This document shows, one piece after another, positions 1-64,000 of a DNA stretch of 64,000 nucleotides. This stretch comes from Bacteroidales bacterium. GTDB taxonomy: Bacteria; Bacteroidota; Bacteroidia; Bacteroidales; TTA-H9. The stretch is from assembly GCA_028689615.1 (NCBI GenBank), contig JAQVCV010000005.1, forward strand, positions 1-64,000, written 5' to 3'. The notes under the pieces are model-generated. The model searched no databases, was not told the DNA's origin, and worked only from the letters and a program-made list of their open reading frames with translations. Both the position numbers and the translations under genes were made by a program. Position 1 is the first letter of the stretch. The number at the start of each line of letters is the position of its first letter.

Positions 1-1267
1 GATCACTGCCTACACTGAAAACGCCGACAGGGCCTATGAGGTGGCGGCCATGTACCGCAAAGCGGGAATACCCGTGGTGATGGGGGGCATACACGCCTCG
101 ATGTGTCCCGACGAGGCACTCGATTATGTTGATTCGGTGGTGGTGGGCGAGGCCGAACTCGTGTGGCCCCAATTGCTCAACGATTTCATTGCCGGCAGGA
201 TGGAGCGGTTGTACAGAGCCAACGGCTATGCCGACCTTGCCACCATTCCTCATGCCCGTCACGACCTTTTTCACCCGTCGTATTGGTTCAGAATCATTCA
301 AACATCGAGGGGATGCCCCTACGATTGCGACTTCTGCACGGTTACGGCATTCAACGGCAAGAGATTCAGAATGCGGCCGGTGGAGGATGTCCTCGACGAA
401 ATTGAACAAAACCAGGGGAAATTCAAAAGCTACATCTTTGCCGACGACAACCTGATTGGCAACACGCCATCGCAACGCGAAAGAGCCTTGCAACTCTTTA
501 AAGGCATCGTGCAACGGGGCATTAAAATACAGTGGTTCACCCAGGTAACCATCGACGTGGCCGAATATCCCGAGTTGCTCTACTGGGCCCGAAAGAGCGG
601 TTGCCGCATCATGCTGGTTGGCATCGAGGCCGAAACCATGGAGGGACTCGACTCGATGAACAAAGTGGTAAACAAACGCAAAGGTGGAATAGCCTACTAC
701 CGCAAAGCATTTAAAATCATCAACAAACACGGCATATCGGTACTGGGTACCTTTATCCTCGGACTCGAAACCGATGGGCCGCAAGATATCAGGAACAGAG
801 CCAAGTTCATCGTGAAATCGAGGGTTGATGCAGTTCAATGCTCCATCCTGACTCCTTTCCCCGGAACCAGGCTCTACAAAAGACTCAACGAGCAGGGAAG
901 AATTGCCTGCACCGAATTTCCATCAGACTGGCACTATTTCCGATTCATGGATCAGGCCTATTACAACGCCCAAATGTCGCCACAACAAATGGCCGAAGAG
1001 ATTGAAGCAGCCTGGCGCAAAATATATTTTCTCCCGTTTGTTTATTACAAATTCTTCAGAACCTGGTGGGCAACCCGATCGTGGGCGGCAGCCATGTGGG
1101 CTTTTGGAGGAAACCTGCGTTACCGGCGCGATGTGTTGCAACGACCGGTGCGAAGAGTGTTCAACCAACAACCACAAACTGAAAACCTCGATTTACAAGG
1201 ATCATCTGTCAGCATCTCCTCCATCGCCGATAAAGACAACAAACATCAAAAGGATATGCCCTTCTGA
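1..1267 (+). CDS. B12-binding domain radical SAM protein (5' truncated by window edge)
   Basis: ORF open to the window edge; VVMGGIHASMCPDEAL (B12-binding) and TSRGCPYDCDFCTV (CxxxCxxC radical SAM). Confidence 0.9.
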   Translation, partial: ITAYTENADRAYEVAAMYRKAGIPVVMGGIHASMCPDEALDYVDSVVVGEAELVWPQLLNDFIAGRMERLYRANGYADLATIPHARHDLFHPSYWFRIIQTSRGCPYDCDFCTVTAFNGKRFRMRPVEDVLDEIEQNQGKFKSYIFADDNLIGNTPSQRERALQLFKGIVQRGIKIQWFTQVTIDVAEYPELLYWARKSGCRIMLVGIEAETMEGLDSMNKVVNKRKGGIAYYRKAFKIINKHGISVLGTFILGLETDGPQDIRNRAKFIVKSRVDAVQCSILTPFPGTRLYKRLNEQGRIACTEFPSDWHYFRFMDQAYYNAQMSPQQMAEEIEAAWRKIYFLPFVYYKFFRTWWATRSWAAAMWAFGGNLRYRRDVLQRPVRRVFNQQPQTENLDLQGSSVSISSIADKDNKHQKDMPF

Positions 1268-1562
1268 GCCCCCCAATCTCTTACGACATCACCATGCAGG
1301 CATGCGCAACAAAACTTTTTTGAAAAAGCCAGCTTGGTGCCTTTAAAGCAGATTGGTGCCGCCACACTTCATAATTCGCTACCCGACAGGAGTCCACCCG
1401 ATTCAGCTCTTGCTGTTAATTCTTTTCACACAAAACCACTTTAAAACCAGTGCCCGATTCGGCACTTAAAAAAACACCCTTACCTGTCGTCTCCGCGAAC
1501 AGGTTTGATAGTATCTTTGCGGGTGACATTTTTTTGTTTTAACCTTAAAAACCCCATTTATT

Positions 1563-2087
1563 ATGTTGTTACGTCATGTTGAGCCCTCGGAGGCTACAGG
1601 TCGTGTGGCCGAGGTTTATGCAGCCATGCAGAGTGCTATGGGAATGGTTCCCAATGCTTTTAAGATGTATAGCGTGAGCGAAGACCTGCTGGTGAAGCAA
1701 TACGAAGGACTGGTTTATTTCATGAGCCAGACCGGTTTAAGCGGCAAGTTGCTGGCATTCATCAGGCTTCTGGTTTCGTTCAGAGAGAGCTGCGACTATT
1801 GCATCGGGATCAATACCGGCATTTTGATGCAGTATGGTGTATTGCCCGAGCAGATTCCTGCCATCAGAGACAATCCTTCGCTTGCCCCCCTGCCTGCCAA
1901 CGAACTGGCCTTGCTTCTGTTTGTGCTAAAGGCTGTGAACACCCCCGAACAGGTTACCGAAGAGGATGTGAAACCCATCAGGATTGTAGGTTGGGACGAC
2001 CGCCAGATTTTCGAGGCAACCTTCCACGGGTCGATGCAGGTAGCCTCCGACCGCATGCTCGTGGCCTTTAAAGTGGAAGCCGACTAA
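1563..2087 (+). CDS. carboxymuconolactone decarboxylase / AhpD-like family protein
   Basis: RESCDYCIGINTG CxxC motif in AhpD-like context. Confidence 0.8.
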   Translation: MLLRHVEPSEATGRVAEVYAAMQSAMGMVPNAFKMYSVSEDLLVKQYEGLVYFMSQTGLSGKLLAFIRLLVSFRESCDYCIGINTGILMQYGVLPEQIPAIRDNPSLAPLPANELALLLFVLKAVNTPEQVTEEDVKPIRIVGWDDRQIFEATFHGSMQVASDRMLVAFKVEAD

Positions 2088-2854
2088 GCCTTCCTCCTAC
2101 CAAACACAAACCGGCTTTCGTCCGACAGCGACGGCTCGTAAAGGTACCCCCCGGTATCAAACGCCTTCAGATGTTCAGGATCGGAGAGCCGGTTTTGTAT
2201 TATAAAACGGCTCATGGCCCCGCGCGCTTGCTTGGCATACACTGCCACCACACTGTATTTTCCCTGTTTATAATCCATGAACACGGGGGTTACAACCCTG
2301 GTTGACTTTTTTAAATGAGGTGTAAGAACCTTGCTGTACTCCCCTGAAGCCAAATTGACAACCAGGTTATCGCCCTGATCGGCAAGATCTTCCTCAAGCC
2401 TGAAAGCAATTTTTTCTTTCCAAAAGGCGTAAAGATCGGAGGCTCCTTTGGTTTTCAGGGGTGCTCCCATCTCGAGCCGGTAGGGCAGCATGGCATCAAA
2501 AGGGCGCAGCAATCCGTAAAGCCCACTTAAAACGCGCAGATGATTCTGTGCGAAATTCAACTCTTCCAAGCTCAACGTCGTTGCCTGCAAGCCATTAAAC
2601 ACTTCGCCATTAAACCCTGCCAAAGCGTGAACCCATCCCTTCACCGGAGGAAAATGCCAGTCGGCAATTCGCTGAAAAGTATTCATAGCCAAGGGTCTGC
2701 TGATTTTCATCAGCACTTGCAACTGTTCAGGAGTGAAGGCTCGCAAGGTTTCTATCAGTTTCCCGGCTTCTTCGGGAAAGAGCAGTGACGAAGCGGCAGT
2801 GTCGAAACGTCGGGTTTCGTCGATTCGTTTGGCGGGCGAGAGGATGGCTATCAT
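2084..2854 (-). CDS. yaaA: YaaA family peroxide stress protein
   Basis: MIAILSPAKRID start; VVNLASGEYSKVL and FMDYKQGKYSVVAVYAKQARG motifs; start trimmed from ORF 2084..2908. Confidence 0.9.
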   Translation of the reverse strand: MIAILSPAKRIDETRRFDTAASSLLFPEEAGKLIETLRAFTPEQLQVLMKISRPLAMNTFQRIADWHFPPVKGWVHALAGFNGEVFNGLQATTLSLEELNFAQNHLRVLSGLYGLLRPFDAMLPYRLEMGAPLKTKGASDLYAFWKEKIAFRLEEDLADQGDNLVVNLASGEYSKVLTPHLKKSTRVVTPVFMDYKQGKYSVVAVYAKQARGAMSRFIIQNRLSDPEHLKAFDTGGYLYEPSLSDESRFVFGRRKA

Positions 2855-2961
2855 GAAAAGTAAAATTTGGGAAAAACGAAAATCTTGAAATGTGCGGGAA
2901 ACGAACAACCTGCCAATGAGATAAGTTCAAAAAAAGCCGGGCGAACCCGGCTTTCAATCAG

Positions 2962-4971
2962 TTAAAACTTAATGCTGTCAATAAGCGTATCGTCGGCCAA
3001 GTTGGGGAGTGTTACTTTAAGAAGGGGTTCGGCCTCCATGGCCCGTTTGATGGCAAAAACGGCCTCTTTGTTTCTGGCCCACGAACGGCGCGAGATGCCG
3101 TTGTTCACATCCCAGAACAACATGCTTTTCAGACGTCGCGAAGCGTCGGCAGAGCCATCGAGCACCATCCCGAACCCGCCGTTGATTACTTCGCCCCAGC
3201 CCACGCCACCACCGTTGTGGATCGATACCCAGGTGGCTCCGCGGAAGGAGTCGCCAATTACGTTGTGGATGGCCATATCGGCGGTGAATGCAGAGCCGTC
3301 GTAGATGTTGGAGGTTTCGCGGAAGGGGCTGTCGGTACCCGACACGTCGTGGTGATCGCGGCCCAAAACCACGGGGCCTTTCATGCGACCATCGGCCAGA
3401 GCCTGGTTGAAGGCTTCGGCAATCCGGGTTCTTCCTTCTGCATCGGCATAGAGGATTCGGGCCTGCGAGCCCACCACCAGCCTGTTTTCTTCAGCCTGCC
3501 TGATCCACACCAGGTTGTCGTTAATTTGTCCTTTGATTTCATCGGGAGCTGAAGTCAGCATCTCTTCCAGAATGTCGGCGGCAATCTGATCGGTCAGGCG
3601 CAGGTCGGCCGGATCGGACGAAGTGCAAACCCAACGGAAAGGGCCAAACCCGTAGTCGAAACACATGGGTCCCATGATGTCCTGCACATAGGAGGGGTAG
3701 CGGAAGAGACCGTCGGCACGGAAAATATCGGCACCGGCGCGACCCGATTCGAGCAGAAACGCGTTGCCGTAGTCGAAGAAATACATGCCGCGGGCTGTAA
3801 GCTTGTTGATGGCCGCCACCTGCCGGCGAAGCGATTCGTGCACCTTCTGTTTGAAAAGATCGGGGTCTTCGGCCATCATCCGGTTCGACTCTTCGTAGGT
3901 TAGTCCGGCAGGATAGTAGCCTCCGGCCCACGGGTTGTGCAACGAGGTTTGGTCGCTGCCCAGATCCACTTTAACATTCTCTTCGGCAAGCCGCTCCCAC
4001 AGGTCAACAATGTTGCCCAGGTAGGCCAGCGAAACGGCCTCTTTGTTGTTGACAGCCCGACGAATACGCGAGATAAGTTCGTCGATGTTCTCGTGCAGTT
4101 CGTTCACCCATCCCTGCTCAAATCTTTTGCGGGCAGCCATGGGATTCACTTCGGCCACCACGCCCACCACGCCGGCTATCACGGCAGCTTTGGGTTGGGC
4201 TCCCGACATGCCGCCCAGACCCGAGGTAACAAACAACTTACCAGCCAGACTCTCGCCAGGCCCTGCCTGCATCCGTCCGGCATTGAGCACCGTGATGGTG
4301 GTGCCGTGCACTATACCCTGCGGACCGATGTACATGAACGAACCGGCGGTCATTTGCCCGTATTGCGATACGCCCAGCGCATTGAATCGTTCCCAGTCGT
4401 CGGGTTTGGAATAATTGGGGATTACCATGCCGTTGGTCACCACCACGCGCGGGGCATCGGGATGCGAAGGGAACAGGCCCATGGGATGACCGGAGTACAA
4501 CACCAGGGTTTGGTGATCGGTCATGGTGGCCAGGTATTTCATGGTGAGGAGGTATTGAGCCCAGTTCTGAAACACGGCGCCATTACCACCGTAGGTGATG
4601 AGTTCGTGGGGATGTTGTGCCACGGCATCGTCGAGGTTGTTGCTAAGCATCAGCATGATGGCAGCCGCCTGCGACGATTGGTGGGGATAATCGTTGACGG
4701 AGCGGGCAAAAATCTTGTAGTCGGGGCGGAAACGGTACATGTAAATCCGGCCATAGTCGCTGAGTTCCCGCGCGAACTCGGGAGCCAGAACTGCATGGTG
4801 GCGGGGATCGAAATAGCGAAGGGCATTGCGCAGGGCAAGTTTTTTTTCAGCCGGGGTGAGTATCTCCTTTCTTTTTGGAGCGTGGTTGACCGACCGATCG
4901 TAGGGTTTGGGCTCAGGAAGTACATCAGGAATACCCTGAAGAATAGCTTTCTGAAAACTGGTGATTTCCAT
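2962..4971 (-). CDS. hutU: urocanate hydratase
   Basis: YGGNGAVFQNWAQYLLTMKYLATMTDHQTLVLYSGHPMGLFPSH; GRDHHDVSGTDSPFRETSNIYDGSA; length 669 aa. Confidence 0.93.
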   Translation of the reverse strand: MEITSFQKAILQGIPDVLPEPKPYDRSVNHAPKRKEILTPAEKKLALRNALRYFDPRHHAVLAPEFARELSDYGRIYMYRFRPDYKIFARSVNDYPHQSSQAAAIMLMLSNNLDDAVAQHPHELITYGGNGAVFQNWAQYLLTMKYLATMTDHQTLVLYSGHPMGLFPSHPDAPRVVVTNGMVIPNYSKPDDWERFNALGVSQYGQMTAGSFMYIGPQGIVHGTTITVLNAGRMQAGPGESLAGKLFVTSGLGGMSGAQPKAAVIAGVVGVVAEVNPMAARKRFEQGWVNELHENIDELISRIRRAVNNKEAVSLAYLGNIVDLWERLAEENVKVDLGSDQTSLHNPWAGGYYPAGLTYEESNRMMAEDPDLFKQKVHESLRRQVAAINKLTARGMYFFDYGNAFLLESGRAGADIFRADGLFRYPSYVQDIMGPMCFDYGFGPFRWVCTSSDPADLRLTDQIAADILEEMLTSAPDEIKGQINDNLVWIRQAEENRLVVGSQARILYADAEGRTRIAEAFNQALADGRMKGPVVLGRDHHDVSGTDSPFRETSNIYDGSAFTADMAIHNVIGDSFRGATWVSIHNGGGVGWGEVINGGFGMVLDGSADASRRLKSMLFWDVNNGISRRSWARNKEAVFAIKRAMEAEPLLKVTLPNLADDTLIDSIKF

Positions 4972-5024
4972 TTGGCTTAAAGTATTGGTGATTTTAAAGA
5001 ATAATGACTTGAAAACAAGAGCAA

Positions 5025-5639
5025 TCAGATGCTGTCGGGGGCATTTTTCACGATCTGGTAAAGGAATTCGCGAGCCCTGAAAAGTTGGGCTTTCACGGTG
5101 CCGAGAGGCAGATCGAGTTCCACGGCAATTTCCTCGTAACTAAGCTCTTTGAAGTAGCGCATCTCAACCAGCATCCGGTAGTGAGGTTTGAGTCGTTCGA
5201 CGATGGCCCGCATCAACTGGATTTTTTGTTTGATGATAAACGACTCTTCGGGGTCGGGCGTTTCGGCAGCAACCTTGTGGTGGATGGTATAATCCTCGTC
5301 GCCGTCGGAACCGATTGGCTGGTCGAGCGATACGATGTTTTTTCTTTTGCGGCGGATGAAATCGATGCAGTTGTTGCTGGCTATCTTGAAAAGCCAGGTG
5401 CTGAAAGCGTAGTTGGGGGTGTATTGGTGCAGGTTGCGAAAGGCTTTCCCGAAGGCTTCGATGGTAAGGTCTTCAGCATCGGTTGGGTCGTTGGTCATTT
5501 TCAGCAACAGGAAATAGAGCGAATCGCGGTAGTTCTTCATCAACTCGGCATAAGCCCGCTGATCGCCCTTGTGAAGAGCGGCCTGAACCAGTTGGTAATC
5601 GCGACTGGCTTTCTCGGTCATATTTGAGCTTACTTCCAT
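5025..5639 (-). CDS. RNA polymerase sigma factor, ECF / sigma-70 family
   Basis: Region 2 DAEDLTIEAFGKAFRNLHQY and region 4 LSYEEIAVELDLPLGTVKAQLFRARE. Confidence 0.9.
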   Translation of the reverse strand: MEVSSNMTEKASRDYQLVQAALHKGDQRAYAELMKNYRDSLYFLLLKMTNDPTDAEDLTIEAFGKAFRNLHQYTPNYAFSTWLFKIASNNCIDFIRRKRKNIVSLDQPIGSDGDEDYTIHHKVAAETPDPEESFIIKQKIQLMRAIVERLKPHYRMLVEMRYFKELSYEEIAVELDLPLGTVKAQLFRAREFLYQIVKNAPDSI

Positions 5640-6766
5640 TTTCCCTGTCTGAAGAGTGGGTTGGTGAACATGATAAGCGGATTTACCAACAAGGTAAAAA
5701 CTTCCAGAAATGGCGAAATTAACAAGAAATTGCGTTCATGAAGCCTGTTCATCCATTTTTTTAAGATAAAAATTTGCATGGCAAACCTTAACAATGCGCC
5801 ACCAGCCACTACAGGCCACTGGTAAAGCACTGACAACAAATAGATTAAAGCTACATAAAAAAGAACCTGAATGCCACTGTAGGAAGCCAATACCATTTTG
5901 TGCTTTTGTTTGTAAAATTTTCCGGTGGTGAGGTGACGTCGCTTTTGCTTCACCCATTGAATGAACGACTGTTTGGGGCGACTTATGGTACGGTTGTTCA
6001 TACCGGCTATCACGCTTGTATTCCGTTTATTAGCAACCTGATTCACGAAAAGGTCGTCGTCGCCCGACACCACTCTGTAGTGCGAGATGAACCCGTTGTT
6101 GCGGTAAAAAAGGGATTTGGTATAGGAGAGGTTGCGTCCAACGCCCATGTAAGGGAGCCCGATTTTGGCCCACGAGAGGTATTGGATGGCGGTATGGAGG
6201 GTGTCGAACCTGATCAGTTTGTTGAGCAGGCCGGGTTGAGTTTCATAGGCACCATAGCCCAGAACAATTTCGGTATTTTGTCCATATCCTGCTACCATCT
6301 GGCTTATCCACAAATCGGTAGCAGGGCGGCAGTCGGCATCAGCAAGAAGCAACACCTCGTGACTAGCCGACTTGATGCCAATACTCAGGGGAAATTTTTT
6401 CCCTACAAAGAAATTCGGACGCTCGATGAGGTTGACCACCTTCAGGCGCGGATTCTCTTCTGCCATGATTTTGAGGAGGTAATAGGTATCGTCGTCGGAG
6501 GCATCGTTCACCACCACAACTTCAAAATCGGGATAATCTTGCTGAAGGAAATGGGGCAGGTTGTTTTTCAGGTTCCCTGCCTCGTTTTTAGCACAAATCA
6601 CCACCGAAACGGGTGGTTTAGCGCCGTGTTGCACCTCTTTGGCCCAAACCGGACGACTGAAAACGAAGGAATAAACAACCAGATGCAGAAAAACTGCTGC
6701 CAGAAAAAGGACAAAAACCGCGAATTGAATGTTATCGATGGTCATACCTGCTAATGTTGGCTGCAA
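5630..6766 (-). CDS. glycosyltransferase family 2 membrane protein
   Basis: VSVVICAKNEAGNLKNNLPHFLQQDYPDFEVVVVNDASDD; DADCRP; C-terminal TM segments. Confidence 0.88.
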   Translation of the reverse strand: MQPTLAGMTIDNIQFAVFVLFLAAVFLHLVVYSFVFSRPVWAKEVQHGAKPPVSVVICAKNEAGNLKNNLPHFLQQDYPDFEVVVVNDASDDDTYYLLKIMAEENPRLKVVNLIERPNFFVGKKFPLSIGIKSASHEVLLLADADCRPATDLWISQMVAGYGQNTEIVLGYGAYETQPGLLNKLIRFDTLHTAIQYLSWAKIGLPYMGVGRNLSYTKSLFYRNNGFISHYRVVSGDDDLFVNQVANKRNTSVIAGMNNRTISRPKQSFIQWVKQKRRHLTTGKFYKQKHKMVLASYSGIQVLFYVALIYLLSVLYQWPVVAGGALLRFAMQIFILKKWMNRLHERNFLLISPFLEVFTLLVNPLIMFTNPLFRQGKWK

Positions 6767-6884
6767 AGATAAAGCAAACCTTCAAGTCTGAAAAAAGAAA
6801 TATGCTGCCGGCGGCCCAAAGCCCGGTGGCGTTAAACAGAAGGTTGGTGTAAATGGGGTAACGTGATGACCTGTTAATCAACAA

Positions 6885-6908
6885 AAAACCACCCGTTTGG
6901 GTGGTTTT
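6885..6908 (-). terminator. Rho-independent terminator downstream of tRNA-Arg
   Basis: aaaaccaccc gttt gggtggtttt hairpin followed by T-run on minus strand. Confidence 0.7.
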
Positions 6909-6913
6909 ACCTG

Positions 6914-6987
6914 TGATCCGGATAGGATTCGAACCTATGACCCGCAGCTTAGAAGGCTGCTGCTCTATCCAACTGAGCTACCGGACC
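6914..6987 (-). tRNA. tRNA-Arg(TCT)
   Basis: Reverse complement folds as GGTCCGG..GCTCAGTTGGATAGAGC..CTTCTAA..TTCGAAT..CCGGATC; 74 nt. Confidence 0.93.
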
Positions 6988-7149
6988 GTTTGCATCTTTT
7001 CGACCACCGGAGGTGATTTTTTCCCGATCTCACCATTCAATACCGGCTGAAGGAGTTCGCCACGGGGTCTGAAACAGGCGGCAAAATTAAACAATTCAAC
7101 AGAAACCACAAAAAAAGAGGGAAAAAACCTGATAGGGTCTAAAAAAACA

Positions 7150-7186
7150 GGGGCCGACTCCTGGTTGGTTCACAAGAGTCAGCCCC
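7150..7186 (-). terminator. Terminator after LruC-domain gene
   Basis: ggggccgactc...gagtcagcccc stem, T-run on minus strand. Confidence 0.6.
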
Positions 7187-7207
7187 AATTAAAATCAGAC
7201 GTAGTGT

Positions 7208-9226
7208 TTAGTAAATATTTTGTTGGTTGCGGTAACCCGACTGGTTTTCGTACCAATCGTAAAACTGTTGGCCACTGCTTTCGGCCCATTGGCCAAATTT
7301 CAGGTAGGCTTCGGTTATTTCGGTTTGCTCGTTGGGATAATCAAACACGTCGAGAATGTTGATAGCCCAGGGAAGGTTGGAGGCAGTTTTGTAGTACCTG
7401 CCTGAAGCTGGCACCGAGCTATCGTCGCCTGTACCGAAGAAGGAACTGGCTGCCAATTGTGTGGGTGCATTGTTGGGGAGGTGCACTTCGCGGCCGCGAT
7501 CCTGATTCACGAAAATGAAGGGGTTGAACGGGGGCGAACCTAGTGCAGCCGCGGTTTGCGGGGTGGAAAACTCGATGTTGAGCGACAGTGGGATGGGTTC
7601 AACCCAGGTGGCACCCGGGGTAGTGTTTACCCCAACACCGGTTCCAGGGTATTGCAACAGATTGCCCGAGTTGCTAAACACGATCACCGTGGCCAGATCC
7701 TGACCGGCTTCCGTTCCGTTGGCACGTGTCTGAATAAGGTTGCCCGACAACAGATTCCCACTTACGCTGGCAACCACATTCTGATTGACAGGCCATTGCA
7801 CGCCAAATCCGTTCCTGTAGTTTGCGCCCGTGGCAGTAAGAATGTAGGTTCCCTCGATGTTAACGATGTTGTTTCCGGCATTTTTCACCTGCTTGTAGCG
7901 GTATTTCACCACCACATCGTTGAAATCGTAATCGCCCTGGTTGGGCCAGAAATCCTCGAAAGCCAGGGTGGCGTAGCCGTTTTCTGAGGGGTAATATTGA
8001 TTAAAAGCTCGTGCCGGATCGTTGGGATACTCGTCGAAATTGTCGCTCACCCCGTCGTTGTCGGTATCGGTTGCGGTGTAAGTCACCACAGGCATGTTGG
8101 TGGTTTGCACAGCCACTATGGGGTTGCTCAACACGTAGAACATGGCATCGTTGAAGTCGTTGTCGCCACCCAACTGCCTGCGTTGATCTTCGATTCCCAA
8201 CAAAACTATGTCGCGACCAGGGTCGTAAACCTGCACAAACTGCTGTTTTTTAGTCGGGTCGGTTGCCGGGTTGAGTTCCGAATTGGAATAGATCATGTGA
8301 GTTCCGGCAGTAACATTGCCATTCACCCAGCCGTTGGCCATCAACACCCAGCCAATTTCGGTTCCAGCCGGAAACTCGCCCAGCTTCACCTTCATACCCG
8401 AAGTGAGGTAAGGAAACGAGAGGTTGGGAAAAAGGATGGTGATGTTCTGAATATCAGCCGTGGTAGCCGGAGGGCTGCCAGCCGGGTAGGTATAAAACCC
8501 AAGTGCATTCTTCCAACCGGCCCCTTCGTGCACAAAAACGATCCACACCTCGGCTGGTTCGGTGAGCACTGTATTGGTTTCGTTGCCATTGGCCAGATAA
8601 TTTGGATGGTAAGTGGGCACCGGCTGAGATTCGGGGAAGGTGGCATTGATATCGGCCAGAAACGAAGCCGATACCACCTCATATCCAGCCAGATAATTGG
8701 GAACCCCATTGGAATTGAAGGTCCCAAGGTAGCTAAAATTGGGCCACACATTGCCCACCACGGCCGATTTCTCGGCGCTGGCAACTGCCGGACCACCTAC
8801 CACGGCCACCACTTTGCCGTTCTCGATGGTGGCAAGCGTTTCGCCCGGTAAGCCGAGGAAACGGGTGGTGATCCAAACCTGGGTAATGTTTTTGGGCAAA
8901 GGTGAATACACCTGAAGCTGACCATCCATACCGGTATAGCCCGAAAGGAGCAAATCGCCGGAAAGAGCCCCCTCGTCAGACACTTCAAGGGTAAGATAAA
9001 TATCGATTTTCACGAACGGAATTACCTGGTTGGCCGCGTTTAAAGTGGATATTTTAAATTCCACGTTGGTGCTGGTTTGCCAATCAAACTGATCAGAAAC
9101 CACCAACTCATCCATGCGCTTATTCACTTCGGTGGGATCGGGTGTGGAGTCTTCGGTTTTTCGGCACGACGCAGCAATCCCCAAAAGAAGCAGGGCAAAC
9201 AACAAAACGGTATAGATGTTTTTCAT
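7208..9226 (-). CDS. LruC domain-containing lipoprotein
   Basis: Lipobox signal LLLLGIAASC; DTDNDGVSDNFDEYPNDPARAF...YATLAFEDFWPNQGDYDFNDVVVKYRYK typical of LruC. Confidence 0.88.
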   Translation of the reverse strand: MKNIYTVLLFALLLLGIAASCRKTEDSTPDPTEVNKRMDELVVSDQFDWQTSTNVEFKISTLNAANQVIPFVKIDIYLTLEVSDEGALSGDLLLSGYTGMDGQLQVYSPLPKNITQVWITTRFLGLPGETLATIENGKVVAVVGGPAVASAEKSAVVGNVWPNFSYLGTFNSNGVPNYLAGYEVVSASFLADINATFPESQPVPTYHPNYLANGNETNTVLTEPAEVWIVFVHEGAGWKNALGFYTYPAGSPPATTADIQNITILFPNLSFPYLTSGMKVKLGEFPAGTEIGWVLMANGWVNGNVTAGTHMIYSNSELNPATDPTKKQQFVQVYDPGRDIVLLGIEDQRRQLGGDNDFNDAMFYVLSNPIVAVQTTNMPVVTYTATDTDNDGVSDNFDEYPNDPARAFNQYYPSENGYATLAFEDFWPNQGDYDFNDVVVKYRYKQVKNAGNNIVNIEGTYILTATGANYRNGFGVQWPVNQNVVASVSGNLLSGNLIQTRANGTEAGQDLATVIVFSNSGNLLQYPGTGVGVNTTPGATWVEPIPLSLNIEFSTPQTAAALGSPPFNPFIFVNQDRGREVHLPNNAPTQLAASSFFGTGDDSSVPASGRYYKTASNLPWAINILDVFDYPNEQTEITEAYLKFGQWAESSGQQFYDWYENQSGYRNQQNIY

Positions 9227-9360
9227 GACGGTATAGAATTGTAATTTCAATGCAAGATACAAAATAACGGAAACTAAAACAAGACCGAAAGCCGCATTTT
9301 GTAACTGTAACTTTTTATAGCGACTTTGTGGTCAGGCAGCAAATAAGTGGGATTGGCTTT

Positions 9361-9717
9361 TCCCGATAGCTATCGAGGCGTTGGCTGGCCCTGCATTGTT
9401 CCGGTGTCAACCTTTTGGTAAGGAACCTTGACTTTGACCTTGACTGCTTAACCGATTCAAAGAAATTGTTTAAAGCCGATTTAAACAGCGTTTAAAAAGC
9501 TCGCGTCAGCTTGCCAAAGCCAAAGCCAAAGCCAAAAGCCTCCCGATAGCTATCGAGGTGTTGGCTTTTCCGGCATTGATCCGGTATCCACCTTTTGGTA
9601 AGGAACCTTGACTTTGACCTTGACTGCTTAACCGATTCAAAGAAATTGTTTAAAGCCGATTTAAACAGCGTTTAAAAAGCTCGCGTCAGCTTGCCAAAGC
9701 CAAAGCCAAAGCCAAAA
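9361..9717. repeat. Tandem duplication, 180-bp period (two units)
   Basis: 9361-9540 and 9541-9717: positions 9421-9535 and 9601-9715 read identical; begins with tcccgatagctatcgagg palindrome. Confidence 0.9.
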
Positions 9718-9904
9718 AAGTCTGCGAAGTCAGTGTTCTAAACATCACGCGTCAGCCAGCCAAAGCCAAAGCCAAAGCCAAAAGCCTCCCGATAGCTATA
9801 GGCCCCCCCTCTCCCCCCCTTCCTCTCCATAATTGTCTCGTCCAAAAGTTAGCGTATGTCTGAGTTTCCGGCAAATGCCCATCAACAAAAAAGATTTGTG
9901 CCTG

Positions 9905-10070
9905 TTGTTATACCGAATCAACTTGATTTTGCGAAAATAGCTTGCGTCTGGTGGCTCGGTACGATCTTCGTCCCGAGAGTGAAACGATTCGGGATTAACC
10001 GCCTCTAATACCGAAGGATCGGCACTTATAAGGCTCAAATGCTTCGCATTTTCACTAAGACGCGGTATAT
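9905..10070. repeat. Dispersed repeat copy 1 (inverted relative to 37768-38157)
   Basis: ataccgaatcaacttgattttgcgaaaatagcttgcgtctggtggctcggtacg ... aaccgcctctaataccgaaggatcggcacttataaggctcaaatgcttcgcattttcactaagacgcggtata. Confidence 0.85.
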
Positions 10071-10091
10071 GTCCGAAAAAAAGTCACTGTT

Positions 10092-11054
10092 ATGTTGCTC
10101 ACTACTCTGCTGTTTATTTCTGGTTTCGTTTTGTTAATCAAGGGCTCCGACATCATGATAGCCGGAGCATCGGCTGTGGCCCGCCGCTACCATGTGTCGG
10201 ATCTGGTTATAGGTCTCACCATAGTGGCCTTCGGAACCAGCTCGCCAGAGTTGGCTGTAAACCTGTTGGCCGGCCTGTCGGGCAACACCGATGTAGCCAT
10301 TGGCAACGCTTTGGGAAGCAACCTTTTCAACATCGGCATTATTTTAGGCGTCAGTGCCCTGTTTTACCCGGTAGCCATCCAGAAGAACACCGCGTGGAAG
10401 GAGATCCCCTTTGCTTTGCTGGCTGCTGCAGCTCTTTTCCTGATGGTAAACGACGAAACGGGTACAGCAGGATTGAGCCGCAACGATGGCCTTCTGTTGT
10501 TGCTCTTCTTCGTCATCTTCCTAATTTACGTGTTTGAAGTGGCACTGGCCAATCCCGAACCCGATACCAAAAAACACCAGCCCATGAAATCGTGGAAAGC
10601 GGCAGCCATGATTGCCGGTGGACTTGGGGCGCTGGTGCTGGGCGGACAATGGATTGTGGATGGAGCCGTGACTTACGCCCGCGCTGCAGGTTTGAGCGAA
10701 GCCGTGATAAGCCTCACCATTGTTGCCGCCGGCACATCGCTGCCCGAGCTGGCCACATCGCTGGCAGCAGCCCGGCGCGGAAGCAGCGGCATGGTGATTG
10801 GCAACGTGGTGGGAAGCAATGTCTTCAACATCTTCCTGGTGCTTGGGCTCGGTTCGGTCATCACCCCACTCCCCTTCAACTCGTCGTGGAATTTCGATTT
10901 GGTGGTCAGCCTCTTACTCACGTTTCTGGTATTTGTGTTCGTGTTTTTACGCCCGGGTCGCCAAATCGACCGGCTGGAAGGAGGCGTGCTGGTGGCTGCC
11001 TACGGGATCTATGTAGCCTGGATGGTGATGCAATCAACTGCTGGTACGATTTAA
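10092..11054 (+). CDS. calcium/sodium antiporter (CaCA/YrbG family)
   Basis: Two alpha-repeats GTSSPELAVN and GTSLPELATS plus GNALGSNLFNIG / GNVVGSNVFNIF. Confidence 0.92.
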   Translation: MLLTTLLFISGFVLLIKGSDIMIAGASAVARRYHVSDLVIGLTIVAFGTSSPELAVNLLAGLSGNTDVAIGNALGSNLFNIGIILGVSALFYPVAIQKNTAWKEIPFALLAAAALFLMVNDETGTAGLSRNDGLLLLLFFVIFLIYVFEVALANPEPDTKKHQPMKSWKAAAMIAGGLGALVLGGQWIVDGAVTYARAAGLSEAVISLTIVAAGTSLPELATSLAAARRGSSGMVIGNVVGSNVFNIFLVLGLGSVITPLPFNSSWNFDLVVSLLLTFLVFVFVFLRPGRQIDRLEGGVLVAAYGIYVAWMVMQSTAGTI

Positions 11055-11296
11055 AAAGTCAATACAATTAAAATTTGAGCACTTCGGAGGAGCGGTATCC
11101 CCGATTGCTATTCGGGAGGCTGTTGGCATTAGCTGGCTGACGCGAGAGATTTGAGCGCAGGCAATGTGCTGGTCAAAGCCAACGCCCAAGTCGTCTGCTT
11201 TCAGTTAGACACCTGAACAATGCAGGATTTCTATTTTATTGGAGTCCGATTTGGGTGTTGGTGCGTTGAATAACAGAGGTAACTGTGCCCGTAAAA

Positions 11297-11328
11297 AAAA
11301 AGAGGCTCCCAAGCGGGAACCTCTTTTG
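11297..11328. terminator. Bidirectional-type terminator between convergent genes
   Basis: aaaagaggctcccaagcgggaacctctttt hairpin. Confidence 0.7.
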
Positions 11329-11347
11329 TTGATGGTTTCAGCCCTGG

Positions 11348-12280
11348 TTAGATTGCTGCTGTTGGCAACGGAACGAGGCTGAAGTTGAGTGTTGGCCGGT
11401 CGCCGTTGGCCAGGGTTACTTCTACGGGTGTTGCCGGGGTGTAGCCATCGGCTTCACAAGTCACCAACAGGGGGCCTGCCTCCAATTCGTCGAGCAGGTA
11501 ATACCCGTCGGCATCGGAAGTAGTTTCGTAGAAGTTGTCGGTTGATCTCACAACGGCCTCGTTAACAGGCTCACCCGTGAGGCTGTCGGTAACGGTTCCC
11601 GACAGGTTGGTTTCAACCACCGCGGTTCCCGTGGACGGTTTTCGACGGTTGAGCCGGCGCAGGTTCCGGTAGCTTTCAACCAGCAGGGGCTGGCTGTCGT
11701 CAACAATGGCCATGAACGGGTCGAAATTGTAGGCAAGGATGTAGTTTACCTCCTTGTGCAGCGATACTATTTCGCGACGATTGGCAGCACGAAGCGACCG
11801 CACTTGTTGCAACTGCGTTGCTATGGCTTGCAACGTGGCCTGGCGGGTATCGAAAGCGGTGAGCCATGCCTGATCGAAACCCCGGGCAGCGAGCCTTTCA
11901 GTTTGATCGGTGCACAGGGCACGTATTTCGGCCATCAAAGCCAATTGCTGCGCGAGGTTCGACCGGTTAAACTCGCGGCGGTAACTGCTCATTTTCTGGA
12001 TCAGCAATTGATTTGCAGACTCTTCTCCAGCACTCGACAAGGCTTTGGTAAGTTGACGACCATTGCGCAGGTGCACCGAAGCCTGTTGGTTTTTATCGCG
12101 CGTGAGAGCGGTGATTGGAACCAACAACGAGTTGTGAAGTTCTTCGATGCGGTAGAGTCTGGACTGAAGCGTGGCCAGAGCCTCCACAAGGGTAGCTTTA
12201 CCCTCGAAGAGTTGAGAATTGGAAACTAAAAAGGCGTTTAAATTTTTAAAACGATTTATAAAAAAAAGTGTATTAGTCAT
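11348..12280 (-). CDS. carboxypeptidase regulatory-like domain protein
   Basis: C-terminal GTVTDSLTGEPVNEAVVRSTDNFYETTSDADGYYLLDELEAGPLLVTCEADGY repeat-fold domain. Confidence 0.75.
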   Translation of the reverse strand: MTNTLFFINRFKNLNAFLVSNSQLFEGKATLVEALATLQSRLYRIEELHNSLLVPITALTRDKNQQASVHLRNGRQLTKALSSAGEESANQLLIQKMSSYRREFNRSNLAQQLALMAEIRALCTDQTERLAARGFDQAWLTAFDTRQATLQAIATQLQQVRSLRAANRREIVSLHKEVNYILAYNFDPFMAIVDDSQPLLVESYRNLRRLNRRKPSTGTAVVETNLSGTVTDSLTGEPVNEAVVRSTDNFYETTSDADGYYLLDELEAGPLLVTCEADGYTPATPVEVTLANGDRPTLNFSLVPLPTAAI

Positions 12281-12707
12281 AAAAACAATAGTTTTGACAG
12301 TATTGGCTGTCGGTTATAAAATTGGAAACCAGCCTTGCTGCCTCTTTACCGGGGGCATGTGGGCAGCTTTCACCCCGAAGCTGTGACGGGATGCCAGAGG
12401 TTGTGCTACTACAGCAGTCAGACTCTGAACGTGAAATGCCCGTGGGAGGCGAAGGACCCGCCGAGGGTTTGCCGAGAAGCCTGAACGTGATCACACGGCG
12501 GTCGGGCGGAGGAGGCGTCCCGCGTTTTCGCTTGCCACTCCTAAAAAGTTGGTTGTTTTCCGACGTACTGCACCAACGCGGCAGCCTTTTTATTCGCGGC
12601 AGCGGCGTAGAGGCAGAAATGTCGCATGAGAACACAAAATCTAAATGATCGAATAACCTGGTATTCAGGCCCTCGATGGCGCTTTGCAACTTTTTTCGTT
12701 TTTTTAG

Positions 12708-12738
12708 TTGCTTTTTCTCCGGCAAGAATATACTTTTG
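12708..12738 (+). promoter_or_regulatory. Bacteroidota-type promoter (TTG-N20-TACTTTTG)
   Basis: TTG at 12708-12710 and TANNTTTG match TACTTTTG at 12731-12738, spacer 20. Confidence 0.55.
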
Positions 12739-12744
12739 CCAAAG

Positions 12745-12838
12745 AAATGAATAGAAAAAAGATCCATTTCAACCTAGATTAATCTTGTGTTGATCTTCTG
12801 GCCGAAGCTTGTGTGCGAGACAAGTTTCGGCCTTTTTC
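12745..12838 (+). ncRNA. candidate small RNA / leader transcript ending in intrinsic terminator
   Basis: Promoter above; terminator ggccgaagcttgt..acaagtttcggcctttttcttt at 12800-12838; no downstream + strand gene nearby. Confidence 0.45.
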
Positions 12839-13784
12839 TTTAACACATTTCATAAATAACTAATTATAATTCACTAAAACATCTGCTTCCTACCCACTCC
12901 GGCAGTTTTTTGCAAAAGAAGGCAGGTTGCATCGTATAGCCAGATTGCGCTGGCGCAAAGGGGTTTGACAGGAAGGGCGGCAAGCACTCCCGATCAGCCC
13001 CGGCAATACCCTTCGGGCTGCCGACATTCGCCAACTGCCACCGGGTTTAGAAGAAACCGCCAGGAGTATCGGGTTTTCGGGATCGTTTGAATGCATGAAA
13101 CAACAGGTAGCTGCATACTCTCCCCCAAAAACCCATGCCTGTTTGGCGGTTTTTACCGTGATTAACGCTTCGCGGTGTTGAAATCTTTAAACAAAACCAA
13201 AACAGCAACGAGGCGTTAAAATGCTGCAAAACAATTCAAAGAACTAAATTATATCGTCAATTAAATGACCATCACAAGGTACGACTGTTTTCGTAGATCG
13301 GTAAGTAAATGTTATTAACAATTTAAGTCAATCAACTGAATTAATGGAGAATAACCTGTTAATAACTTTTAAAATCGATTGCTTTTACCCCTGAAATCTG
13401 CCGTATAGAGATGTATTAATCTCAGTATGGCTTTTTTCGGGGGAGGACAAAAGGCAAAAAATGAATGAACTTTTTATTCACCCGTGAAGAAATGAATCCA
13501 GCTTAAAAACTCGTTTGATGCTGCAATTGCTTCACATGATGAATTGATGCAAATTTACGACAAAACATGTCGGGTTTTGATTTACTGATCATCAGGATTT
13601 TTCACATTTTAATGCTGAAAATGTGATACTTATGCATTAGAAGCAGGCTTGAAAAGTTTTCAAAAGTTATTAACTATTACTGCAAATCCCTGTTTTACAG
13701 CAGCTTGTGGGTGAGTTTTCGTGTTGATTGTCTGGCTCCTCTCTTTCAATTCCACTGTAGGAGACCGCGAAACGCTTACATGAG

Positions 13785-14165
13785 ATTGGAAAACGCTGAA
13801 AAAAAATTGAAAACGCTGAAAAAAAATTGAAAACGCTGAAAAAAAATTGAAAACGCTAAAAAAAAAATGAAAACGCTGACATAAGTAAATGAAACCTTGA
13901 CATGAGTAGTTGAAACGCTGAAAAAAAAATGAAAACGCTGACATGAGTAAATGAAACCTTGACATGAGTAGTTGAAACGCTGAAAAAAATTTGAAAACGC
14001 TGAAAAAAATTTGAAAACGCTGAAAAAAATTTGAAAACGCTGAAAAAAAAAATGAAAACGCTGACATGAGTAGTTGAAACGCTGAAAAAAAAATGAAAAC
14101 GCTGACATGAGTAAATGAAACCTTGACATGAGTAGATGAAACCTTGACATGAGTAAATGAAACGC
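13785..14165. repeat. Nested minisatellite of about 20-nt units (gaaaacgctgaaaaaaaatt / gaaacgctgacatgagtag / gaaaccttgacatgagtaaat)
   Basis: Many consecutive imperfect units read directly. Confidence 0.9.
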
Positions 14166-14189
14166 TGCTGGCTGCTGGCTGCTAGCTTC

Positions 14190-15080
14190 TGGCTTTTGGC
14201 TTTAGCATTGGCATTGGCTGGCTGACGCGAGAAGTTAGAACGCAGATGACACCGACTGGCACACAGATTTATACTGGCTTTTGGCTTTTGGCCTTGAGCC
14301 TCTGGCCAACAGCTAACAGCTAACAGCCAATAGCCATTATACTGACGTTAAAGCAATTGATTAATAGGATTTGATTTTTGGAGTCAAGAAGTCAAAGTCA
14401 AGGTTAAGGTTGGTTTAGAAAAGACTTTGACTTTAACTTTGACTAATTGACTGATTCTATGAAATCCTGGTGGTTTAGAACGCAGACTTCGCAGACTTAC
14501 ACAGACTTGCGCAGTTATAATGCCTTTAAACAATTTCTTTGAATCGGTCAAGCGGTCAAGGTCAAGGTTAACGTTCCTTACCAAAAGGTGAACGCTGGAA
14601 CAATGCAGGGCAAGCCAAAGCTTTCAAAAGGCTACTGGCTTTTGGCTTTGGCTTTGGCTGGCTGACGCGAGATGTTAGAACACAGACTACGCAGACTGGC
14701 ACAGACTTTCACGGCTTAATCTGGCTTTGAAGTAATTGCTTAATGAATTCTGGTTATTGGGGTCAAGAAGTCAAGGTCAAGGTTAACGTTCCTTACTAAA
14801 AGGTGGACGCTGGAACAATGCAGGGCAAGCCAATGCTTTCAAAAGGCTACTGGCTCCCGGATAGCTATCGGGAGGCTTTTGGCTTCTGGCTTCTGGCTTC
14901 TGGCCACGCTAACAGCCAACAGCCAACAGCTATTTAGAACGCAGACTTCGCAGAATTACACTGACTTGCGCAGTTTTGACAATTGGCATTTTGCAATTGG
15001 CCTTTGGCTTTTGGCCAACAGCCAACAGCTAACAGCTAACCCCTGGAAAAATGCCGGAAAAGCCAATGCCAACGCCAAAG
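14190..15080. repeat. Mosaic of dispersed repeats, partly inverted copies of 9361-9717
   Basis: 14527-14600 ttaaacaatttctttgaatcggtcaagcggtcaaggtcaaggttaacgttccttaccaaaaggtg is a near reverse complement of 9409-9475; further copy at 14761-14850. Confidence 0.8.
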
Positions 15081-15544
15081 CCAATGCCAAACCATTCAAC
15101 AACAACCCCTTGCATTATTTCTAAAAGAATTTCATCCCATTCTTGCATTTTCAATCCCCTTTTTCCTACTTTTGTTTCTGTTCGGAGTGCAGGTGTAGCA
15201 CACTTTCGCCAGACCCTTGCAATCAAGGGTTTCTGCCGTGGCTGATTGAACCCGGGAGGGATCAGAGGCAATGAAAAGGGAAAAAACAGCCCGTTTCAAA
15301 GGTAATTTTCTTGTACGCGAAAAGTGGCATATCTGGCTCTTTTACAAGTTGTTGGTTCAGAATGGCTGTAACTGACGGGGCGAAGCTGTTTCATTCTCTT
15401 TGTTTTCTTTTGTTCGTTTTGTTTGTTTTGTTTCTCCTATAAATCCCTTCTAAGCAAGTTGTAAACTGATTGATAATCCACTGGTTCGATTTTTATTCGT
15501 CTTCGGGTAACGGCGGTTTCATGAATGTTTGTTGATTCTGGAGT

Positions 15545-15715
15545 GTAGCGACAGTCCCGCGAATGCGGGATGTTGATTCGATGACACTGCTGAAGCGAAG
15601 CGGAAGTCCCGCGAATGCGGGATAGCGAAGCGAAAGACGCGCGAATGCGGGAAGGCGAAGCGGAAGTCCCGCGAATGCGGGAAGGCAAAGCCGAAATCCC
15701 GATCTTGCGGGATGC
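15545..15715. repeat. Tandem palindromic units (agtcccgcgaatgcgggaaggcgaagcgga)
   Basis: Several consecutive cccgcgaatgcggg hairpins joined by aggcgaagcggaa linkers. Confidence 0.85.
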
Positions 15716-15767
15716 TGGTGATTTTCTGGTGGCTTTCTGAAATGGCCGACAAAAAATCAGAATATTG

Positions 15768-15796
15768 TTTGACGATGCTAAAAAAATTTACTTTTG
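15768..15796 (+). promoter_or_regulatory. Promoter of the integrase gene
   Basis: TTTG (15768-15771) and TACTTTTG (15789-15796), a TANNTTTG match, about 45 nt before the start codon. Confidence 0.5.
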
Positions 15797-15838
15797 TGGT
15801 CAGTATATTTCTGTCAAAATCTATCGAACAGCCTTTGT

Positions 15839-16981
15839 ATGAGCTTCAACCAGGCAAACATCAGGTTAGAAAACATGGATCACCACGGCATTGAACGGGT
15901 GGCTTTGGTGTTTGCATACGATAAAGCATTGATTGCAGAGGTAAAGCAATTACCTGGTGCCAACTGGAGCCAAAGCCGCCGGGTTTGGCACATTCCTGCC
16001 GACCCGGATTCGGTAACCAAGGTGTTGCACCATTTCGAGGGGAAAGCAATGGTTGATTGTTCGGCACTTCAAAGAGCGGAAACCGCGAGTGACCAGACGA
16101 ACGTCCCTGTGGTTACAGGTCAGAAAGAGGGTGCTGTGGACGAAACAATAGTTTCCGATCTTTTGCAATTCAGGCAATGGCTGGAGCACAAGCGCTACAG
16201 CCCTTCAACCATCAATACTTATCTTCACGCTATCAGGGAATTTTTAGTTTTTACGGGAGGTAAACCCCCACACGAGATTACCAATGCCGATATGGTGAAG
16301 TTTGTAACCGACCATGTGATAGCCAACGGATTGAGCTATTCGTACCAGAACCAGACCATCAACGCTGCCAAGCTCTTCTTTAGTGTGGTGCACGGGGCGA
16401 GACTCGAACCCGACACGTTGCAACGCCCACGGCCGCAACACCGGCTGCCCAACGTATTGAGCAAGGAAGAGGTGAAGGCTGTGCTGGAGGCCCTGACGAA
16501 TCAGAAGCATCGAGCCATGCTCAGCCTCATTTACGGGTGTGGCTTAAGGCGAAGCGAGTTGCTGAACCTGAAGCCCGAAGATGTGGACTCCAGGCGCCAC
16601 CTCCTGCACATCATCAACGCCAAGGGGAAGAAAGACCGCGTGGTGCCGCTGTCGGATAAGCTGATAGCGATGTTGCGCGAATACTTCCAGGCGTGGAAGC
16701 CTCGGGTGTGGCTGTTTGAGGGGCAGAAGGCGGGAGAGCAGTATTCAGAAACGAGCCTTCAGCAGGTTCTTAAGTTCGCCAGAACAAAAGCTGATATACC
16801 GAAACCTGTTACCCTTCATTGGTTGCGTCATTCATACGCAACACATCTTTTAGAAGCAGGAACAGATTTGCGCTACATTCAGGAGCTTTTAGGCCATAAA
16901 AGTTCCCGAACTACCGAGATTTATACCCATGTGAGCCAACAAGCAATCGCAAAAATTAAATGCCCTTTCGATGATTTATAA
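15839..16981 (+). CDS. tyrosine recombinase / site-specific integrase (candidate cassette integrase)
   Basis: Catalytic motifs: GCGLRRSELLNL (Arg), GKGKKDRVVPL region (K), HWLRHSYATHLLEAG (HxxR), LGHKSSRTTEIYTHVS (H..Y); N-terminal extension plus SAM-like domain; start trimmed from ORF 15794..16981. Confidence 0.92.
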   Translation: MSFNQANIRLENMDHHGIERVALVFAYDKALIAEVKQLPGANWSQSRRVWHIPADPDSVTKVLHHFEGKAMVDCSALQRAETASDQTNVPVVTGQKEGAVDETIVSDLLQFRQWLEHKRYSPSTINTYLHAIREFLVFTGGKPPHEITNADMVKFVTDHVIANGLSYSYQNQTINAAKLFFSVVHGARLEPDTLQRPRPQHRLPNVLSKEEVKAVLEALTNQKHRAMLSLIYGCGLRRSELLNLKPEDVDSRRHLLHIINAKGKKDRVVPLSDKLIAMLREYFQAWKPRVWLFEGQKAGEQYSETSLQQVLKFARTKADIPKPVTLHWLRHSYATHLLEAGTDLRYIQELLGHKSSRTTEIYTHVSQQAIAKIKCPFDDL

Positions 16982-17011
16982 CAGCCAGACACCCGGTATA
17001 AAGAACACCCA

Positions 17012-17067
17012 AATGTGTACATATACGCAGGATTCTGTTGTATATGTACACATTTTATGTACATATA
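17012..17067. other. candidate attI-like site: perfect 14-bp inverted repeat plus a third half-site
   Basis: aatgtgtacatata (17012-17025) - 15 nt - tatatgtacacatt (17041-17054), then atgtacatata (17057-17067), directly before the first cassette boundary gttatgggc (17073). Confidence 0.5.
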
Positions 17068-17089
17068 AGTAAGTTATGGGCAAGCTAAA

Positions 17090-17851
17090 ATGACGACACT
17101 AAGATTCTACATATTGACCCTTTTGACTTCCTGCTCTTTGTCCTTATCGGCACAAAATGGACCAGCAATTATTAATGACTCAGACGGATTTACAAATGTT
17201 CGCAGCGGACAAGGAACAAATTATGAAGTAATTGACACGTTGTTTAATGAAGACTTCTTCTACTTCAAAGTTGACAATAACTCAGATTGGGCAAAAGTAA
17301 CGGCTTGGAAAGGAAGACAAATTGAAGGCTTTATTCATAAAAGCAGAATTCAAGAAGTAAAGAACCTTGACAATAATTCAATTAAGGAAATCATACTCAA
17401 AGTGCTAGATAGACAAAGAGTATTGGCTGACAACTTTAGAGATTCTTGGAAAGCAAAGGACAGTCTTGCTTACCGAACAACCGTAAGAGAATTAGAAAAC
17501 TACAGCGAAACCAAATACGACCCAATTCTTCAAGTTATACCGCAGTATTTCTGTTCTACCAACGACATTGAAATAATTGACAAGTTCTTTGCGACAATGT
17601 GGGCAGACCAAGGATCTGCCAATGAAATGCCTTCATTTTCGATTGGCGACTGCTTCATTTGTAATCCAGATTTGATAATGGAGCGACTTGAAAAAATAAC
17701 GGACAATGAGCAGAAAACATTCATCCTTAACCATATAGAATGGGGACTACTGAATCATTTTGACGTTGATGAAGATGGTAGTTCGGACGACAAAGAATTT
17801 AACGAACTAATTGAACGAGTTAATAAAGAAAGAAAAAAAGCCAGCCCATAA
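17090..17851 (+). CDS. SH3-domain (SH3b) containing secreted protein, cassette 1 gene
   Basis: Signal peptide; DGFTNVRSGQGTNYEVIDTLFNEDFFYFKVDNNSDWAKVTAWKGRQIEGFIHKSRIQ. Confidence 0.75.
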   Translation: MTTLRFYILTLLTSCSLSLSAQNGPAIINDSDGFTNVRSGQGTNYEVIDTLFNEDFFYFKVDNNSDWAKVTAWKGRQIEGFIHKSRIQEVKNLDNNSIKEIILKVLDRQRVLADNFRDSWKAKDSLAYRTTVRELENYSETKYDPILQVIPQYFCSTNDIEIIDKFFATMWADQGSANEMPSFSIGDCFICNPDLIMERLEKITDNEQKTFILNHIEWGLLNHFDVDEDGSSDDKEFNELIERVNKERKKASP

Positions 17852-17975
17852 CAAAGCACATAGCTTATGGCGGGTGAACGGTTGCCAGCAAGGTTTTCGC
17901 TTCGTAGCCAGCTTTGTTTCCGGTGGACAGGAAAGTGCTTCGAAACCGCCACAAGCCATATGCAAAACGTTAGTA
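17844..17975. other. attC-like site 1
   Basis: Inverse core GCCCATAAC (17844-17852, contains the upstream stop codon); arms gcacatagcttatggcgg (17856-17873) / ccgccacaagccatatgc (17946-17963), 15/18 complementary; core GTTAGTA at 17969. Confidence 0.7.
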
Positions 17976-17987
17976 AAAATACAAGAA

Positions 17988-20108
17988 ATGAAGAAAATAA
18001 ACTTTCTGATAATTTTAGCGATAGTGACAGTTAACACCAGCTTTTGTCAGAAAACAAAATGGATAAATTTTACTGTTACAAATAATCCATATTATACACT
18101 TGCAATTAGTGAATCAAATATATGGGCATGTTCTGATGGAGGTATTATACAAATTAATAGAGAAACAGAAAATCTTACAATACATAATCACGCTAATTCA
18201 AATTTTAACTTCAATCCATCCAGAGTTTTTATTGACTCGGAAGATAACGTATGGTTTTATAGTACCAATGATATTGGTATTTATAAAAATAGTAATTGGA
18301 ATGCCATTGAATTAATTGACACAGCTGGTGAGTTGGATCATATAAAGAAAATGGTTGTTACAAATGAAAACAAGATATATCTGCTTACATATTATAATAA
18401 CTCAGTATTGGAACTAATTAATGATACTACTCAACTAATTTACAAGTCTGACATCGGTTGGCCTAATCAAAGTTTTTCTGATATTGAGATTGATATAAAT
18501 GGTAATATCTGGATTGCTGGAATTGCTTCGGTTACTTGCATAAATGCAACAGATACTTTAGTTTTTAACTCAACTAATTCAGCAATCCCTGATGAATACA
18601 TTACTGATATATTTCTTGACAATTATGGAAATCTATGGGTAGTACCAGAAGGATTCGGAGATATTTCACTTTTAATGTATGATGGCAACGAGTGGATAAG
18701 TTGGGAGAAATCAGTTTTTGCAGATTTTGATATTCTTTGGAATACTATAAGTGAAGATAATAATGGTGTAATTTACTTAAGTTCTCTTAATGGTATATTC
18801 AAATATGAAAATGGAAATTGGATAAAGTCAGATGAAATATCAACTGATTGTCTGGTAATTGATTCAGATGATAATCTTTGGTGTATATCACAAGGAAATA
18901 TAAAGGAATACATCGGAGAAGAATGGAAATCTTATGATCAAACTAATAATGAGCTAGATGATTATGTGAACAATTGTTTAAGTAAAAACATAAACTCAAT
19001 TTATATTGGAGGAAAAAGTGGAGTTGCAATTTTTGACGGTACAATATGGGAGAAACATTCAGGAGTTGAAGAAGTTAGTTTGATAGCTGTAACAAATAAT
19101 GGTACGGCAATGGCCCTAATAGGTAATGAGATTAAAATCACTTTTGATTTTATTTCTTGGCAATCATTGGATCATGTAAATTTTCCAACTTCTAAATATG
19201 GTTATCATAAAATATTTAATAGTTCAGATAATACATTCTGGATAGGAACTAATAATGGTTTGTTTCATTTTGAAAATAATTTAATGAATAAAGAATTAGA
19301 AATGCGGATTAATGATATAGATCAAGATGAAAATGGGAATATTTGGCTAGCAACATCTGAAGGGTTAATTAAATATAACAATGGAATATTGCAACAATAT
19401 GATTTAGATAATACTAATCTGCCATCAAATTTTATTTCACATATAAGCGTAAACGATTCTGCTACGATATGGTTGTCTGTTCAAAAAAAGATTGATGGTA
19501 ATCCATTCTATTACGTAGAGAGCTATTTAACAAAATTTGAAAATGAAATAATAGAAAACTATGATACATTATGTTGTGGAGATTATTCATATGCAACAGA
19601 ATTAAACTATGGTTATCCAATTGATAAAATAATAAAAGGGAAAGAAAATGATATTTGGATCAATTATAAATATTCAGGATTAGTTCACTTAAATAATGAA
19701 TTACTAGATTTTTATCACTATAATAATTCAGGTTTAGCTGACAACAATATTAATGATTTGTTAATAGATGAAAACTCAAATGTCTACCTTTTGCATGATA
19801 GAGCCTTATCAATATTTAATAAAAATGATATTAACTATGGCTCAACAGAAGTGCAATTAAATAATAAAATATCAATATACCCCAATCCATCACATGGTAA
19901 ATTCTGTGTCAACTTCAGCATGGTGTTATCAAAACATATAAAAGTTAATATATTAGATGTTTGTGGTAAAGTTTTATACTCAAATAAATACAAGCCTAAT
20001 TCAAAGGAGATACATGTAGAATTAAACAATTTTAAACCAGGATTATACCTGATTAATATTGAAAATGATAATCAGTTTTATTCAGCTAAACTTTTAATCA
20101 TTGATTAA
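17988..20108 (+). CDS. propeller-repeat protein with T9SS type A sorting domain, cassette 2 gene
   Basis: Repeated D..GNIWIAT/WLATSEGL two-component-regulator-propeller-like motifs; C-terminal ISIYPNPSHGKFCVNF...LKPGLYLINI; start trimmed from ORF 17811..20108. Confidence 0.85.
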   Translation: MKKINFLIILAIVTVNTSFCQKTKWINFTVTNNPYYTLAISESNIWACSDGGIIQINRETENLTIHNHANSNFNFNPSRVFIDSEDNVWFYSTNDIGIYKNSNWNAIELIDTAGELDHIKKMVVTNENKIYLLTYYNNSVLELINDTTQLIYKSDIGWPNQSFSDIEIDINGNIWIAGIASVTCINATDTLVFNSTNSAIPDEYITDIFLDNYGNLWVVPEGFGDISLLMYDGNEWISWEKSVFADFDILWNTISEDNNGVIYLSSLNGIFKYENGNWIKSDEISTDCLVIDSDDNLWCISQGNIKEYIGEEWKSYDQTNNELDDYVNNCLSKNINSIYIGGKSGVAIFDGTIWEKHSGVEEVSLIAVTNNGTAMALIGNEIKITFDFISWQSLDHVNFPTSKYGYHKIFNSSDNTFWIGTNNGLFHFENNLMNKELEMRINDIDQDENGNIWLATSEGLIKYNNGILQQYDLDNTNLPSNFISHISVNDSATIWLSVQKKIDGNPFYYVESYLTKFENEIIENYDTLCCGDYSYATELNYGYPIDKIIKGKENDIWINYKYSGLVHLNNELLDFYHYNNSGLADNNINDLLIDENSNVYLLHDRALSIFNKNDINYGSTEVQLNNKISIYPNPSHGKFCVNFSMVLSKHIKVNILDVCGKVLYSNKYKPNSKEIHVELNNFKPGLYLINIENDNQFYSAKLLIID

Positions 20109-20113
20109 AGTAC

Positions 20114-20259
20114 TTTTACTAACAAATAGCACTTAAACGCGCTGCCACTCCCGAACACTTTCGGGAAAACTCCAGCGACGTAGCCAGCAAACTCCCGATA
20201 ACTATTAGCTATCGGGAGGCAGCAGCGTCCCGAGCATTCGGGATAAGTGAGTGTTGTGA
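20114..20259. other. attC-like site 2 (family with internal CCCGA hairpins)
   Basis: Inverse core TTTTACTAAC (20114-20123); aacaaatagcacttaaacgcgctgcc pairs with ggcagcagcg..taagtgagtgtt; core GTTGTGAG at 20253. Confidence 0.6.
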
Positions 20260-20281
20260 GCCAGCGGCAAGCATTATTTCA

Positions 20282-20684
20282 GTTCAGTGAGCAACGTTTT
20301 TGTCGGTTTTGGGATGATTTCAGTAGAAGATGAACCTCTGACGATACTTTTTGGTCGGGCAAAGCATGGCAGTAGCAATCCCCCTTATCGATGGCAACTT
20401 TGTATCCCGAATCGGATGCAGCCTAATACCTTTCATAAGGAATAATGTCTTTAAGGATTTCGAGATATTCACTAAATTTGCAAGCAAGAAGGGTGCTCCT
20501 CGCTCAACATGCCATAGCAATAATACTTTGGCCGGTGGTGCGGAAGCTTCCGCTTTTGGATTTTGAGTTCATCGTGTTAAAATTTAAATAGTTAAATGAA
20601 AATTTATACGACAAACGGTTGTTTTTGTGCCACCATGGCCTCTGGTGGTGAGTCAAGGATGTATTCGACTGACTACCGGAGGTT
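20282..20684. repeat. Recurring ORF-poor cassette element, copy 1
   Basis: gagcaacgtttttgtcggttttgggatgatttcagtagaagatgaacctctgacg...gagttcatcgtgttaaaatttaaatagttaaatgaaaattta...; copies at 31601 and 35318. Confidence 0.85.
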
Positions 20685-20819
20685 TAGTTCAACATTTTGT
20701 ATAAGTAATGGCAGGCGATGTGGTAAATTTTAAAGTTAGTATCCAACTCAAACTGTGTAGCGGTTTGACACGGAAGATGCCCGCAATCTGCCACTACTCA
20801 TACACGTGACCGTTGGCAA
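20685..20819. other. attC-like site 3
   Basis: Inverse core TAGTTCAAC (20685-20693); arms gtataagtaatggcag (20699-20714) / ctgccactactcatac (20788-20803), 14/16; core GTTGGCAAC at 20812. Confidence 0.6.
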
Positions 20820-21112
20820 CAAGTGTAAAAAAGACAGACCAACAGACAGATACGATAGTGATAAATTGAAACAAGAAAGAATTTAGCTTTATGACAGGAC
20901 AGTGCAGACATGATGGAATTTATTTTGTTTTTTTCTTCCCTCCCGCAAAAAAAGAAGAAAACCACACCCACATTGCACACATTGGCAAAGCCCCACGAGC
21001 CAACGCTAAAACCAAAGCTTGCAAAAGAGCTGCAATTTTGCTTACACACCCGTGCTAATTTGTTACTTTTGAGTTTTTAAAAAAGGACTGACTAAAAAGA
21101 AAATTTTAAAAC

Positions 21113-23353
21113 ATGAGTTTAAATACACAATCGCTAAAACCTTTAATTGATTTTATATATTCAGTTGCTGACCAGATTCTAATAAACACTTACGAACCAA
21201 GCAAATACAAAGACGTTATCCTTCCAATGACAGTTATTCGACGATTGGATGCTGTTTTGGAACCGACCAAAGACAAGGTATTAGAATCGCATGAAAAATA
21301 TAAAGGCAAATTAAACGACCTAACTGCAATTCTGACAAGCAAACTAAACGGCAGCGGACAGGCATTTTACAATACTTCGCCATACACACTAAAAAAATTG
21401 CTGGATGACCCGAAAAACCTGCGAAGCAATTTTGAAAACTTCATAAATGGATTTTCCAATAATGTTCAGGACATTATTTCAAAATTCAAGTTTAGGAATG
21501 AACTTGAAACCCTGGAAGAAGCAGGAAAACTATTTTCAACAATTGAAAAGTTTGTTTCGCCAAAAATTGATTTACGACCAGAAAGCTTGCCACCATTGGC
21601 AATGGGTTATGTTTTTGAAGATTTACTGCGTAGATTTAATGAAGCCACAAATGCGGAAGCCGGACGACACTTCACGCCTCGTGAAATTATCGACCTTATG
21701 ACGCATGTTTTGTTTTTGCCAGTAAAAGAAGAAATTCAAACGGGGACTTTTTTGATTTATGACCCTTGCGCAGGTTCGGGTGCGATGCTCACTGAATCAA
21801 AAAAATATATCACAGACGAAGAGGGAGAAATAAAATCAAAAGCCACTATTCATCTTTACGGGCAAGAAAACACGCCAACAATTTATGCTATTTCAAAATC
21901 GGACATGTTGCTGAAAGGTGAAGACCCTGAGAAAATTAGGTATGGCAGCACATTGAGCCAATATGGTTTTTCAAAGGATTTACGTTTCGATTTTATGCTT
22001 ACCAATCCACCTTACGGTACAAGCTGGGCAGACGATAAAAAAGCTTTGAGTATCGGCGACAAAGGGAAAATAATTGACCCTCGTTTTCAAATTAAAAAAG
22101 GTTATTTCAGCGAACCTGCGGTAACGCGAGTGAATGACGGTCAGTTGATGTTTGTTTTGCACATGTTGAGCAAAATGAAAGAAACGGAACAAGGCAGTCG
22201 CATTGCTTCAGTTCATAATGGTTCGGCTTTGTTTACAGGCGATGCAGGGCAAGGCGAAAGTGAAATACGCAAACACATTATTGAAAGCGATATGCTGGAA
22301 GCAATCATCGCTTTGCCCAATGACATTTTTTATAACACCGGCATTCCGACTTATATTTTTGTAATGACCAACCGGAAGCCGGAAAACAGAAAAGGCAAAA
22401 TACAACTCATCAATGCCAACGGGGAACAATTCTTTGTAAAAGAAAAGAAATCATTGGGCAGTAAACGCAACAAACTTGATTCATCCAATATAAACGATAT
22501 TACCAAACTGTATCTTGATTTTAAAGAAACCGAGTTCAGCAAGTTGTTTGACAACAACGAGTTTGGTTATGCCCAAATCGTTGTTCACCGACCTTTGCGT
22601 TTAATGGTTCAGTTTACCGCTAAAAAAGTGGCATCGCTTCGTTTTGTTTCAAACAATCCGGCTTTGCGGGAAGAAGTTTACAAAGAATTTGGAAACGAAG
22701 TTTACAACAAAAAATCTACCGCAAACCAAGAACAATGGTTACTCAATTACTTCATGCAGGAAAATGAAGATGAAGAAGGCGAAGACAGCGATACTGAAAT
22801 CTCGATTGCATCATTGCCAAAGAAAAAACAAAAAATTGTAAAACAACTTTTGGATACCACTGTTTGGCAACGCGACCTTGATTTGATGAACAATGCCAAA
22901 AAATTAGCAGAAAACTTTAGCGATAAACTCTTTAACGATTATAACCTCTTTGATGAACTGTTAACCGCAGCCTTAAAAAAGGAAAACCTGAAATTTGCAG
23001 CCAAAGACAAAAAAGACCTTTTGAGTGCAATAAGCTGGACTGACCCAAAAGCCGAAGCCGTAATTAAGAAAAAACACAAAGACGGAAGCATTGAATATGT
23101 AAGCGACCCGTCATTGAAAGATTCGGAAAACATTCCGTTGAAAGAAGATATACAGGAGTTTTTTGAACGGGAAGTAATTCCATTTGCCTACGATGCCTGG
23201 TGGAACAAAGACGAAACTCGCATTGGCTACGAAATCAACTTCAACAAGTATTTTTACAAATACACTCCTCCGCGAAGCAAAGAAGCCATTGCCGCCGACC
23301 TGTTTACCATTGAACAGGAAACCGAAAATCTGTTAAAAGAAATTGTGGGATGA
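21113..23353 (+). CDS. hsdM: type I restriction-modification system, M subunit
   Basis: AGRHFTPREIIDLMTHVL; IYDPCAGSGAML; MLTNPPYGTSW. Confidence 0.95.
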   Translation: MSLNTQSLKPLIDFIYSVADQILINTYEPSKYKDVILPMTVIRRLDAVLEPTKDKVLESHEKYKGKLNDLTAILTSKLNGSGQAFYNTSPYTLKKLLDDPKNLRSNFENFINGFSNNVQDIISKFKFRNELETLEEAGKLFSTIEKFVSPKIDLRPESLPPLAMGYVFEDLLRRFNEATNAEAGRHFTPREIIDLMTHVLFLPVKEEIQTGTFLIYDPCAGSGAMLTESKKYITDEEGEIKSKATIHLYGQENTPTIYAISKSDMLLKGEDPEKIRYGSTLSQYGFSKDLRFDFMLTNPPYGTSWADDKKALSIGDKGKIIDPRFQIKKGYFSEPAVTRVNDGQLMFVLHMLSKMKETEQGSRIASVHNGSALFTGDAGQGESEIRKHIIESDMLEAIIALPNDIFYNTGIPTYIFVMTNRKPENRKGKIQLINANGEQFFVKEKKSLGSKRNKLDSSNINDITKLYLDFKETEFSKLFDNNEFGYAQIVVHRPLRLMVQFTAKKVASLRFVSNNPALREEVYKEFGNEVYNKKSTANQEQWLLNYFMQENEDEEGEDSDTEISIASLPKKKQKIVKQLLDTTVWQRDLDLMNNAKKLAENFSDKLFNDYNLFDELLTAALKKENLKFAAKDKKDLLSAISWTDPKAEAVIKKKHKDGSIEYVSDPSLKDSENIPLKEDIQEFFEREVIPFAYDAWWNKDETRIGYEINFNKYFYKYTPPRSKEAIAADLFTIEQETENLLKEIVG

Positions 23354-24693
23354 TTGCAATGGAAGTAAAATATAAAAAAACAGGAATCGACTGGATGCCG
23401 ATAGTTCCGGAACATTGGGATATTGTTCGGTTAAAATGGGTATTAAAAAATGGAGAAGGTATTAAAATTGGACCGTTTGGTAGTTCTTTAAAGCTTCAAG
23501 ACCTTGACAATAATGGGATTCGTGTTTATGGTCAAGAAAATGTAATTAAGGATGATTTTAGTTTGGGTAAACGGTTTTTATCAAAAGAAAAATTTGAAGA
23601 ATTATCAGTTTACGAAGTTTTTCCTCAAGATATTTTAGTTACAATGATGGGAACAACTGGTAAATGCAAATTAGTTCCAGATGATGCAGAAAAGGGTATT
23701 ATGGATTCTCATTTAATTCGACTCAGGGCAAATGATAAAATAAGACCTGAATTCCTGTCAATACTAATTAACGACTCTAAGCAATTGAAATATCAGATGA
23801 GTATTGATAGTAAAGGGTCAATTATGAGTGGACTTAATTCCAAAATAGTTAAAAATCTTTTACTGCCGTTGCCATCAATTAACGACCAGGATTTGATTTT
23901 AAAAAAAATAAAAACAGAATCCGCCCAAATCAGCCGCTTTCTCCAGAGTAAGCAAAGCTTCATTGAACTGCTCAAAGAACAGCGGCAAAGTATTATTACC
24001 CATGCAGTAACCAAAGGAATTGATGAAAATGTGAAGATGAAAGAAACAGGGATTGATTGGATGCCTGAAGTGCCGGAGCATTGGGAAGTTAGAAAAATTC
24101 GCAGGATATTTAATGGTATTTCAAGTGGCACTACACCCGAAAGTGGCAATTTAAAATATTATGAAAATGGGTATGTAAATTGGATAAATACGGGTGATTT
24201 GAATGATAACACCTTAACTGGATGTAAATATAAAGTGACTAAAAAAGCTTTGGATGATTATCCCACCTTGAAGATTTACCCTTCAGGAGCAGTGCTGGTT
24301 GCAATGTATGGTGCTACAATTGGAAAAGTTTCTTTATTAGAAATAGAAGGTTGCACAAATCAAGCTTGTTGTGCTTTGTATGATAGTGATATTTATTCGA
24401 AAGAGTTTTCACTTTATTCCATACTTGCTTCAAAAGATGCACTAATAAGAGAAAGTTATGGGGGCGGTCAACCCAATATTAGCCAAGATGTTATCAAGAG
24501 ATTCAAACTTCCTGTTCCGCCTACTGAAGAGCAAAAGCAAATTGTAGAATTTATCAAATCCGAAACCCGCACTTTAGATATTGCCATCAACAAAGCCGAA
24601 CGGGAAATAGAATTGATGAAAGAATACCGGGAAGCAATGATAGCTGAGGCGGTTACGGGGAAAAAAATTGTAAATTCGCATATTTCAGGATAA
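23350..24693 (+). CDS. hsdS: type I restriction-modification system, S subunit
   Basis: Two TRD halves each starting TGIDWMPxVPEHW; overlaps hsdM stop. Confidence 0.92.
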   Translation: MIAMEVKYKKTGIDWMPIVPEHWDIVRLKWVLKNGEGIKIGPFGSSLKLQDLDNNGIRVYGQENVIKDDFSLGKRFLSKEKFEELSVYEVFPQDILVTMMGTTGKCKLVPDDAEKGIMDSHLIRLRANDKIRPEFLSILINDSKQLKYQMSIDSKGSIMSGLNSKIVKNLLLPLPSINDQDLILKKIKTESAQISRFLQSKQSFIELLKEQRQSIITHAVTKGIDENVKMKETGIDWMPEVPEHWEVRKIRRIFNGISSGTTPESGNLKYYENGYVNWINTGDLNDNTLTGCKYKVTKKALDDYPTLKIYPSGAVLVAMYGATIGKVSLLEIEGCTNQACCALYDSDIYSKEFSLYSILASKDALIRESYGGGQPNISQDVIKRFKLPVPPTEEQKQIVEFIKSETRTLDIAINKAEREIELMKEYREAMIAEAVTGKKIVNSHISG

Positions 24694-24697
24694 AATT

Positions 24698-25828
24698 ATG
24701 CAAGACGAAAATAATAACATAGTAAGTGAACTTCAGGTTGAATACGAAGATGTAAGTAGCGGAGTCTTAATGGAAAAGCCCTTCAATCCTTCGAAAATTG
24801 ATATTACAACAAAGCACCTTACCATCGACTTGTTGATTAAACGTTTGAAAGCCGACCCCATTGAAATAGATTTAGCACCGGCATTTCAGCGTAAAGGCGA
24901 TTTATGGGACGACCAGAAACAAAGCCAGTTAATTGAATCATTGTTAATCAAATTTCCATTACCAGCTTTTTACTTTGATGGTTCCGATAATAACAAATGG
25001 TTGGTGGTTGACGGATTACAACGGTTAAGTTCACTACGGAATTTTGTCATTCTAAAAAAACTCAAACTTCAGGGACTGGAATTTCTAAACAAACTGGAAG
25101 GCAATAGTTTTGATGATTTACCCCGTAATCTTCAGCGTCAGATTGAAGAAGCTCAAATAACGGCTTACATCATCAATCCCGGTACACCTGAAGAAGTTAA
25201 ATTCAACATTTTCAAACGCATCAACACCGGCGGATTAATTCTGAACTCGCAGGAAATCCGTCACGCACTGAACCAGGGTATTTCAGCGACCTTTGTCGCC
25301 GAGTTAGCCGAATTAAAAGCGTTTAAAGATGCTACGGAAAATGCTATCAACCCTAACCGGATGATGGACAGGGAATTTGTAACAAGGTTTATTGCATTCT
25401 ATTTGTATCCATATACCGACTACAATCCGGATTTGGATACTTACATGAACAAAGCAATGAGCGATATAAAAAGGTTGACTGTTCAGCAAAGGGAAAAAAT
25501 AAAGTCTGATTTTACCAAATCGATGAAGTTGGCAAAAAAGATTTTTAATAACTGGGCTTTCAGAAAATCTGATAAATATCCCGATAAAAGAAAACCAATA
25601 AATAAAGCACTCTTTGAAGTATGGAGTGTTTTGTTAGCGAAGTTAGACGATGCCAGCAGGGAAAAATTAGAAAATAACAAAACCATTTTGTTTGAGAAAG
25701 CGGTAAATCTTACCAAAGATGATTCGGTATTTTTTGACAGCATAACTACTTCAACCGGTAATAAATCATGTGTGCTTGACCGGTTTACAAAAATTGACAG
25801 AATAATAAAAGAAACATTGCAGCAATGA
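24698..25828 (+). CDS. DUF262 (GmrS-N/ParB-like) domain protein, restriction-linked ORF
   Basis: FQRKGDLWDDQKQSQLIESLLIKFPLPAFYFDG...WLVVDGLQRLSSL; FKRINTGGLILNSQEIRHA. Confidence 0.85.
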   Translation: MQDENNNIVSELQVEYEDVSSGVLMEKPFNPSKIDITTKHLTIDLLIKRLKADPIEIDLAPAFQRKGDLWDDQKQSQLIESLLIKFPLPAFYFDGSDNNKWLVVDGLQRLSSLRNFVILKKLKLQGLEFLNKLEGNSFDDLPRNLQRQIEEAQITAYIINPGTPEEVKFNIFKRINTGGLILNSQEIRHALNQGISATFVAELAELKAFKDATENAINPNRMMDREFVTRFIAFYLYPYTDYNPDLDTYMNKAMSDIKRLTVQQREKIKSDFTKSMKLAKKIFNNWAFRKSDKYPDKRKPINKALFEVWSVLLAKLDDASREKLENNKTILFEKAVNLTKDDSVFFDSITTSTGNKSCVLDRFTKIDRIIKETLQQ

Positions 25829-26922
25829 TATCACATATTGAAATACAAAATTTCAAGTCCTTAAAAAAGGTTTCCGTCAGCCAAAAAAACCTTAACCTTT
25901 TAATGGGGCTAAATGGTATGGGTAAAAGTTCCTTTATTCAAGTGCTATTGCTCTTAATGCAAAGCGACAAATTGGAACAACGCATTCTTGACCTTAATGG
26001 TTTTTTGGTTCAAATTGGACAAGGCAGAGATGCACTGTATCAATTCGCACAGGAAGAAAAAATTGTATTTGAGTTAATATTTGAAGGACAACCAAAATAC
26101 AATTGGAAATTTGCCTACCAAAAGGATAAAGAAAAGCTTAATGCTGAGAATGGTTATACAAAAGACCAGATGAATTTCTTTAGAAAAGCCACCAAACGGT
26201 TTCAATACATAAGTGCTGAACGCATTGGTCCAAAAGACATCTATGAAGCTTCGAGTGTTGTGGTTGCCGATAAAAAACAACTTGGATTACTGGGGGAATA
26301 TGCCGCATATTACATCAATGTTTTCGGACAAGAATATGAGGTTTTGGAAAAACTCAGACATTCAGAAGCAAAAGCAACCAATTTACTTGCTCAGATAAAT
26401 GCCTGGATGAACGAAATCTCACCTGGCATTTCCTTAAATACTAAATATGTCCCTGAAGTAAACAAAGTAATTCTGGATTACCAGTTTGACTTGATAAATG
26501 ATAGAACCAATTCTTTCCGCCCGAAAAACGTGGGTTTTGGGATTTCTTATGTTTTGCCTATTGTATTGGCTTTGCTGACAGCAGAGGAAGGAAAAATAAT
26601 TGTGATTGAAAACCCGGAATCGCATATTCATCCAAGAGGACAGGCTGAGTTAGGGAAGCTCATTTCTTTAGCCGCCAGCGTAGGTGCACAATTATTTGTT
26701 GAAACCCACAGCGACCATATTTTAAACGGAATCAGGGTGGCAGTTAAAGACAGCCAAATTGATAGGAATAAAGTGAATGTTATGTTCTTTGATAAGATTA
26801 CTACAGAGAAAGAACAATTCTCCAAGGTAAAGCAAATTAAGATTGATAAAAATGGAGAACTTAACGAGTATCCAAAACACTTTTTAGACGAATGGAGTAA
26901 TCAATTAATTAAACTTGTTTAA
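25825..26922 (+). CDS. AAA family ATPase, DUF3696-type
   Basis: Walker A GLNGMGKSS; Walker B/ABC-like VIENPESHIHPRGQAELGKL; ETHSDHILNGIR; C-term DKNGELNEYPKHFLDEW. Confidence 0.85.
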   Translation: MISHIEIQNFKSLKKVSVSQKNLNLLMGLNGMGKSSFIQVLLLLMQSDKLEQRILDLNGFLVQIGQGRDALYQFAQEEKIVFELIFEGQPKYNWKFAYQKDKEKLNAENGYTKDQMNFFRKATKRFQYISAERIGPKDIYEASSVVVADKKQLGLLGEYAAYYINVFGQEYEVLEKLRHSEAKATNLLAQINAWMNEISPGISLNTKYVPEVNKVILDYQFDLINDRTNSFRPKNVGFGISYVLPIVLALLTAEEGKIIVIENPESHIHPRGQAELGKLISLAASVGAQLFVETHSDHILNGIRVAVKDSQIDRNKVNVMFFDKITTEKEQFSKVKQIKIDKNGELNEYPKHFLDEWSNQLIKLV

Positions 26923-26927
26923 AGAGT

Positions 26928-27785
26928 ATGGAGCTTATTTGTAATGAATTATCATTTATTCCATTAGCGGAAAATGGACATATTGCAGAAGAAAGGTTTA
27001 AGACCATTATTCAATCCTTTCGCGAATCTAAATCAAGATACAATTTTACTCATATTCGCTTTCCTAAAAGTTATTCAGCCTTGCAAATCACAGCAACTCA
27101 AACACTTTTTGAATGGATTTCAACATTATCCAATCCAACGTTGAAAGCTGCGATTTTAACTTTATTCAGACCCCCTTATACAGATGACCTGGAAGAATCG
27201 GAGATGGATACTTTTTTTGAAAGTAATTACTCAATTACAAGCGAAGAAGCACCGGAAAGAAATTCACCGGTAGGTTTGCCGGTTGCCTTTATTAAATCCG
27301 TTCCCTGTATTAGTTTTGATTCGCATGATTTCTGGAAAAAAAGGAAAATAGAAATCAGCAAAACAAATGGAAACAGACTTGAAAATGCTGATTTTTTTAC
27401 TTACAATATTTGCTTGCCTACCGATTTGAATACACCAGAGTTGAATGAATGGGCTGAAAATTGTTTTCCTGAATACATTAATACGACTGAACTTCTCACA
27501 AAATATCTCAGCTATAGAAAATACGAAGTAATTTTCTCTGAAAGTTTTCTGCAACAGTTCTTTGAATGGAAAAAAACGGATATGGATTCATTCAAATATC
27601 TTCTTTTGCTTATGAAAGATGTGGAACTTCATCCATTTACAGGGGGAAGGGGGCAAACAGAAAATTTAAGGAACAGAGGAAAGGAAGCATCGAAAAGAAT
27701 TAATATCAATGATAGATTAAGTTATACTGTTATAAATAATGTTGTAACATTTATAGCCTGTAAAGGACATTACGAATTCCATTAA
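26928..27785 (+). CDS. unknown N-terminal domain fused to C-terminal YoeB/Txe-like toxin domain
   Basis: C-terminal FFEWKKTDMDSFKYLLLLMKDVELHPFTGGRGQTENLRNRGKEASKRININDRLSYTVINNVVTFIACKGHYEFH resembles YoeB DPFxGxGKPExL..SRRINxxHRLVYxV...ACRxHY. Confidence 0.65.
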   Translation: MELICNELSFIPLAENGHIAEERFKTIIQSFRESKSRYNFTHIRFPKSYSALQITATQTLFEWISTLSNPTLKAAILTLFRPPYTDDLEESEMDTFFESNYSITSEEAPERNSPVGLPVAFIKSVPCISFDSHDFWKKRKIEISKTNGNRLENADFFTYNICLPTDLNTPELNEWAENCFPEYINTTELLTKYLSYRKYEVIFSESFLQQFFEWKKTDMDSFKYLLLLMKDVELHPFTGGRGQTENLRNRGKEASKRININDRLSYTVINNVVTFIACKGHYEFH

Positions 27786-27787
27786 AA

Positions 27788-30700
27788 ATGACAACCGACA
27801 CCACAGAAAAAGGATTGGAAGCCCATATAACCCAATATTTGTGTTTGGTGAATGGATTTGAAGAACGCCACTTTAGCCAATACAACCGAACCGATTGTTT
27901 TGATGAAGAACTGCTTTTTAAGTTTCTGGAAGCAACCCAACCTAAGGAGGTGGCTAAACTTAAAAAATCGCATGGCAGCAATTACAGGCAGCGCGTAAAA
28001 TATTTGATAAATCGTAAAATAAAAGACGAAACTGTTGTAAATGAAAAGTGTCTTGGGGGTGTTATAAATTTATTGCGTACCGATGTAACAGACGGAAACA
28101 CGGGAATAAAACTTAAATTGTTTTACGACAAACCGGTTTCTAACTTGAACCGAAAAGATGCTGAACAGTATGAGAAGAATATCTTTTCGGTAATCCGTCA
28201 GGTGCATTATAGCACACAAAATGAGAAATCGCTTGACTTGGTTGTTTTTATCAATGGAATTCCGGTAATCACGTTCGAACTAAAAAACGAATTAACCAAA
28301 CAGAATGTAAAAGATGCCATCAAACAATACAAAACCACTCGCGACCAACGGGAAGAATTGTTTCGGCTGGCTCGTTGCCTGGTTCACTTTGCAGTGGACA
28401 CAGAACAAGTTTGGATGTGTACTCATTTGAGAGGCGACAACTCGTTTTTCTTACCCTTCAACAAAGGCAACAATAACGGAGCAGGAAATCCTCCTTCTAG
28501 TGGCATCAAAACCGAATACCTCTGGAAAGAAATTTTAACCAAAGAAAGCATAACGAACATCATTCAGAACTATGTTCAACTGATAGAAGAAGAATCGGAA
28601 AAAATATTGCCCGACGGAAAAATCAAAAAAGAGAAAATTAAAAAGATGATTTTCCCGCGCTATCATCAATTGGATGCGGTTCGTAACCTGCTGGCAAATG
28701 CGAAGGAAAACGGAGCAGGAAAACGCTATTTGATTCAACATTCGGCAGGTTCGGGAAAAAGTAATTCAATAAGTTGGTTAGCACATCAATTGGTTGGCTT
28801 ATTCGATAAAACAAATACTACAGCAGTTTTCGACTCAATCATTGTGGTAACTGACAGAATTGTTCTCGATTCGCAAATTCAAAGCAATATTAAGCAGTTT
28901 GAACAAGTAAAAGGTTTAGTAGAACATATTGATAAAGGCTCAAAGCATTTAAAAGAAGCTTTGGAAGAAGGCAAGAAAATTATCATCTCCACCATTCAGA
29001 AATTTCCGCACATCGTTGAAGAAATCGGGATGTTGCCGTCAAGTAAATTTGCCATTATAATTGACGAAGCACATAGCAGTTTTAGCGGACAAATGGCGAG
29101 AAAATTAAATGAATCACTTTCAAAACTAAATCTTGATTCAGCTACCAAGAAGGAAATTGACGATGAAATGGAGGAAGTTCTGAATAACTTGGAAAATGAA
29201 GAAACAGAAGACAATATTTCATCAGAAGATTTAATTAGAATCGTTGTAAAATCCAGAAAACTCCTGTCCAATGCAAGTTATTTTGCATTTACTGCTACAC
29301 CAAAACCAAAGACCCTTGAATTGTTCGGTATAAAATACCATGACGGAGAAAAAGAAAAATTCCGGGCATTCCATCTATATTCAATGAAACAAGCCATTGA
29401 AGAACATTTTATTGAGGATGTACTAAAATATTATACGACATATAAAGCCAGTTTTGGACTGCTGAAAAAGATTGAGGATGACCCACTCTTCGATAAAAAG
29501 AAAGCACAAAAAAAATTACGGGTGTATGTTGAAAACCATCAACTGAACATTGCAAGAAAAACGGCGGTAATGGTTGACCATTTTTTAGATGCAGTGATTC
29601 GGAAAAAGAAAATAAATGGTCTGGCAAAAGCGATGGTTGTTACAAGCAGCCGCAGAAATGCTGTGAAATACAAACATGCTTTCGATAAATATTTGAAAGA
29701 AAATGGCATCCCATACAGTGCGATTGTTGCATTTTCAGGTGAAATTGATGGAGAGACAGAGATGTCCTTAAATGGTTTCTCCAGTGCTTTGATACCGGAT
29801 GAATTCAAGAAGGTTAATAACAGATTCCTGATTGTTGCTAATAAATACCAAACCGGTTTTGACCAACCACTTTTACATACAATGTATGTTGACAAAAAAT
29901 TAGGGGGTGTAAGTGCCGTTCAAACACTTAGCCGTCTAAACAGAACCGCTTCCGGTAAAAGTGACACATTTGTTTTAGACTTTGCCAATTCAACCGATGA
30001 AATTAAAGATTCGTTTGAGCCTTATTATGAAACAACAATTTTAGGCGAAGCAACAGACCCAAATAAATTGTTCGACTTGCAAAATGCCCTTGATAATTTT
30101 AATATTTATACAAATGCCCAAGTTCAGGTGTTTTCGGATAAAATTGTTCAAAATTTTTCTGTTGACCAGTTACATAGTATTTTAGATGAAGCAGCCAATG
30201 TTTTCAAGATTACCCTTGATGAGAATTCGCAAGAAGATTTCAGGACAAAATGCAAGTCATACGTTCGTTTATATGTGTTTTTAGCTCAAATTGTGCCATT
30301 TACAAATCCTTATCTTGAAAGACTTTATATTTTTCTGAACCATCTGCAAAATAAAATTCAACGGGAACAGGGAGAAGACCTTGCACAAGGTATTTTAGAT
30401 GCAATCGACCTGGACAGTTATCGTTTACAAAAACAAGGAGAATTTAAAATATCCTTACAGCAAGGTGAAGAATTGTTGCCTTCGTCCGAAATGGGTGGCG
30501 GAGTTTCAGAAACTGAATTGGAATTACTTTCCAACATTGTAAAAGCATTTAACGACCGTTTTGGAACTCGATTTACCAACGAAGACAAAGTACGTAAAAT
30601 GGCTGCGGACTTAATGCAAGACGTTAAAGATGACAAAGCTGCGATGGACAACATTAATGCTTCCTTAAATAAAAACGATATCCAAAATGCTCAAATCACA

Positions 30701-30850
30701 TTCACGGATATTTTGAAAGAGAAAATGATAAATCATATTGACAGCAACTTTGAAGTGTTTAAGGAATACAATGATAATCCGGAGTTTAAAGCGTTTTTAG
30801 CAAGTCAAATGTTTAAATTATTAATCAATGATTTGGCAAAAGCCATATAA
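27788..30850 (+). CDS. hsdR: type I restriction-modification system, R subunit
   Basis: VFINGIPVITFELKNEL (nuclease), IQHSAGSGKSNSISWLAHQL (Walker A), IIDEAHSSFSG (DEAH), TLSRLNRTASGK. Confidence 0.95.
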   Translation: MTTDTTEKGLEAHITQYLCLVNGFEERHFSQYNRTDCFDEELLFKFLEATQPKEVAKLKKSHGSNYRQRVKYLINRKIKDETVVNEKCLGGVINLLRTDVTDGNTGIKLKLFYDKPVSNLNRKDAEQYEKNIFSVIRQVHYSTQNEKSLDLVVFINGIPVITFELKNELTKQNVKDAIKQYKTTRDQREELFRLARCLVHFAVDTEQVWMCTHLRGDNSFFLPFNKGNNNGAGNPPSSGIKTEYLWKEILTKESITNIIQNYVQLIEEESEKILPDGKIKKEKIKKMIFPRYHQLDAVRNLLANAKENGAGKRYLIQHSAGSGKSNSISWLAHQLVGLFDKTNTTAVFDSIIVVTDRIVLDSQIQSNIKQFEQVKGLVEHIDKGSKHLKEALEEGKKIIISTIQKFPHIVEEIGMLPSSKFAIIIDEAHSSFSGQMARKLNESLSKLNLDSATKKEIDDEMEEVLNNLENEETEDNISSEDLIRIVVKSRKLLSNASYFAFTATPKPKTLELFGIKYHDGEKEKFRAFHLYSMKQAIEEHFIEDVLKYYTTYKASFGLLKKIEDDPLFDKKKAQKKLRVYVENHQLNIARKTAVMVDHFLDAVIRKKKINGLAKAMVVTSSRRNAVKYKHAFDKYLKENGIPYSAIVAFSGEIDGETEMSLNGFSSALIPDEFKKVNNRFLIVANKYQTGFDQPLLHTMYVDKKLGGVSAVQTLSRLNRTASGKSDTFVLDFANSTDEIKDSFEPYYETTILGEATDPNKLFDLQNALDNFNIYTNAQVQVFSDKIVQNFSVDQLHSILDEAANVFKITLDENSQEDFRTKCKSYVRLYVFLAQIVPFTNPYLERLYIFLNHLQNKIQREQGEDLAQGILDAIDLDSYRLQKQGEFKISLQQGEELLPSSEMGGGVSETELELLSNIVKAFNDRFGTRFTNEDKVRKMAADLMQDVKDDKAAMDNINASLNKNDIQNAQITFTDILKEKMINHIDSNFEVFKEYNDNPEFKAFLASQMFKLLINDLAKAI

Positions 30851-31090
30851 AAGCCAGCGCACAGTCGTAAGCACAATTGCAAGCCCACACGAGCCAACAC
30901 TAAAACCAAAGGCTAGCAAAAGAGCTTCCGCCTTCCCTCCAAGTAACCGCCTTTAAGGGCGGTTTTAGGATTGCCCACGCTCAAAAAAACTAAATAAATT
31001 TGTGCTTCGTGGATCGGTTAGTGCAGATTGACAATAACAAGAAAATAAAAGCTAAATAACTGACAAACAGACAGAAATAAATGAACACCA

Positions 31091-31236
31091 GCCCATAACA
31101 AATAGCACTTAAACGCGCTGCCACTCCCGAACACTTTCGGGAAAACTCCAACAACGAAGCCGGCCCCCTCCCGATAACTATTAGCTATCGGGAGGCAGCA
31201 GCGTCCCGAGCATTCGGGATAAGTCGGTGTTGTGAG
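31091..31236. other. attC-like site (family of site 2)
   Basis: GCCCATAAC AAATAGCACTTAAACGCGCTGCC ... GGCAGCAGCG..TAAGTCGGT GTTGTGAG. Confidence 0.6.
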
Positions 31237-31286
31237 CCTGCCCCAAGCATTTGGGGGAACCTTCATGCAGATAAACCCTCTGTTCC

Positions 31287-31535
31287 CGATTCGGCTTGGA
31301 ATTGTGCTACTTTTTGGAAATCTGACATACTGTTATTCTATAAAAGCCGATCGGGATTAACTGCCTCTAACCTCATTTGCTGCGCAAATTCATTAAGACG
31401 CAGTAAAATCCCGAATTCGGCTCGAAATTGTGCTACTCTGAAGAAATTTCCATTACTGTTGTCCCATAAAAGCCGATCGGGATTAACTGCCTCTAACCTC
31501 ATTTGCTGCGCAAATTCGCTAAGAGGCAGTAGAAT
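31287..31535. repeat. Tandem repeat, about 124-126-bp units (2 units)
   Basis: cccgaattcggctcgaaattgtgctactctgaagaaatttccattactgtt...gccgatcgggattaactgcctctaacctcatttgctgcgcaaattc repeated. Confidence 0.85.
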
Positions 31536-31600
31536 ATGGAGTTTCAAAGTTTTTAGTTGTTTTCATCCGGTGGTTTTAGTGTCGTTTTGCTGTTGTTTTC

Positions 31601-31937
31601 AGTTCAATAAGCGACGTTTTTCGGCTAGTTTTGGGATGATTTCAGTAGAAGATGAACCTCTGACGATACTTTTTGGTCGGGCAAAGCATGGCAGTAGCAA
31701 TCCCCCTTATCGGGGGCAAGTTTATATCCCGAATCGGAAGCAGCCTTATATCTTTCATAAGGAATAATGTCTTTAAGGATTTCGAGATATTCACTCAATT
31801 TGCAAGCAAGAAGGGTGCTCGTCGCTCAACATGCCATAGCAATAATACTTGGGCCGGTGGTGCGAAAGCTTCCGCTTTTGAATTTTGAGTTCATCGTGTT
31901 AAAATTTAAATAGTTAAATGAAAATTTGTATGGCAGT
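31601..31937. repeat. Recurring ORF-poor cassette element, copy 2
   Basis: Near-identical to 20282-20630 and 35318-35650. Confidence 0.85.
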
Positions 31938-31999
31938 TTAAGCCAAAAGGCTTTTAAAGGTGAGCTAACAATGTCAGAACGATGATTTTATATGATTAA

Positions 32000-32479
32000 A
32001 TGATTGCTATGATTAAAGAAGAGTATAAATATTCAGAGTTGACTTCAAAAATTATCAAATGTGCTATGACAGTGCATAGTGAATTAGGTAATGGTTTTAC
32101 TCATATAATTAATTCTTTTTTTAATGGTATTCGTGAATGCTTTGCATTTCAGGAGGTAATCTACCAAAGGGCTCTGGCTATTGAGATGCACCTTGCGGGT
32201 ATTGAGTTTAAAAGAGAATTTGAAATGCCGATTTTTTACAGGGATGAACGTATTGGAACACGGCGGGTTGATTTTTTGGTTGAAGGAATTGTGTCTGTCG
32301 AGTTAAAAGCAATGACAAAATTAGAAGATGTTCATTTTGCACAGGCAATAAACTATCTTGAAGCCTATAACCACGAAATAGGTTTACTAATTAACTTTGG
32401 CGAACGAAGCCTCAATTTTAAGAGGTTGACCAATAAAAAATATAAATCAATTAAATCACAAGAATCACACAAATCATAG
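32000..32479 (+). CDS. GxxExxY-like (PD-D/ExK-fold) protein with internal insertion
   Basis: HSELGNGF...FQEVIYQRALAIEMHLAGIEFKREFEMPIFYRDERIGTRRVDFLVEGIVSVELKAM. Confidence 0.75.
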   Translation: MIAMIKEEYKYSELTSKIIKCAMTVHSELGNGFTHIINSFFNGIRECFAFQEVIYQRALAIEMHLAGIEFKREFEMPIFYRDERIGTRRVDFLVEGIVSVELKAMTKLEDVHFAQAINYLEAYNHEIGLLINFGERSLNFKRLTNKKYKSIKSQESHKS

Positions 32480-32486
32480 TCAAACA

Positions 32487-33077
32487 ATGGGTTTAAGTTT
32501 TCATTATAGCGGCAGCATTGCAAAAGCGGAATTACTACCCGATTTGATTGACGAGGTGCAGGATATAGCCGGTATTTACAACTGGAAATTCAACGTATAT
32601 GAACGGCAATTTCCTGAAAACAGTTTTGGTATGCCGGATTACAACCAAAGTATTTATGGCGTAAGCTTTACACCGCCTGGCTGCGAGACTATTTCTCTTT
32701 GTTTTTTGTCGAACGGTCGCATGAGCAGCCCTGCCCATTTAAAATTTCATGGTAAAACCAACGAACAGCCTGAAAGGGAATATTTATACATGCTCTCGGT
32801 AAAAACGCAATTTGCTAATGTTGAAACGCATCAGTTTATTATTCAACTTTTTCGTTACCTTAATACAAAATATTTTGTCAATTTTACACTTACAGACGAT
32901 GGCTGTTACTGGGAAACAAATGATATTGAAGTACTAAGAGCAAATTTTAAAAGAAATGCCGATTTGTTATCAGGTTTCTCATCGGCACTTGAATGTGTAC
33001 CTATGGAAAAAGGAGAAACTATTGAAAAATACTTTACACGGTTATTAAACCTGATTGAGAAAAGAAAAAAACAATGA
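32487..33077 (+). CDS. hypothetical protein
   Basis: 196-aa ORF between, and co-directional with, flanking genes; overlaps the next ORF. Confidence 0.6.
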   Translation: MGLSFHYSGSIAKAELLPDLIDEVQDIAGIYNWKFNVYERQFPENSFGMPDYNQSIYGVSFTPPGCETISLCFLSNGRMSSPAHLKFHGKTNEQPEREYLYMLSVKTQFANVETHQFIIQLFRYLNTKYFVNFTLTDDGCYWETNDIEVLRANFKRNADLLSGFSSALECVPMEKGETIEKYFTRLLNLIEKRKKQ

Positions 33078-33081
33078 CAGT

Positions 33082-34398
33082 ATGCCTGAAAACCAAAATA
33101 TTGAACACAAAGAATCGTGGAGAGATGAATATCTGAAATGGATTTGCGGTTTTGCAAATGCCAATGGAGGAACGATTTATATTGGCAAGAATGATTCGGG
33201 TGAAGTTGTTGGTCTCAAAGATTCTAAGAAACTACTTGAAGATATTCCCAACAAAACGAAAGATATTCTTGGTATTTTGGTTGATGTTAATTTGCATCAA
33301 ACAGAAAAAGGGGATTTTATTGAAATTATAGTCGAAGCATATCCTTATCCGGTTAACTACAAAGGTCAATATCATTATCGAAGCGGAAGCACCAAACAGG
33401 AATTAAAAGGCGCAGCCCTTGACAAATTTTTGTTGCAACGAAAAGGCAAACGATGGGATGCCGTTCCGGTTCCAAACGTATCGGTTAATGATTTAAAGAA
33501 GGAAACCTTCGACTTTTTTAGGAAAAAAGCTGTAAAAGCTCAGCGCATTGAGGATGATGTTTTAACCGATACCAATGAGCAATTGGCTGAAAATCTTCAA
33601 CTAATTGAAAACGAATATCTGAAAAGAGCAGCAATACTGTTATTTCATCCAAACCCAGACAAGTTTGTTACAGGTGCATACATTAAAATCGGCTTTTTTG
33701 AAGCTGACGATGACTTAAGATTTCAGGACGAAATTCATGGTAACGTTTTTGAACAGGTAGAAAAAACAACAGATTTATTATTTACAAAATACATTAAATC
33801 GTCAATCAGTTACGAGGGCTTAAACAGGGTTGAGAAATACGAATATCCAAAAGATGCAGTTCGTGAAGCCCTGTTAAATGCAGTTTCTCACAAAGATTAT
33901 TCCGGTGGAGTTCCAATACAGATTAGCGTTTACAAAGACAAGATAATTTTATGGAACGAAGGTCAATTGCCCGAAAACTGGACAATTGAGAAACTATTGG
34001 ACAAGCATCCTTCAAAACCCTACAATCCGGACTTAGCCAATGCACTTTTCAGAAGTGGTTATATTGAATCCTGGGGAAGAGGAACGTTGAAAATGATAAA
34101 CGAATGCGTACAGTTTGGTATTCCAAAACCAAAGTATTTTTATGACATGTCGGGTTTCTGGGTTGAGTTCAGAAAAGATGTTTTTGACATCGAATATTTG
34201 AAATCGTTAGGTTTGAATGAAAGACAGATTCAGTCTGTAAAGTTTGTAAAAGAAAATGGCAAGATAACCAATAGTGAATATCAGGAAAATTATGGAGTTT
34301 CAAGGAACACAGCGACCAGAGACTTGTCGGAATTGGTTGATAAAGGCATTTTAAAATCATCGGAAGCCAAAGGGGCAGGTTCTTACTATGAATTATGA
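33082..34398 (+). CDS. AlbA_2 (Schlafen-like) putative DNA-binding / ATP-binding HTH protein
   Basis: ESWRDEYLKWICGFANANGGTIYIGKNDSGEVVGL; EALLNAVSHKDYSGGVPIQISVYKDKIILWNEG; C-terminal winged helix. Confidence 0.88.
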   Translation: MPENQNIEHKESWRDEYLKWICGFANANGGTIYIGKNDSGEVVGLKDSKKLLEDIPNKTKDILGILVDVNLHQTEKGDFIEIIVEAYPYPVNYKGQYHYRSGSTKQELKGAALDKFLLQRKGKRWDAVPVPNVSVNDLKKETFDFFRKKAVKAQRIEDDVLTDTNEQLAENLQLIENEYLKRAAILLFHPNPDKFVTGAYIKIGFFEADDDLRFQDEIHGNVFEQVEKTTDLLFTKYIKSSISYEGLNRVEKYEYPKDAVREALLNAVSHKDYSGGVPIQISVYKDKIILWNEGQLPENWTIEKLLDKHPSKPYNPDLANALFRSGYIESWGRGTLKMINECVQFGIPKPKYFYDMSGFWVEFRKDVFDIEYLKSLGLNERQIQSVKFVKENGKITNSEYQENYGVSRNTATRDLSELVDKGILKSSEAKGAGSYYEL

Positions 34399-34679
34399 AT
34401 TGCACCATAATTGCACCAATTGCACCATGCCACGCGCAGTCGTAAGCATCCCGCCAATTGGCGGGACAAGCCCGCACGAGCCTGCGCTCAGACCAAAGGC
34501 TCGCAAAAGAGCTTCCGCCTTTCCTGCCCAATTAACCGCCTTTATGGGCGGTTTTAGGTTTGCCGACCTGCAAAAAAACAAAATAAATTTGTGCTACGTG
34601 GTTAGGTAGGTGCGGATTGAGAATGATTATAAAATTATAGCTAAATAATTGATAAACAGACAGAAATGAACGAACACCA

Positions 34680-34825
34680 GCCCCTAACAAATAGCACTTA
34701 AACGCGCTGCCACTCCCGAACACTTTCGGGAAAACTCCAACAACGAAGCCAGCCCCCTTCCGATAACTATTAGCTATCGGGAGGCAGCAGCGTCCCGAGC
34801 TTTCGGGATAAGTCGGTGTTGCGAA
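34680..34825. other. attC-like site (family of site 2)
   Basis: GCCCCTAAC AAATAGCACTTAAACGCGCTGCC ... GGCAGCAGCG..TAAGTCGGT GTTGCGAAC. Confidence 0.6.
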
Positions 34826-34873
34826 CCTGCCCCGTGCCTTTCGGGGGAACCTCCTGCAAATAAACCCTCTATT

Positions 34874-35251
34874 CCCGAATTCGGCTCGAAATTGTGCTAT
34901 TCTGAAGAAATTTCCATTACTGTTATTCCATAAAAGCCGATCGGGATTAACTGCCTCTAACCTCATTTGCTGCACAAATTCGCTAAGAGGCAGTAGAATC
35001 CCGAATTCGGCTCGAAATTGTGCTATTCTGAAGAAATTTCCATTACTGTTATTCCATAAAAGCCGATCGGGATTAACTGCCTCTAACCTCATTTGCTGCG
35101 CAAATTCATTAAGACGCAGTAAAATCCCGAATTCGGCTCGAAATTGTGCTACTCTGAAGAAATTTCCATTACTGTTGTCCCATAAAAGCCGATCGGGATT
35201 AACTGCCTCTAACCTCATTTGCTGCGCAAATTCATTAAGACGCAGTAAAAT
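34874..35251. repeat. Tandem repeat, 126-bp period (3 units)
   Basis: Units start at 34874, 35000 and 35126; same family as 31287-31535. Confidence 0.9.
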
Positions 35252-35317
35252 ATGGAGTTTCAAAGTTTTCGTTGTTTTCATCCGGTGGTTTTAGTGTCGT
35301 TTTGCTGTTGTTTTCAG

Positions 35318-35721
35318 TTCAATAAGCGACGTTTTTCAGCTAGTTTTGGGATGATTTCAGCAGAAGATGAACCTCTGACGATACTTTTTGGTCGGGCAAA
35401 GCATGGCAGTAGCAGTCCCGTTCATTGGGGGCGACTTTGTATCCCGAATCGGAAGCAGCCTTATACCTTTCATAAGGAATAATGTCTTTAAGGATTTCGA
35501 GATATTCACTAAATTTGCAAGCAAGAAGGGTGCTTGCCGTTCAACAAGCCATGGCGATAATACTTGGGCCGGTGGTGCGAAAGCTTCCGCTTTTGGATTT
35601 TGAGTTCATCGTGTTAAAATTTAAATAGTTAAATGAAAATTTATACGACAAACGGTTGTTTTTGTGCCACCATGGCCTCTGGTTGTGAATCAAGTATGTA
35701 TTCGACTGACTACCGGAGGTT
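35318..35721. repeat. Recurring ORF-poor cassette element, copy 3
   Basis: Same as copy 1 through the ...actaccggaggtttagttcaac boundary. Confidence 0.85.
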
Positions 35722-35858
35722 TAGTTCAACATCGTATTTATTGTATTTGGGCTGAATACGCATTTGGAGTTCTTAACGCTTTTTGGTAGCTTTACTATCG
35801 AGGGATAAGAAAGCAGTTTCAAACTCCCAAACTCAACAAATACGCAAAACGTTGAGCC
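35722..35858. other. attC-like site
   Basis: Inverse core TAGTTCAAC (35722-35730); arms tcgtatttattgtatttgggctg (35732-35754) / actcccaaactcaacaaatacgc (35823-35845) largely complementary; core GTTGAGCC at 35851. Confidence 0.65.
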
Positions 35859-35936
35859 AATTACAAAAAAGATTAAGTCAAACTTTAGATTACTTGTATT
35901 TCAACGATTTTAACAGTAAACAAAAAAATAAATATT

Positions 35937-36377
35937 ATGAATAGAATAAAGTTAATTGGTCTTATAATTATTTTAGTGATAGCTACTGCCTGTAATAATC
36001 ACTTTATGTCATTGACAATGTTGCAAGAGCAACTTGAAATTGAAAAACTTGATGAAATATCTAGAAAAAAAATCATTAATTATGGTATGTATGAATTTTT
36101 CAAAGTATCATATAAACCTAATGGATTATGGGAAGTGATTTGCATGGAAAAAAAGACTGGAAAAAAGGTTGCTTTAACAATCAATAAAGACACAGTACTT
36201 GTGATAACAGATAAAAGTGGCAAAAAACATCGATTGTATTTTGACACAGTACACATTTATGAAAATAAAATTTATGGACTATATTCAAGATTTATAAATG
36301 ATCCTAAAACAATAGATTTCGATTACATTGAAAAGATTGAAATCCATGCTGAAATGTCAAAAAGTCGAGATGTATAA
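35937..36377 (+). CDS. hypothetical lipoprotein (cassette gene)
   Basis: Signal IILVIATACNN lipobox; single ORF between two attC-like sites. Confidence 0.6.
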   Translation: MNRIKLIGLIIILVIATACNNHFMSLTMLQEQLEIEKLDEISRKKIINYGMYEFFKVSYKPNGLWEVICMEKKTGKKVALTINKDTVLVITDKSGKKHRLYFDTVHIYENKIYGLYSRFINDPKTIDFDYIEKIEIHAEMSKSRDV

Positions 36378-36385
36378 AAAGCCCA

Positions 36386-36530
36386 GCACACAACAAATAG
36401 TACTTAAACGCGCTGCCACTCCCGAACACTTTCGGGAAAACTCCAGCGACGTAGCCAGCCCACTCCCGATAGCTATAGTTATCTGTAGGCAGCAGCGTCC
36501 CGAGCATTCGGGATAAGTGAGTGTTGTGAG
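36386..36530. other. attC-like site (family of site 2)
   Basis: GCACACAAC AAATAGTACTTAAACGCGCTGCC ... TAAGTGAGT GTTGTGAG. Confidence 0.6.
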
Positions 36531-36853
36531 CCAGCGGCAAGTCGTTGAGGAAACTTCCTGTACATTTACCACTTGTTGTAGAAAACGCGAAGCGTTGAAC
36601 CGCTGCAGTCCCATGAGGAATGACTTATAGAAAACCACGACCAGCGCCGCGACCTCATGCACACCTCTGGCAATTATCATGTGCAAAATTTCGTGCCGAA
36701 TCGGCAGAAGTGCTCTTCGGTTAACAAAAGCGCGCTTCTTATGGCTCCATTAATACCAGGCGATTTGATTGAAATTCGCTTACTCCTGAGAGCTTTTTTA
36801 ATGAAAACAAATGCTTACCGTCACCCTTGTTCCACACATAAAAATAAAAAAAC

Positions 36854-37642
36854 ATGAAAAAACTATTAACTATTTTTGTTATGGGATTGCTCACTCCCGC
36901 AACTTCCTGGTCGCAAACAACACTGTCAGGTGAATTAAATAAGAAAGTAATAGAAGGATTTACCTACATTTTTAATCAGAAGATGTTAAGACCCGACGAT
37001 ATTTTGATTGTGCAGACAATTGATTCAAAAAAATTCTTTGTGGTAACTGGTTGCATGGAAACATACCTGGAAGGGAAGGAGACAGACAAATCTGATTATT
37101 CCAAGTCTGTTGATGCGATTACACGAATCCATAAAGATTCAGTCTATGATGTTTTGTGGATCAAAAAGAGAAATTACCTCACCTTACTCTTGCCCGATTC
37201 AGGCATTCCGTTTAAAAAATTAAAAGGAAGGTTTACTGACAGTAAAATAGATTCTTTAAAAGCCGATATTAAAAACCTGCTTGATCAGGCGTACTTTGAA
37301 AGGGTTAAACAAAAATATGATAAATTAAAAACTATAAAAGCAAAAAATATCAGCGACGGTTTAAGACAAATCACCAATGATCCCGCCATTATACACGTTC
37401 GGATTGATTATCCGGAGGAAGCCCGTATGAACGAGACTCAGGGACAAGTTGAAGTTGCATTTGTTTTGACAACAAGTGGAGAAATAGCAGACCTGTATGT
37501 TCTTAAGAAATTGGGAGACGGGTGTACACAGTCTGTATTAAGCTCAATAAAGGAATTGGGAAACAAACTGAAAGCTAAAAGCTACAGCAACGAAGAAAAT
37601 ATTTTGTTCATATTTGCTATTAATTTTATTTTGATCGATTAG
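36854..37642 (+). CDS. TonB C-terminal-like energy transducer family protein
   Basis: Signal peptide; PAIIHVRIDYPEEARMNETQGQVEVAFVLTTSGEIADLYVLKKLGDGC. Confidence 0.75.
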   Translation: MKKLLTIFVMGLLTPATSWSQTTLSGELNKKVIEGFTYIFNQKMLRPDDILIVQTIDSKKFFVVTGCMETYLEGKETDKSDYSKSVDAITRIHKDSVYDVLWIKKRNYLTLLLPDSGIPFKKLKGRFTDSKIDSLKADIKNLLDQAYFERVKQKYDKLKTIKAKNISDGLRQITNDPAIIHVRIDYPEEARMNETQGQVEVAFVLTTSGEIADLYVLKKLGDGCTQSVLSSIKELGNKLKAKSYSNEENILFIFAINFILID

Positions 37643-37767
37643 CAGATGGTAACCCAAATCGGTTTTCTTTTACAAAGAAAACGGCACAAGCTTTAATGAC
37701 AGGTCAATACAATACCTATTCGATATATACTGCTTGTTACTAAATTTGCATAGCAAAGGCAGTTATA

Positions 37768-38157
37768 CCGCGTCTTAGTGAAAATGCGAAGCATTTGAGC
37801 CTTATAAGTGTCGATCCTTCGGTATTAGAGGCGGTTTCCCGAACTATTCTCACCGAAGGTATCCCGAGTCGCTACGCTCTCGGGACGAACTATTCTCAGC
37901 GAAGCTAACTATTCTCACCGAAGGTAATCCCGAACTATTCTCAGCGAAGCTAATCCCGAATCCCGAATCCCGAATCCCGAATCGCTTCGCTCTCGGGACT
38001 AAAGTCGCTTCGCTCTCGGGACTATAGTCACTTCGTTCTCGGGACGAACATCGTACCGAGCCACCAGACGCAAGCTATTTTCGCAACCAACGCAGCGATC
38101 TCATGCACACCCGAAATAACTATCTTGTGCATAAAATCAAGTTGATTCGGTATATCT
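37768..38157. repeat. Dispersed repeat copy 2 with expanded internal cgcttcgctctcgggact units
   Basis: Outer segments are reverse complement of 9905-10070; inner ctattctcaccgaaggtatcccg / cgcttcgctctcgggact tandem. Confidence 0.85.
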
Positions 38158-38203
38158 TATAAAAAACATAACTACACCTATTAACACAAACTTTATATTT
38201 ATT

Positions 38204-39265
38204 ATGAAAACACATGGGATAACCCTTTCCATTTTTCTATTAACAGCCTTTCATCTTATTGGCCAGAATGAAAACACCGTATCGGGAAAATACGATTTCG
38301 TGGCTGGTGAAAAAATCATCTTCTTTGATGACTTTGGCGCTGAACCCGTTGGTGAATTCCCTGCCAAATGGAACTCGAATATTGGAGGCGATATTGTTAC
38401 TGCAACCGCCAACAATGGCAAATGGCTCAGGATGAAAGCTCAGGGCGGCAACTACATTCCCGAACTCGATTTGAAATTTCCCGAGAATGTGACGATTGAA
38501 TTTGATGTATTTACAACCGATGATGTGGATTTTAAGACCACCTTTTATTCGGAGGAGCAATACGATTTAAATGCTTATGGCGTACCAGGCGAGGCTGGGT
38601 CAGAAGTCACTTTCACCAACGGCACAGTAGAATTCAGTTCGTATTCGACTGACGAAAGCAATTCAGGAAAAGAGATCCTCTCATCCAACGAGCAATTTCT
38701 AATTCCTGTAAATCGAGTGACTCACGTGGCCATTTGGATTCAAAAAAGCAGATACAGATTGTATCTGGCCACAAACAAAGTTTTCGACATCCCCAAAGGG
38801 GTTTTCCAGAATTATGTCTATAACCGGTTTAGATTTGAAACATCAAATTCACCCTCTGATGTTTTAATCAGCAATTTTAAAATTGCAGTCGGAACTCCCG
38901 ACACCAGAAACCAACTGACAACCACCGGCAGATTTTCCACAACCGGAATTCTGTTCGATGTAAATTCTGACAAAATCAAACCTGAGTCGCATGCCTGCAT
39001 CAAAGAAATTGCACAAATTCTGAAAGAGAATTCAGGAATTAAAGTAAAGGTGGTTGGACATACCGACAGCGATGGAGATGCCGCCAAAAACATCGAATTG
39101 TCGAAACGCAGAGCTGAATCTGTAAAAAAATATCTCGGAAGTGTGTTTGGTGTTGATACAACGATGATAACCACCGACGGCAAAGGAGAATCCGAACCCT
39201 TGTCGGACAATAAAACACCCGAGGGGAAAGCACAAAACAGGCGAGTGGAATTTATCAAAGAATAA
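38204..39265 (+). CDS. OmpA family protein
   Basis: C-terminal IKVKVVGHTDSDGDAAKNIELSKRRAESVKKYL...GKAQNRRVEF. Confidence 0.9.
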   Translation: MKTHGITLSIFLLTAFHLIGQNENTVSGKYDFVAGEKIIFFDDFGAEPVGEFPAKWNSNIGGDIVTATANNGKWLRMKAQGGNYIPELDLKFPENVTIEFDVFTTDDVDFKTTFYSEEQYDLNAYGVPGEAGSEVTFTNGTVEFSSYSTDESNSGKEILSSNEQFLIPVNRVTHVAIWIQKSRYRLYLATNKVFDIPKGVFQNYVYNRFRFETSNSPSDVLISNFKIAVGTPDTRNQLTTTGRFSTTGILFDVNSDKIKPESHACIKEIAQILKENSGIKVKVVGHTDSDGDAAKNIELSKRRAESVKKYLGSVFGVDTTMITTDGKGESEPLSDNKTPEGKAQNRRVEFIKE

Positions 39266-39644
39266 TTGGCTTACAGCCAAAAATATAAAAATTTCAGCGG
39301 TTCAACTGTTTTCAACACAAAATCCGTTGAACCGCTGAAACAACCTTATTACCAAAAACATCCAAGGCATCGTGATGGCGCGTATGGCAATTCAACAGAT
39401 GTTATAAATTTTCTATTAAAAGCATCACTCACGTCAATAAACGCTTCATAGAGGCCACACAAAAACATTCTTTAGAAACGATAAAAGGCCTACAGCACTG
39501 CACAAACAACACAACAACGCCTTCATACAACTAACCGGCGGGCAACTCTTTTGCCCCCATCAGCACCCCCCCCTACCCTTTCGTTGAACTATTCTACAAC
39601 AGGTCTTGTTTAAACATGAGTTGTTTTTACAAGACTTATTATTT

Positions 39645-40559
39645 ATGAATATATTTAAAGAAATCACGATTCTTGCCACTGCCCTCTTTCTTTTCAATTC
39701 TGCAGCCCATTCTCAAGGATGCAGCGATGCAGGTTTTTGCACCATCAACAGCTTGAAGCCACACGGCGATGAAAGCGATCAACCACTTAACCACCAAATT
39801 AAAGTCGGCTTTTTTTCAGGTAAAGCCGACAACAACATCAACGTGTATGGAAACTACCTTGAATACAACCGCATTTTAACCAAACATTTTAGCCTCGATA
39901 CAAAACTAACAACCCTGGGGCAAACCGGAAACGGCATCTCGGTATTTGGCATCTCCGACCTGTTTGTTAATGGAAACTACAGCGTTGCAGATCATCTAAA
40001 CCTGACCCTTGGCGCCAAGATACCTTTAAGTGACGGGGGGCGTTCGCGTAACAACCTCGCTTTACCCATGGACTATCAGGCAAGCCTTGGAACATTCGAT
40101 TTAATTCTTGGAATTGGCTATCAGTTGGGGCGGCTGCAAATGGCTGTTGCAACACAACTTCCGCTCAATCAAAATAAAAATCAATTTACAGCCTCCCAAT
40201 ATCCGTCAGGCTCCAGTTTGACAACCTTCCAGCCCACTGCCAATTTCAAAAGGAGCGGTGATGTTCTTTTACGCTTATCTTACCCGATCACCATTACCCC
40301 CTCGTTTAGAATTACCCCCAGTGTTCTGCCTATCTACCACTTAGCCAACGACACCTACACATCAGAAACTGGAGTAGAAACAGAAATCACAGGATCTAAA
40401 GGACTAACATTCAACAGCAACATCTACTTTGATTACGAAATCAACCACCGCCACGCCCTGCAGCTAAACGTTTCAAAACCCTTTGTTGTTCGCGATGCCC
40501 GTCCCGACGGATTAACCCGAAGTTTTGTTGCCAATTTGGAGTACAAAATCAGGTTTTAG
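39645..40559 (+). CDS. outer-membrane beta-barrel-like hypothetical protein
   Basis: Signal peptide and alternating amphipathic strands, terminal aromatic ...LEYKIRF. Confidence 0.6.
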   Translation: MNIFKEITILATALFLFNSAAHSQGCSDAGFCTINSLKPHGDESDQPLNHQIKVGFFSGKADNNINVYGNYLEYNRILTKHFSLDTKLTTLGQTGNGISVFGISDLFVNGNYSVADHLNLTLGAKIPLSDGGRSRNNLALPMDYQASLGTFDLILGIGYQLGRLQMAVATQLPLNQNKNQFTASQYPSGSSLTTFQPTANFKRSGDVLLRLSYPITITPSFRITPSVLPIYHLANDTYTSETGVETEITGSKGLTFNSNIYFDYEINHRHALQLNVSKPFVVRDARPDGLTRSFVANLEYKIRF

Positions 40560-40772
40560 CAAGGCACGAGTTGAGCGAGGAGTAGATTTCAAGTAGAAAC
40601 ATGCGGCCTTACACCGATTGGCTCTTGAAAGAGAAAGGGGAAGAAAAGGCACAGAATCGAGACAGAGAGAAACAAAACAAGGACCTAGACGACACTCAGA
40701 AACAAGAAACAAGAAACCAGAAACCAGAAACCAGAAACAAGAAACAAGAAACAAGAAACAAGAAACCAGAAA

Positions 40773-42272
40773 CTAGCAACCAGAAACCTCCCCCCCCACC
40801 TGCTGACACCTGAGTTGTTCGATGGCCTCACCAATTCGTTTTATACCTTCTTCGATTTCCTGTTCGTTGGTTTTGCTGATGCTTATCCTGATTCGGAAAC
40901 CGGGTTGAGGTGTGTAATAGAAAATACTTCCGTCGGTAATGCGAACCCCGTGTTGTTGAAACCATTGCTCCACCTGTTCTGGAGGTTTCAAACCTATTTC
41001 AAGCCACAAAATAAAACCGCCTAAAGGCTCCTGCCAGGTAACGCAAGTAGCAGGCATCCATTTGCGCAAAGCTTTCAAGGCGGTTTTCATCCTTTTCCTG
41101 AAAATGCGCATCATACGTCGCAAATGCAATTCGTAATAACCTAATCGGCAAAACCGGTAGATCAAGGCCTGGCTCAGAGTATTGGAAGTGAGATCGGTCA
41201 TCATTTTCACAGCCGTTATCTGCCTGATGCAATCAGCCGGCGCAATCATCCAGCCTGTGCGCAAACCCGGGGCCAGCACTTTGGAGAAACTACCCAAATA
41301 GATCACATGATCGTGCCTGTCCATCGACTTAACAGGCAGATGCACCATCCCGAAATACTTCATCTCCTCCTCGATGCTGTCTTCAATCAAAACAATACGA
41401 TGCCGTTCGCACAAACTCAGCAACTCTTCCCTGCTGGCCTGCGACATGGTTGCCCCTGTGGGATTGTGAAAAGTTGGAATAACATAAACAAACTTCACCT
41501 TCCTGCTGACAACCACCCTTTGAAACGCCTCAACATCGAAGCCCGAAGAGGTTGATTCAAGCTCAACCACTTCAAGTCCATAAAAGCGAATCAACGGGAA
41601 CAACATGGCATAGGTAGGCGACTCCACAGCAATCACATCGCCCCGCCTGGCGAAGGTTTGGAAGATAAGTTGCAACGAATTTTGCGACCCATTGGTTATC
41701 AAAATATTATCGTCAGACGAATGAATGCTGTGCAACTTCATGTGTTTTCTGATTACCTGTCGAAGGGCCGGAAGTCCACGGGGCTGGTTGTATCCAAAAA
41801 CATTCAGTGCAGGATCGGCCAACACTTCTCTGAAACAACTGGCCACCAATTTGTGGTCGATTAACCGGGGATCGGGAACAAGGTGGTAAAAATCGATGAC
41901 CCCCGGCTGCGGGTCAGTCATCAATTGGGCATACCGATCAATTTCTTCAAAATCAACAAATTGATGGTTTTCAAACAACCCTTCTCCCACTTTTCTCAAC
42001 GGTTGTACCCCTTCGGATGTTTCAACACTCACCTTCCGGCGTCTGACACGTGTGTAGGAACCCTCGGTGCTTTCAAAATAACCAAGAGCCCACAACTCCT
42101 CATAAACCTTAACCACAGTGGAGCGGTTAACACCAAGCGAGGCCGACAACTGACGCGTAGAAGGCATCTGGTAACCTTCTTCGAGAAGTCCTTCTTCAAT
42201 CATCTCACGAATCTGACTTACCATCTGATCGAAGAGGGTAACACTGCTTTCCCTGTTAATTTGAAGCAACAT
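40773..42272 (-). CDS. MocR/PdxR-type transcriptional regulator (GntR HTH fused to aminotransferase)
   Basis: N-term wHTH GYQMPSTRQLSASLGVNRSTVVKVYEEL; FVYVIPTFHNPTGATMSQASRE; YLGSFSKVLAPGLRTGWM PLP-lysine motif. Confidence 0.92.
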   Translation of the reverse strand: MLLQINRESSVTLFDQMVSQIREMIEEGLLEEGYQMPSTRQLSASLGVNRSTVVKVYEELWALGYFESTEGSYTRVRRRKVSVETSEGVQPLRKVGEGLFENHQFVDFEEIDRYAQLMTDPQPGVIDFYHLVPDPRLIDHKLVASCFREVLADPALNVFGYNQPRGLPALRQVIRKHMKLHSIHSSDDNILITNGSQNSLQLIFQTFARRGDVIAVESPTYAMLFPLIRFYGLEVVELESTSSGFDVEAFQRVVVSRKVKFVYVIPTFHNPTGATMSQASREELLSLCERHRIVLIEDSIEEEMKYFGMVHLPVKSMDRHDHVIYLGSFSKVLAPGLRTGWMIAPADCIRQITAVKMMTDLTSNTLSQALIYRFCRLGYYELHLRRMMRIFRKRMKTALKALRKWMPATCVTWQEPLGGFILWLEIGLKPPEQVEQWFQQHGVRITDGSIFYYTPQPGFRIRISISKTNEQEIEEGIKRIGEAIEQLRCQQVGGEVSGC

Positions 42273-42814
42273 CTTGCAATCTTTTACTCAACATCTATAT
42301 CCTATGTCAGCTTTGCCCTGTCAAGGATGCTTTTATCGTGCAAAATTACTTGAAAACAACTTGGTAAACCGAAGAAATGCAAAAGAACTAAGAAACAATT
42401 TGTTGGAAATCGTTTCTCACTTATGCAACGCCTTTCCCCCGATGGGCTTCTGAAAAAACTCAAAACCTGAATCGCGGTTACCTTATAGGAATGCTTTTGC
42501 AAACCAAAGCTTAAAAGCGAAAAGCCGGTTGAATTACAACCTGACAAACAAGAGCTAACACCCTTTTAAAAAGAGAATCACGAGCTATACAGCCAGAATG
42601 ACTACTTTTCTCCTATAAATCCTTGTTAAAAACAGAACTGAACTTATGGATGATTCGCTGACTTGATTTTCAAATCTTCGAACTTGTGCACCCGCGCTTC
42701 GCGCTGGTGTTTTTTTTACCGCAAAGATCGCCAAGGTAGCTTCCCGCAAAGATCGCCAAGATGCCGGACAGATTTTTAATCCCGAATCGGCTATAATCAT
42801 GGTCGTTACTATTA

Positions 42815-43000
42815 TTAAAGCCTCTCGGGACGATGTTACCTTCGGTGAGAATAGTTCGTCCCGAGAGCGAAGCGACTATAGTCCCGAGAGCGAAGCGATT
42901 AGCTTCGCTGAGAATAGTTCGGGATTAGCTTCGCTGAGAATAGTTCGGGATTAGCTTCGCTGAGAATAGTTCGGGAAACCGCTTCTAGGTTAAAAGCTTC
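42815..43000. repeat. Dispersed repeat copy 3 (ttcgctgagaatagttcgggattagc units)
   Basis: Three consecutive agcttcgctgagaatagttcggga units; reverse complement of motifs in 37.8-38.0 kb. Confidence 0.85.
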
Positions 43001-43433
43001 ACATTTTAACCAACAAGCGGTAAAGATCGCTAAGGCACTTCGTGCTGACTGGACGTGCAATACCCGTCTGCATCTGCGTCCGATAGATGACGTAGGCATC
43101 TCAGCGTTCTTAAAACTGCCCGTCGAAAAATCTTAGCGTTCTTAGCGTCTTAACTTGGCGCTCTTAGCGATAAAAGAATACCCGACCGGCAAATACATCT
43201 TCCTGTTAATCCTTGTTATAACAGACCTGAACTAACAGATAATCCGCCGGTTCGATTTTTATTCGTCTGTGTGTATAGGCGATTTCATGTATATTTGCAT
43301 TGGCTCTTATGCAGTTGCATCCTCACATGGCAACTGCACGAACACTCCTTATAATTGTAGTTAACAAATTGATCAGGTGGAGAATGGTTAAACCGGACAT
43401 TCCCGCCGCCTTTTCACCGGTTTCTCAGATCGC

Positions 43434-45509
43434 ATGATGACACTTACAGGATCGGCTCTTTACATTCCCCTTTGCCTGCTCGCCGGTGCAGCCTACGCTA
43501 CACTACTCTATTACAGCAACAAACGTCACCTGTTCTCCGCCCCGATCAGATGGACTGCCGCAATTGCGCGGTTTGTTGTTGTAACCGTTTTGTCGTTCCT
43601 TTTGCTGGCTCCGATGGTTAAAACAGAAAAGTTGAATGAAGAAAAACCAGTTCTGGTTCTGGCAATGGATAACAGCGAAAGTATGGTAAACTCGCCTGAT
43701 TCGGCGAAACTAAAAAGTGCAATTCCACAGGCTGTTGTCCTACTGGCCGAAAAACTCAACGACACCTACACCATCCAATTGGTGAGCTTTGGCCACGACG
43801 TAACCAATGGATTATCAACAAACTTTGATGAAGACATCACCGACTATTCCAGACTTTTCGGCGAAATGAACAACAGATTGGTTAACAACCGACAAAGCAC
43901 AGTAGTAGTATTTTCCGACGGTCTTGTCAACCGAGGATCTGATCCTTTGTTCGCAACAATTCATGCTCCTTACAGGATTTTCACGGTGGCCTGTGGCGAT
44001 TCCACACCACGCGACGACGTGTTTATCAAAAGTGTAAAAACCAACAAGGTTGGATTTACCAAATCAGAATTGCCCATCGAGGTAGTTGTGAACGCTGAAG
44101 GCTTAGCCGGAAAACGATGTCAACTCAAAGTAACCCTTGAAGGAGAGCCAACACAAACTACAGCTTTAACCATAACCAACAACCACTTTAGCTTGAGCAG
44201 TCTGCTGCGAATCACACCTGACAAAGCGGGATTAAAGAAAATTACAGCAGAACTTACCCCCATCGACCATGAATACAGCCCTGCCAACAACAAAATGGTA
44301 ACCTATGTTGAGGTGATGGAGAGCAGGCGAAAAATACTTCTGCTGGGAGCTGCACCACATCCCGATCTGGGAGCCATCAGACAGATTATCGAAACCGAGT
44401 ATCAATTCGAGGTTGACCTTCAATTGGCATCAAATACCCTGCCCACGCCATCTGATTACAACCTTGTGGTATTCCATCAACTTCCTTCAGCCAGATTTCC
44501 ATTGACCTCCTTCTTCAATCAACTCGACAAAGAAGGTATCCCTTCTTTTTTCATCATCGGAACCCTAACCAGCCTCGAAGCCTACAACAACCTGCTGCCC
44601 CCGGTTACTATAATGGGTTCTTCGGGATCGGTAAATGCAAACGCGCAACTCAACCCCCTGTTCTCCTTGTTTCAAACCGATCCGCAAACCGATGGAATGC
44701 TGCGAAACCTCCCGCCCCTTGTGGTCCCATTTGGTGAATACCGAACTTCGCAAGCTGCCGAAGTATTGATGAACCAGACCATTAACGGTATTGCCACCAA
44801 CCGGCCTCTCGTGGTGCTTGGCAATCGCGAAACTGCCCGGTGCGGGGTAATGGCCGGTGAAGGAATCTGGCTTCAGTACCTCACCCTGAAGATGCTGGAA
44901 TCCAATGCCTCGATGTATGAAACCATGATACTCAAAACCCTCAACTACCTCTCAATTCGAAAGCCAAAGGAGCGCTTCTCTGTAGAAACCGAAAAGACCA
45001 TCCAGCAATACGATCAGGCCTTGTTTGAAGCCACACTGCTCAACGAATCTTTCGAGACGGTAACCAATGCCGAGGTAACCATGGACCTGACGGACGAAGG
45101 GCAAAAAAACTACCCTTTCAAATTTACAAAGCAAAAATCGTCTTATATGCTGAATGCAGGCAGATTGGCGCCGGGCAAATACCAATATACAGCAACAGCA
45201 CTGACCGAAAAAGAACGGCATACTGCCACCGGGCAATTGGTGGTTTTACCTACAAACCTCGAGCAACAAAACCAAACAGCTGATAACAATCTTCTGCGAC
45301 GACTGGCCACAGAAAGAGGGGGCAGTATGTTGCCCCTTTCTGAAACCAACCTGCTGGCACAGCTGCTTAGCGATGGAAATCAGGCCAAACCTGTTGTTTA
45401 CACACAAGAAACCATTTCTGACCTTATTACCCTGCCGCTGGTATTTTTCTTGATTCTGATTCTCGCTGCAGGCGAATGGATTCTTCGGAGGTGGGGAGGA
45501 AGCTATTAG
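43434..45509 (+). CDS. membrane-anchored VWA-like domain protein
   Basis: N-terminal TM pair, VLVLAMDNSESMVNSPDS MIDAS-like, VVVFSDGLVNRGSDP, C-terminal TM. Confidence 0.7.
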   Translation: MMTLTGSALYIPLCLLAGAAYATLLYYSNKRHLFSAPIRWTAAIARFVVVTVLSFLLLAPMVKTEKLNEEKPVLVLAMDNSESMVNSPDSAKLKSAIPQAVVLLAEKLNDTYTIQLVSFGHDVTNGLSTNFDEDITDYSRLFGEMNNRLVNNRQSTVVVFSDGLVNRGSDPLFATIHAPYRIFTVACGDSTPRDDVFIKSVKTNKVGFTKSELPIEVVVNAEGLAGKRCQLKVTLEGEPTQTTALTITNNHFSLSSLLRITPDKAGLKKITAELTPIDHEYSPANNKMVTYVEVMESRRKILLLGAAPHPDLGAIRQIIETEYQFEVDLQLASNTLPTPSDYNLVVFHQLPSARFPLTSFFNQLDKEGIPSFFIIGTLTSLEAYNNLLPPVTIMGSSGSVNANAQLNPLFSLFQTDPQTDGMLRNLPPLVVPFGEYRTSQAAEVLMNQTINGIATNRPLVVLGNRETARCGVMAGEGIWLQYLTLKMLESNASMYETMILKTLNYLSIRKPKERFSVETEKTIQQYDQALFEATLLNESFETVTNAEVTMDLTDEGQKNYPFKFTKQKSSYMLNAGRLAPGKYQYTATALTEKERHTATGQLVVLPTNLEQQNQTADNNLLRRLATERGGSMLPLSETNLLAQLLSDGNQAKPVVYTQETISDLITLPLVFFLILILAAGEWILRRWGGSY

Positions 45510-45673
45510 CCAGTAGCTAAGCAACAAACGCTGGTAAACAAAACATTTGCACAAAAAAAACTGCCACCAACCTCTTAAAGAAAGCGATCGGTGGCAGCAC
45601 TGCCGGAGTCTGGTTAATCAGAGCACCGCGAACGGTGGTTAGTAGAAGGCAAATGTAAGAAAATAGCTACAAC

Positions 45674-46063
45674 CTATGCAAGCAATTTTTTCACTTCTGC
45701 CAATAAAGTTTGAGGTTGGACGGGCTTTTCGAGAAAAGCGTTCACAGGAAGCCATCTGGGATCTTTGGCCATCTCCTTCAGGTTGATGCCGGTGATGCTG
45801 TCAACACTTGTCAGCATAATGATAGGAAGTTTCTCGAATTCAGGATCTTTGCGTAATTCACGAGCCATTTCATAACCCTCCTGATCGGTATTCATCATAA
45901 CATCGAGGATGGCAAGATCGGGTTTTTCAGCACGTGCCTTGGCGAATCCTTCATATTTATCGCCGGCTGTTACCACTTTATATCCCTCTTTTTCGAGGAT
46001 AGCTTTCTGAATAAAGACGAAGTCAATATCGTCGTCAACCAACAGAATTTTATAGTCTTTCAT
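45674..46063 (-). CDS. response regulator receiver protein
   Basis: KILLVDDDIDFVF, LAILDVMM, PIIMLTSVD, FLEKPVQP. Confidence 0.9.
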   Translation of the reverse strand: MKDYKILLVDDDIDFVFIQKAILEKEGYKVVTAGDKYEGFAKARAEKPDLAILDVMMNTDQEGYEMARELRKDPEFEKLPIIMLTSVDSITGINLKEMAKDPRWLPVNAFLEKPVQPQTLLAEVKKLLA

Positions 46064-46149
46064 GGTTATTCGGTAAAAATAATTGAGTATGAGTTTCTTG
46101 ATAAAGCCACCAGTCGGTTGAGCCGACTGGCGGCAAATATACATTTAAA

Positions 46150-47943
46150 TTAGTACCGTTTACGGGCTTTGTAGTGAGTATGCAGCAATTCGTGCGATTT
46201 ATGACCGAGCGGCTCACCCAGGAATTCCTGGTAAATTTGTGCCACTTCCGGATTTTCGTGCGATTTGCGTATAGGCATACCTTCATCCTCGGCATAAATA
46301 GCTTCAGCTCTCTTCTGCCGAATTTCAGGATTGGTAGGTATGGGCTGTCCGCCGCCACCCAAACATCCGCCCGGGCAGGCCATCACTTCGATGAAGTGAT
46401 ACACGGCTTTTCCGTCTTTAACCGCCTGCATCAGTTCACGGGCATTGGCAAGTCCGTGAGCGATAGCGCATTTCAATTCAACACCTTCCAGGAAACTCCA
46501 TTCAGGTTTTGTTCCGGCAATAGTAACCGAAGCCTCTTTAATCCCTTCCATACCACGAACCGGGGTAATGTTGAGGTTCTCGAAAGGCACTTCCTTACCG
46601 GTAACTATCTCCCATGCTGTGCGCAGGGCTGCTTCCATCACCCCACCGGTGGCACCAAAAATAACGGCTGCGCCTGTCGAATCGCCCATGAAACGGTCGT
46701 ATTCTTCATCTTCCAGCTTCATAAACTCGATACCAGCTTGTTTAATCATGATAGCCAGTTCACGGGTAGTAAGCACGTAGTCAACATCCTGGTAACCGCT
46801 GTCGCGCATTTCCGGACGCTGAGCCTCGTATTTCTTCGCGGTGCAAGGCATGATTGAAACCGAAACGATATCCTTCGGGTTGATGTTTTTCCTTTGTGCA
46901 TAGTATGTTTTTACCAGGGCACCAAACATCTGTTGTGGCGATTTGCAGGTAGAAACATTGGGGAGGTATTCGGGGAATGTGTGTTCAATAAACTTAATCC
47001 AGCCCGGCGAGCAAGAGGTAGTCATGGGTATGGCCACTTTCTCGTCGTTGTCAACCAGGGCTTTTTTCAAGCGGGTAAGCAATTCAGTACCCTCTTCCAT
47101 GATGGTAAGGTCGGCAGTAAAATCGGTATCGAGCACCGAATTGAAGCCCAGGCGACGCAATGCAGCCACCATTTTGCCTGTTACCCTCTCGCCCGGATCA
47201 AATCCAAGTTCTTCGCCAAGAGCAACCCTAACGGCAGGAGCTGTCTGAACAGCAACATGTTTTGACGGATCGTAGATAGCGTTCCAAACCTCATCAAGGT
47301 AGTTTCGTTCAACCAATGCACCAGTCGGGCAACGGTTGATACACTGTCCGCAGTTGGTGCAAACCACCTCGTGCATGGGTTTGTCGTAAAAACTCGAAAT
47401 TTTCATTTCATGACCCTTGTTGGCTACAGCCAGAGCGTTCACACCTTGCAATTCGGCGCAAGTACGCACGCAACGCTGGCAGCGGATACATTTCGAGTCG
47501 TCTTTCATGATAGATGGCGACGACTGGTCGATTGTGAAATGTTTTTCGGGAACAAGATCAAGATACATCTGGTTTCCGGTGCGGTATTCGTTGGCCAAAT
47601 CCTGCAATTCGCAGTTGCCATTTTTGTAACACTTGGTGCAATCGGCATTGTGCTCTGACAAGAGCAATTCAATGATGTTTTTACGTGCCTGGCGAACCTT
47701 CATGCTGTTGGTAAGAATTTGCATGTTTTCGCGAACAGGCACGGCGCATGAGGCTTGCAGCGTGCGCATACCAACCTGTTCTACCACGCACACGCGGCAA
47801 TTGCCGGCAATGCACAAATCTTCGTGGTAACAAAGGGTCGGAATCCTGATATTCAGTTTTCGGGCGGCAGCCAAAATGGTGGTGCCCTCTTCTACTGTAA
47901 CGGGGATATTATTAATGGTGAGATTGATCATTTTTTGTGTCAT
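46150..47943 (-). CDS. [FeFe]-hydrogenase catalytic subunit, HndD/HydA-like (TSCSPGW L1 variant)
   Basis: TSCSPGW, MPCTAKKYEA, EVMACPGGCLGGGGQP H-cluster motifs; N-terminal 2Fe-2S and 4Fe-4S domains. Confidence 0.9.
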   Translation of the reverse strand: MTQKMINLTINNIPVTVEEGTTILAAARKLNIRIPTLCYHEDLCIAGNCRVCVVEQVGMRTLQASCAVPVRENMQILTNSMKVRQARKNIIELLLSEHNADCTKCYKNGNCELQDLANEYRTGNQMYLDLVPEKHFTIDQSSPSIMKDDSKCIRCQRCVRTCAELQGVNALAVANKGHEMKISSFYDKPMHEVVCTNCGQCINRCPTGALVERNYLDEVWNAIYDPSKHVAVQTAPAVRVALGEELGFDPGERVTGKMVAALRRLGFNSVLDTDFTADLTIMEEGTELLTRLKKALVDNDEKVAIPMTTSCSPGWIKFIEHTFPEYLPNVSTCKSPQQMFGALVKTYYAQRKNINPKDIVSVSIMPCTAKKYEAQRPEMRDSGYQDVDYVLTTRELAIMIKQAGIEFMKLEDEEYDRFMGDSTGAAVIFGATGGVMEAALRTAWEIVTGKEVPFENLNITPVRGMEGIKEASVTIAGTKPEWSFLEGVELKCAIAHGLANARELMQAVKDGKAVYHFIEVMACPGGCLGGGGQPIPTNPEIRQKRAEAIYAEDEGMPIRKSHENPEVAQIYQEFLGEPLGHKSHELLHTHYKARKRY

Positions 47944-47967
47944 TTCTCAGTCTCCTTGATTTTTAGG

Positions 47968-49131
47968 TTAGTAAACTATTTCTTCTCTGAAATTTTCAAC
48001 AATCGAAACGAAGGCATTACCAACCGACTGTCCAAGGCCGCATTTGGATGCGTAGCGCATGGTTTCGGCCAATTTCACCAACTCGTCGAGGTAGGTTGCA
48101 GGGCGTTCTCTGCGCTTCACTGCCATGATGCCTTTGAGCAATTGCTGGCAACCAACGCGGCATGGGGTACATTGCCCGCACGACTCTTCCTGGAAGAAAT
48201 CGAGGTAATTGTGCAGCACATTATACATGGATCGGGAACTGTTAAAAATTTTCATCGATCCACCAGTAGGGATTCCTTCGAAACCAATGATGGTTTCTTT
48301 GAACTTTTTGCGAGGGACGCAAAAACCGGATGCTCCACCTACCTGAACGGCTTTGGTATCGCCATCGCCAAACTCTTCAACAAAGTCGGCAAGTGACATT
48401 CCCAATTCCAACTCGAAAATTCCCTCTTTAGCGCAATCGCCCGAGATGGAAAAAAGTTTCATTCCACGGCTGCTGTCGGTTCCCAATTTCTTGTATTCCT
48501 GGTAACCGATTTCAGCAATAATAACGGTATTTACAAAGGTTTCCACATTGTTTACCACGGTAGGTTTTCCAAGGTATCCGTCGGTAACAGGGAAAGGGGG
48601 TTTGTTGCGGGGTTCACCGCGTTTGCCCTCCATTGATTCGATCAAAGCGGTTTCTTCGCCACACACATAAGCACCGCTGCCAAAGCGAAGAGCCAGTGTG
48701 AAATCGAGGCCGGCAGTTTTTAGTTCCTGATTCATGGCATCCATCATCTGCTGAAGTTTGGGAGCCAGGAAACGGTACTCGGCACGCAGGTATATAAATC
48801 CCTCGTTTGCACCAACAATATAGCCGCACAAAGCCATTCCTGTAAGCACTTTCCCAGCTACACGATCCAATATTTCACGATCTTTAAAGGTACCGGGTTC
48901 GCCCTCGTCGGCGTTGCAGATCACATATTTTTTATCGCCCTGAGCTTCTTTTGCCAGTTTCCACTTCAAACCGGTAAGAAAACCAGCGCCGCCGCGCCCC
49001 TTCAGCCCCGAGTCGATCAATTCGAGAATGAAGTCATCTTTATCTTTCGACATTATTTTCTTAATCAGGTCGATGCGATTGCTTTCAGGCCTGAAGATAT
49101 AGTCAACTCTTGATAGTTTATTCGATTCCAT
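47968..49131 (-). CDS. NuoF/HydB-like flavoprotein subunit, short form
   Basis: GLKGRGGAGFLTGLKWKLAKEAQGDKKYVICNADEGEPGTFKDR; ESCGQCTPCRVGCQQL; lacks C-terminal 2x[4Fe-4S] and N-terminal Trx-like domain. Confidence 0.9.
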   Translation of the reverse strand: MESNKLSRVDYIFRPESNRIDLIKKIMSKDKDDFILELIDSGLKGRGGAGFLTGLKWKLAKEAQGDKKYVICNADEGEPGTFKDREILDRVAGKVLTGMALCGYIVGANEGFIYLRAEYRFLAPKLQQMMDAMNQELKTAGLDFTLALRFGSGAYVCGEETALIESMEGKRGEPRNKPPFPVTDGYLGKPTVVNNVETFVNTVIIAEIGYQEYKKLGTDSSRGMKLFSISGDCAKEGIFELELGMSLADFVEEFGDGDTKAVQVGGASGFCVPRKKFKETIIGFEGIPTGGSMKIFNSSRSMYNVLHNYLDFFQEESCGQCTPCRVGCQQLLKGIMAVKRRERPATYLDELVKLAETMRYASKCGLGQSVGNAFVSIVENFREEIVY

Positions 49132-49165
49132 AGGTGAATGTATTTTTCAGTTATCGAAACTGGGT

Positions 49166-49630
49166 TTATTTATGCATGTAGCTTTCGATGATTTCAATAG
49201 CCTTACCGGAGGTGAGCTCGGTAAAAACTTCATTGTTGATGAGCATCGCGGGGCCTTTATGGCACCAGCCAAGGCAGTTGGTAGTGAGCAGGGTGAACTT
49301 TTTGTCGGGTGTGGTTTCGCCAACTTTAATTTTCAGAGTGTCCTCGATGGCGCGCAAGAGAGCCTCTTTGCCCTTCATGTCGCAAACAATGGTTTTGCAT
49401 ACCCTGATGATGAATTCACCCATTTCGCGGGTTTCGATAAAAGAATAAAAAGAAGCGGTGCCATACACTTCGGCAGCCGACAAATCGAGTTCCCTGGCTA
49501 CATTGACCATGGTTTCGTCGTTGATGTAACTCTTCACTTCTACAATTTCTTGCAGAATTGGCATCAGCGATTCACGGCTTCGACCGTGTTTGTCGGCAAG
49601 TTCTTTTACAAAGTTTTCTGTGTTCGACAT
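49166..49630 (-). CDS. NuoE/HydC-like [2Fe-2S] subunit
   Basis: AAEVYGTASFYSFIETREMGEFIIRVCKTIVC...TTNCLGWCHKGPAMLINNEVF. Confidence 0.88.
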   Translation of the reverse strand: MSNTENFVKELADKHGRSRESLMPILQEIVEVKSYINDETMVNVARELDLSAAEVYGTASFYSFIETREMGEFIIRVCKTIVCDMKGKEALLRAIEDTLKIKVGETTPDKKFTLLTTNCLGWCHKGPAMLINNEVFTELTSGKAIEIIESYMHK

Positions 49631-50011
49631 TTATCCTCCATTTGTTAATTAGGTGTAACTTAATTCTTTACTGATTTTGTAACAAGCTACACTGTTAATT
49701 GAATAACAATGCGGGTCAAAAGTATTGTTTCCTTTGAATACCGGTCAATATGAGTGAATTCTTTTTGCTGTTGTTTCAATAATTTTAAATTAGTCTAAAT
49801 AACAAATTTTCACCTCCTCCTTGTTTGTTAATTAGTTAACAATACGACAGAAAAAAATGCAAATACAAACTGTCGGAACGAAGTTTTTTTTAATGTTAAC
49901 CAAATAACAGTGTTATTTTTATAACAAATAAAGCACTGCATAGCATCTTTGTTGTATCTTTGCGCGCAGATTCATACAGACTTTCACCACCAAAAGTAAA
50001 CGATATAATCT

Positions 50012-50356
50012 ATGAAGATCAGTGAAATTGCCAGTCATTTAGGGGCAGTTGTAGTTTGTGGCCGCGACAATGCCGACCGTGACGTTGAATTCGGATTTGC
50101 GTCAGACCTGATGAGCGATGTGTTGACTCTTGAGACCGACAACCTGGTGCTGCTAACCGGACTTGCCAACAATCAGGCAGTAAGAACAGCTGAAATGAGC
50201 GACATCCCTTGCATCATTTTTGTCAGGAATAAAAAAGTAACGCAAGAGATGATAGAACTAGCCACAGAAAGCAACATCACCCTCATCGAATATCCTTTTT
50301 CGATGTTTAAGGCCGTGGTGCAACTCTCAAAGGCAGGAATAAAGCCCGTTTTTTAA
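50012..50356 (+). CDS. DRTGG domain protein
   Basis: Small domain paralogous to 52356..52688: FASDLMSDVL / YTSDLLSDVM; TGLANNQAVRTAEMSDIPCIIFVRN. Confidence 0.75.
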   Translation: MKISEIASHLGAVVVCGRDNADRDVEFGFASDLMSDVLTLETDNLVLLTGLANNQAVRTAEMSDIPCIIFVRNKKVTQEMIELATESNITLIEYPFSMFKAVVQLSKAGIKPVF

Positions 50357-50528
50357 CCGTTGGTGATCTGATGACAGAAATCAGCCAACGGATGATGAAC
50401 ACAAATTCAAAATCCAAGCAACTGATCATCAGACCAATCCAATATCAGTGTTCACAGAATACCGATAACACAGATGTTTTCTCCCCATTTTTTCGGATAA
50501 TTGTTCTCGAATTCTAAGCCTCTACACC

Positions 50529-50960
50529 ATGTTATTCGATTTTGAAATTCAGGGTGGCGATTTTGCCACAGCCGGGAACGCCTCCAGTCAGATTAAGAAG
50601 ATACTGAAGCAGTTAAATGTTGATCACCGCGACATTAAGCGAATTGTTGTAGCCCTTTACGAGGCCGAGGTAAACGTAGTGGCTCATGCTTTTGGAGGAA
50701 AAATTTCGGCTGAGATCAATACCACCGAAGTGAGGATTAGACTGGTGGACGAAGGACCTGGCATCCCCGACATTGAATTGGCCATGCAACAGGGCTACTC
50801 AACAGCTTCACCTGAAGTGAGAGAAATGGGGTTTGGAGCGGGGATGGGTTTACCAAACATGAAGAAGAACACCGATGAAATGCATATCACATCAGTTGTT
50901 GATGAAGGAACAACCGTTGAACTTATCTTTTTTTTAAACCAAACGCCACCTAATCACTAA
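50529..50960 (+). CDS. RsbW-like anti-sigma / HATPase domain protein
   Basis: ALYEAEVNVVAHAFGG (N box), VDEGPGIPDIELAMQQGYST, GAGMGLPNMKK. Confidence 0.85.
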   Translation: MLFDFEIQGGDFATAGNASSQIKKILKQLNVDHRDIKRIVVALYEAEVNVVAHAFGGKISAEINTTEVRIRLVDEGPGIPDIELAMQQGYSTASPEVREMGFGAGMGLPNMKKNTDEMHITSVVDEGTTVELIFFLNQTPPNH

Positions 50961-50963
50961 CGG

Positions 50964-52328
50964 ATGGAAAACAAATTCTTTCACCATGCATTGAAAGTGC
51001 GCGATGACCAGTGCATTGGCTGTACCCACTGCATGACCGTTTGCCCCACGGAAGCCATAAGGGTGCGAAATGGCAAAGCCGTAATCATCGACGACCGTTG
51101 TGTCGATTGCGGAATGTGCCTCAGAAGCTGCCCCGTTAAAGCCATCCATATTGAACACGACGACTTTAGCCGCATTTTCGATTTTAAGCAACGGATTGCC
51201 CTGGTGCCATCGGTACTCATCGGTCAGTTTCCTGAAGAGATTTCTGTAACTCAAATTTACAGCGTGTTGATGGAGCTTGGTTTCACGGCTGTGTATGAAG
51301 TGGAACACGGCGTGGAGATTCTTCAACATGCCATGCGCAGGTTCATGGCACAACAGGGGCAATCAAAACCGGTCATCTCTTCCTTCTGTCCGGCTGTTGT
51401 CAGGCTTATCCAGGTCAGATTTCCGGCTCTTACCGAAAACATCATGCTGCTCAAGCCCCCTCTCGATATTGCTGCCCACCATATCAAAAAGCTTTACACC
51501 GATCAAGGTATTGAAGGTCATGAAATTGGGATATTCTACATCACTCCCTGTGCAGCAAAAATAGCTGCAATCAAATCGCCCGTTGGCGAAGAACGATCGC
51601 CTATCTCCGGTGTGATCAACATGGATTTCATCTTCAACAAAATATTCAGATCCATCAAACAAGGTGGCAAGAATGAAGCCTGTTTGCTACCCGAAATCAA
51701 TCCGCTCACCAAAGAAGGGGTGATGTGGAGCCTTACTCACGGTGAAGCTTCACAAGCTCAGGGCAGATGTCTGGCTATTGACGAAATTCACAACGTGATG
51801 GATTTCCTTGAAAAAATTGAGAACGACGAAATCACCGATATTGATTTTCTGGAGCTCAGAGCCTGCGACGAAAGCTGCGCAGGAGGTGTGCTGGCGGCTG
51901 CCAACCGTTTTCTGACGGTAGAAAGAATGAAGAAACGGGCCAAAAACCAACCTTCGATACACGACCAAACTGCCGAAAACCACCCTCAGGCCATTTCAAA
52001 TTATGAGCAATACTTACTGCAGAATATTTCAATAGAAGAGGTTAACCCACGTAGCATGCTCAAACTCGACGAAGACATGTCGGAAGCCATGCGAAAGATG
52101 AACCAGCGCAACAAGCTCATGAACGTGCTACCCAAAGTTGACTGCGGTGCCTGCGGTGCACCGGGTTGCCAGGCCCTGGCCGAGGATATCGTGCAGGGCA
52201 AGGCAGGCATTGAACAATGCTTCTTTATCAGAAACAGACAACTGACTGCCGGACAATTAGACATGGCAGGATCGACTGCTATCATTCAAAAAATCTGGGG
52301 AAACAAAAAACTTAAAAATACCGATTAA
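50964..52328 (+). CDS. [FeFe]-hydrogenase-like HsfB-type protein (ferredoxin + H-cluster-like + 4Fe-4S domain)
   Basis: CIGCTHCMTVCP, CVDCGMCLRSCP; SSFCPAVV, TPCAAKIAAI, ACDESCAGGVL; C-term VDCGACGAPGCQALAEDI. Confidence 0.88.
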   Translation: MENKFFHHALKVRDDQCIGCTHCMTVCPTEAIRVRNGKAVIIDDRCVDCGMCLRSCPVKAIHIEHDDFSRIFDFKQRIALVPSVLIGQFPEEISVTQIYSVLMELGFTAVYEVEHGVEILQHAMRRFMAQQGQSKPVISSFCPAVVRLIQVRFPALTENIMLLKPPLDIAAHHIKKLYTDQGIEGHEIGIFYITPCAAKIAAIKSPVGEERSPISGVINMDFIFNKIFRSIKQGGKNEACLLPEINPLTKEGVMWSLTHGEASQAQGRCLAIDEIHNVMDFLEKIENDEITDIDFLELRACDESCAGGVLAAANRFLTVERMKKRAKNQPSIHDQTAENHPQAISNYEQYLLQNISIEEVNPRSMLKLDEDMSEAMRKMNQRNKLMNVLPKVDCGACGAPGCQALAEDIVQGKAGIEQCFFIRNRQLTAGQLDMAGSTAIIQKIWGNKKLKNTD

Positions 52329-52355
52329 TCAGAAAACCAAATAAATACCACTACC

Positions 52356-52688
52356 ATGATCGTTAAAGAAATTGTTGAGAAACTCAATTTAACTGTACAT
52401 TCCGGCGAAGCAGGTCTCAGCAGGGAGATCACCGGAGGTTACACTTCCGACCTGCTCAGCGATGTAATGGGCAACTGCGATGCAGGCAAAATCTGGATAA
52501 CCTTGCAAACCCATAAAAACGTGATGGCCATAGCCTCACTTAAAGACATAGCAGCCGTAATTCTGATTAAAGATTTAAAGCCAGAGACTGATATGGCAGC
52601 TCAAAGTGAAACAGAAGAGATTCCGGTGCTTGGCACCTCCCTGCCCGCCTTCGAGCTCACGGGGCAACTCTACGAATTGCTCAAGTAA
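52356..52688 (+). CDS. DRTGG domain protein
   Basis: GGYTSDLLSDVMGNCDAGKIWITLQTHKNVMAIASLKDIAAVI. Confidence 0.75.
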   Translation: MIVKEIVEKLNLTVHSGEAGLSREITGGYTSDLLSDVMGNCDAGKIWITLQTHKNVMAIASLKDIAAVILIKDLKPETDMAAQSETEEIPVLGTSLPAFELTGQLYELLK

Positions 52689-52700
52689 TTCAGTTGTAGC

Positions 52701-53444
52701 ATGGCTCTTTTTCGTGCCGATCTGCACATTCACACGGTTTTATCACCTTGTGGCGACCTTTCGATGAGCCCGTCGGCCATTGTTGATGCAGCATTGGAAC
52801 GAAACATACAAATCATTGCCATTACTGATCACAACAGCACCCTTCAGGCTCCCCTGATCAAGCAAATAGGCGAACAAAGAGGGCTTGCAGTTTGGATGGG
52901 AGCCGAGGTTACCACCCGCGAAGAGGCTCATTGCGTGGTGCTCATGCCCGATGAGACCAACCTTAGCCAGTTGCAACAATACCTCGAATACCATTTGATA
53001 AAGGTTGAAAACAATGTGGATAAATTTGGCTATCAGCTTGTAGTTGACCATGACGAAAACATTGTTCAGGAGTATCCCTGGCTCCTGATAACGGCCATCA
53101 ACCAATCGATAGACGAGATAGCGAAATTTGTGCACGACCGTGGCGGGGTATTCATACCCGCCCACGTCACCCGCCCCATGTTCAGTCTGGTGAGCCAACT
53201 TGGCTTTATTCCGCCTGATTTGCCTGCCGATGCGCTGGAACTCTCAAAACACACCACTTACGATGAGTTTGTCAAAGGTCATGGACGACACAACAAGCTT
53301 CCAATTGTCAGAAGCAGTGATGCCCATTATATAGCAGATATAGGATCTGTGTTCACCAACCTCGAGTTGGAAACAACCCTTTTTGAAGAGTTTAAGCTGG
53401 CACTCAAAGCCATTGACGGACGAAGAATCATAAACCAATCTTGA
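52701..53444 (+). CDS. PHP domain phosphoesterase-like protein
   Basis: FRADLHIHTVLSPCGDLSMSP...IIAITDHNST; VRSSDAHYIADIG. Confidence 0.88.
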   Translation: MALFRADLHIHTVLSPCGDLSMSPSAIVDAALERNIQIIAITDHNSTLQAPLIKQIGEQRGLAVWMGAEVTTREEAHCVVLMPDETNLSQLQQYLEYHLIKVENNVDKFGYQLVVDHDENIVQEYPWLLITAINQSIDEIAKFVHDRGGVFIPAHVTRPMFSLVSQLGFIPPDLPADALELSKHTTYDEFVKGHGRHNKLPIVRSSDAHYIADIGSVFTNLELETTLFEEFKLALKAIDGRRIINQS

Positions 53445-53995
53445 TTATGAAAGAATTAGCATTACACATTCTCGACATTGTCAACAATTCGATCACGGCC
53501 CGGGCAACCCACATCACCATAGCCATTGAAGAAAACCTGTCGCGCGATTCCTACCTGATTAAAGTGATTGACAATGGTAAAGGCATTGAAGCTGACATGA
53601 TTGACAAAGTAACCGACCCTTTTATCACCTCACGTACAACGAGGAAAGTTGGTCTGGGACTATCGCTGCTTAAGCAAAATGCCGAGCGGACAGGAGGGTA
53701 TCTTCGGTTGGAATCAACGCCCGGCAAGGGAACTACCGTTGAATGTTGTTTAGGGCTAAGCAATTTCGACAGGCCGGCCATTGGCGACATATCAGGGGTT
53801 GTGGCCATGTTGGCCGGCTCTTTTACCGATATTGATTTCGTTTATTCGCACCATACGGATGTTGGCCAATACCTTTTCGATACAAAAGAAATAAAAAATG
53901 CACTTGACGGAGTTCCTATCACCGATCCGTCGGTCAGAAGATTTTTGGTTGAGATGATAGACGAAAATCTTGCAGAAATCAAAATTATTCGCTAG
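53441..53995 (+). CDS. ATP-binding (histidine-kinase-like ATPase) protein
   Basis: HILDIVNNSITARATHI, VIDNGKGIEADM, VGLGLSLLKQNAERTGGYLRLESTPGKGTTV. Confidence 0.88.
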   Translation: MIMKELALHILDIVNNSITARATHITIAIEENLSRDSYLIKVIDNGKGIEADMIDKVTDPFITSRTTRKVGLGLSLLKQNAERTGGYLRLESTPGKGTTVECCLGLSNFDRPAIGDISGVVAMLAGSFTDIDFVYSHHTDVGQYLFDTKEIKNALDGVPITDPSVRRFLVEMIDENLAEIKIIR

Positions 53996-54218
53996 TTTTA
54001 ACCCACTGAAAAATAACAGGATATAACCATTCTTATTTAGAATGATTATAAATTTTTGTTATTCGATTCACAATGTTATAATTTTCACATCAAAATTTGT
54101 TCAGGTATTGATTTAGAACTAATTTTGCAAAAAATTTTGATATAGTAACAATTTGTTATACAAATAATTGAAAGCCTGATGCGGGAACGTACAGGTTGAA
54201 GTTTTAAATCCAGGAATT

Positions 54219-54614
54219 ATGACTAAAATCAAATCATTGGCAGACCTGCGGAAGATCAAGGAAGATCTGCAGGAAAAGATTCGTCTGAGAGAGAACGCCG
54301 ACCAACCGGAGAAGCTCGTTCAGATCAAGGTTGGCATGGCTACCAGCGGCATCGCATCGGGAGCCAAAGAAGTAATGAATTTCCTGATCGAAGAGCTGGA
54401 GAAACGCAATGTAGAAGCAGTTGTGACCCAGACCGGCGACATGGGTTATTGCTATGCCGAACCCACGATTGAAGTGATCGTACCAGGCAAAGAGCCTGTG
54501 GTGTTTGGCAATGTAACCACGAAGAAGGCAGATGAGATCATCGAGAAGTACATCAAGAATGGTGAACTTGTTGATGGCATCATCCCCAGAAACTACGAAA
54601 CAATTGATAATTAA
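54219..54614 (+). CDS. HndB-like Trx-fold (2Fe-2S)-ferredoxin-type protein with cysteines mostly lost
   Basis: VGMATSGIASGAKEVMNFLIEEL...TQTGDMGYCYAEPTIEVIVPG; only one Cys retained. Confidence 0.75.
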   Translation: MTKIKSLADLRKIKEDLQEKIRLRENADQPEKLVQIKVGMATSGIASGAKEVMNFLIEELEKRNVEAVVTQTGDMGYCYAEPTIEVIVPGKEPVVFGNVTTKKADEIIEKYIKNGELVDGIIPRNYETIDN

Positions 54615-54632
54615 CAAATAGGAGGATAACGT

Positions 54633-56426
54633 ATGGCTAAGTACAACCAACACCTTTTGGTGTGTGGCGGAACAGGATGCCGTGCATCGCAAAGCGATGC
54701 CATAGTGGAGAGTCTGAACCGAGCATTGACGGAGCGTGGACTTGAAAACGAGGCAAAAGTAGTGATGACCGGGTGTTTTGGTTTCTGTGAAAAAGGGCCC
54801 ATCGTGAAAGTGTTGCCCGACAATACTTTTTACACACAGGTGACCCCTGCTGACTGCGACGAGATCGTGGCAGAACACATTTTCAAAGGACGTAAAGTGA
54901 ACCGGTTGCTCTACACCGATCCTGAAAATCAAGAGCATGTAAGTGATTCCAAACATATGGGTTTCTACCGCAAACAAATCCGTATTGCTCTGAGGAACTG
55001 TGGTTTTATTGATCCAGAGAACATTGAAGAGTATATTGCCCGCGACGGGTATGCAGCCCTTGGAAAAGTTTTGTTGGAAATGACACCCGAACAGGTTCTC
55101 GACGATCTGATCAAGTCGGGATTGCGCGGTCGTGGTGGCGGTGGTTTCCCCACAGGGCTCAAGTGGCAACTCACCCGCAAGGTACAAGCCGATCAAAAGT
55201 ATGTGGTTTGTAATGCCGACGAAGGCGATCCCGGTGCTTTCATGGATCGTTCGATACTTGAAGGCGATCCACACAGTGTGCTCGAAGCAATGGCAATCAA
55301 CGGTTTCTGCACAGGAGCAACCAAAGGTTTGATTTACATCAGAGCCGAGTACCCATTGGCTATCAATCGTTTGAAAATTGCCTTAAAACAAGCCCGTGAA
55401 TTTGGCCTGCTTGGCGAAAACATTCTTGGTTCCGATTTCAGTTTCGACATCGAATTGCGTTACGGAGCCGGTGCTTTCGTGTGTGGTGAGGAAACCGCGC
55501 TGATTCATTCCATGGAAGGGATGCGCGGCGAACCAACCTTCAAACCGCCATTTCCATCCGAGAGTGGTTACATGGGCAAGCCAACCAACGTGAACAACGT
55601 GGAGACCTATGCCAACATTCCCGTAATCATCCTGAAAGGACATGAGTGGTTTGCCTCGATTGGCACCGAGAAATCGAAAGGGACCAAAGTGTTTGCCCTG
55701 GCCGGGAAGATCAACAACGTAGGCTTGATTGAAGTCCCCATGGGAACCACCCTTCGCGAGGTGATTTACGAGATTGGTGGTGGTATTAAAGATGGCAAGC
55801 AATTTAAAGCCGTTCAAACAGGTGGACCTTCGGGTGGATGTTTGACAGCCAAACATCTTGACACTCCGATTGATTACGACAACCTGATTGCTGCCGGCTC
55901 GATGATGGGTTCGGGAGGAATGATTGTGATGGATGAAGACGACTGCATGGTTGCCATTGCCAAATTCTATCTGGAATTTACGGTGGAAGAATCTTGCGGA
56001 AAATGCTCACCCTGCCGTATTGGTAACAAACGCTTGCATGAAATTCTCGAGAAAATCACCAAAGGTGAAGGCACTATGGAAGATCTGGAGAACCTGCGCA
56101 ATTTGAGTCAGGTTATTAAAGACACAGCCCTGTGTGGTCTGGGTCAGACCTCGCCCAACCCTGTGTTATCGACCCTCGACAACTTCTGGGAAGAATACCT
56201 GGAGCACGTTACCGAGAAGAAATGCCGCGCCGGTGTTTGCAAACACATGCTGCGTTATGTAATTGAACCTGATGCCTGCGTTGGTTGTACAGCTTGTGCA
56301 CGCAATTGCCCGGTGAACGCTATCAGCGGCGAAAGGAAAAAGGCGCATGAAATCAACCAGGAAATCTGCATCAAGTGTGGTGCTTGCGTTGAGAAATGTA
56401 AATTCAATGCCATTTTCGTCAGGTAA
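54633..56426 (+). CDS. hydB: HydB/HndC-like NADH-binding hydrogenase subunit, full length
   Basis: N-term Trx-like CGGTGCRAS..TGCFGFCEKGP; GLRGRGGGGFPTGLKW; ESCGKCSPCRIG; C-term CVGCTACARNCPVNAI..CIKCGACVEKC. Confidence 0.92.
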   Translation: MAKYNQHLLVCGGTGCRASQSDAIVESLNRALTERGLENEAKVVMTGCFGFCEKGPIVKVLPDNTFYTQVTPADCDEIVAEHIFKGRKVNRLLYTDPENQEHVSDSKHMGFYRKQIRIALRNCGFIDPENIEEYIARDGYAALGKVLLEMTPEQVLDDLIKSGLRGRGGGGFPTGLKWQLTRKVQADQKYVVCNADEGDPGAFMDRSILEGDPHSVLEAMAINGFCTGATKGLIYIRAEYPLAINRLKIALKQAREFGLLGENILGSDFSFDIELRYGAGAFVCGEETALIHSMEGMRGEPTFKPPFPSESGYMGKPTNVNNVETYANIPVIILKGHEWFASIGTEKSKGTKVFALAGKINNVGLIEVPMGTTLREVIYEIGGGIKDGKQFKAVQTGGPSGGCLTAKHLDTPIDYDNLIAAGSMMGSGGMIVMDEDDCMVAIAKFYLEFTVEESCGKCSPCRIGNKRLHEILEKITKGEGTMEDLENLRNLSQVIKDTALCGLGQTSPNPVLSTLDNFWEEYLEHVTEKKCRAGVCKHMLRYVIEPDACVGCTACARNCPVNAISGERKKAHEINQEICIKCGACVEKCKFNAIFVR

Positions 56427-56474
56427 GAATGCTATCATGATGATTTTATCACATCAAAATTAAATTGCAGAGAA

Positions 56475-58244
56475 ATGGAACTCATTAAATTAACCATAGA
56501 TAAAAGAAGTGTTGAAGTAGAAAAAGGTACCACCATTTTGCAGGCCGCCCGTCAAATTGGTATCGACATCCCCACGTTATGCTACTTCTCGCTGGGCGAC
56601 ATGAAGATAGAAAACAAACCAGGTGGGTGTCGTATTTGCGTGGTTGAAGTGGAAGGCCGTCGCAACCTGGCTCCTGCCTGTGCCACCGAGTGTATGGCAG
56701 GAATGGTGGTTCGCACCAACACCATACGCGTGCTGAATGCCCGTCGTACAGTGCTGGAACTCATACTTTCGGATCACCCGTTCGACTGCCTGGTGTGCGC
56801 TAAGTCGGGGAACTGCGAACTTCAGGATTTGGCTCACAAATTTGGCGTACGCGAAATTCCATATAAAGGCGAACAGAGCACTTACAGGAAAGACACCTCA
56901 CCCTCCATCATTCGTGATGTTGACAAGTGCGTGATGTGCCGTAGGTGTGAGATGATGTGCAACGATGTGCAATCGGTTGGCGCTCTTTCAGCCGTCAATC
57001 GTGGATTCCAATCGGTGGTGGCTCCGGCCTTTGAAATGAACCTCGACAAATCTGTTTGTACATACTGCGGCCAGTGTGTTGCCGTTTGCCCAACCGGAGC
57101 CCTTACCGAGGTGGATCACACCCGTCAGATCATAGCAGCTCTGGCCGATCCCAACAAAACTGTTGTAGTTCAGACTGCTCCTGCAGTTCGCGCAGCCCTT
57201 GGCGAAGAATTTGGCATGGAGCCGGGCACCCTGGTAACCGGGAAAATGGTGACAGCCCTTCGCGAGATTGGCTTTGACTACGTGTTTGACACCGACTTTG
57301 CCGCCGACCTCACCATCATGGAGGAAGGAACCGAGTTGCTGGGTCGTTTGGGTAAATTCCTCGCTGGCGACAAAGAGGTAAAACTCCCCATCCTCACCTC
57401 ATGCTGCCCTGCCTGGGTAAACTTCTTTGAGCACAATTTCCCTGAACTTAAAGATGTTCCGTCCACTTCGCGCAGTCCCCAGCAGATGTTTGGTGCCATC
57501 GCCAAAACCTACTTCGCCGATAAGATTGGAGTAAACCGTAAAGAGCTTGTAGTTGTTTCGGTGATGCCCTGTCTGGCGAAGAAATACGAATGCAGCCGCG
57601 ATGAATTCAAACATGACAACAATCCCGATGTCGATTTCAGCATCTCGACTCGCGAACTTGCTGCCCTTATCAAACAAGCCAACATTGACCTGGTGACCCT
57701 TCCTGAAGAAGATTTTGACAACCCGATGGGAGAATCAACCGGAGCTTCAGTAATCTTCGGAACTACAGGTGGTGTGATCGAAGCCGCAGTACGTACAGCC
57801 TACGAAGTTCACACAGGCAAAAAACTGGAGAAAGTTGACTTTGAAGAACTCAGAGGTCTAGAAGGAATTCGTCATGCAGAAGTTGACTTTGACGGACTGA
57901 AACTCAACATTGGAATTGCACACGGTTTGGGCAATGCTCGTCAGTTGCTCAACGATGTTCGCGATGGCAAATCGGAGTTTCATGCAATTGAGATCATGGC
58001 CTGCCCGGGTGGTTGTATAGGTGGTGGTGGTCAGCCGCTGCACCACGGCAATTCCACGATACTGAAAGCCCGTCAGATGGCTCTGTATCGCGAAGATGCC
58101 GGCAAACCTATCCGCAAATCGCACGAGAACCCCTTCATCGTTAAGCTCTACGAAGAATTCTTAGGGAAACCCATGAGCGAAAAATCGCATCATTTGTTGC
58201 ACACACACTATTTCGACAAGAGTACCAAAATTGTTGTTGAATAG
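56475..58244 (+). CDS. hydA: [FeFe]-hydrogenase catalytic subunit, HydA-like
   Basis: LTSCCPAWV, MPCLAKKYEC, EIMACPGGCIGGGGQP. Confidence 0.93.
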   Translation: MELIKLTIDKRSVEVEKGTTILQAARQIGIDIPTLCYFSLGDMKIENKPGGCRICVVEVEGRRNLAPACATECMAGMVVRTNTIRVLNARRTVLELILSDHPFDCLVCAKSGNCELQDLAHKFGVREIPYKGEQSTYRKDTSPSIIRDVDKCVMCRRCEMMCNDVQSVGALSAVNRGFQSVVAPAFEMNLDKSVCTYCGQCVAVCPTGALTEVDHTRQIIAALADPNKTVVVQTAPAVRAALGEEFGMEPGTLVTGKMVTALREIGFDYVFDTDFAADLTIMEEGTELLGRLGKFLAGDKEVKLPILTSCCPAWVNFFEHNFPELKDVPSTSRSPQQMFGAIAKTYFADKIGVNRKELVVVSVMPCLAKKYECSRDEFKHDNNPDVDFSISTRELAALIKQANIDLVTLPEEDFDNPMGESTGASVIFGTTGGVIEAAVRTAYEVHTGKKLEKVDFEELRGLEGIRHAEVDFDGLKLNIGIAHGLGNARQLLNDVRDGKSEFHAIEIMACPGGCIGGGGQPLHHGNSTILKARQMALYREDAGKPIRKSHENPFIVKLYEEFLGKPMSEKSHHLLHTHYFDKSTKIVVE

Positions 58245-58291
58245 TTGGTAAGTTCATCAAAGGTTTGAGAATCATAAAAAATTGAATTACA

Positions 58292-58771
58292 ATGGCTGAA
58301 ATTAAATTGCCCGAAAATAAGCTCAACCAGCTGAAAGAGGTAGCCAAATCGTTCAACAACGATGGTGGCGAATTGATTAACGTGCTGCACAAAGCTCAGG
58401 AAATTTTTGGATACCTGCCCGCCGAAGTGCAGGAGGTGGTTGCCAAAGAACTGAATGTTTCGGTAGCACATGTTTATGGTGTGGTTTCGTTTTATTCGTT
58501 CTTCACCATGACTCCCAAAGGGAAGCACCCCATCTCGATCTGCCTCGGAACTGCCTGCTATGTGCGTGGTGCTGAGAAAGTTCTGGATGAATTCCGCAAA
58601 TTGCTCAAAATCCAGGTTGGCGAAACCACTCCCGATGGAAAATTCTCGCTGTCGGGACTCAGATGCGTGGGAGCCTGCGGCCTGGCCCCGGTTGTTACAA
58701 TCGGTGAAAAGGTTTACGGACGCGTTGCTCCCGATGGAGTGAAAGAGATACTTGCCGAATACAAAGACTAA
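58292..58771 (+). CDS. hydC: HydC/NuoE-like [2Fe-2S] hydrogenase subunit
   Basis: HVYGVVSFYSFFTMTPKGKHPISICLGTACYVRGAEKVL...LRCVGACGLAPVV. Confidence 0.9.
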   Translation: MAEIKLPENKLNQLKEVAKSFNNDGGELINVLHKAQEIFGYLPAEVQEVVAKELNVSVAHVYGVVSFYSFFTMTPKGKHPISICLGTACYVRGAEKVLDEFRKLLKIQVGETTPDGKFSLSGLRCVGACGLAPVVTIGEKVYGRVAPDGVKEILAEYKD

Positions 58772-58790
58772 GTACAACTCTTGTTTTATT

Positions 58791-58817
58791 AAAAGCCGAT
58801 CTTGATGGTCGGCTTTT
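58791..58817 (+). terminator. Rho-independent terminator after hydC
   Basis: aaaagccgatcttgatggtcggctttttt. Confidence 0.75.
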
Positions 58818-58867
58818 TTTCTGTCTTTTTCATAATTAGGTATTAAAATACTTATTAACTTCGCAAC

Positions 58868-60400
58868 ATGAAAAAGAACGCACCCGGCAACAAGAAGCGA
58901 ATTGCCCGATGGCTTCACAAATGGCCTGCTGTGGTAGTTGCAGCAGCCATACTCCTTTTTGCAATTTCAGGGATCATACTCAACCACAGAAACCTGTTCA
59001 GCGAACTGGCGATAGACCGCTCGTTGCTGCCTCCAGGCTATCAGTATCAGAACTGGAACCTGGGTGCTTTGCGCGGAGCGCACCAACTAACCGACAGCAC
59101 CCTGATGGTATATGGGAATGTTGGAATCTGGAAGATTAATCAGTCAACAGGTCGGTTCAGCAGCGCCAACAATGGGCTCCCATCCGGAATAGACGGGAGA
59201 AAGACCGAAATTGTGCTTGAAAACAGCAACAAAGTTTTGCTGGCCGGAACCTTTTCGGGTCTTTACAGATACGACACGACGCCAGCAAGTTGGATACCAG
59301 TAAAAATCCCGGGGAGAAGCCAAAGGGTTGTTGATTTAATGCAATTGGGTGATTCAACCTATGTTATGACCAGGTCGGAACTGTATGTCACAACAGATCT
59401 GCAGAATTTTTCCGAAGTTGTGCTAAAAACTCCCGAAGGGTACCAGCACAAGGAATCGCTTTTCACTACACTTTGGATGCTTCACAGTGGAGAACTGTTT
59501 GGAATAGTGGGTCAATTATTCGCCGATTTACTGGGCATCGTATTCATAGTATTAGCCCTGACAGGAATTGCACTTTTCCTTTTTCCCCGCATTATAAAAC
59601 GGAAGGTTAAGAGAGCCGGAGGTAGCAGTTCGCTGGTTCAACAATACAAGGCACACAGAAAGTGGCACAACAAAACAGGCTGGTATTCACTGATATTTTT
59701 GATAGTTATGACCATGAGCGGGATGTTTCTAAGGCCACCACTCCTCATTCCAATCGCCCCAGTTGAAGTAGGTATCATACCTTTTACCACGCTCGATTCG
59801 CCAAACCCCTGGCGCGACAAGCTGAGGCGGATGGTTTACAACCAACAGTCGGGTAAAATACTCCTTTATACTTCCGATGGTTTTTACAACGTTTCGCCAA
59901 CGCTTGACGGTAATGTGAAGCAGGAACCGGTTCAACCACCTGTGAGTGTTATGGGTTGCAACGTGTTGTTGTCGCTAAACCCCGGTGTATTTTTGGTAGG
60001 GAGTTTCAGCGGGTTGTATTTGTGGATACCCACCAGCGGGATCGTGGTAGATGCCTTTACAAACCAACCTGTTGCAAGCAGAAATGGCGCACCCATTTCC
60101 GATAAAATGATACAGGGCCTCGTTAAATGGAACAACCATACATTGATACTTGATTACAGGGCAGGAATAATTGACAATGTGAATGATAAGCCATTCCCCT
60201 CCATGCCCGGTGTGGTAGAAGAAGCCTCACCCATGTCGCTGTGGAATGCAGCCCTTGAGGTGCATACCGGAAGGATTTTCGAGCATTTGCTGGGTCCATT
60301 CTACATTTTGTACATCCCGTTGATGGGACTTACGACCCTGGCGGTTCTCGTAAGCGGCTTTGTGCTGTTGCTTAGGAGGCGGAGGAAAGAAAAGAGTTAA
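58868..60400 (+). CDS. PepSY-associated TM helix domain protein
   Basis: HKWPAVVVAAAILLFAISGIILNHR; KAHRKWHNKTGWYSLIFLIVMTMSGMFL. Confidence 0.75.
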   Translation: MKKNAPGNKKRIARWLHKWPAVVVAAAILLFAISGIILNHRNLFSELAIDRSLLPPGYQYQNWNLGALRGAHQLTDSTLMVYGNVGIWKINQSTGRFSSANNGLPSGIDGRKTEIVLENSNKVLLAGTFSGLYRYDTTPASWIPVKIPGRSQRVVDLMQLGDSTYVMTRSELYVTTDLQNFSEVVLKTPEGYQHKESLFTTLWMLHSGELFGIVGQLFADLLGIVFIVLALTGIALFLFPRIIKRKVKRAGGSSSLVQQYKAHRKWHNKTGWYSLIFLIVMTMSGMFLRPPLLIPIAPVEVGIIPFTTLDSPNPWRDKLRRMVYNQQSGKILLYTSDGFYNVSPTLDGNVKQEPVQPPVSVMGCNVLLSLNPGVFLVGSFSGLYLWIPTSGIVVDAFTNQPVASRNGAPISDKMIQGLVKWNNHTLILDYRAGIIDNVNDKPFPSMPGVVEEASPMSLWNAALEVHTGRIFEHLLGPFYILYIPLMGLTTLAVLVSGFVLLLRRRRKEKS

Positions 60401-61134
60401 ATCACAACGTTAGCGACGTCAGACATCGCCACGTCACTTGTTTTCCGAACATCAATCATCGTTCGGGTTGTTTCGAGCAGAAGGCGATCGGAAGCTACAA
60501 AACAAGTGGCAGTGAGTTTAAAGGGATGCTGTTCGAGGTGAAGAATTTCTTGATCACGGTTTTGAAGCTTAACCGGAAAGCCCGTGGTTGTAGGTATTTC
60601 AATATTTTTAGATTTGAGCACCAAATCCATGAATTGTTTTTGCTGCTCATCAGAACCATTATAAACACTAAACTCGCTCAAAATAAACAATTTATCGACA
60701 AAGATATAAACTGATTTATACATCAAAGAACCCGAGTTACCTCGATAACCAGCTGCCATGAGTGGTACTCCCCTCTCGAAACAGGCATTAAATAGCAGGG
60801 GTTTGCCATAAACTTTAACAAATTGACTAAAAGTTGAACCAAAAGGTATTTTATTTATATCCAACGATTTATCAATTTTAATCGGATTAGATTCGATGAT
60901 TGAATCTATACTGTTAAAATGATCACTGAATCGATCATCGATAGCAGGCTTCACGGCAAAAGCCTGGCGATAATCATTGGTTCGGAGTTTGGAGTACAAT
61001 TGATAATACTCAGGGCTGTAAAACCCCTTTTTAAGCAAAACACCAGTAAGCCGCAATGCCTTTATCATACAGCAGAAATTTGAAGAGATAACCTTTGAAC
61101 TGAGATTGCAAAGGAAAGGAAAAAATTGCAACAA
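60397..61134 (-). CDS. hypothetical protein
   Basis: 245-aa ORF, no recognised domain. Confidence 0.55.
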   Translation of the reverse strand: MLQFFPFLCNLSSKVISSNFCCMIKALRLTGVLLKKGFYSPEYYQLYSKLRTNDYRQAFAVKPAIDDRFSDHFNSIDSIIESNPIKIDKSLDINKIPFGSTFSQFVKVYGKPLLFNACFERGVPLMAAGYRGNSGSLMYKSVYIFVDKLFILSEFSVYNGSDEQQKQFMDLVLKSKNIEIPTTTGFPVKLQNRDQEILHLEQHPFKLTATCFVASDRLLLETTRTMIDVRKTSDVAMSDVANVVI

Positions 61135-61403
61135 CTCAAATGTTTCAAATATGATAAGAGCACTACTGACACATAAGCCCCGAATACCACAATATCAATT
61201 GATTTCATTTATACGGAGTAGTTATGATGGCGCAAAAGCATCTTTGCCCGCCATGCCCTTGCGGGCAATCAAAACACACAGAACTTATTTAGCCTTACAA
61301 TTTATGGAGGGAAGGCCAGTGCATTGTTTATCATGCAGGTAACTCTGATAAGAGGGGTACTGAATAAAACCTGAATCTGAAAAGTGATTGGGGAAAAAGC
61401 ACA

Positions 61404-61433
61404 AAACCCTTGCTGTTTAAACAGCAAGGGTTT
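61404..61433 (-). terminator. Terminator downstream of tRNA-Ser/tRNA-Pro pair
   Basis: aaaacccttgctgtttaaacagcaagggttt stem-loop. Confidence 0.65.
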
Positions 61434-61438
61434 GCTTG

Positions 61439-61513
61439 TCGGGGTGAATGGATTCGAACCATCGACCTCCTGGTCCCAAACCAGGCGCGCTAACCGGACT
61501 ACGCTACACCCCG
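61439..61513 (-). tRNA. tRNA-Pro(TGG)
   Basis: CGGGGTG TA GCGTAGTCCGGTTAGCGC GCCTGGTTTGGGACCAGG ... GGTTCGAATCC CACCCCG. Confidence 0.93.
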
Positions 61514-61558
61514 AAAAGAAAATATCCCGTACGGCATCGGGATATTTCTATGTGGCTG

Positions 61559-61645
61559 CGGTGAGAGGGGGATTCGAACCCCCGGTACAGTTTCCCGTAC
61601 GGCAGTTTAGCAAACTGCTGGTTTCAGCCACTCACCCATCTCACC
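61559..61645 (-). tRNA. tRNA-Ser(GCT)
   Basis: GGTGAGA..GGCTGAAACCAGCAGTTTGCTAAACTGC, long variable arm, GGTTCGAATCC..TCTCACC. Confidence 0.93.
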
Positions 61646-61851
61646 GGGAGTGTGAAAGAACTAGAACTTCCGATCATTCTAAGAACTTAGAAAGCACTGG
61701 TGCTTTCAGGGGTGCAAAGATAGAGGATTTTGAATTGCTGGCAAATTTTTTTTTCATTGAGGGGAAGAAATCGGGTCTCAAAACAAAACCTATACCATTA
61801 AATAATTGTTGTTGTGTGCGATTTATTTGATTTTTTCGTTTGTAACAATCT

Positions 61852-63180
61852 ATGAAACGAATCTTGATTCCGCTGTCGGGCGTGGCCCTCCTCATCTTTG
61901 TTGTGCTGCTGTTGCCGCAACTGCGACCATCAAATGCCGGTCCGGCAGGGCTTTACGTGTTGCTTTTGCTCTTGGATGTGTACTTGTGGCTTTCGTTCAA
62001 GGAGACCCTAAAAAAGACCTCACGACCTGTTGCTGTTGTTCTGGGCTTTCTCTACTGGTTACCATCACTTTTAATGGGAGGAGCCGCTCTTGCTATGCTT
62101 GCAGAGCATTTCGGTTTTTGGAATCAGACTGTAAGAATATGGCTTTTCGCATTTGTTGGAATATCGTATGCTTCAAAAATTTTACCAGCTATTTTCCTTC
62201 TTCTTTCAGATTTTTTTCGGGTGATAAACTGGCTTTTTCTAAGAGCATTTACAAATAAAACCCAACCACGGCCTCAATGGCATCAACTTAACCGGAGCAG
62301 ATTTCTAAGGTACATCGGGCTGTTGGGTGGTGGACTGATTTTCAGCAGCATGCTTGCAGGGATGATCAGATGGGTTTACGACTTCAGAGTTCATAGGGTT
62401 AAAATACCACTCAAAGGGCTTGGGAAAGCGTTCAGGGGCTACAAGATTGTTCAGATAAGCGACCTTCACCTTGGAAGTTGGTCATCGACCGAACCACTCG
62501 ACGAGGTTGTTGCAATTATCAAGAGCTTAAAAGCCGACCTGGTAGTTTTTACGGGCGATTTGGTCAATTACCATACAGGCGAGACAAAACCCTTTGGCCC
62601 GATTCTCAAGAAGATTAAACCGCCCGACGGGGTTTTGGCTGTGCTTGGGAACCACGATTATGGCAACTATGTTACATGGGAGTCAGACGATGCGAAGAGA
62701 CAGAACATGGATGATTTGTACTCTTTTTTTCAGGAAATTGGATGGCGGCTGCTAAACAACGAAACCCGGGTCATAAAAAGAAACGGGGATTCGCTGGCTG
62801 TTACAGGGGTAGAGAACTGGGGAGCAAATCCACGATTTCCAAAAAGAGGGGATCTTGAAAGCGCCATGAAAGGACTCGACGAGCAGATTGAAGCCAGGAT
62901 ACTCCTCTCGCACGATCCTACCCATTGGCAACACATAGTCAGCCGGTCGTTTCCATCGATAGGGCTTACCCTGAGCGGGCATACCCATGGAATGCAAATG
63001 GGATACGAAGGCAAGAACTTCAGGTGGAGCCCGGCTCAGTATGTCTATCGCTATTGGGCCGGATTGTACAAACACTCTGATACCGGTCAATTCCTGTATG
63101 TCAACCGCGGGCTGGGTCATATTGGCTACCCTGGTCGAATAGGAATCAGACCTGAGATTACGCTCATAGAATTGGTTTGA
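61852..63180 (+). CDS. metallophosphoesterase, membrane-anchored (YkuE-like)
   Basis: QISDLHLGSW, FTGDLVNYH, LGNHDYGNY, LSGHTHGMQMG. Confidence 0.93.
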   Translation: MKRILIPLSGVALLIFVVLLLPQLRPSNAGPAGLYVLLLLLDVYLWLSFKETLKKTSRPVAVVLGFLYWLPSLLMGGAALAMLAEHFGFWNQTVRIWLFAFVGISYASKILPAIFLLLSDFFRVINWLFLRAFTNKTQPRPQWHQLNRSRFLRYIGLLGGGLIFSSMLAGMIRWVYDFRVHRVKIPLKGLGKAFRGYKIVQISDLHLGSWSSTEPLDEVVAIIKSLKADLVVFTGDLVNYHTGETKPFGPILKKIKPPDGVLAVLGNHDYGNYVTWESDDAKRQNMDDLYSFFQEIGWRLLNNETRVIKRNGDSLAVTGVENWGANPRFPKRGDLESAMKGLDEQIEARILLSHDPTHWQHIVSRSFPSIGLTLSGHTHGMQMGYEGKNFRWSPAQYVYRYWAGLYKHSDTGQFLYVNRGLGHIGYPGRIGIRPEITLIELV

Positions 63181-63256
63181 TTGTTTGGTTTGTTTTGTTT
63201 GTTTTGTTTGTTTTGTTTGTTTGGTTTGTTTTGTTTGTTTGGTTTGTTTTGTTGGC
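63180..63256. repeat. TTTGT pentanucleotide-type microsatellite
   Basis: ttgtttggtttgttttgtttgttttgtttg... starting at the metallophosphoesterase stop codon. Confidence 0.9.
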
Positions 63257-63381
63257 CTCTCTCTCCCTTCCCCTGATAGCGATGGGGGCTATCGGAACCC
63301 TCTCCCTCTCTACTCCCCGTCTCCATATCCCGATCCGCGACGCCCCTTAGCGCTCCATTGCTATCCGGGACTTTCCTTTTG

Positions 63382-63999
63382 TCACAACCGGACCAATTCA
63401 AATTCGTTGAGGACTCTCCTTTCGGCATCCAGATAGTCGTCGGGGGTTCGGGTTTTGCGTATCAGGCGAAAAGCATTCACGGGATCGGAAAAAGAATGAC
63501 ACAAATATACCCAAACTGCTTTCATGCGGCTGACTACAACAGAACGGCCCTCGTTCCGGGCATAAGTAACTTGGTAAATATCGTTCAGAAATGCCGCCAG
63601 GGCTTTGATGTTATCGATTTGGCAATAGGCATCATAATCGGCAATGGCCAGCGGCAACGCGGGATTCATCAAGGCTCCGCGCCCAATCATCCACCGGTCA
63701 ACCCGCGGGAATTTCAGACTGAGGTGGTGCCATTTGCTTACAGTAAAGATGTCGCCATTCCAAACCAAAGGCAATTGCGTTAGCGCTTCAGCATCTGCAA
63801 AAGCCGATTCAGAGGCATCGCCCGAATAGAGTTGTTTACCAGTACGCGGATGCATGGTGATTTCGGTAATTGGGAACTGCTGCAGCGTTTCGAGCATTTC
63901 AAAAACTTCACTGTGGTCGAAATAACCTGTGCGCATCTTTACCGAGAGTTGTAAAGGGAAATCGGAATTGAAAAGCGTTTCGAGAATGGCACGAACCAT
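63382..63999 (-). CDS. tRNA-dihydrouridine synthase family protein (5' end beyond window)
   Basis: SVKMRTGYFDHSEVFEMLETLQQFPITEITMHPRTGKQLYSG; VWNGDIFT; IGRGALMNPAL. Confidence 0.88.
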   Translation of the reverse strand: MVRAILETLFNSDFPLQLSVKMRTGYFDHSEVFEMLETLQQFPITEITMHPRTGKQLYSGDASESAFADAEALTQLPLVWNGDIFTVSKWHHLSLKFPRVDRWMIGRGALMNPALPLAIADYDAYCQIDNIKALAAFLNDIYQVTYARNEGRSVVVSRMKAVWVYLCHSFSDPVNAFRLIRKTRTPDDYLDAERRVLNEFELVRL

Positions 64000-64000
64000 T

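Follow-up and report, generated by a model that had tools for sequence, protein, structure and literature searches.

A probable integron-like cassette array with a non-IntI tyrosine recombinase in a Bacteroidales bacterium

Layout of the locus

This locus raises the question of whether a tyrosine recombinase gene followed by a row of genes and long palindromes constitutes a cassette platform comparable to an integron, and whether its recombinase can be assigned to the integron integrases (IntI). We analyzed the window, i.e., the whole stretch of 64,000 nucleotides in which the locus lies. The arrangement that the initial annotation had described was found again: the recombinase gene on the plus strand is followed by co-directional genes, with imperfect palindromes between them that start with AAC and end with GTT. 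The features are as follows (R1 and R3 are covariance models described below).

15839..16981, plus strand: tyrosine recombinase of 380 aa, putative cassette integrase of a non-IntI family (PF00589, Phage_int_SAM_4, TIGR02249, tree, folds)
15839..16069, plus strand: HARP-like N-terminal module of the recombinase, ~75 residues (Pfam HARP, AlphaFold, Foldseek)
17011..17075, plus strand: attI-like site, proposed crossover at GTT 17073-17075 (motif statistics, box repeats)
17074..17971, plus strand: first cassette, made up of the ORF of a secreted SH3_3 protein (17090-17851) and attC-like site a
17850..17971, minus strand (the folded strand): attC-like site a (R1, 96.8 bits; R3, E = 1.1e-15)
17990..20108, plus strand: second cassette gene, a Reg_prop propeller protein with a T9SS sorting tail
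20121..20255, no strand assigned: composite palindrome b (AAC...GTT), attC-like, unmatched by the models
20691..20814, minus strand: attC-like site c (R3, E = 1.4e-16)
21113..30850, plus strand: 10-kb multi-gene segment with HsdM, HsdS, NsnA/B/C-like proteins and HsdR (PADLOC)
31097..31231, no strand assigned: composite palindrome d
32000..34398, plus strand: segment with a GxxExxY protein, an unknown ORF and an AlbA_2/HATPase_c_4 protein
34686..34820, no strand assigned: composite palindrome e
35728..35853, minus strand: attC-like site f (R3, E = 7.3e-15)
35937..36377, plus strand: last cassette gene, 146 aa, unknown
36392..36525, no strand assigned: composite palindrome g, apparent right end of the array

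The segments had been described as mostly single-gene, which does not apply to two large ones, the 10-kb type I restriction-modification block and the three-ORF segment.

The attC-like sites form a structured family

A scan for AAC...GTT stems detected hairpins of 119 to 126 nt in the window and on other contigs of the same genome, and none in shuffled sequence. Rfam at the gathering threshold returned only tRNAs in the window. Eleven such hairpins could be aligned with a conserved loop and showed compensatory changes in 18 of 24 predicted pairs. The covariance model made from these hairpins (R1) detected sites in 9 of 9 genomes of the window's family, with 1 to 43 sites per genome. Among 98 sites, 91.4% of the cells were paired versus 64.8% in shuffled controls, the covariation score was 0.614 versus 0.168, and double-change cells numbered 575 versus 190. 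Another 119 sites, taken separately from named genomes, gave similar figures (paired cells, 92.7% versus 64.0%; covariation score, 0.662 versus 0.158; double-change cells, 752 versus 242). The site family and its paired fold are thereby established, and the covariance-model check proposed in the initial annotation, run here with models of our own, returned abundant matches.

The sites share an end pair YAACG/TGTTR, an asymmetric unpaired spacer, a stem of ~19 bp and a loop of ~70 nt, with a total length of ~122 nt. It is the antisense strand, relative to the cassette genes, that folds. Fixed G.T pairs mark particular positions of the fold (one of them in 115 of 118), and the antisense-strand fold is the more stable one in 240 of 317 sites, both of which agree with bottom-strand folding. 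The consensus stem has no fixed bulge. Exact AAC/GTT ends were present in 298 of 357 sites, and the flanks added only YAACG and TGTTR. Outside YAACG...TGTTR, the RYYYAAC/GTTRRRY cores invoked earlier find no match in the sites.

Seven attC-like sites had been proposed in the window. We scanned it unfiltered with R3, a model built solely from the sites of other organisms, and sites a, c and f were matched with the E values listed above, all else lying above E = 1.3. These are the candidates placed at 17844, 20685 and 35722. The other four candidates (20114, 31091, 34680 and 36386, corresponding to b, d, e and g) hardly differ from one another: all are copies of a single composite repeat of 134-135 nt (AACAAATAGCACTTAAACGCGCTGCC...GTT) whose arms contain TCCCGA..TCGGGA hairpins and which is also present elsewhere in the genome. 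Neither R1 nor R3 matched b, d, e or g, and we therefore rejected them as standard sites. Partial decay or invasion by repeats may have affected the array in the window.

An attI-like site adjoins the recombinase gene

Downstream of the recombinase gene, the window has an attI-like site in which a TGTACATATA-type box occurs in both direct and inverted orientation and which ends with TATAAGTAAGTT. The motif TA(A/T)A-N1-4-AGTT occurred directly past the recombinase stop codon in 70 of 83 loci, as opposed to 10.5 in shuffles, which establishes it as a feature of these loci. The box preceding the motif recurs at fixed spacing, 43 nt upstream in direct and 11 nt upstream in inverted orientation; the copies match within a locus and differ between lineages (6.6 and 6.4 of 12 positions within loci versus 4.3 between loci). 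The first cassette of the window starts at the attI-like GTT, 17073-17075. The motif is a putative attI beside the recombinase gene and is naturally occupied, the first cassette being attached to it at GTT.

The recombinase lacks the IntI insert and carries a HARP-like module

The window recombinase matched PF00589 (Phage_integrase; 7.8e-39) and also Phage_int_SAM_4. The IntI-specific profile TIGR02249 (integron integrase), suggested earlier as a check, gave 220.6 bits, which is below its cut-off of 265. The alignment fell into two stretches, profile positions 2-179 and 238-315, and skipped positions 180-237, indicating that the 58-position IntI insert is missing. This bears out the suspicion that the recombinase lacks the insertion characteristic of IntI. 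G000 C93 and C55 showed the same gap.

The phylogeny against IntI and XerC/D proposed for this protein was also calculated. In the maximum-likelihood tree, the window recombinase fell within a separate clade of 32 array recombinases (support 98/91), 15 IntI proteins formed their own clade (100/100), and XerC/D were set apart from both (100/100). Between these clades were the recombinases of rAID (recombinase-associated acquired interbacterial defence) arrays, longer recombinases with multiple N-terminal modules (L002, L133), and truncated ones upstream of tet(X3)/blaVEB-3. The root was placed on Xer, and some long branches leave the inner order unsure. The nearest solved folds were XerA (5hxy), the top structural match, and VchIntIA (2a3v).

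The N-terminal module carries the motif WSxxxxxWHLP. It matched Pfam HARP with an E value of 0.037, below the curated threshold, and its AlphaFold model had a pLDDT of 89. Foldseek related the module to the HARP domain of SMARCAL1 (4o66; probability 0.92) and to XPB (2fwr; probability 0.96), with E values of only 0.05-0.1. HARP is a substrate-recognition domain, so it is reasonable to infer by analogy that the HARP-like module may grip the folded site. Many of the recombinase copies near arrays in the window's own family are fragments.

Recombinases and sites are associated across Bacteroidia

A genome scan with a further covariance model, R2, at E<=1e-6 detected sites in 271 of 395 sampled Bacteroidia genomes (69%), representing 148 of 197 genera. 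The largest array that we read, in genome G223, extended through 60 kb up to the contig end, with ~35 sites on a single strand. In genome G105, a 22-kb stretch contained well over a dozen sites and an intact recombinase lay upstream of them, and a complete Chryseobacterium plasmid carried the recombinase and six sites.

A scan of the genome contigs with the single window protein as the query gave no match, and an alignment of array recombinases proved necessary. With five such proteins in the alignment, named genomes were scanned and 80 loci were kept, picked by the recombinase alone with no reference to sites. They included Flavobacterium, Algoriphagus, Pedobacter, Cecembia, Paenimyroides, Lutibacter and Saprospiraceae. 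All of the sites in these loci (119 of 119) were opposite in strand to the recombinase gene, and 115 of 119 lay downstream of it, though the upstream sequence searched was 2.3 times longer. A strand bias arising from the choice of orientation for each site was ruled out, given that the strand was read relative to an independently found recombinase. Where enough sequence was available downstream, relatives of the recombinase almost always adjoined such palindromes: a site was present in 22 of the 25 loci with at least 5 kb there. The association of recombinase and sites and its polarity are therefore established, and the proposal of a cassette platform run by a non-IntI integrase, with the recombinase upstream and co-directional, is supported well beyond the window. 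The contig ended within 500 bp downstream of the recombinase in 26 of the 80 loci and upstream in 2 of 80. Arrays thus tend to break assemblies, which helps explain why they have been overlooked.

True IntI, scoring over the curated cut-off, was found in 105 of 396 genomes of the phylum, and among the IntI matches listed only genome G150 belongs to the class Bacteroidia. As a negative control, we searched IntI-bearing genomes of the phylum for sites; eight had no match and five had matches. Among the loci examined from these five genomes, two (L360 and L362) hold a non-IntI, array-type recombinase beside the sites. In genome G406, an IntI gene lies 4 kb from an R2 array; it was rejected as the user of these sites because of its position past the array's wrong end.

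Cassettes are shared between genomes with GTT boundaries

G105 and Flavobacterium denitrificans share a 1440-bp cassette of 94% identity, which is flanked by attC-like sites in the former and occupies the first position, at attI, in the latter. The identity starts on the left at GTT and ends on the right at the GTT of the cassette's own site. F. saccharophilum contains a duplicate of a 1.1-kb cassette (99.6% identity) with GTT ends. Cassettes that genome G037 has in common with Paenimyroides and with Pedobacter have GTT at both ends, and the locus pairs L213/L250 and L213/L252 likewise share cassettes from GTT to GTT. Whole-cassette exchange between genomes at GTT is established by these cases, and the junction sequences indicate that whole cassettes are apparently exchanged between unrelated families as units bounded at G^TT. 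The boundaries of shared segments comprised 15 of G type versus eight of type 'A,L' and two of type 'A,R' (eight stop and two start at AAC). The AAC-type boundaries include repeat-bearing cassettes of the window.

Variation in cassette content among close relatives, which had been predicted, was seen between syntenic flanks in sister species. Genomes G001 and G002 carry different cassettes between such flanks, and homology to the right flank resumes at the GTT of the last site, which forms the downstream junction. At the window's own array, no cassette gain or loss at strain level was seen, and no clean empty site was found; its two flanks were syntenic with different contigs in G001 and G002.

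Interpretation

We consider it highly probable that the locus is an integron-like cassette array whose recombinase joins folded cassette sites of ~122 nt to the attI-like site or to each other. The strand antisense to the cassette genes would fold into a hairpin, and the recombinase would recognize the ~122-nt folded site of each cassette. This site would be joined either to another hairpin or to the attI-like site, which is double-stranded and closely follows the recombinase gene, with strand exchange predicted at G^TT. A cassette, i.e., a gene or operon with its 3' site, would be captured next to the recombinase gene and then lost or passed on. We infer that recombination involves a single strand at the bottom-strand hairpin and that the cassettes are expressed from upstream. 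None of the outcomes that the initial annotation had named as speaking against a cassette platform (no covariance-model hits, no cassette variation bounded at GTT among close relatives, and recombinase relatives never next to such palindromes) was observed.

The hairpins might instead be ordinary dispersed palindromic repeats, REP/MITE-like or terminator-like, with the recombinase as an unrelated neighbor. AAC/GTT-bounded site units do recur in unrelated contexts, and four window palindromes do behave as a dispersed genomic repeat. Such repeats, however, do not account for the strict polarity of strand and position in loci chosen by the recombinase alone or for arrays reaching about 35 sites on one strand, and they are strongly contradicted by an exact GTT-to-GTT cassette that lies at attI in one genome and at attC in another. 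This explanation is very improbable in our judgment.

Little credence can be given, either, to a merely divergent classical integron with IntI and attC: the parts are laid out alike, the TIGR02249 score reaches 220.6 bits and VchIntIA is among the nearest folds, but the IntI insert is missing, IntI forms a separate clade, RYYYAAC/GTTRRRY is absent, the consensus stem has no fixed bulge, and no model site was found in a class 1 integron. The near absence of IntI from Bacteroidia among the matches listed points the same way. The locus could also be simply a Bacteroidales rAID immunity-gene array. This would be in line with the definition of rAID in gut Bacteroidales, which calls for a tyrosine recombinase together with short genes in one orientation and conserved motifs between them (PMC12247911), and with the super-clade that the recombinases share; nevertheless, the short-looped hairpins of the rAID loci L352 and L353, the distinct branch of their recombinases and a window content that is not an immunity array make this reading equally hard to sustain.

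The integron-like array is thus the reading that we retain, and the window is one modest, partly repeat-invaded member of a widespread integron-like cassette system. In a broader proposal, for which we see about equal grounds for belief and doubt, the system would be a second, IntI-independent integron class across Bacteroidia in which the HARP-like module recognizes the folded sites instead of the IntI insert; it may be an insert-less relative of the ancestral lineage of IntI, and may be a source of resistance genes such as tet(X3) and blaVEB, carried out beside a recombinase fragment. The cassette system, with its own recombinase and its attI-like and attC-like sites, was detected in 69% of the sampled members of a class where classical integrons are nearly absent; if it is confirmed, environmental and host-associated bacteria would hold a large store of mobile genes that has so far gone uncounted. 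The system would also provide a natural comparison for the evolution of single-strand site recognition with and without the IntI insert, and the origin that it suggests for the 'xerD' fragments next to tet(X3) and blaVEB-3 can be tested.

Comparison with known systems

A literature search in which subscription journals were sparsely represented found no published description of the present system, which may nonetheless have been described before. XerA, XerC and XerD resemble the window recombinase in having a catalytic domain without the insert. However, XerC/D form a separate clade and have no cassette arrays, and the Xer copies examined are proteins of 298-348 aa without the N-terminal module. 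In the tet(X3)/blaVEB-3 contexts ('xerD-tet(X)-res-ISCR2'), the truncated upstream 'xerD' is 49-50% identical to the C-terminal part of the window recombinase; these contexts differ in being mobilized by insertion sequences, and a search for a full-length attC-like site after tet(X3)/blaVEB-3 found none.

The closest described relatives are integrons and rAID arrays. As in the present system, a related recombinase lies upstream of co-oriented genes in the rAID loci L352 and L353. Their hairpins, however, are short-looped (gaps of about 40-80 nt) with another consensus, and R2 gave no match on these loci at E<=10. The rAID recombinases occupy a distinct branch of the same super-clade and are alignable only over about residues 111-380. 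In addition, rAID content is restricted to T6SS orphan immunity genes, as opposed to the window cassettes, which comprise a type I restriction-modification system with Nsn, secreted, T9SS, GxxExxY and AlbA_2 proteins.

In Bacteroidetes, only In0 integrons were found earlier, followed by one complete integron in Salinibacter (IntegronFinder 2.0, PMC9024848). Like integrons, the present system has a tyrosine recombinase, an attI-like dock beside its gene and cassettes that each end in a foldable site, with apparent exchange at G^TT and a folding strand opposite to the genes. The cassette site can fold as a single strand with an unpaired spacer and is alike in anatomy to attC, which consists of an R-box, an unpaired spacer, a stem and a variable loop (PMC2727003). 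Unlike in integrons, the recombinase lies outside the IntI clade, lacks the insert and has an extra HARP-like N-terminal module, and the attI-like site is downstream of a co-directional recombinase gene. The site ends are YAACG/TGTTR instead of RYYYAAC/GTTRRRY, the length is nearly constant at 122 nt and the loop is conserved, and fixed G.T pairs are present, whereas integron attC sites have a fixed bulge (an extrahelical base) that directs strand choice. The system is integron-like by its anatomy and exchange evidence, yet four features set it outside the integrons: the missing insert, the separate recombinase clade, site ends that depart from RYYYAAC/GTTRRRY, and a stem with no fixed extrahelical bases.

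Resistance genes and cassette content

A truncated recombinase gene accompanies a resistance gene at the following loci.

L344, 5019-7040: truncated recombinase and resistance gene
L348, 5019-7040: truncated recombinase and resistance gene
L346, 8109-9730: truncated recombinase and resistance gene
L347, 6001-7730: truncated recombinase and resistance gene

The fragment lies immediately upstream of tet(X3) in Acinetobacter and environmental plasmids and of blaVEB-3 in Klebsiella plasmids, in both cases in the same direction and with 49-50% identity to the recombinase of the window. The spacer upstream of blaVEB-3 (TATTAGGGAGTTAGCG) resembles the attI-like site, the proposed dock just downstream of the recombinase gene. 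Both resistance genes look like first cassettes that were exported together with a piece of the recombinase.

The type I restriction-modification operon of the window (21113-30850), with NsnA/B/C-like genes between HsdS and HsdR, constitutes one 10-kb segment with array palindromes on both sides. A cassette was common to different families, with 94% identity.

L205, 9492-10929: shared cassette
L282, 11120-12559: shared cassette

Judged from sequence, it seems to encode a regulator of the ArsR type, together with a MerT/P-like protein and a small protein of the GDCCVxC type, and it is probably a metal-resistance cassette.

Related recombinases and IntI

Array-associated recombinases at L002 and L133 were 588-630 aa long and contained several N-terminal HARP-like modules, as opposed to one in the window recombinase. 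In the rAID (recombinase-associated acquired interbacterial defence) arrays of Parabacteroides and Bacteroides (L352, L353), short intergenic hairpins read TAATGG...CGTTA on the antisense strand; they are apparently a second, shorter site type for a sister recombinase.

At L359 (genome G406), four sites of the window-type family were located ~4 kb from a genuine IntI gene, which sits at the wrong end of the array for a canonical integron. The non-Bacteroidia genome G647 carries a window-type recombinase with its array (L360), and a genuine IntI is encoded elsewhere in the same genome.

Repeats in and around the array

Several repeats were observed.

Window 13660-14150: repetitive ORFs of low complexity in which FFSAF/FFQRF recurs, on the upstream side of the recombinase
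Window 15543-15712: tandem GCGAAGCGGAAGTCCCGCGAATGCGGGA-type repeats, immediately upstream of the recombinase gene
Window 31283-31534 and 34873-35250: tandem repeat with a 126-bp unit, present twice and three times, respectively, within non-coding array parts
Window 20277-20694, 31597-31930 and 35312-35731, and L033 9412-9893: non-coding repeat, copies 92-95% identical

The non-coding repeat stops exactly where attC-like sites c and f have their AAC, the reverse of the usual GTT boundary of cassettes.
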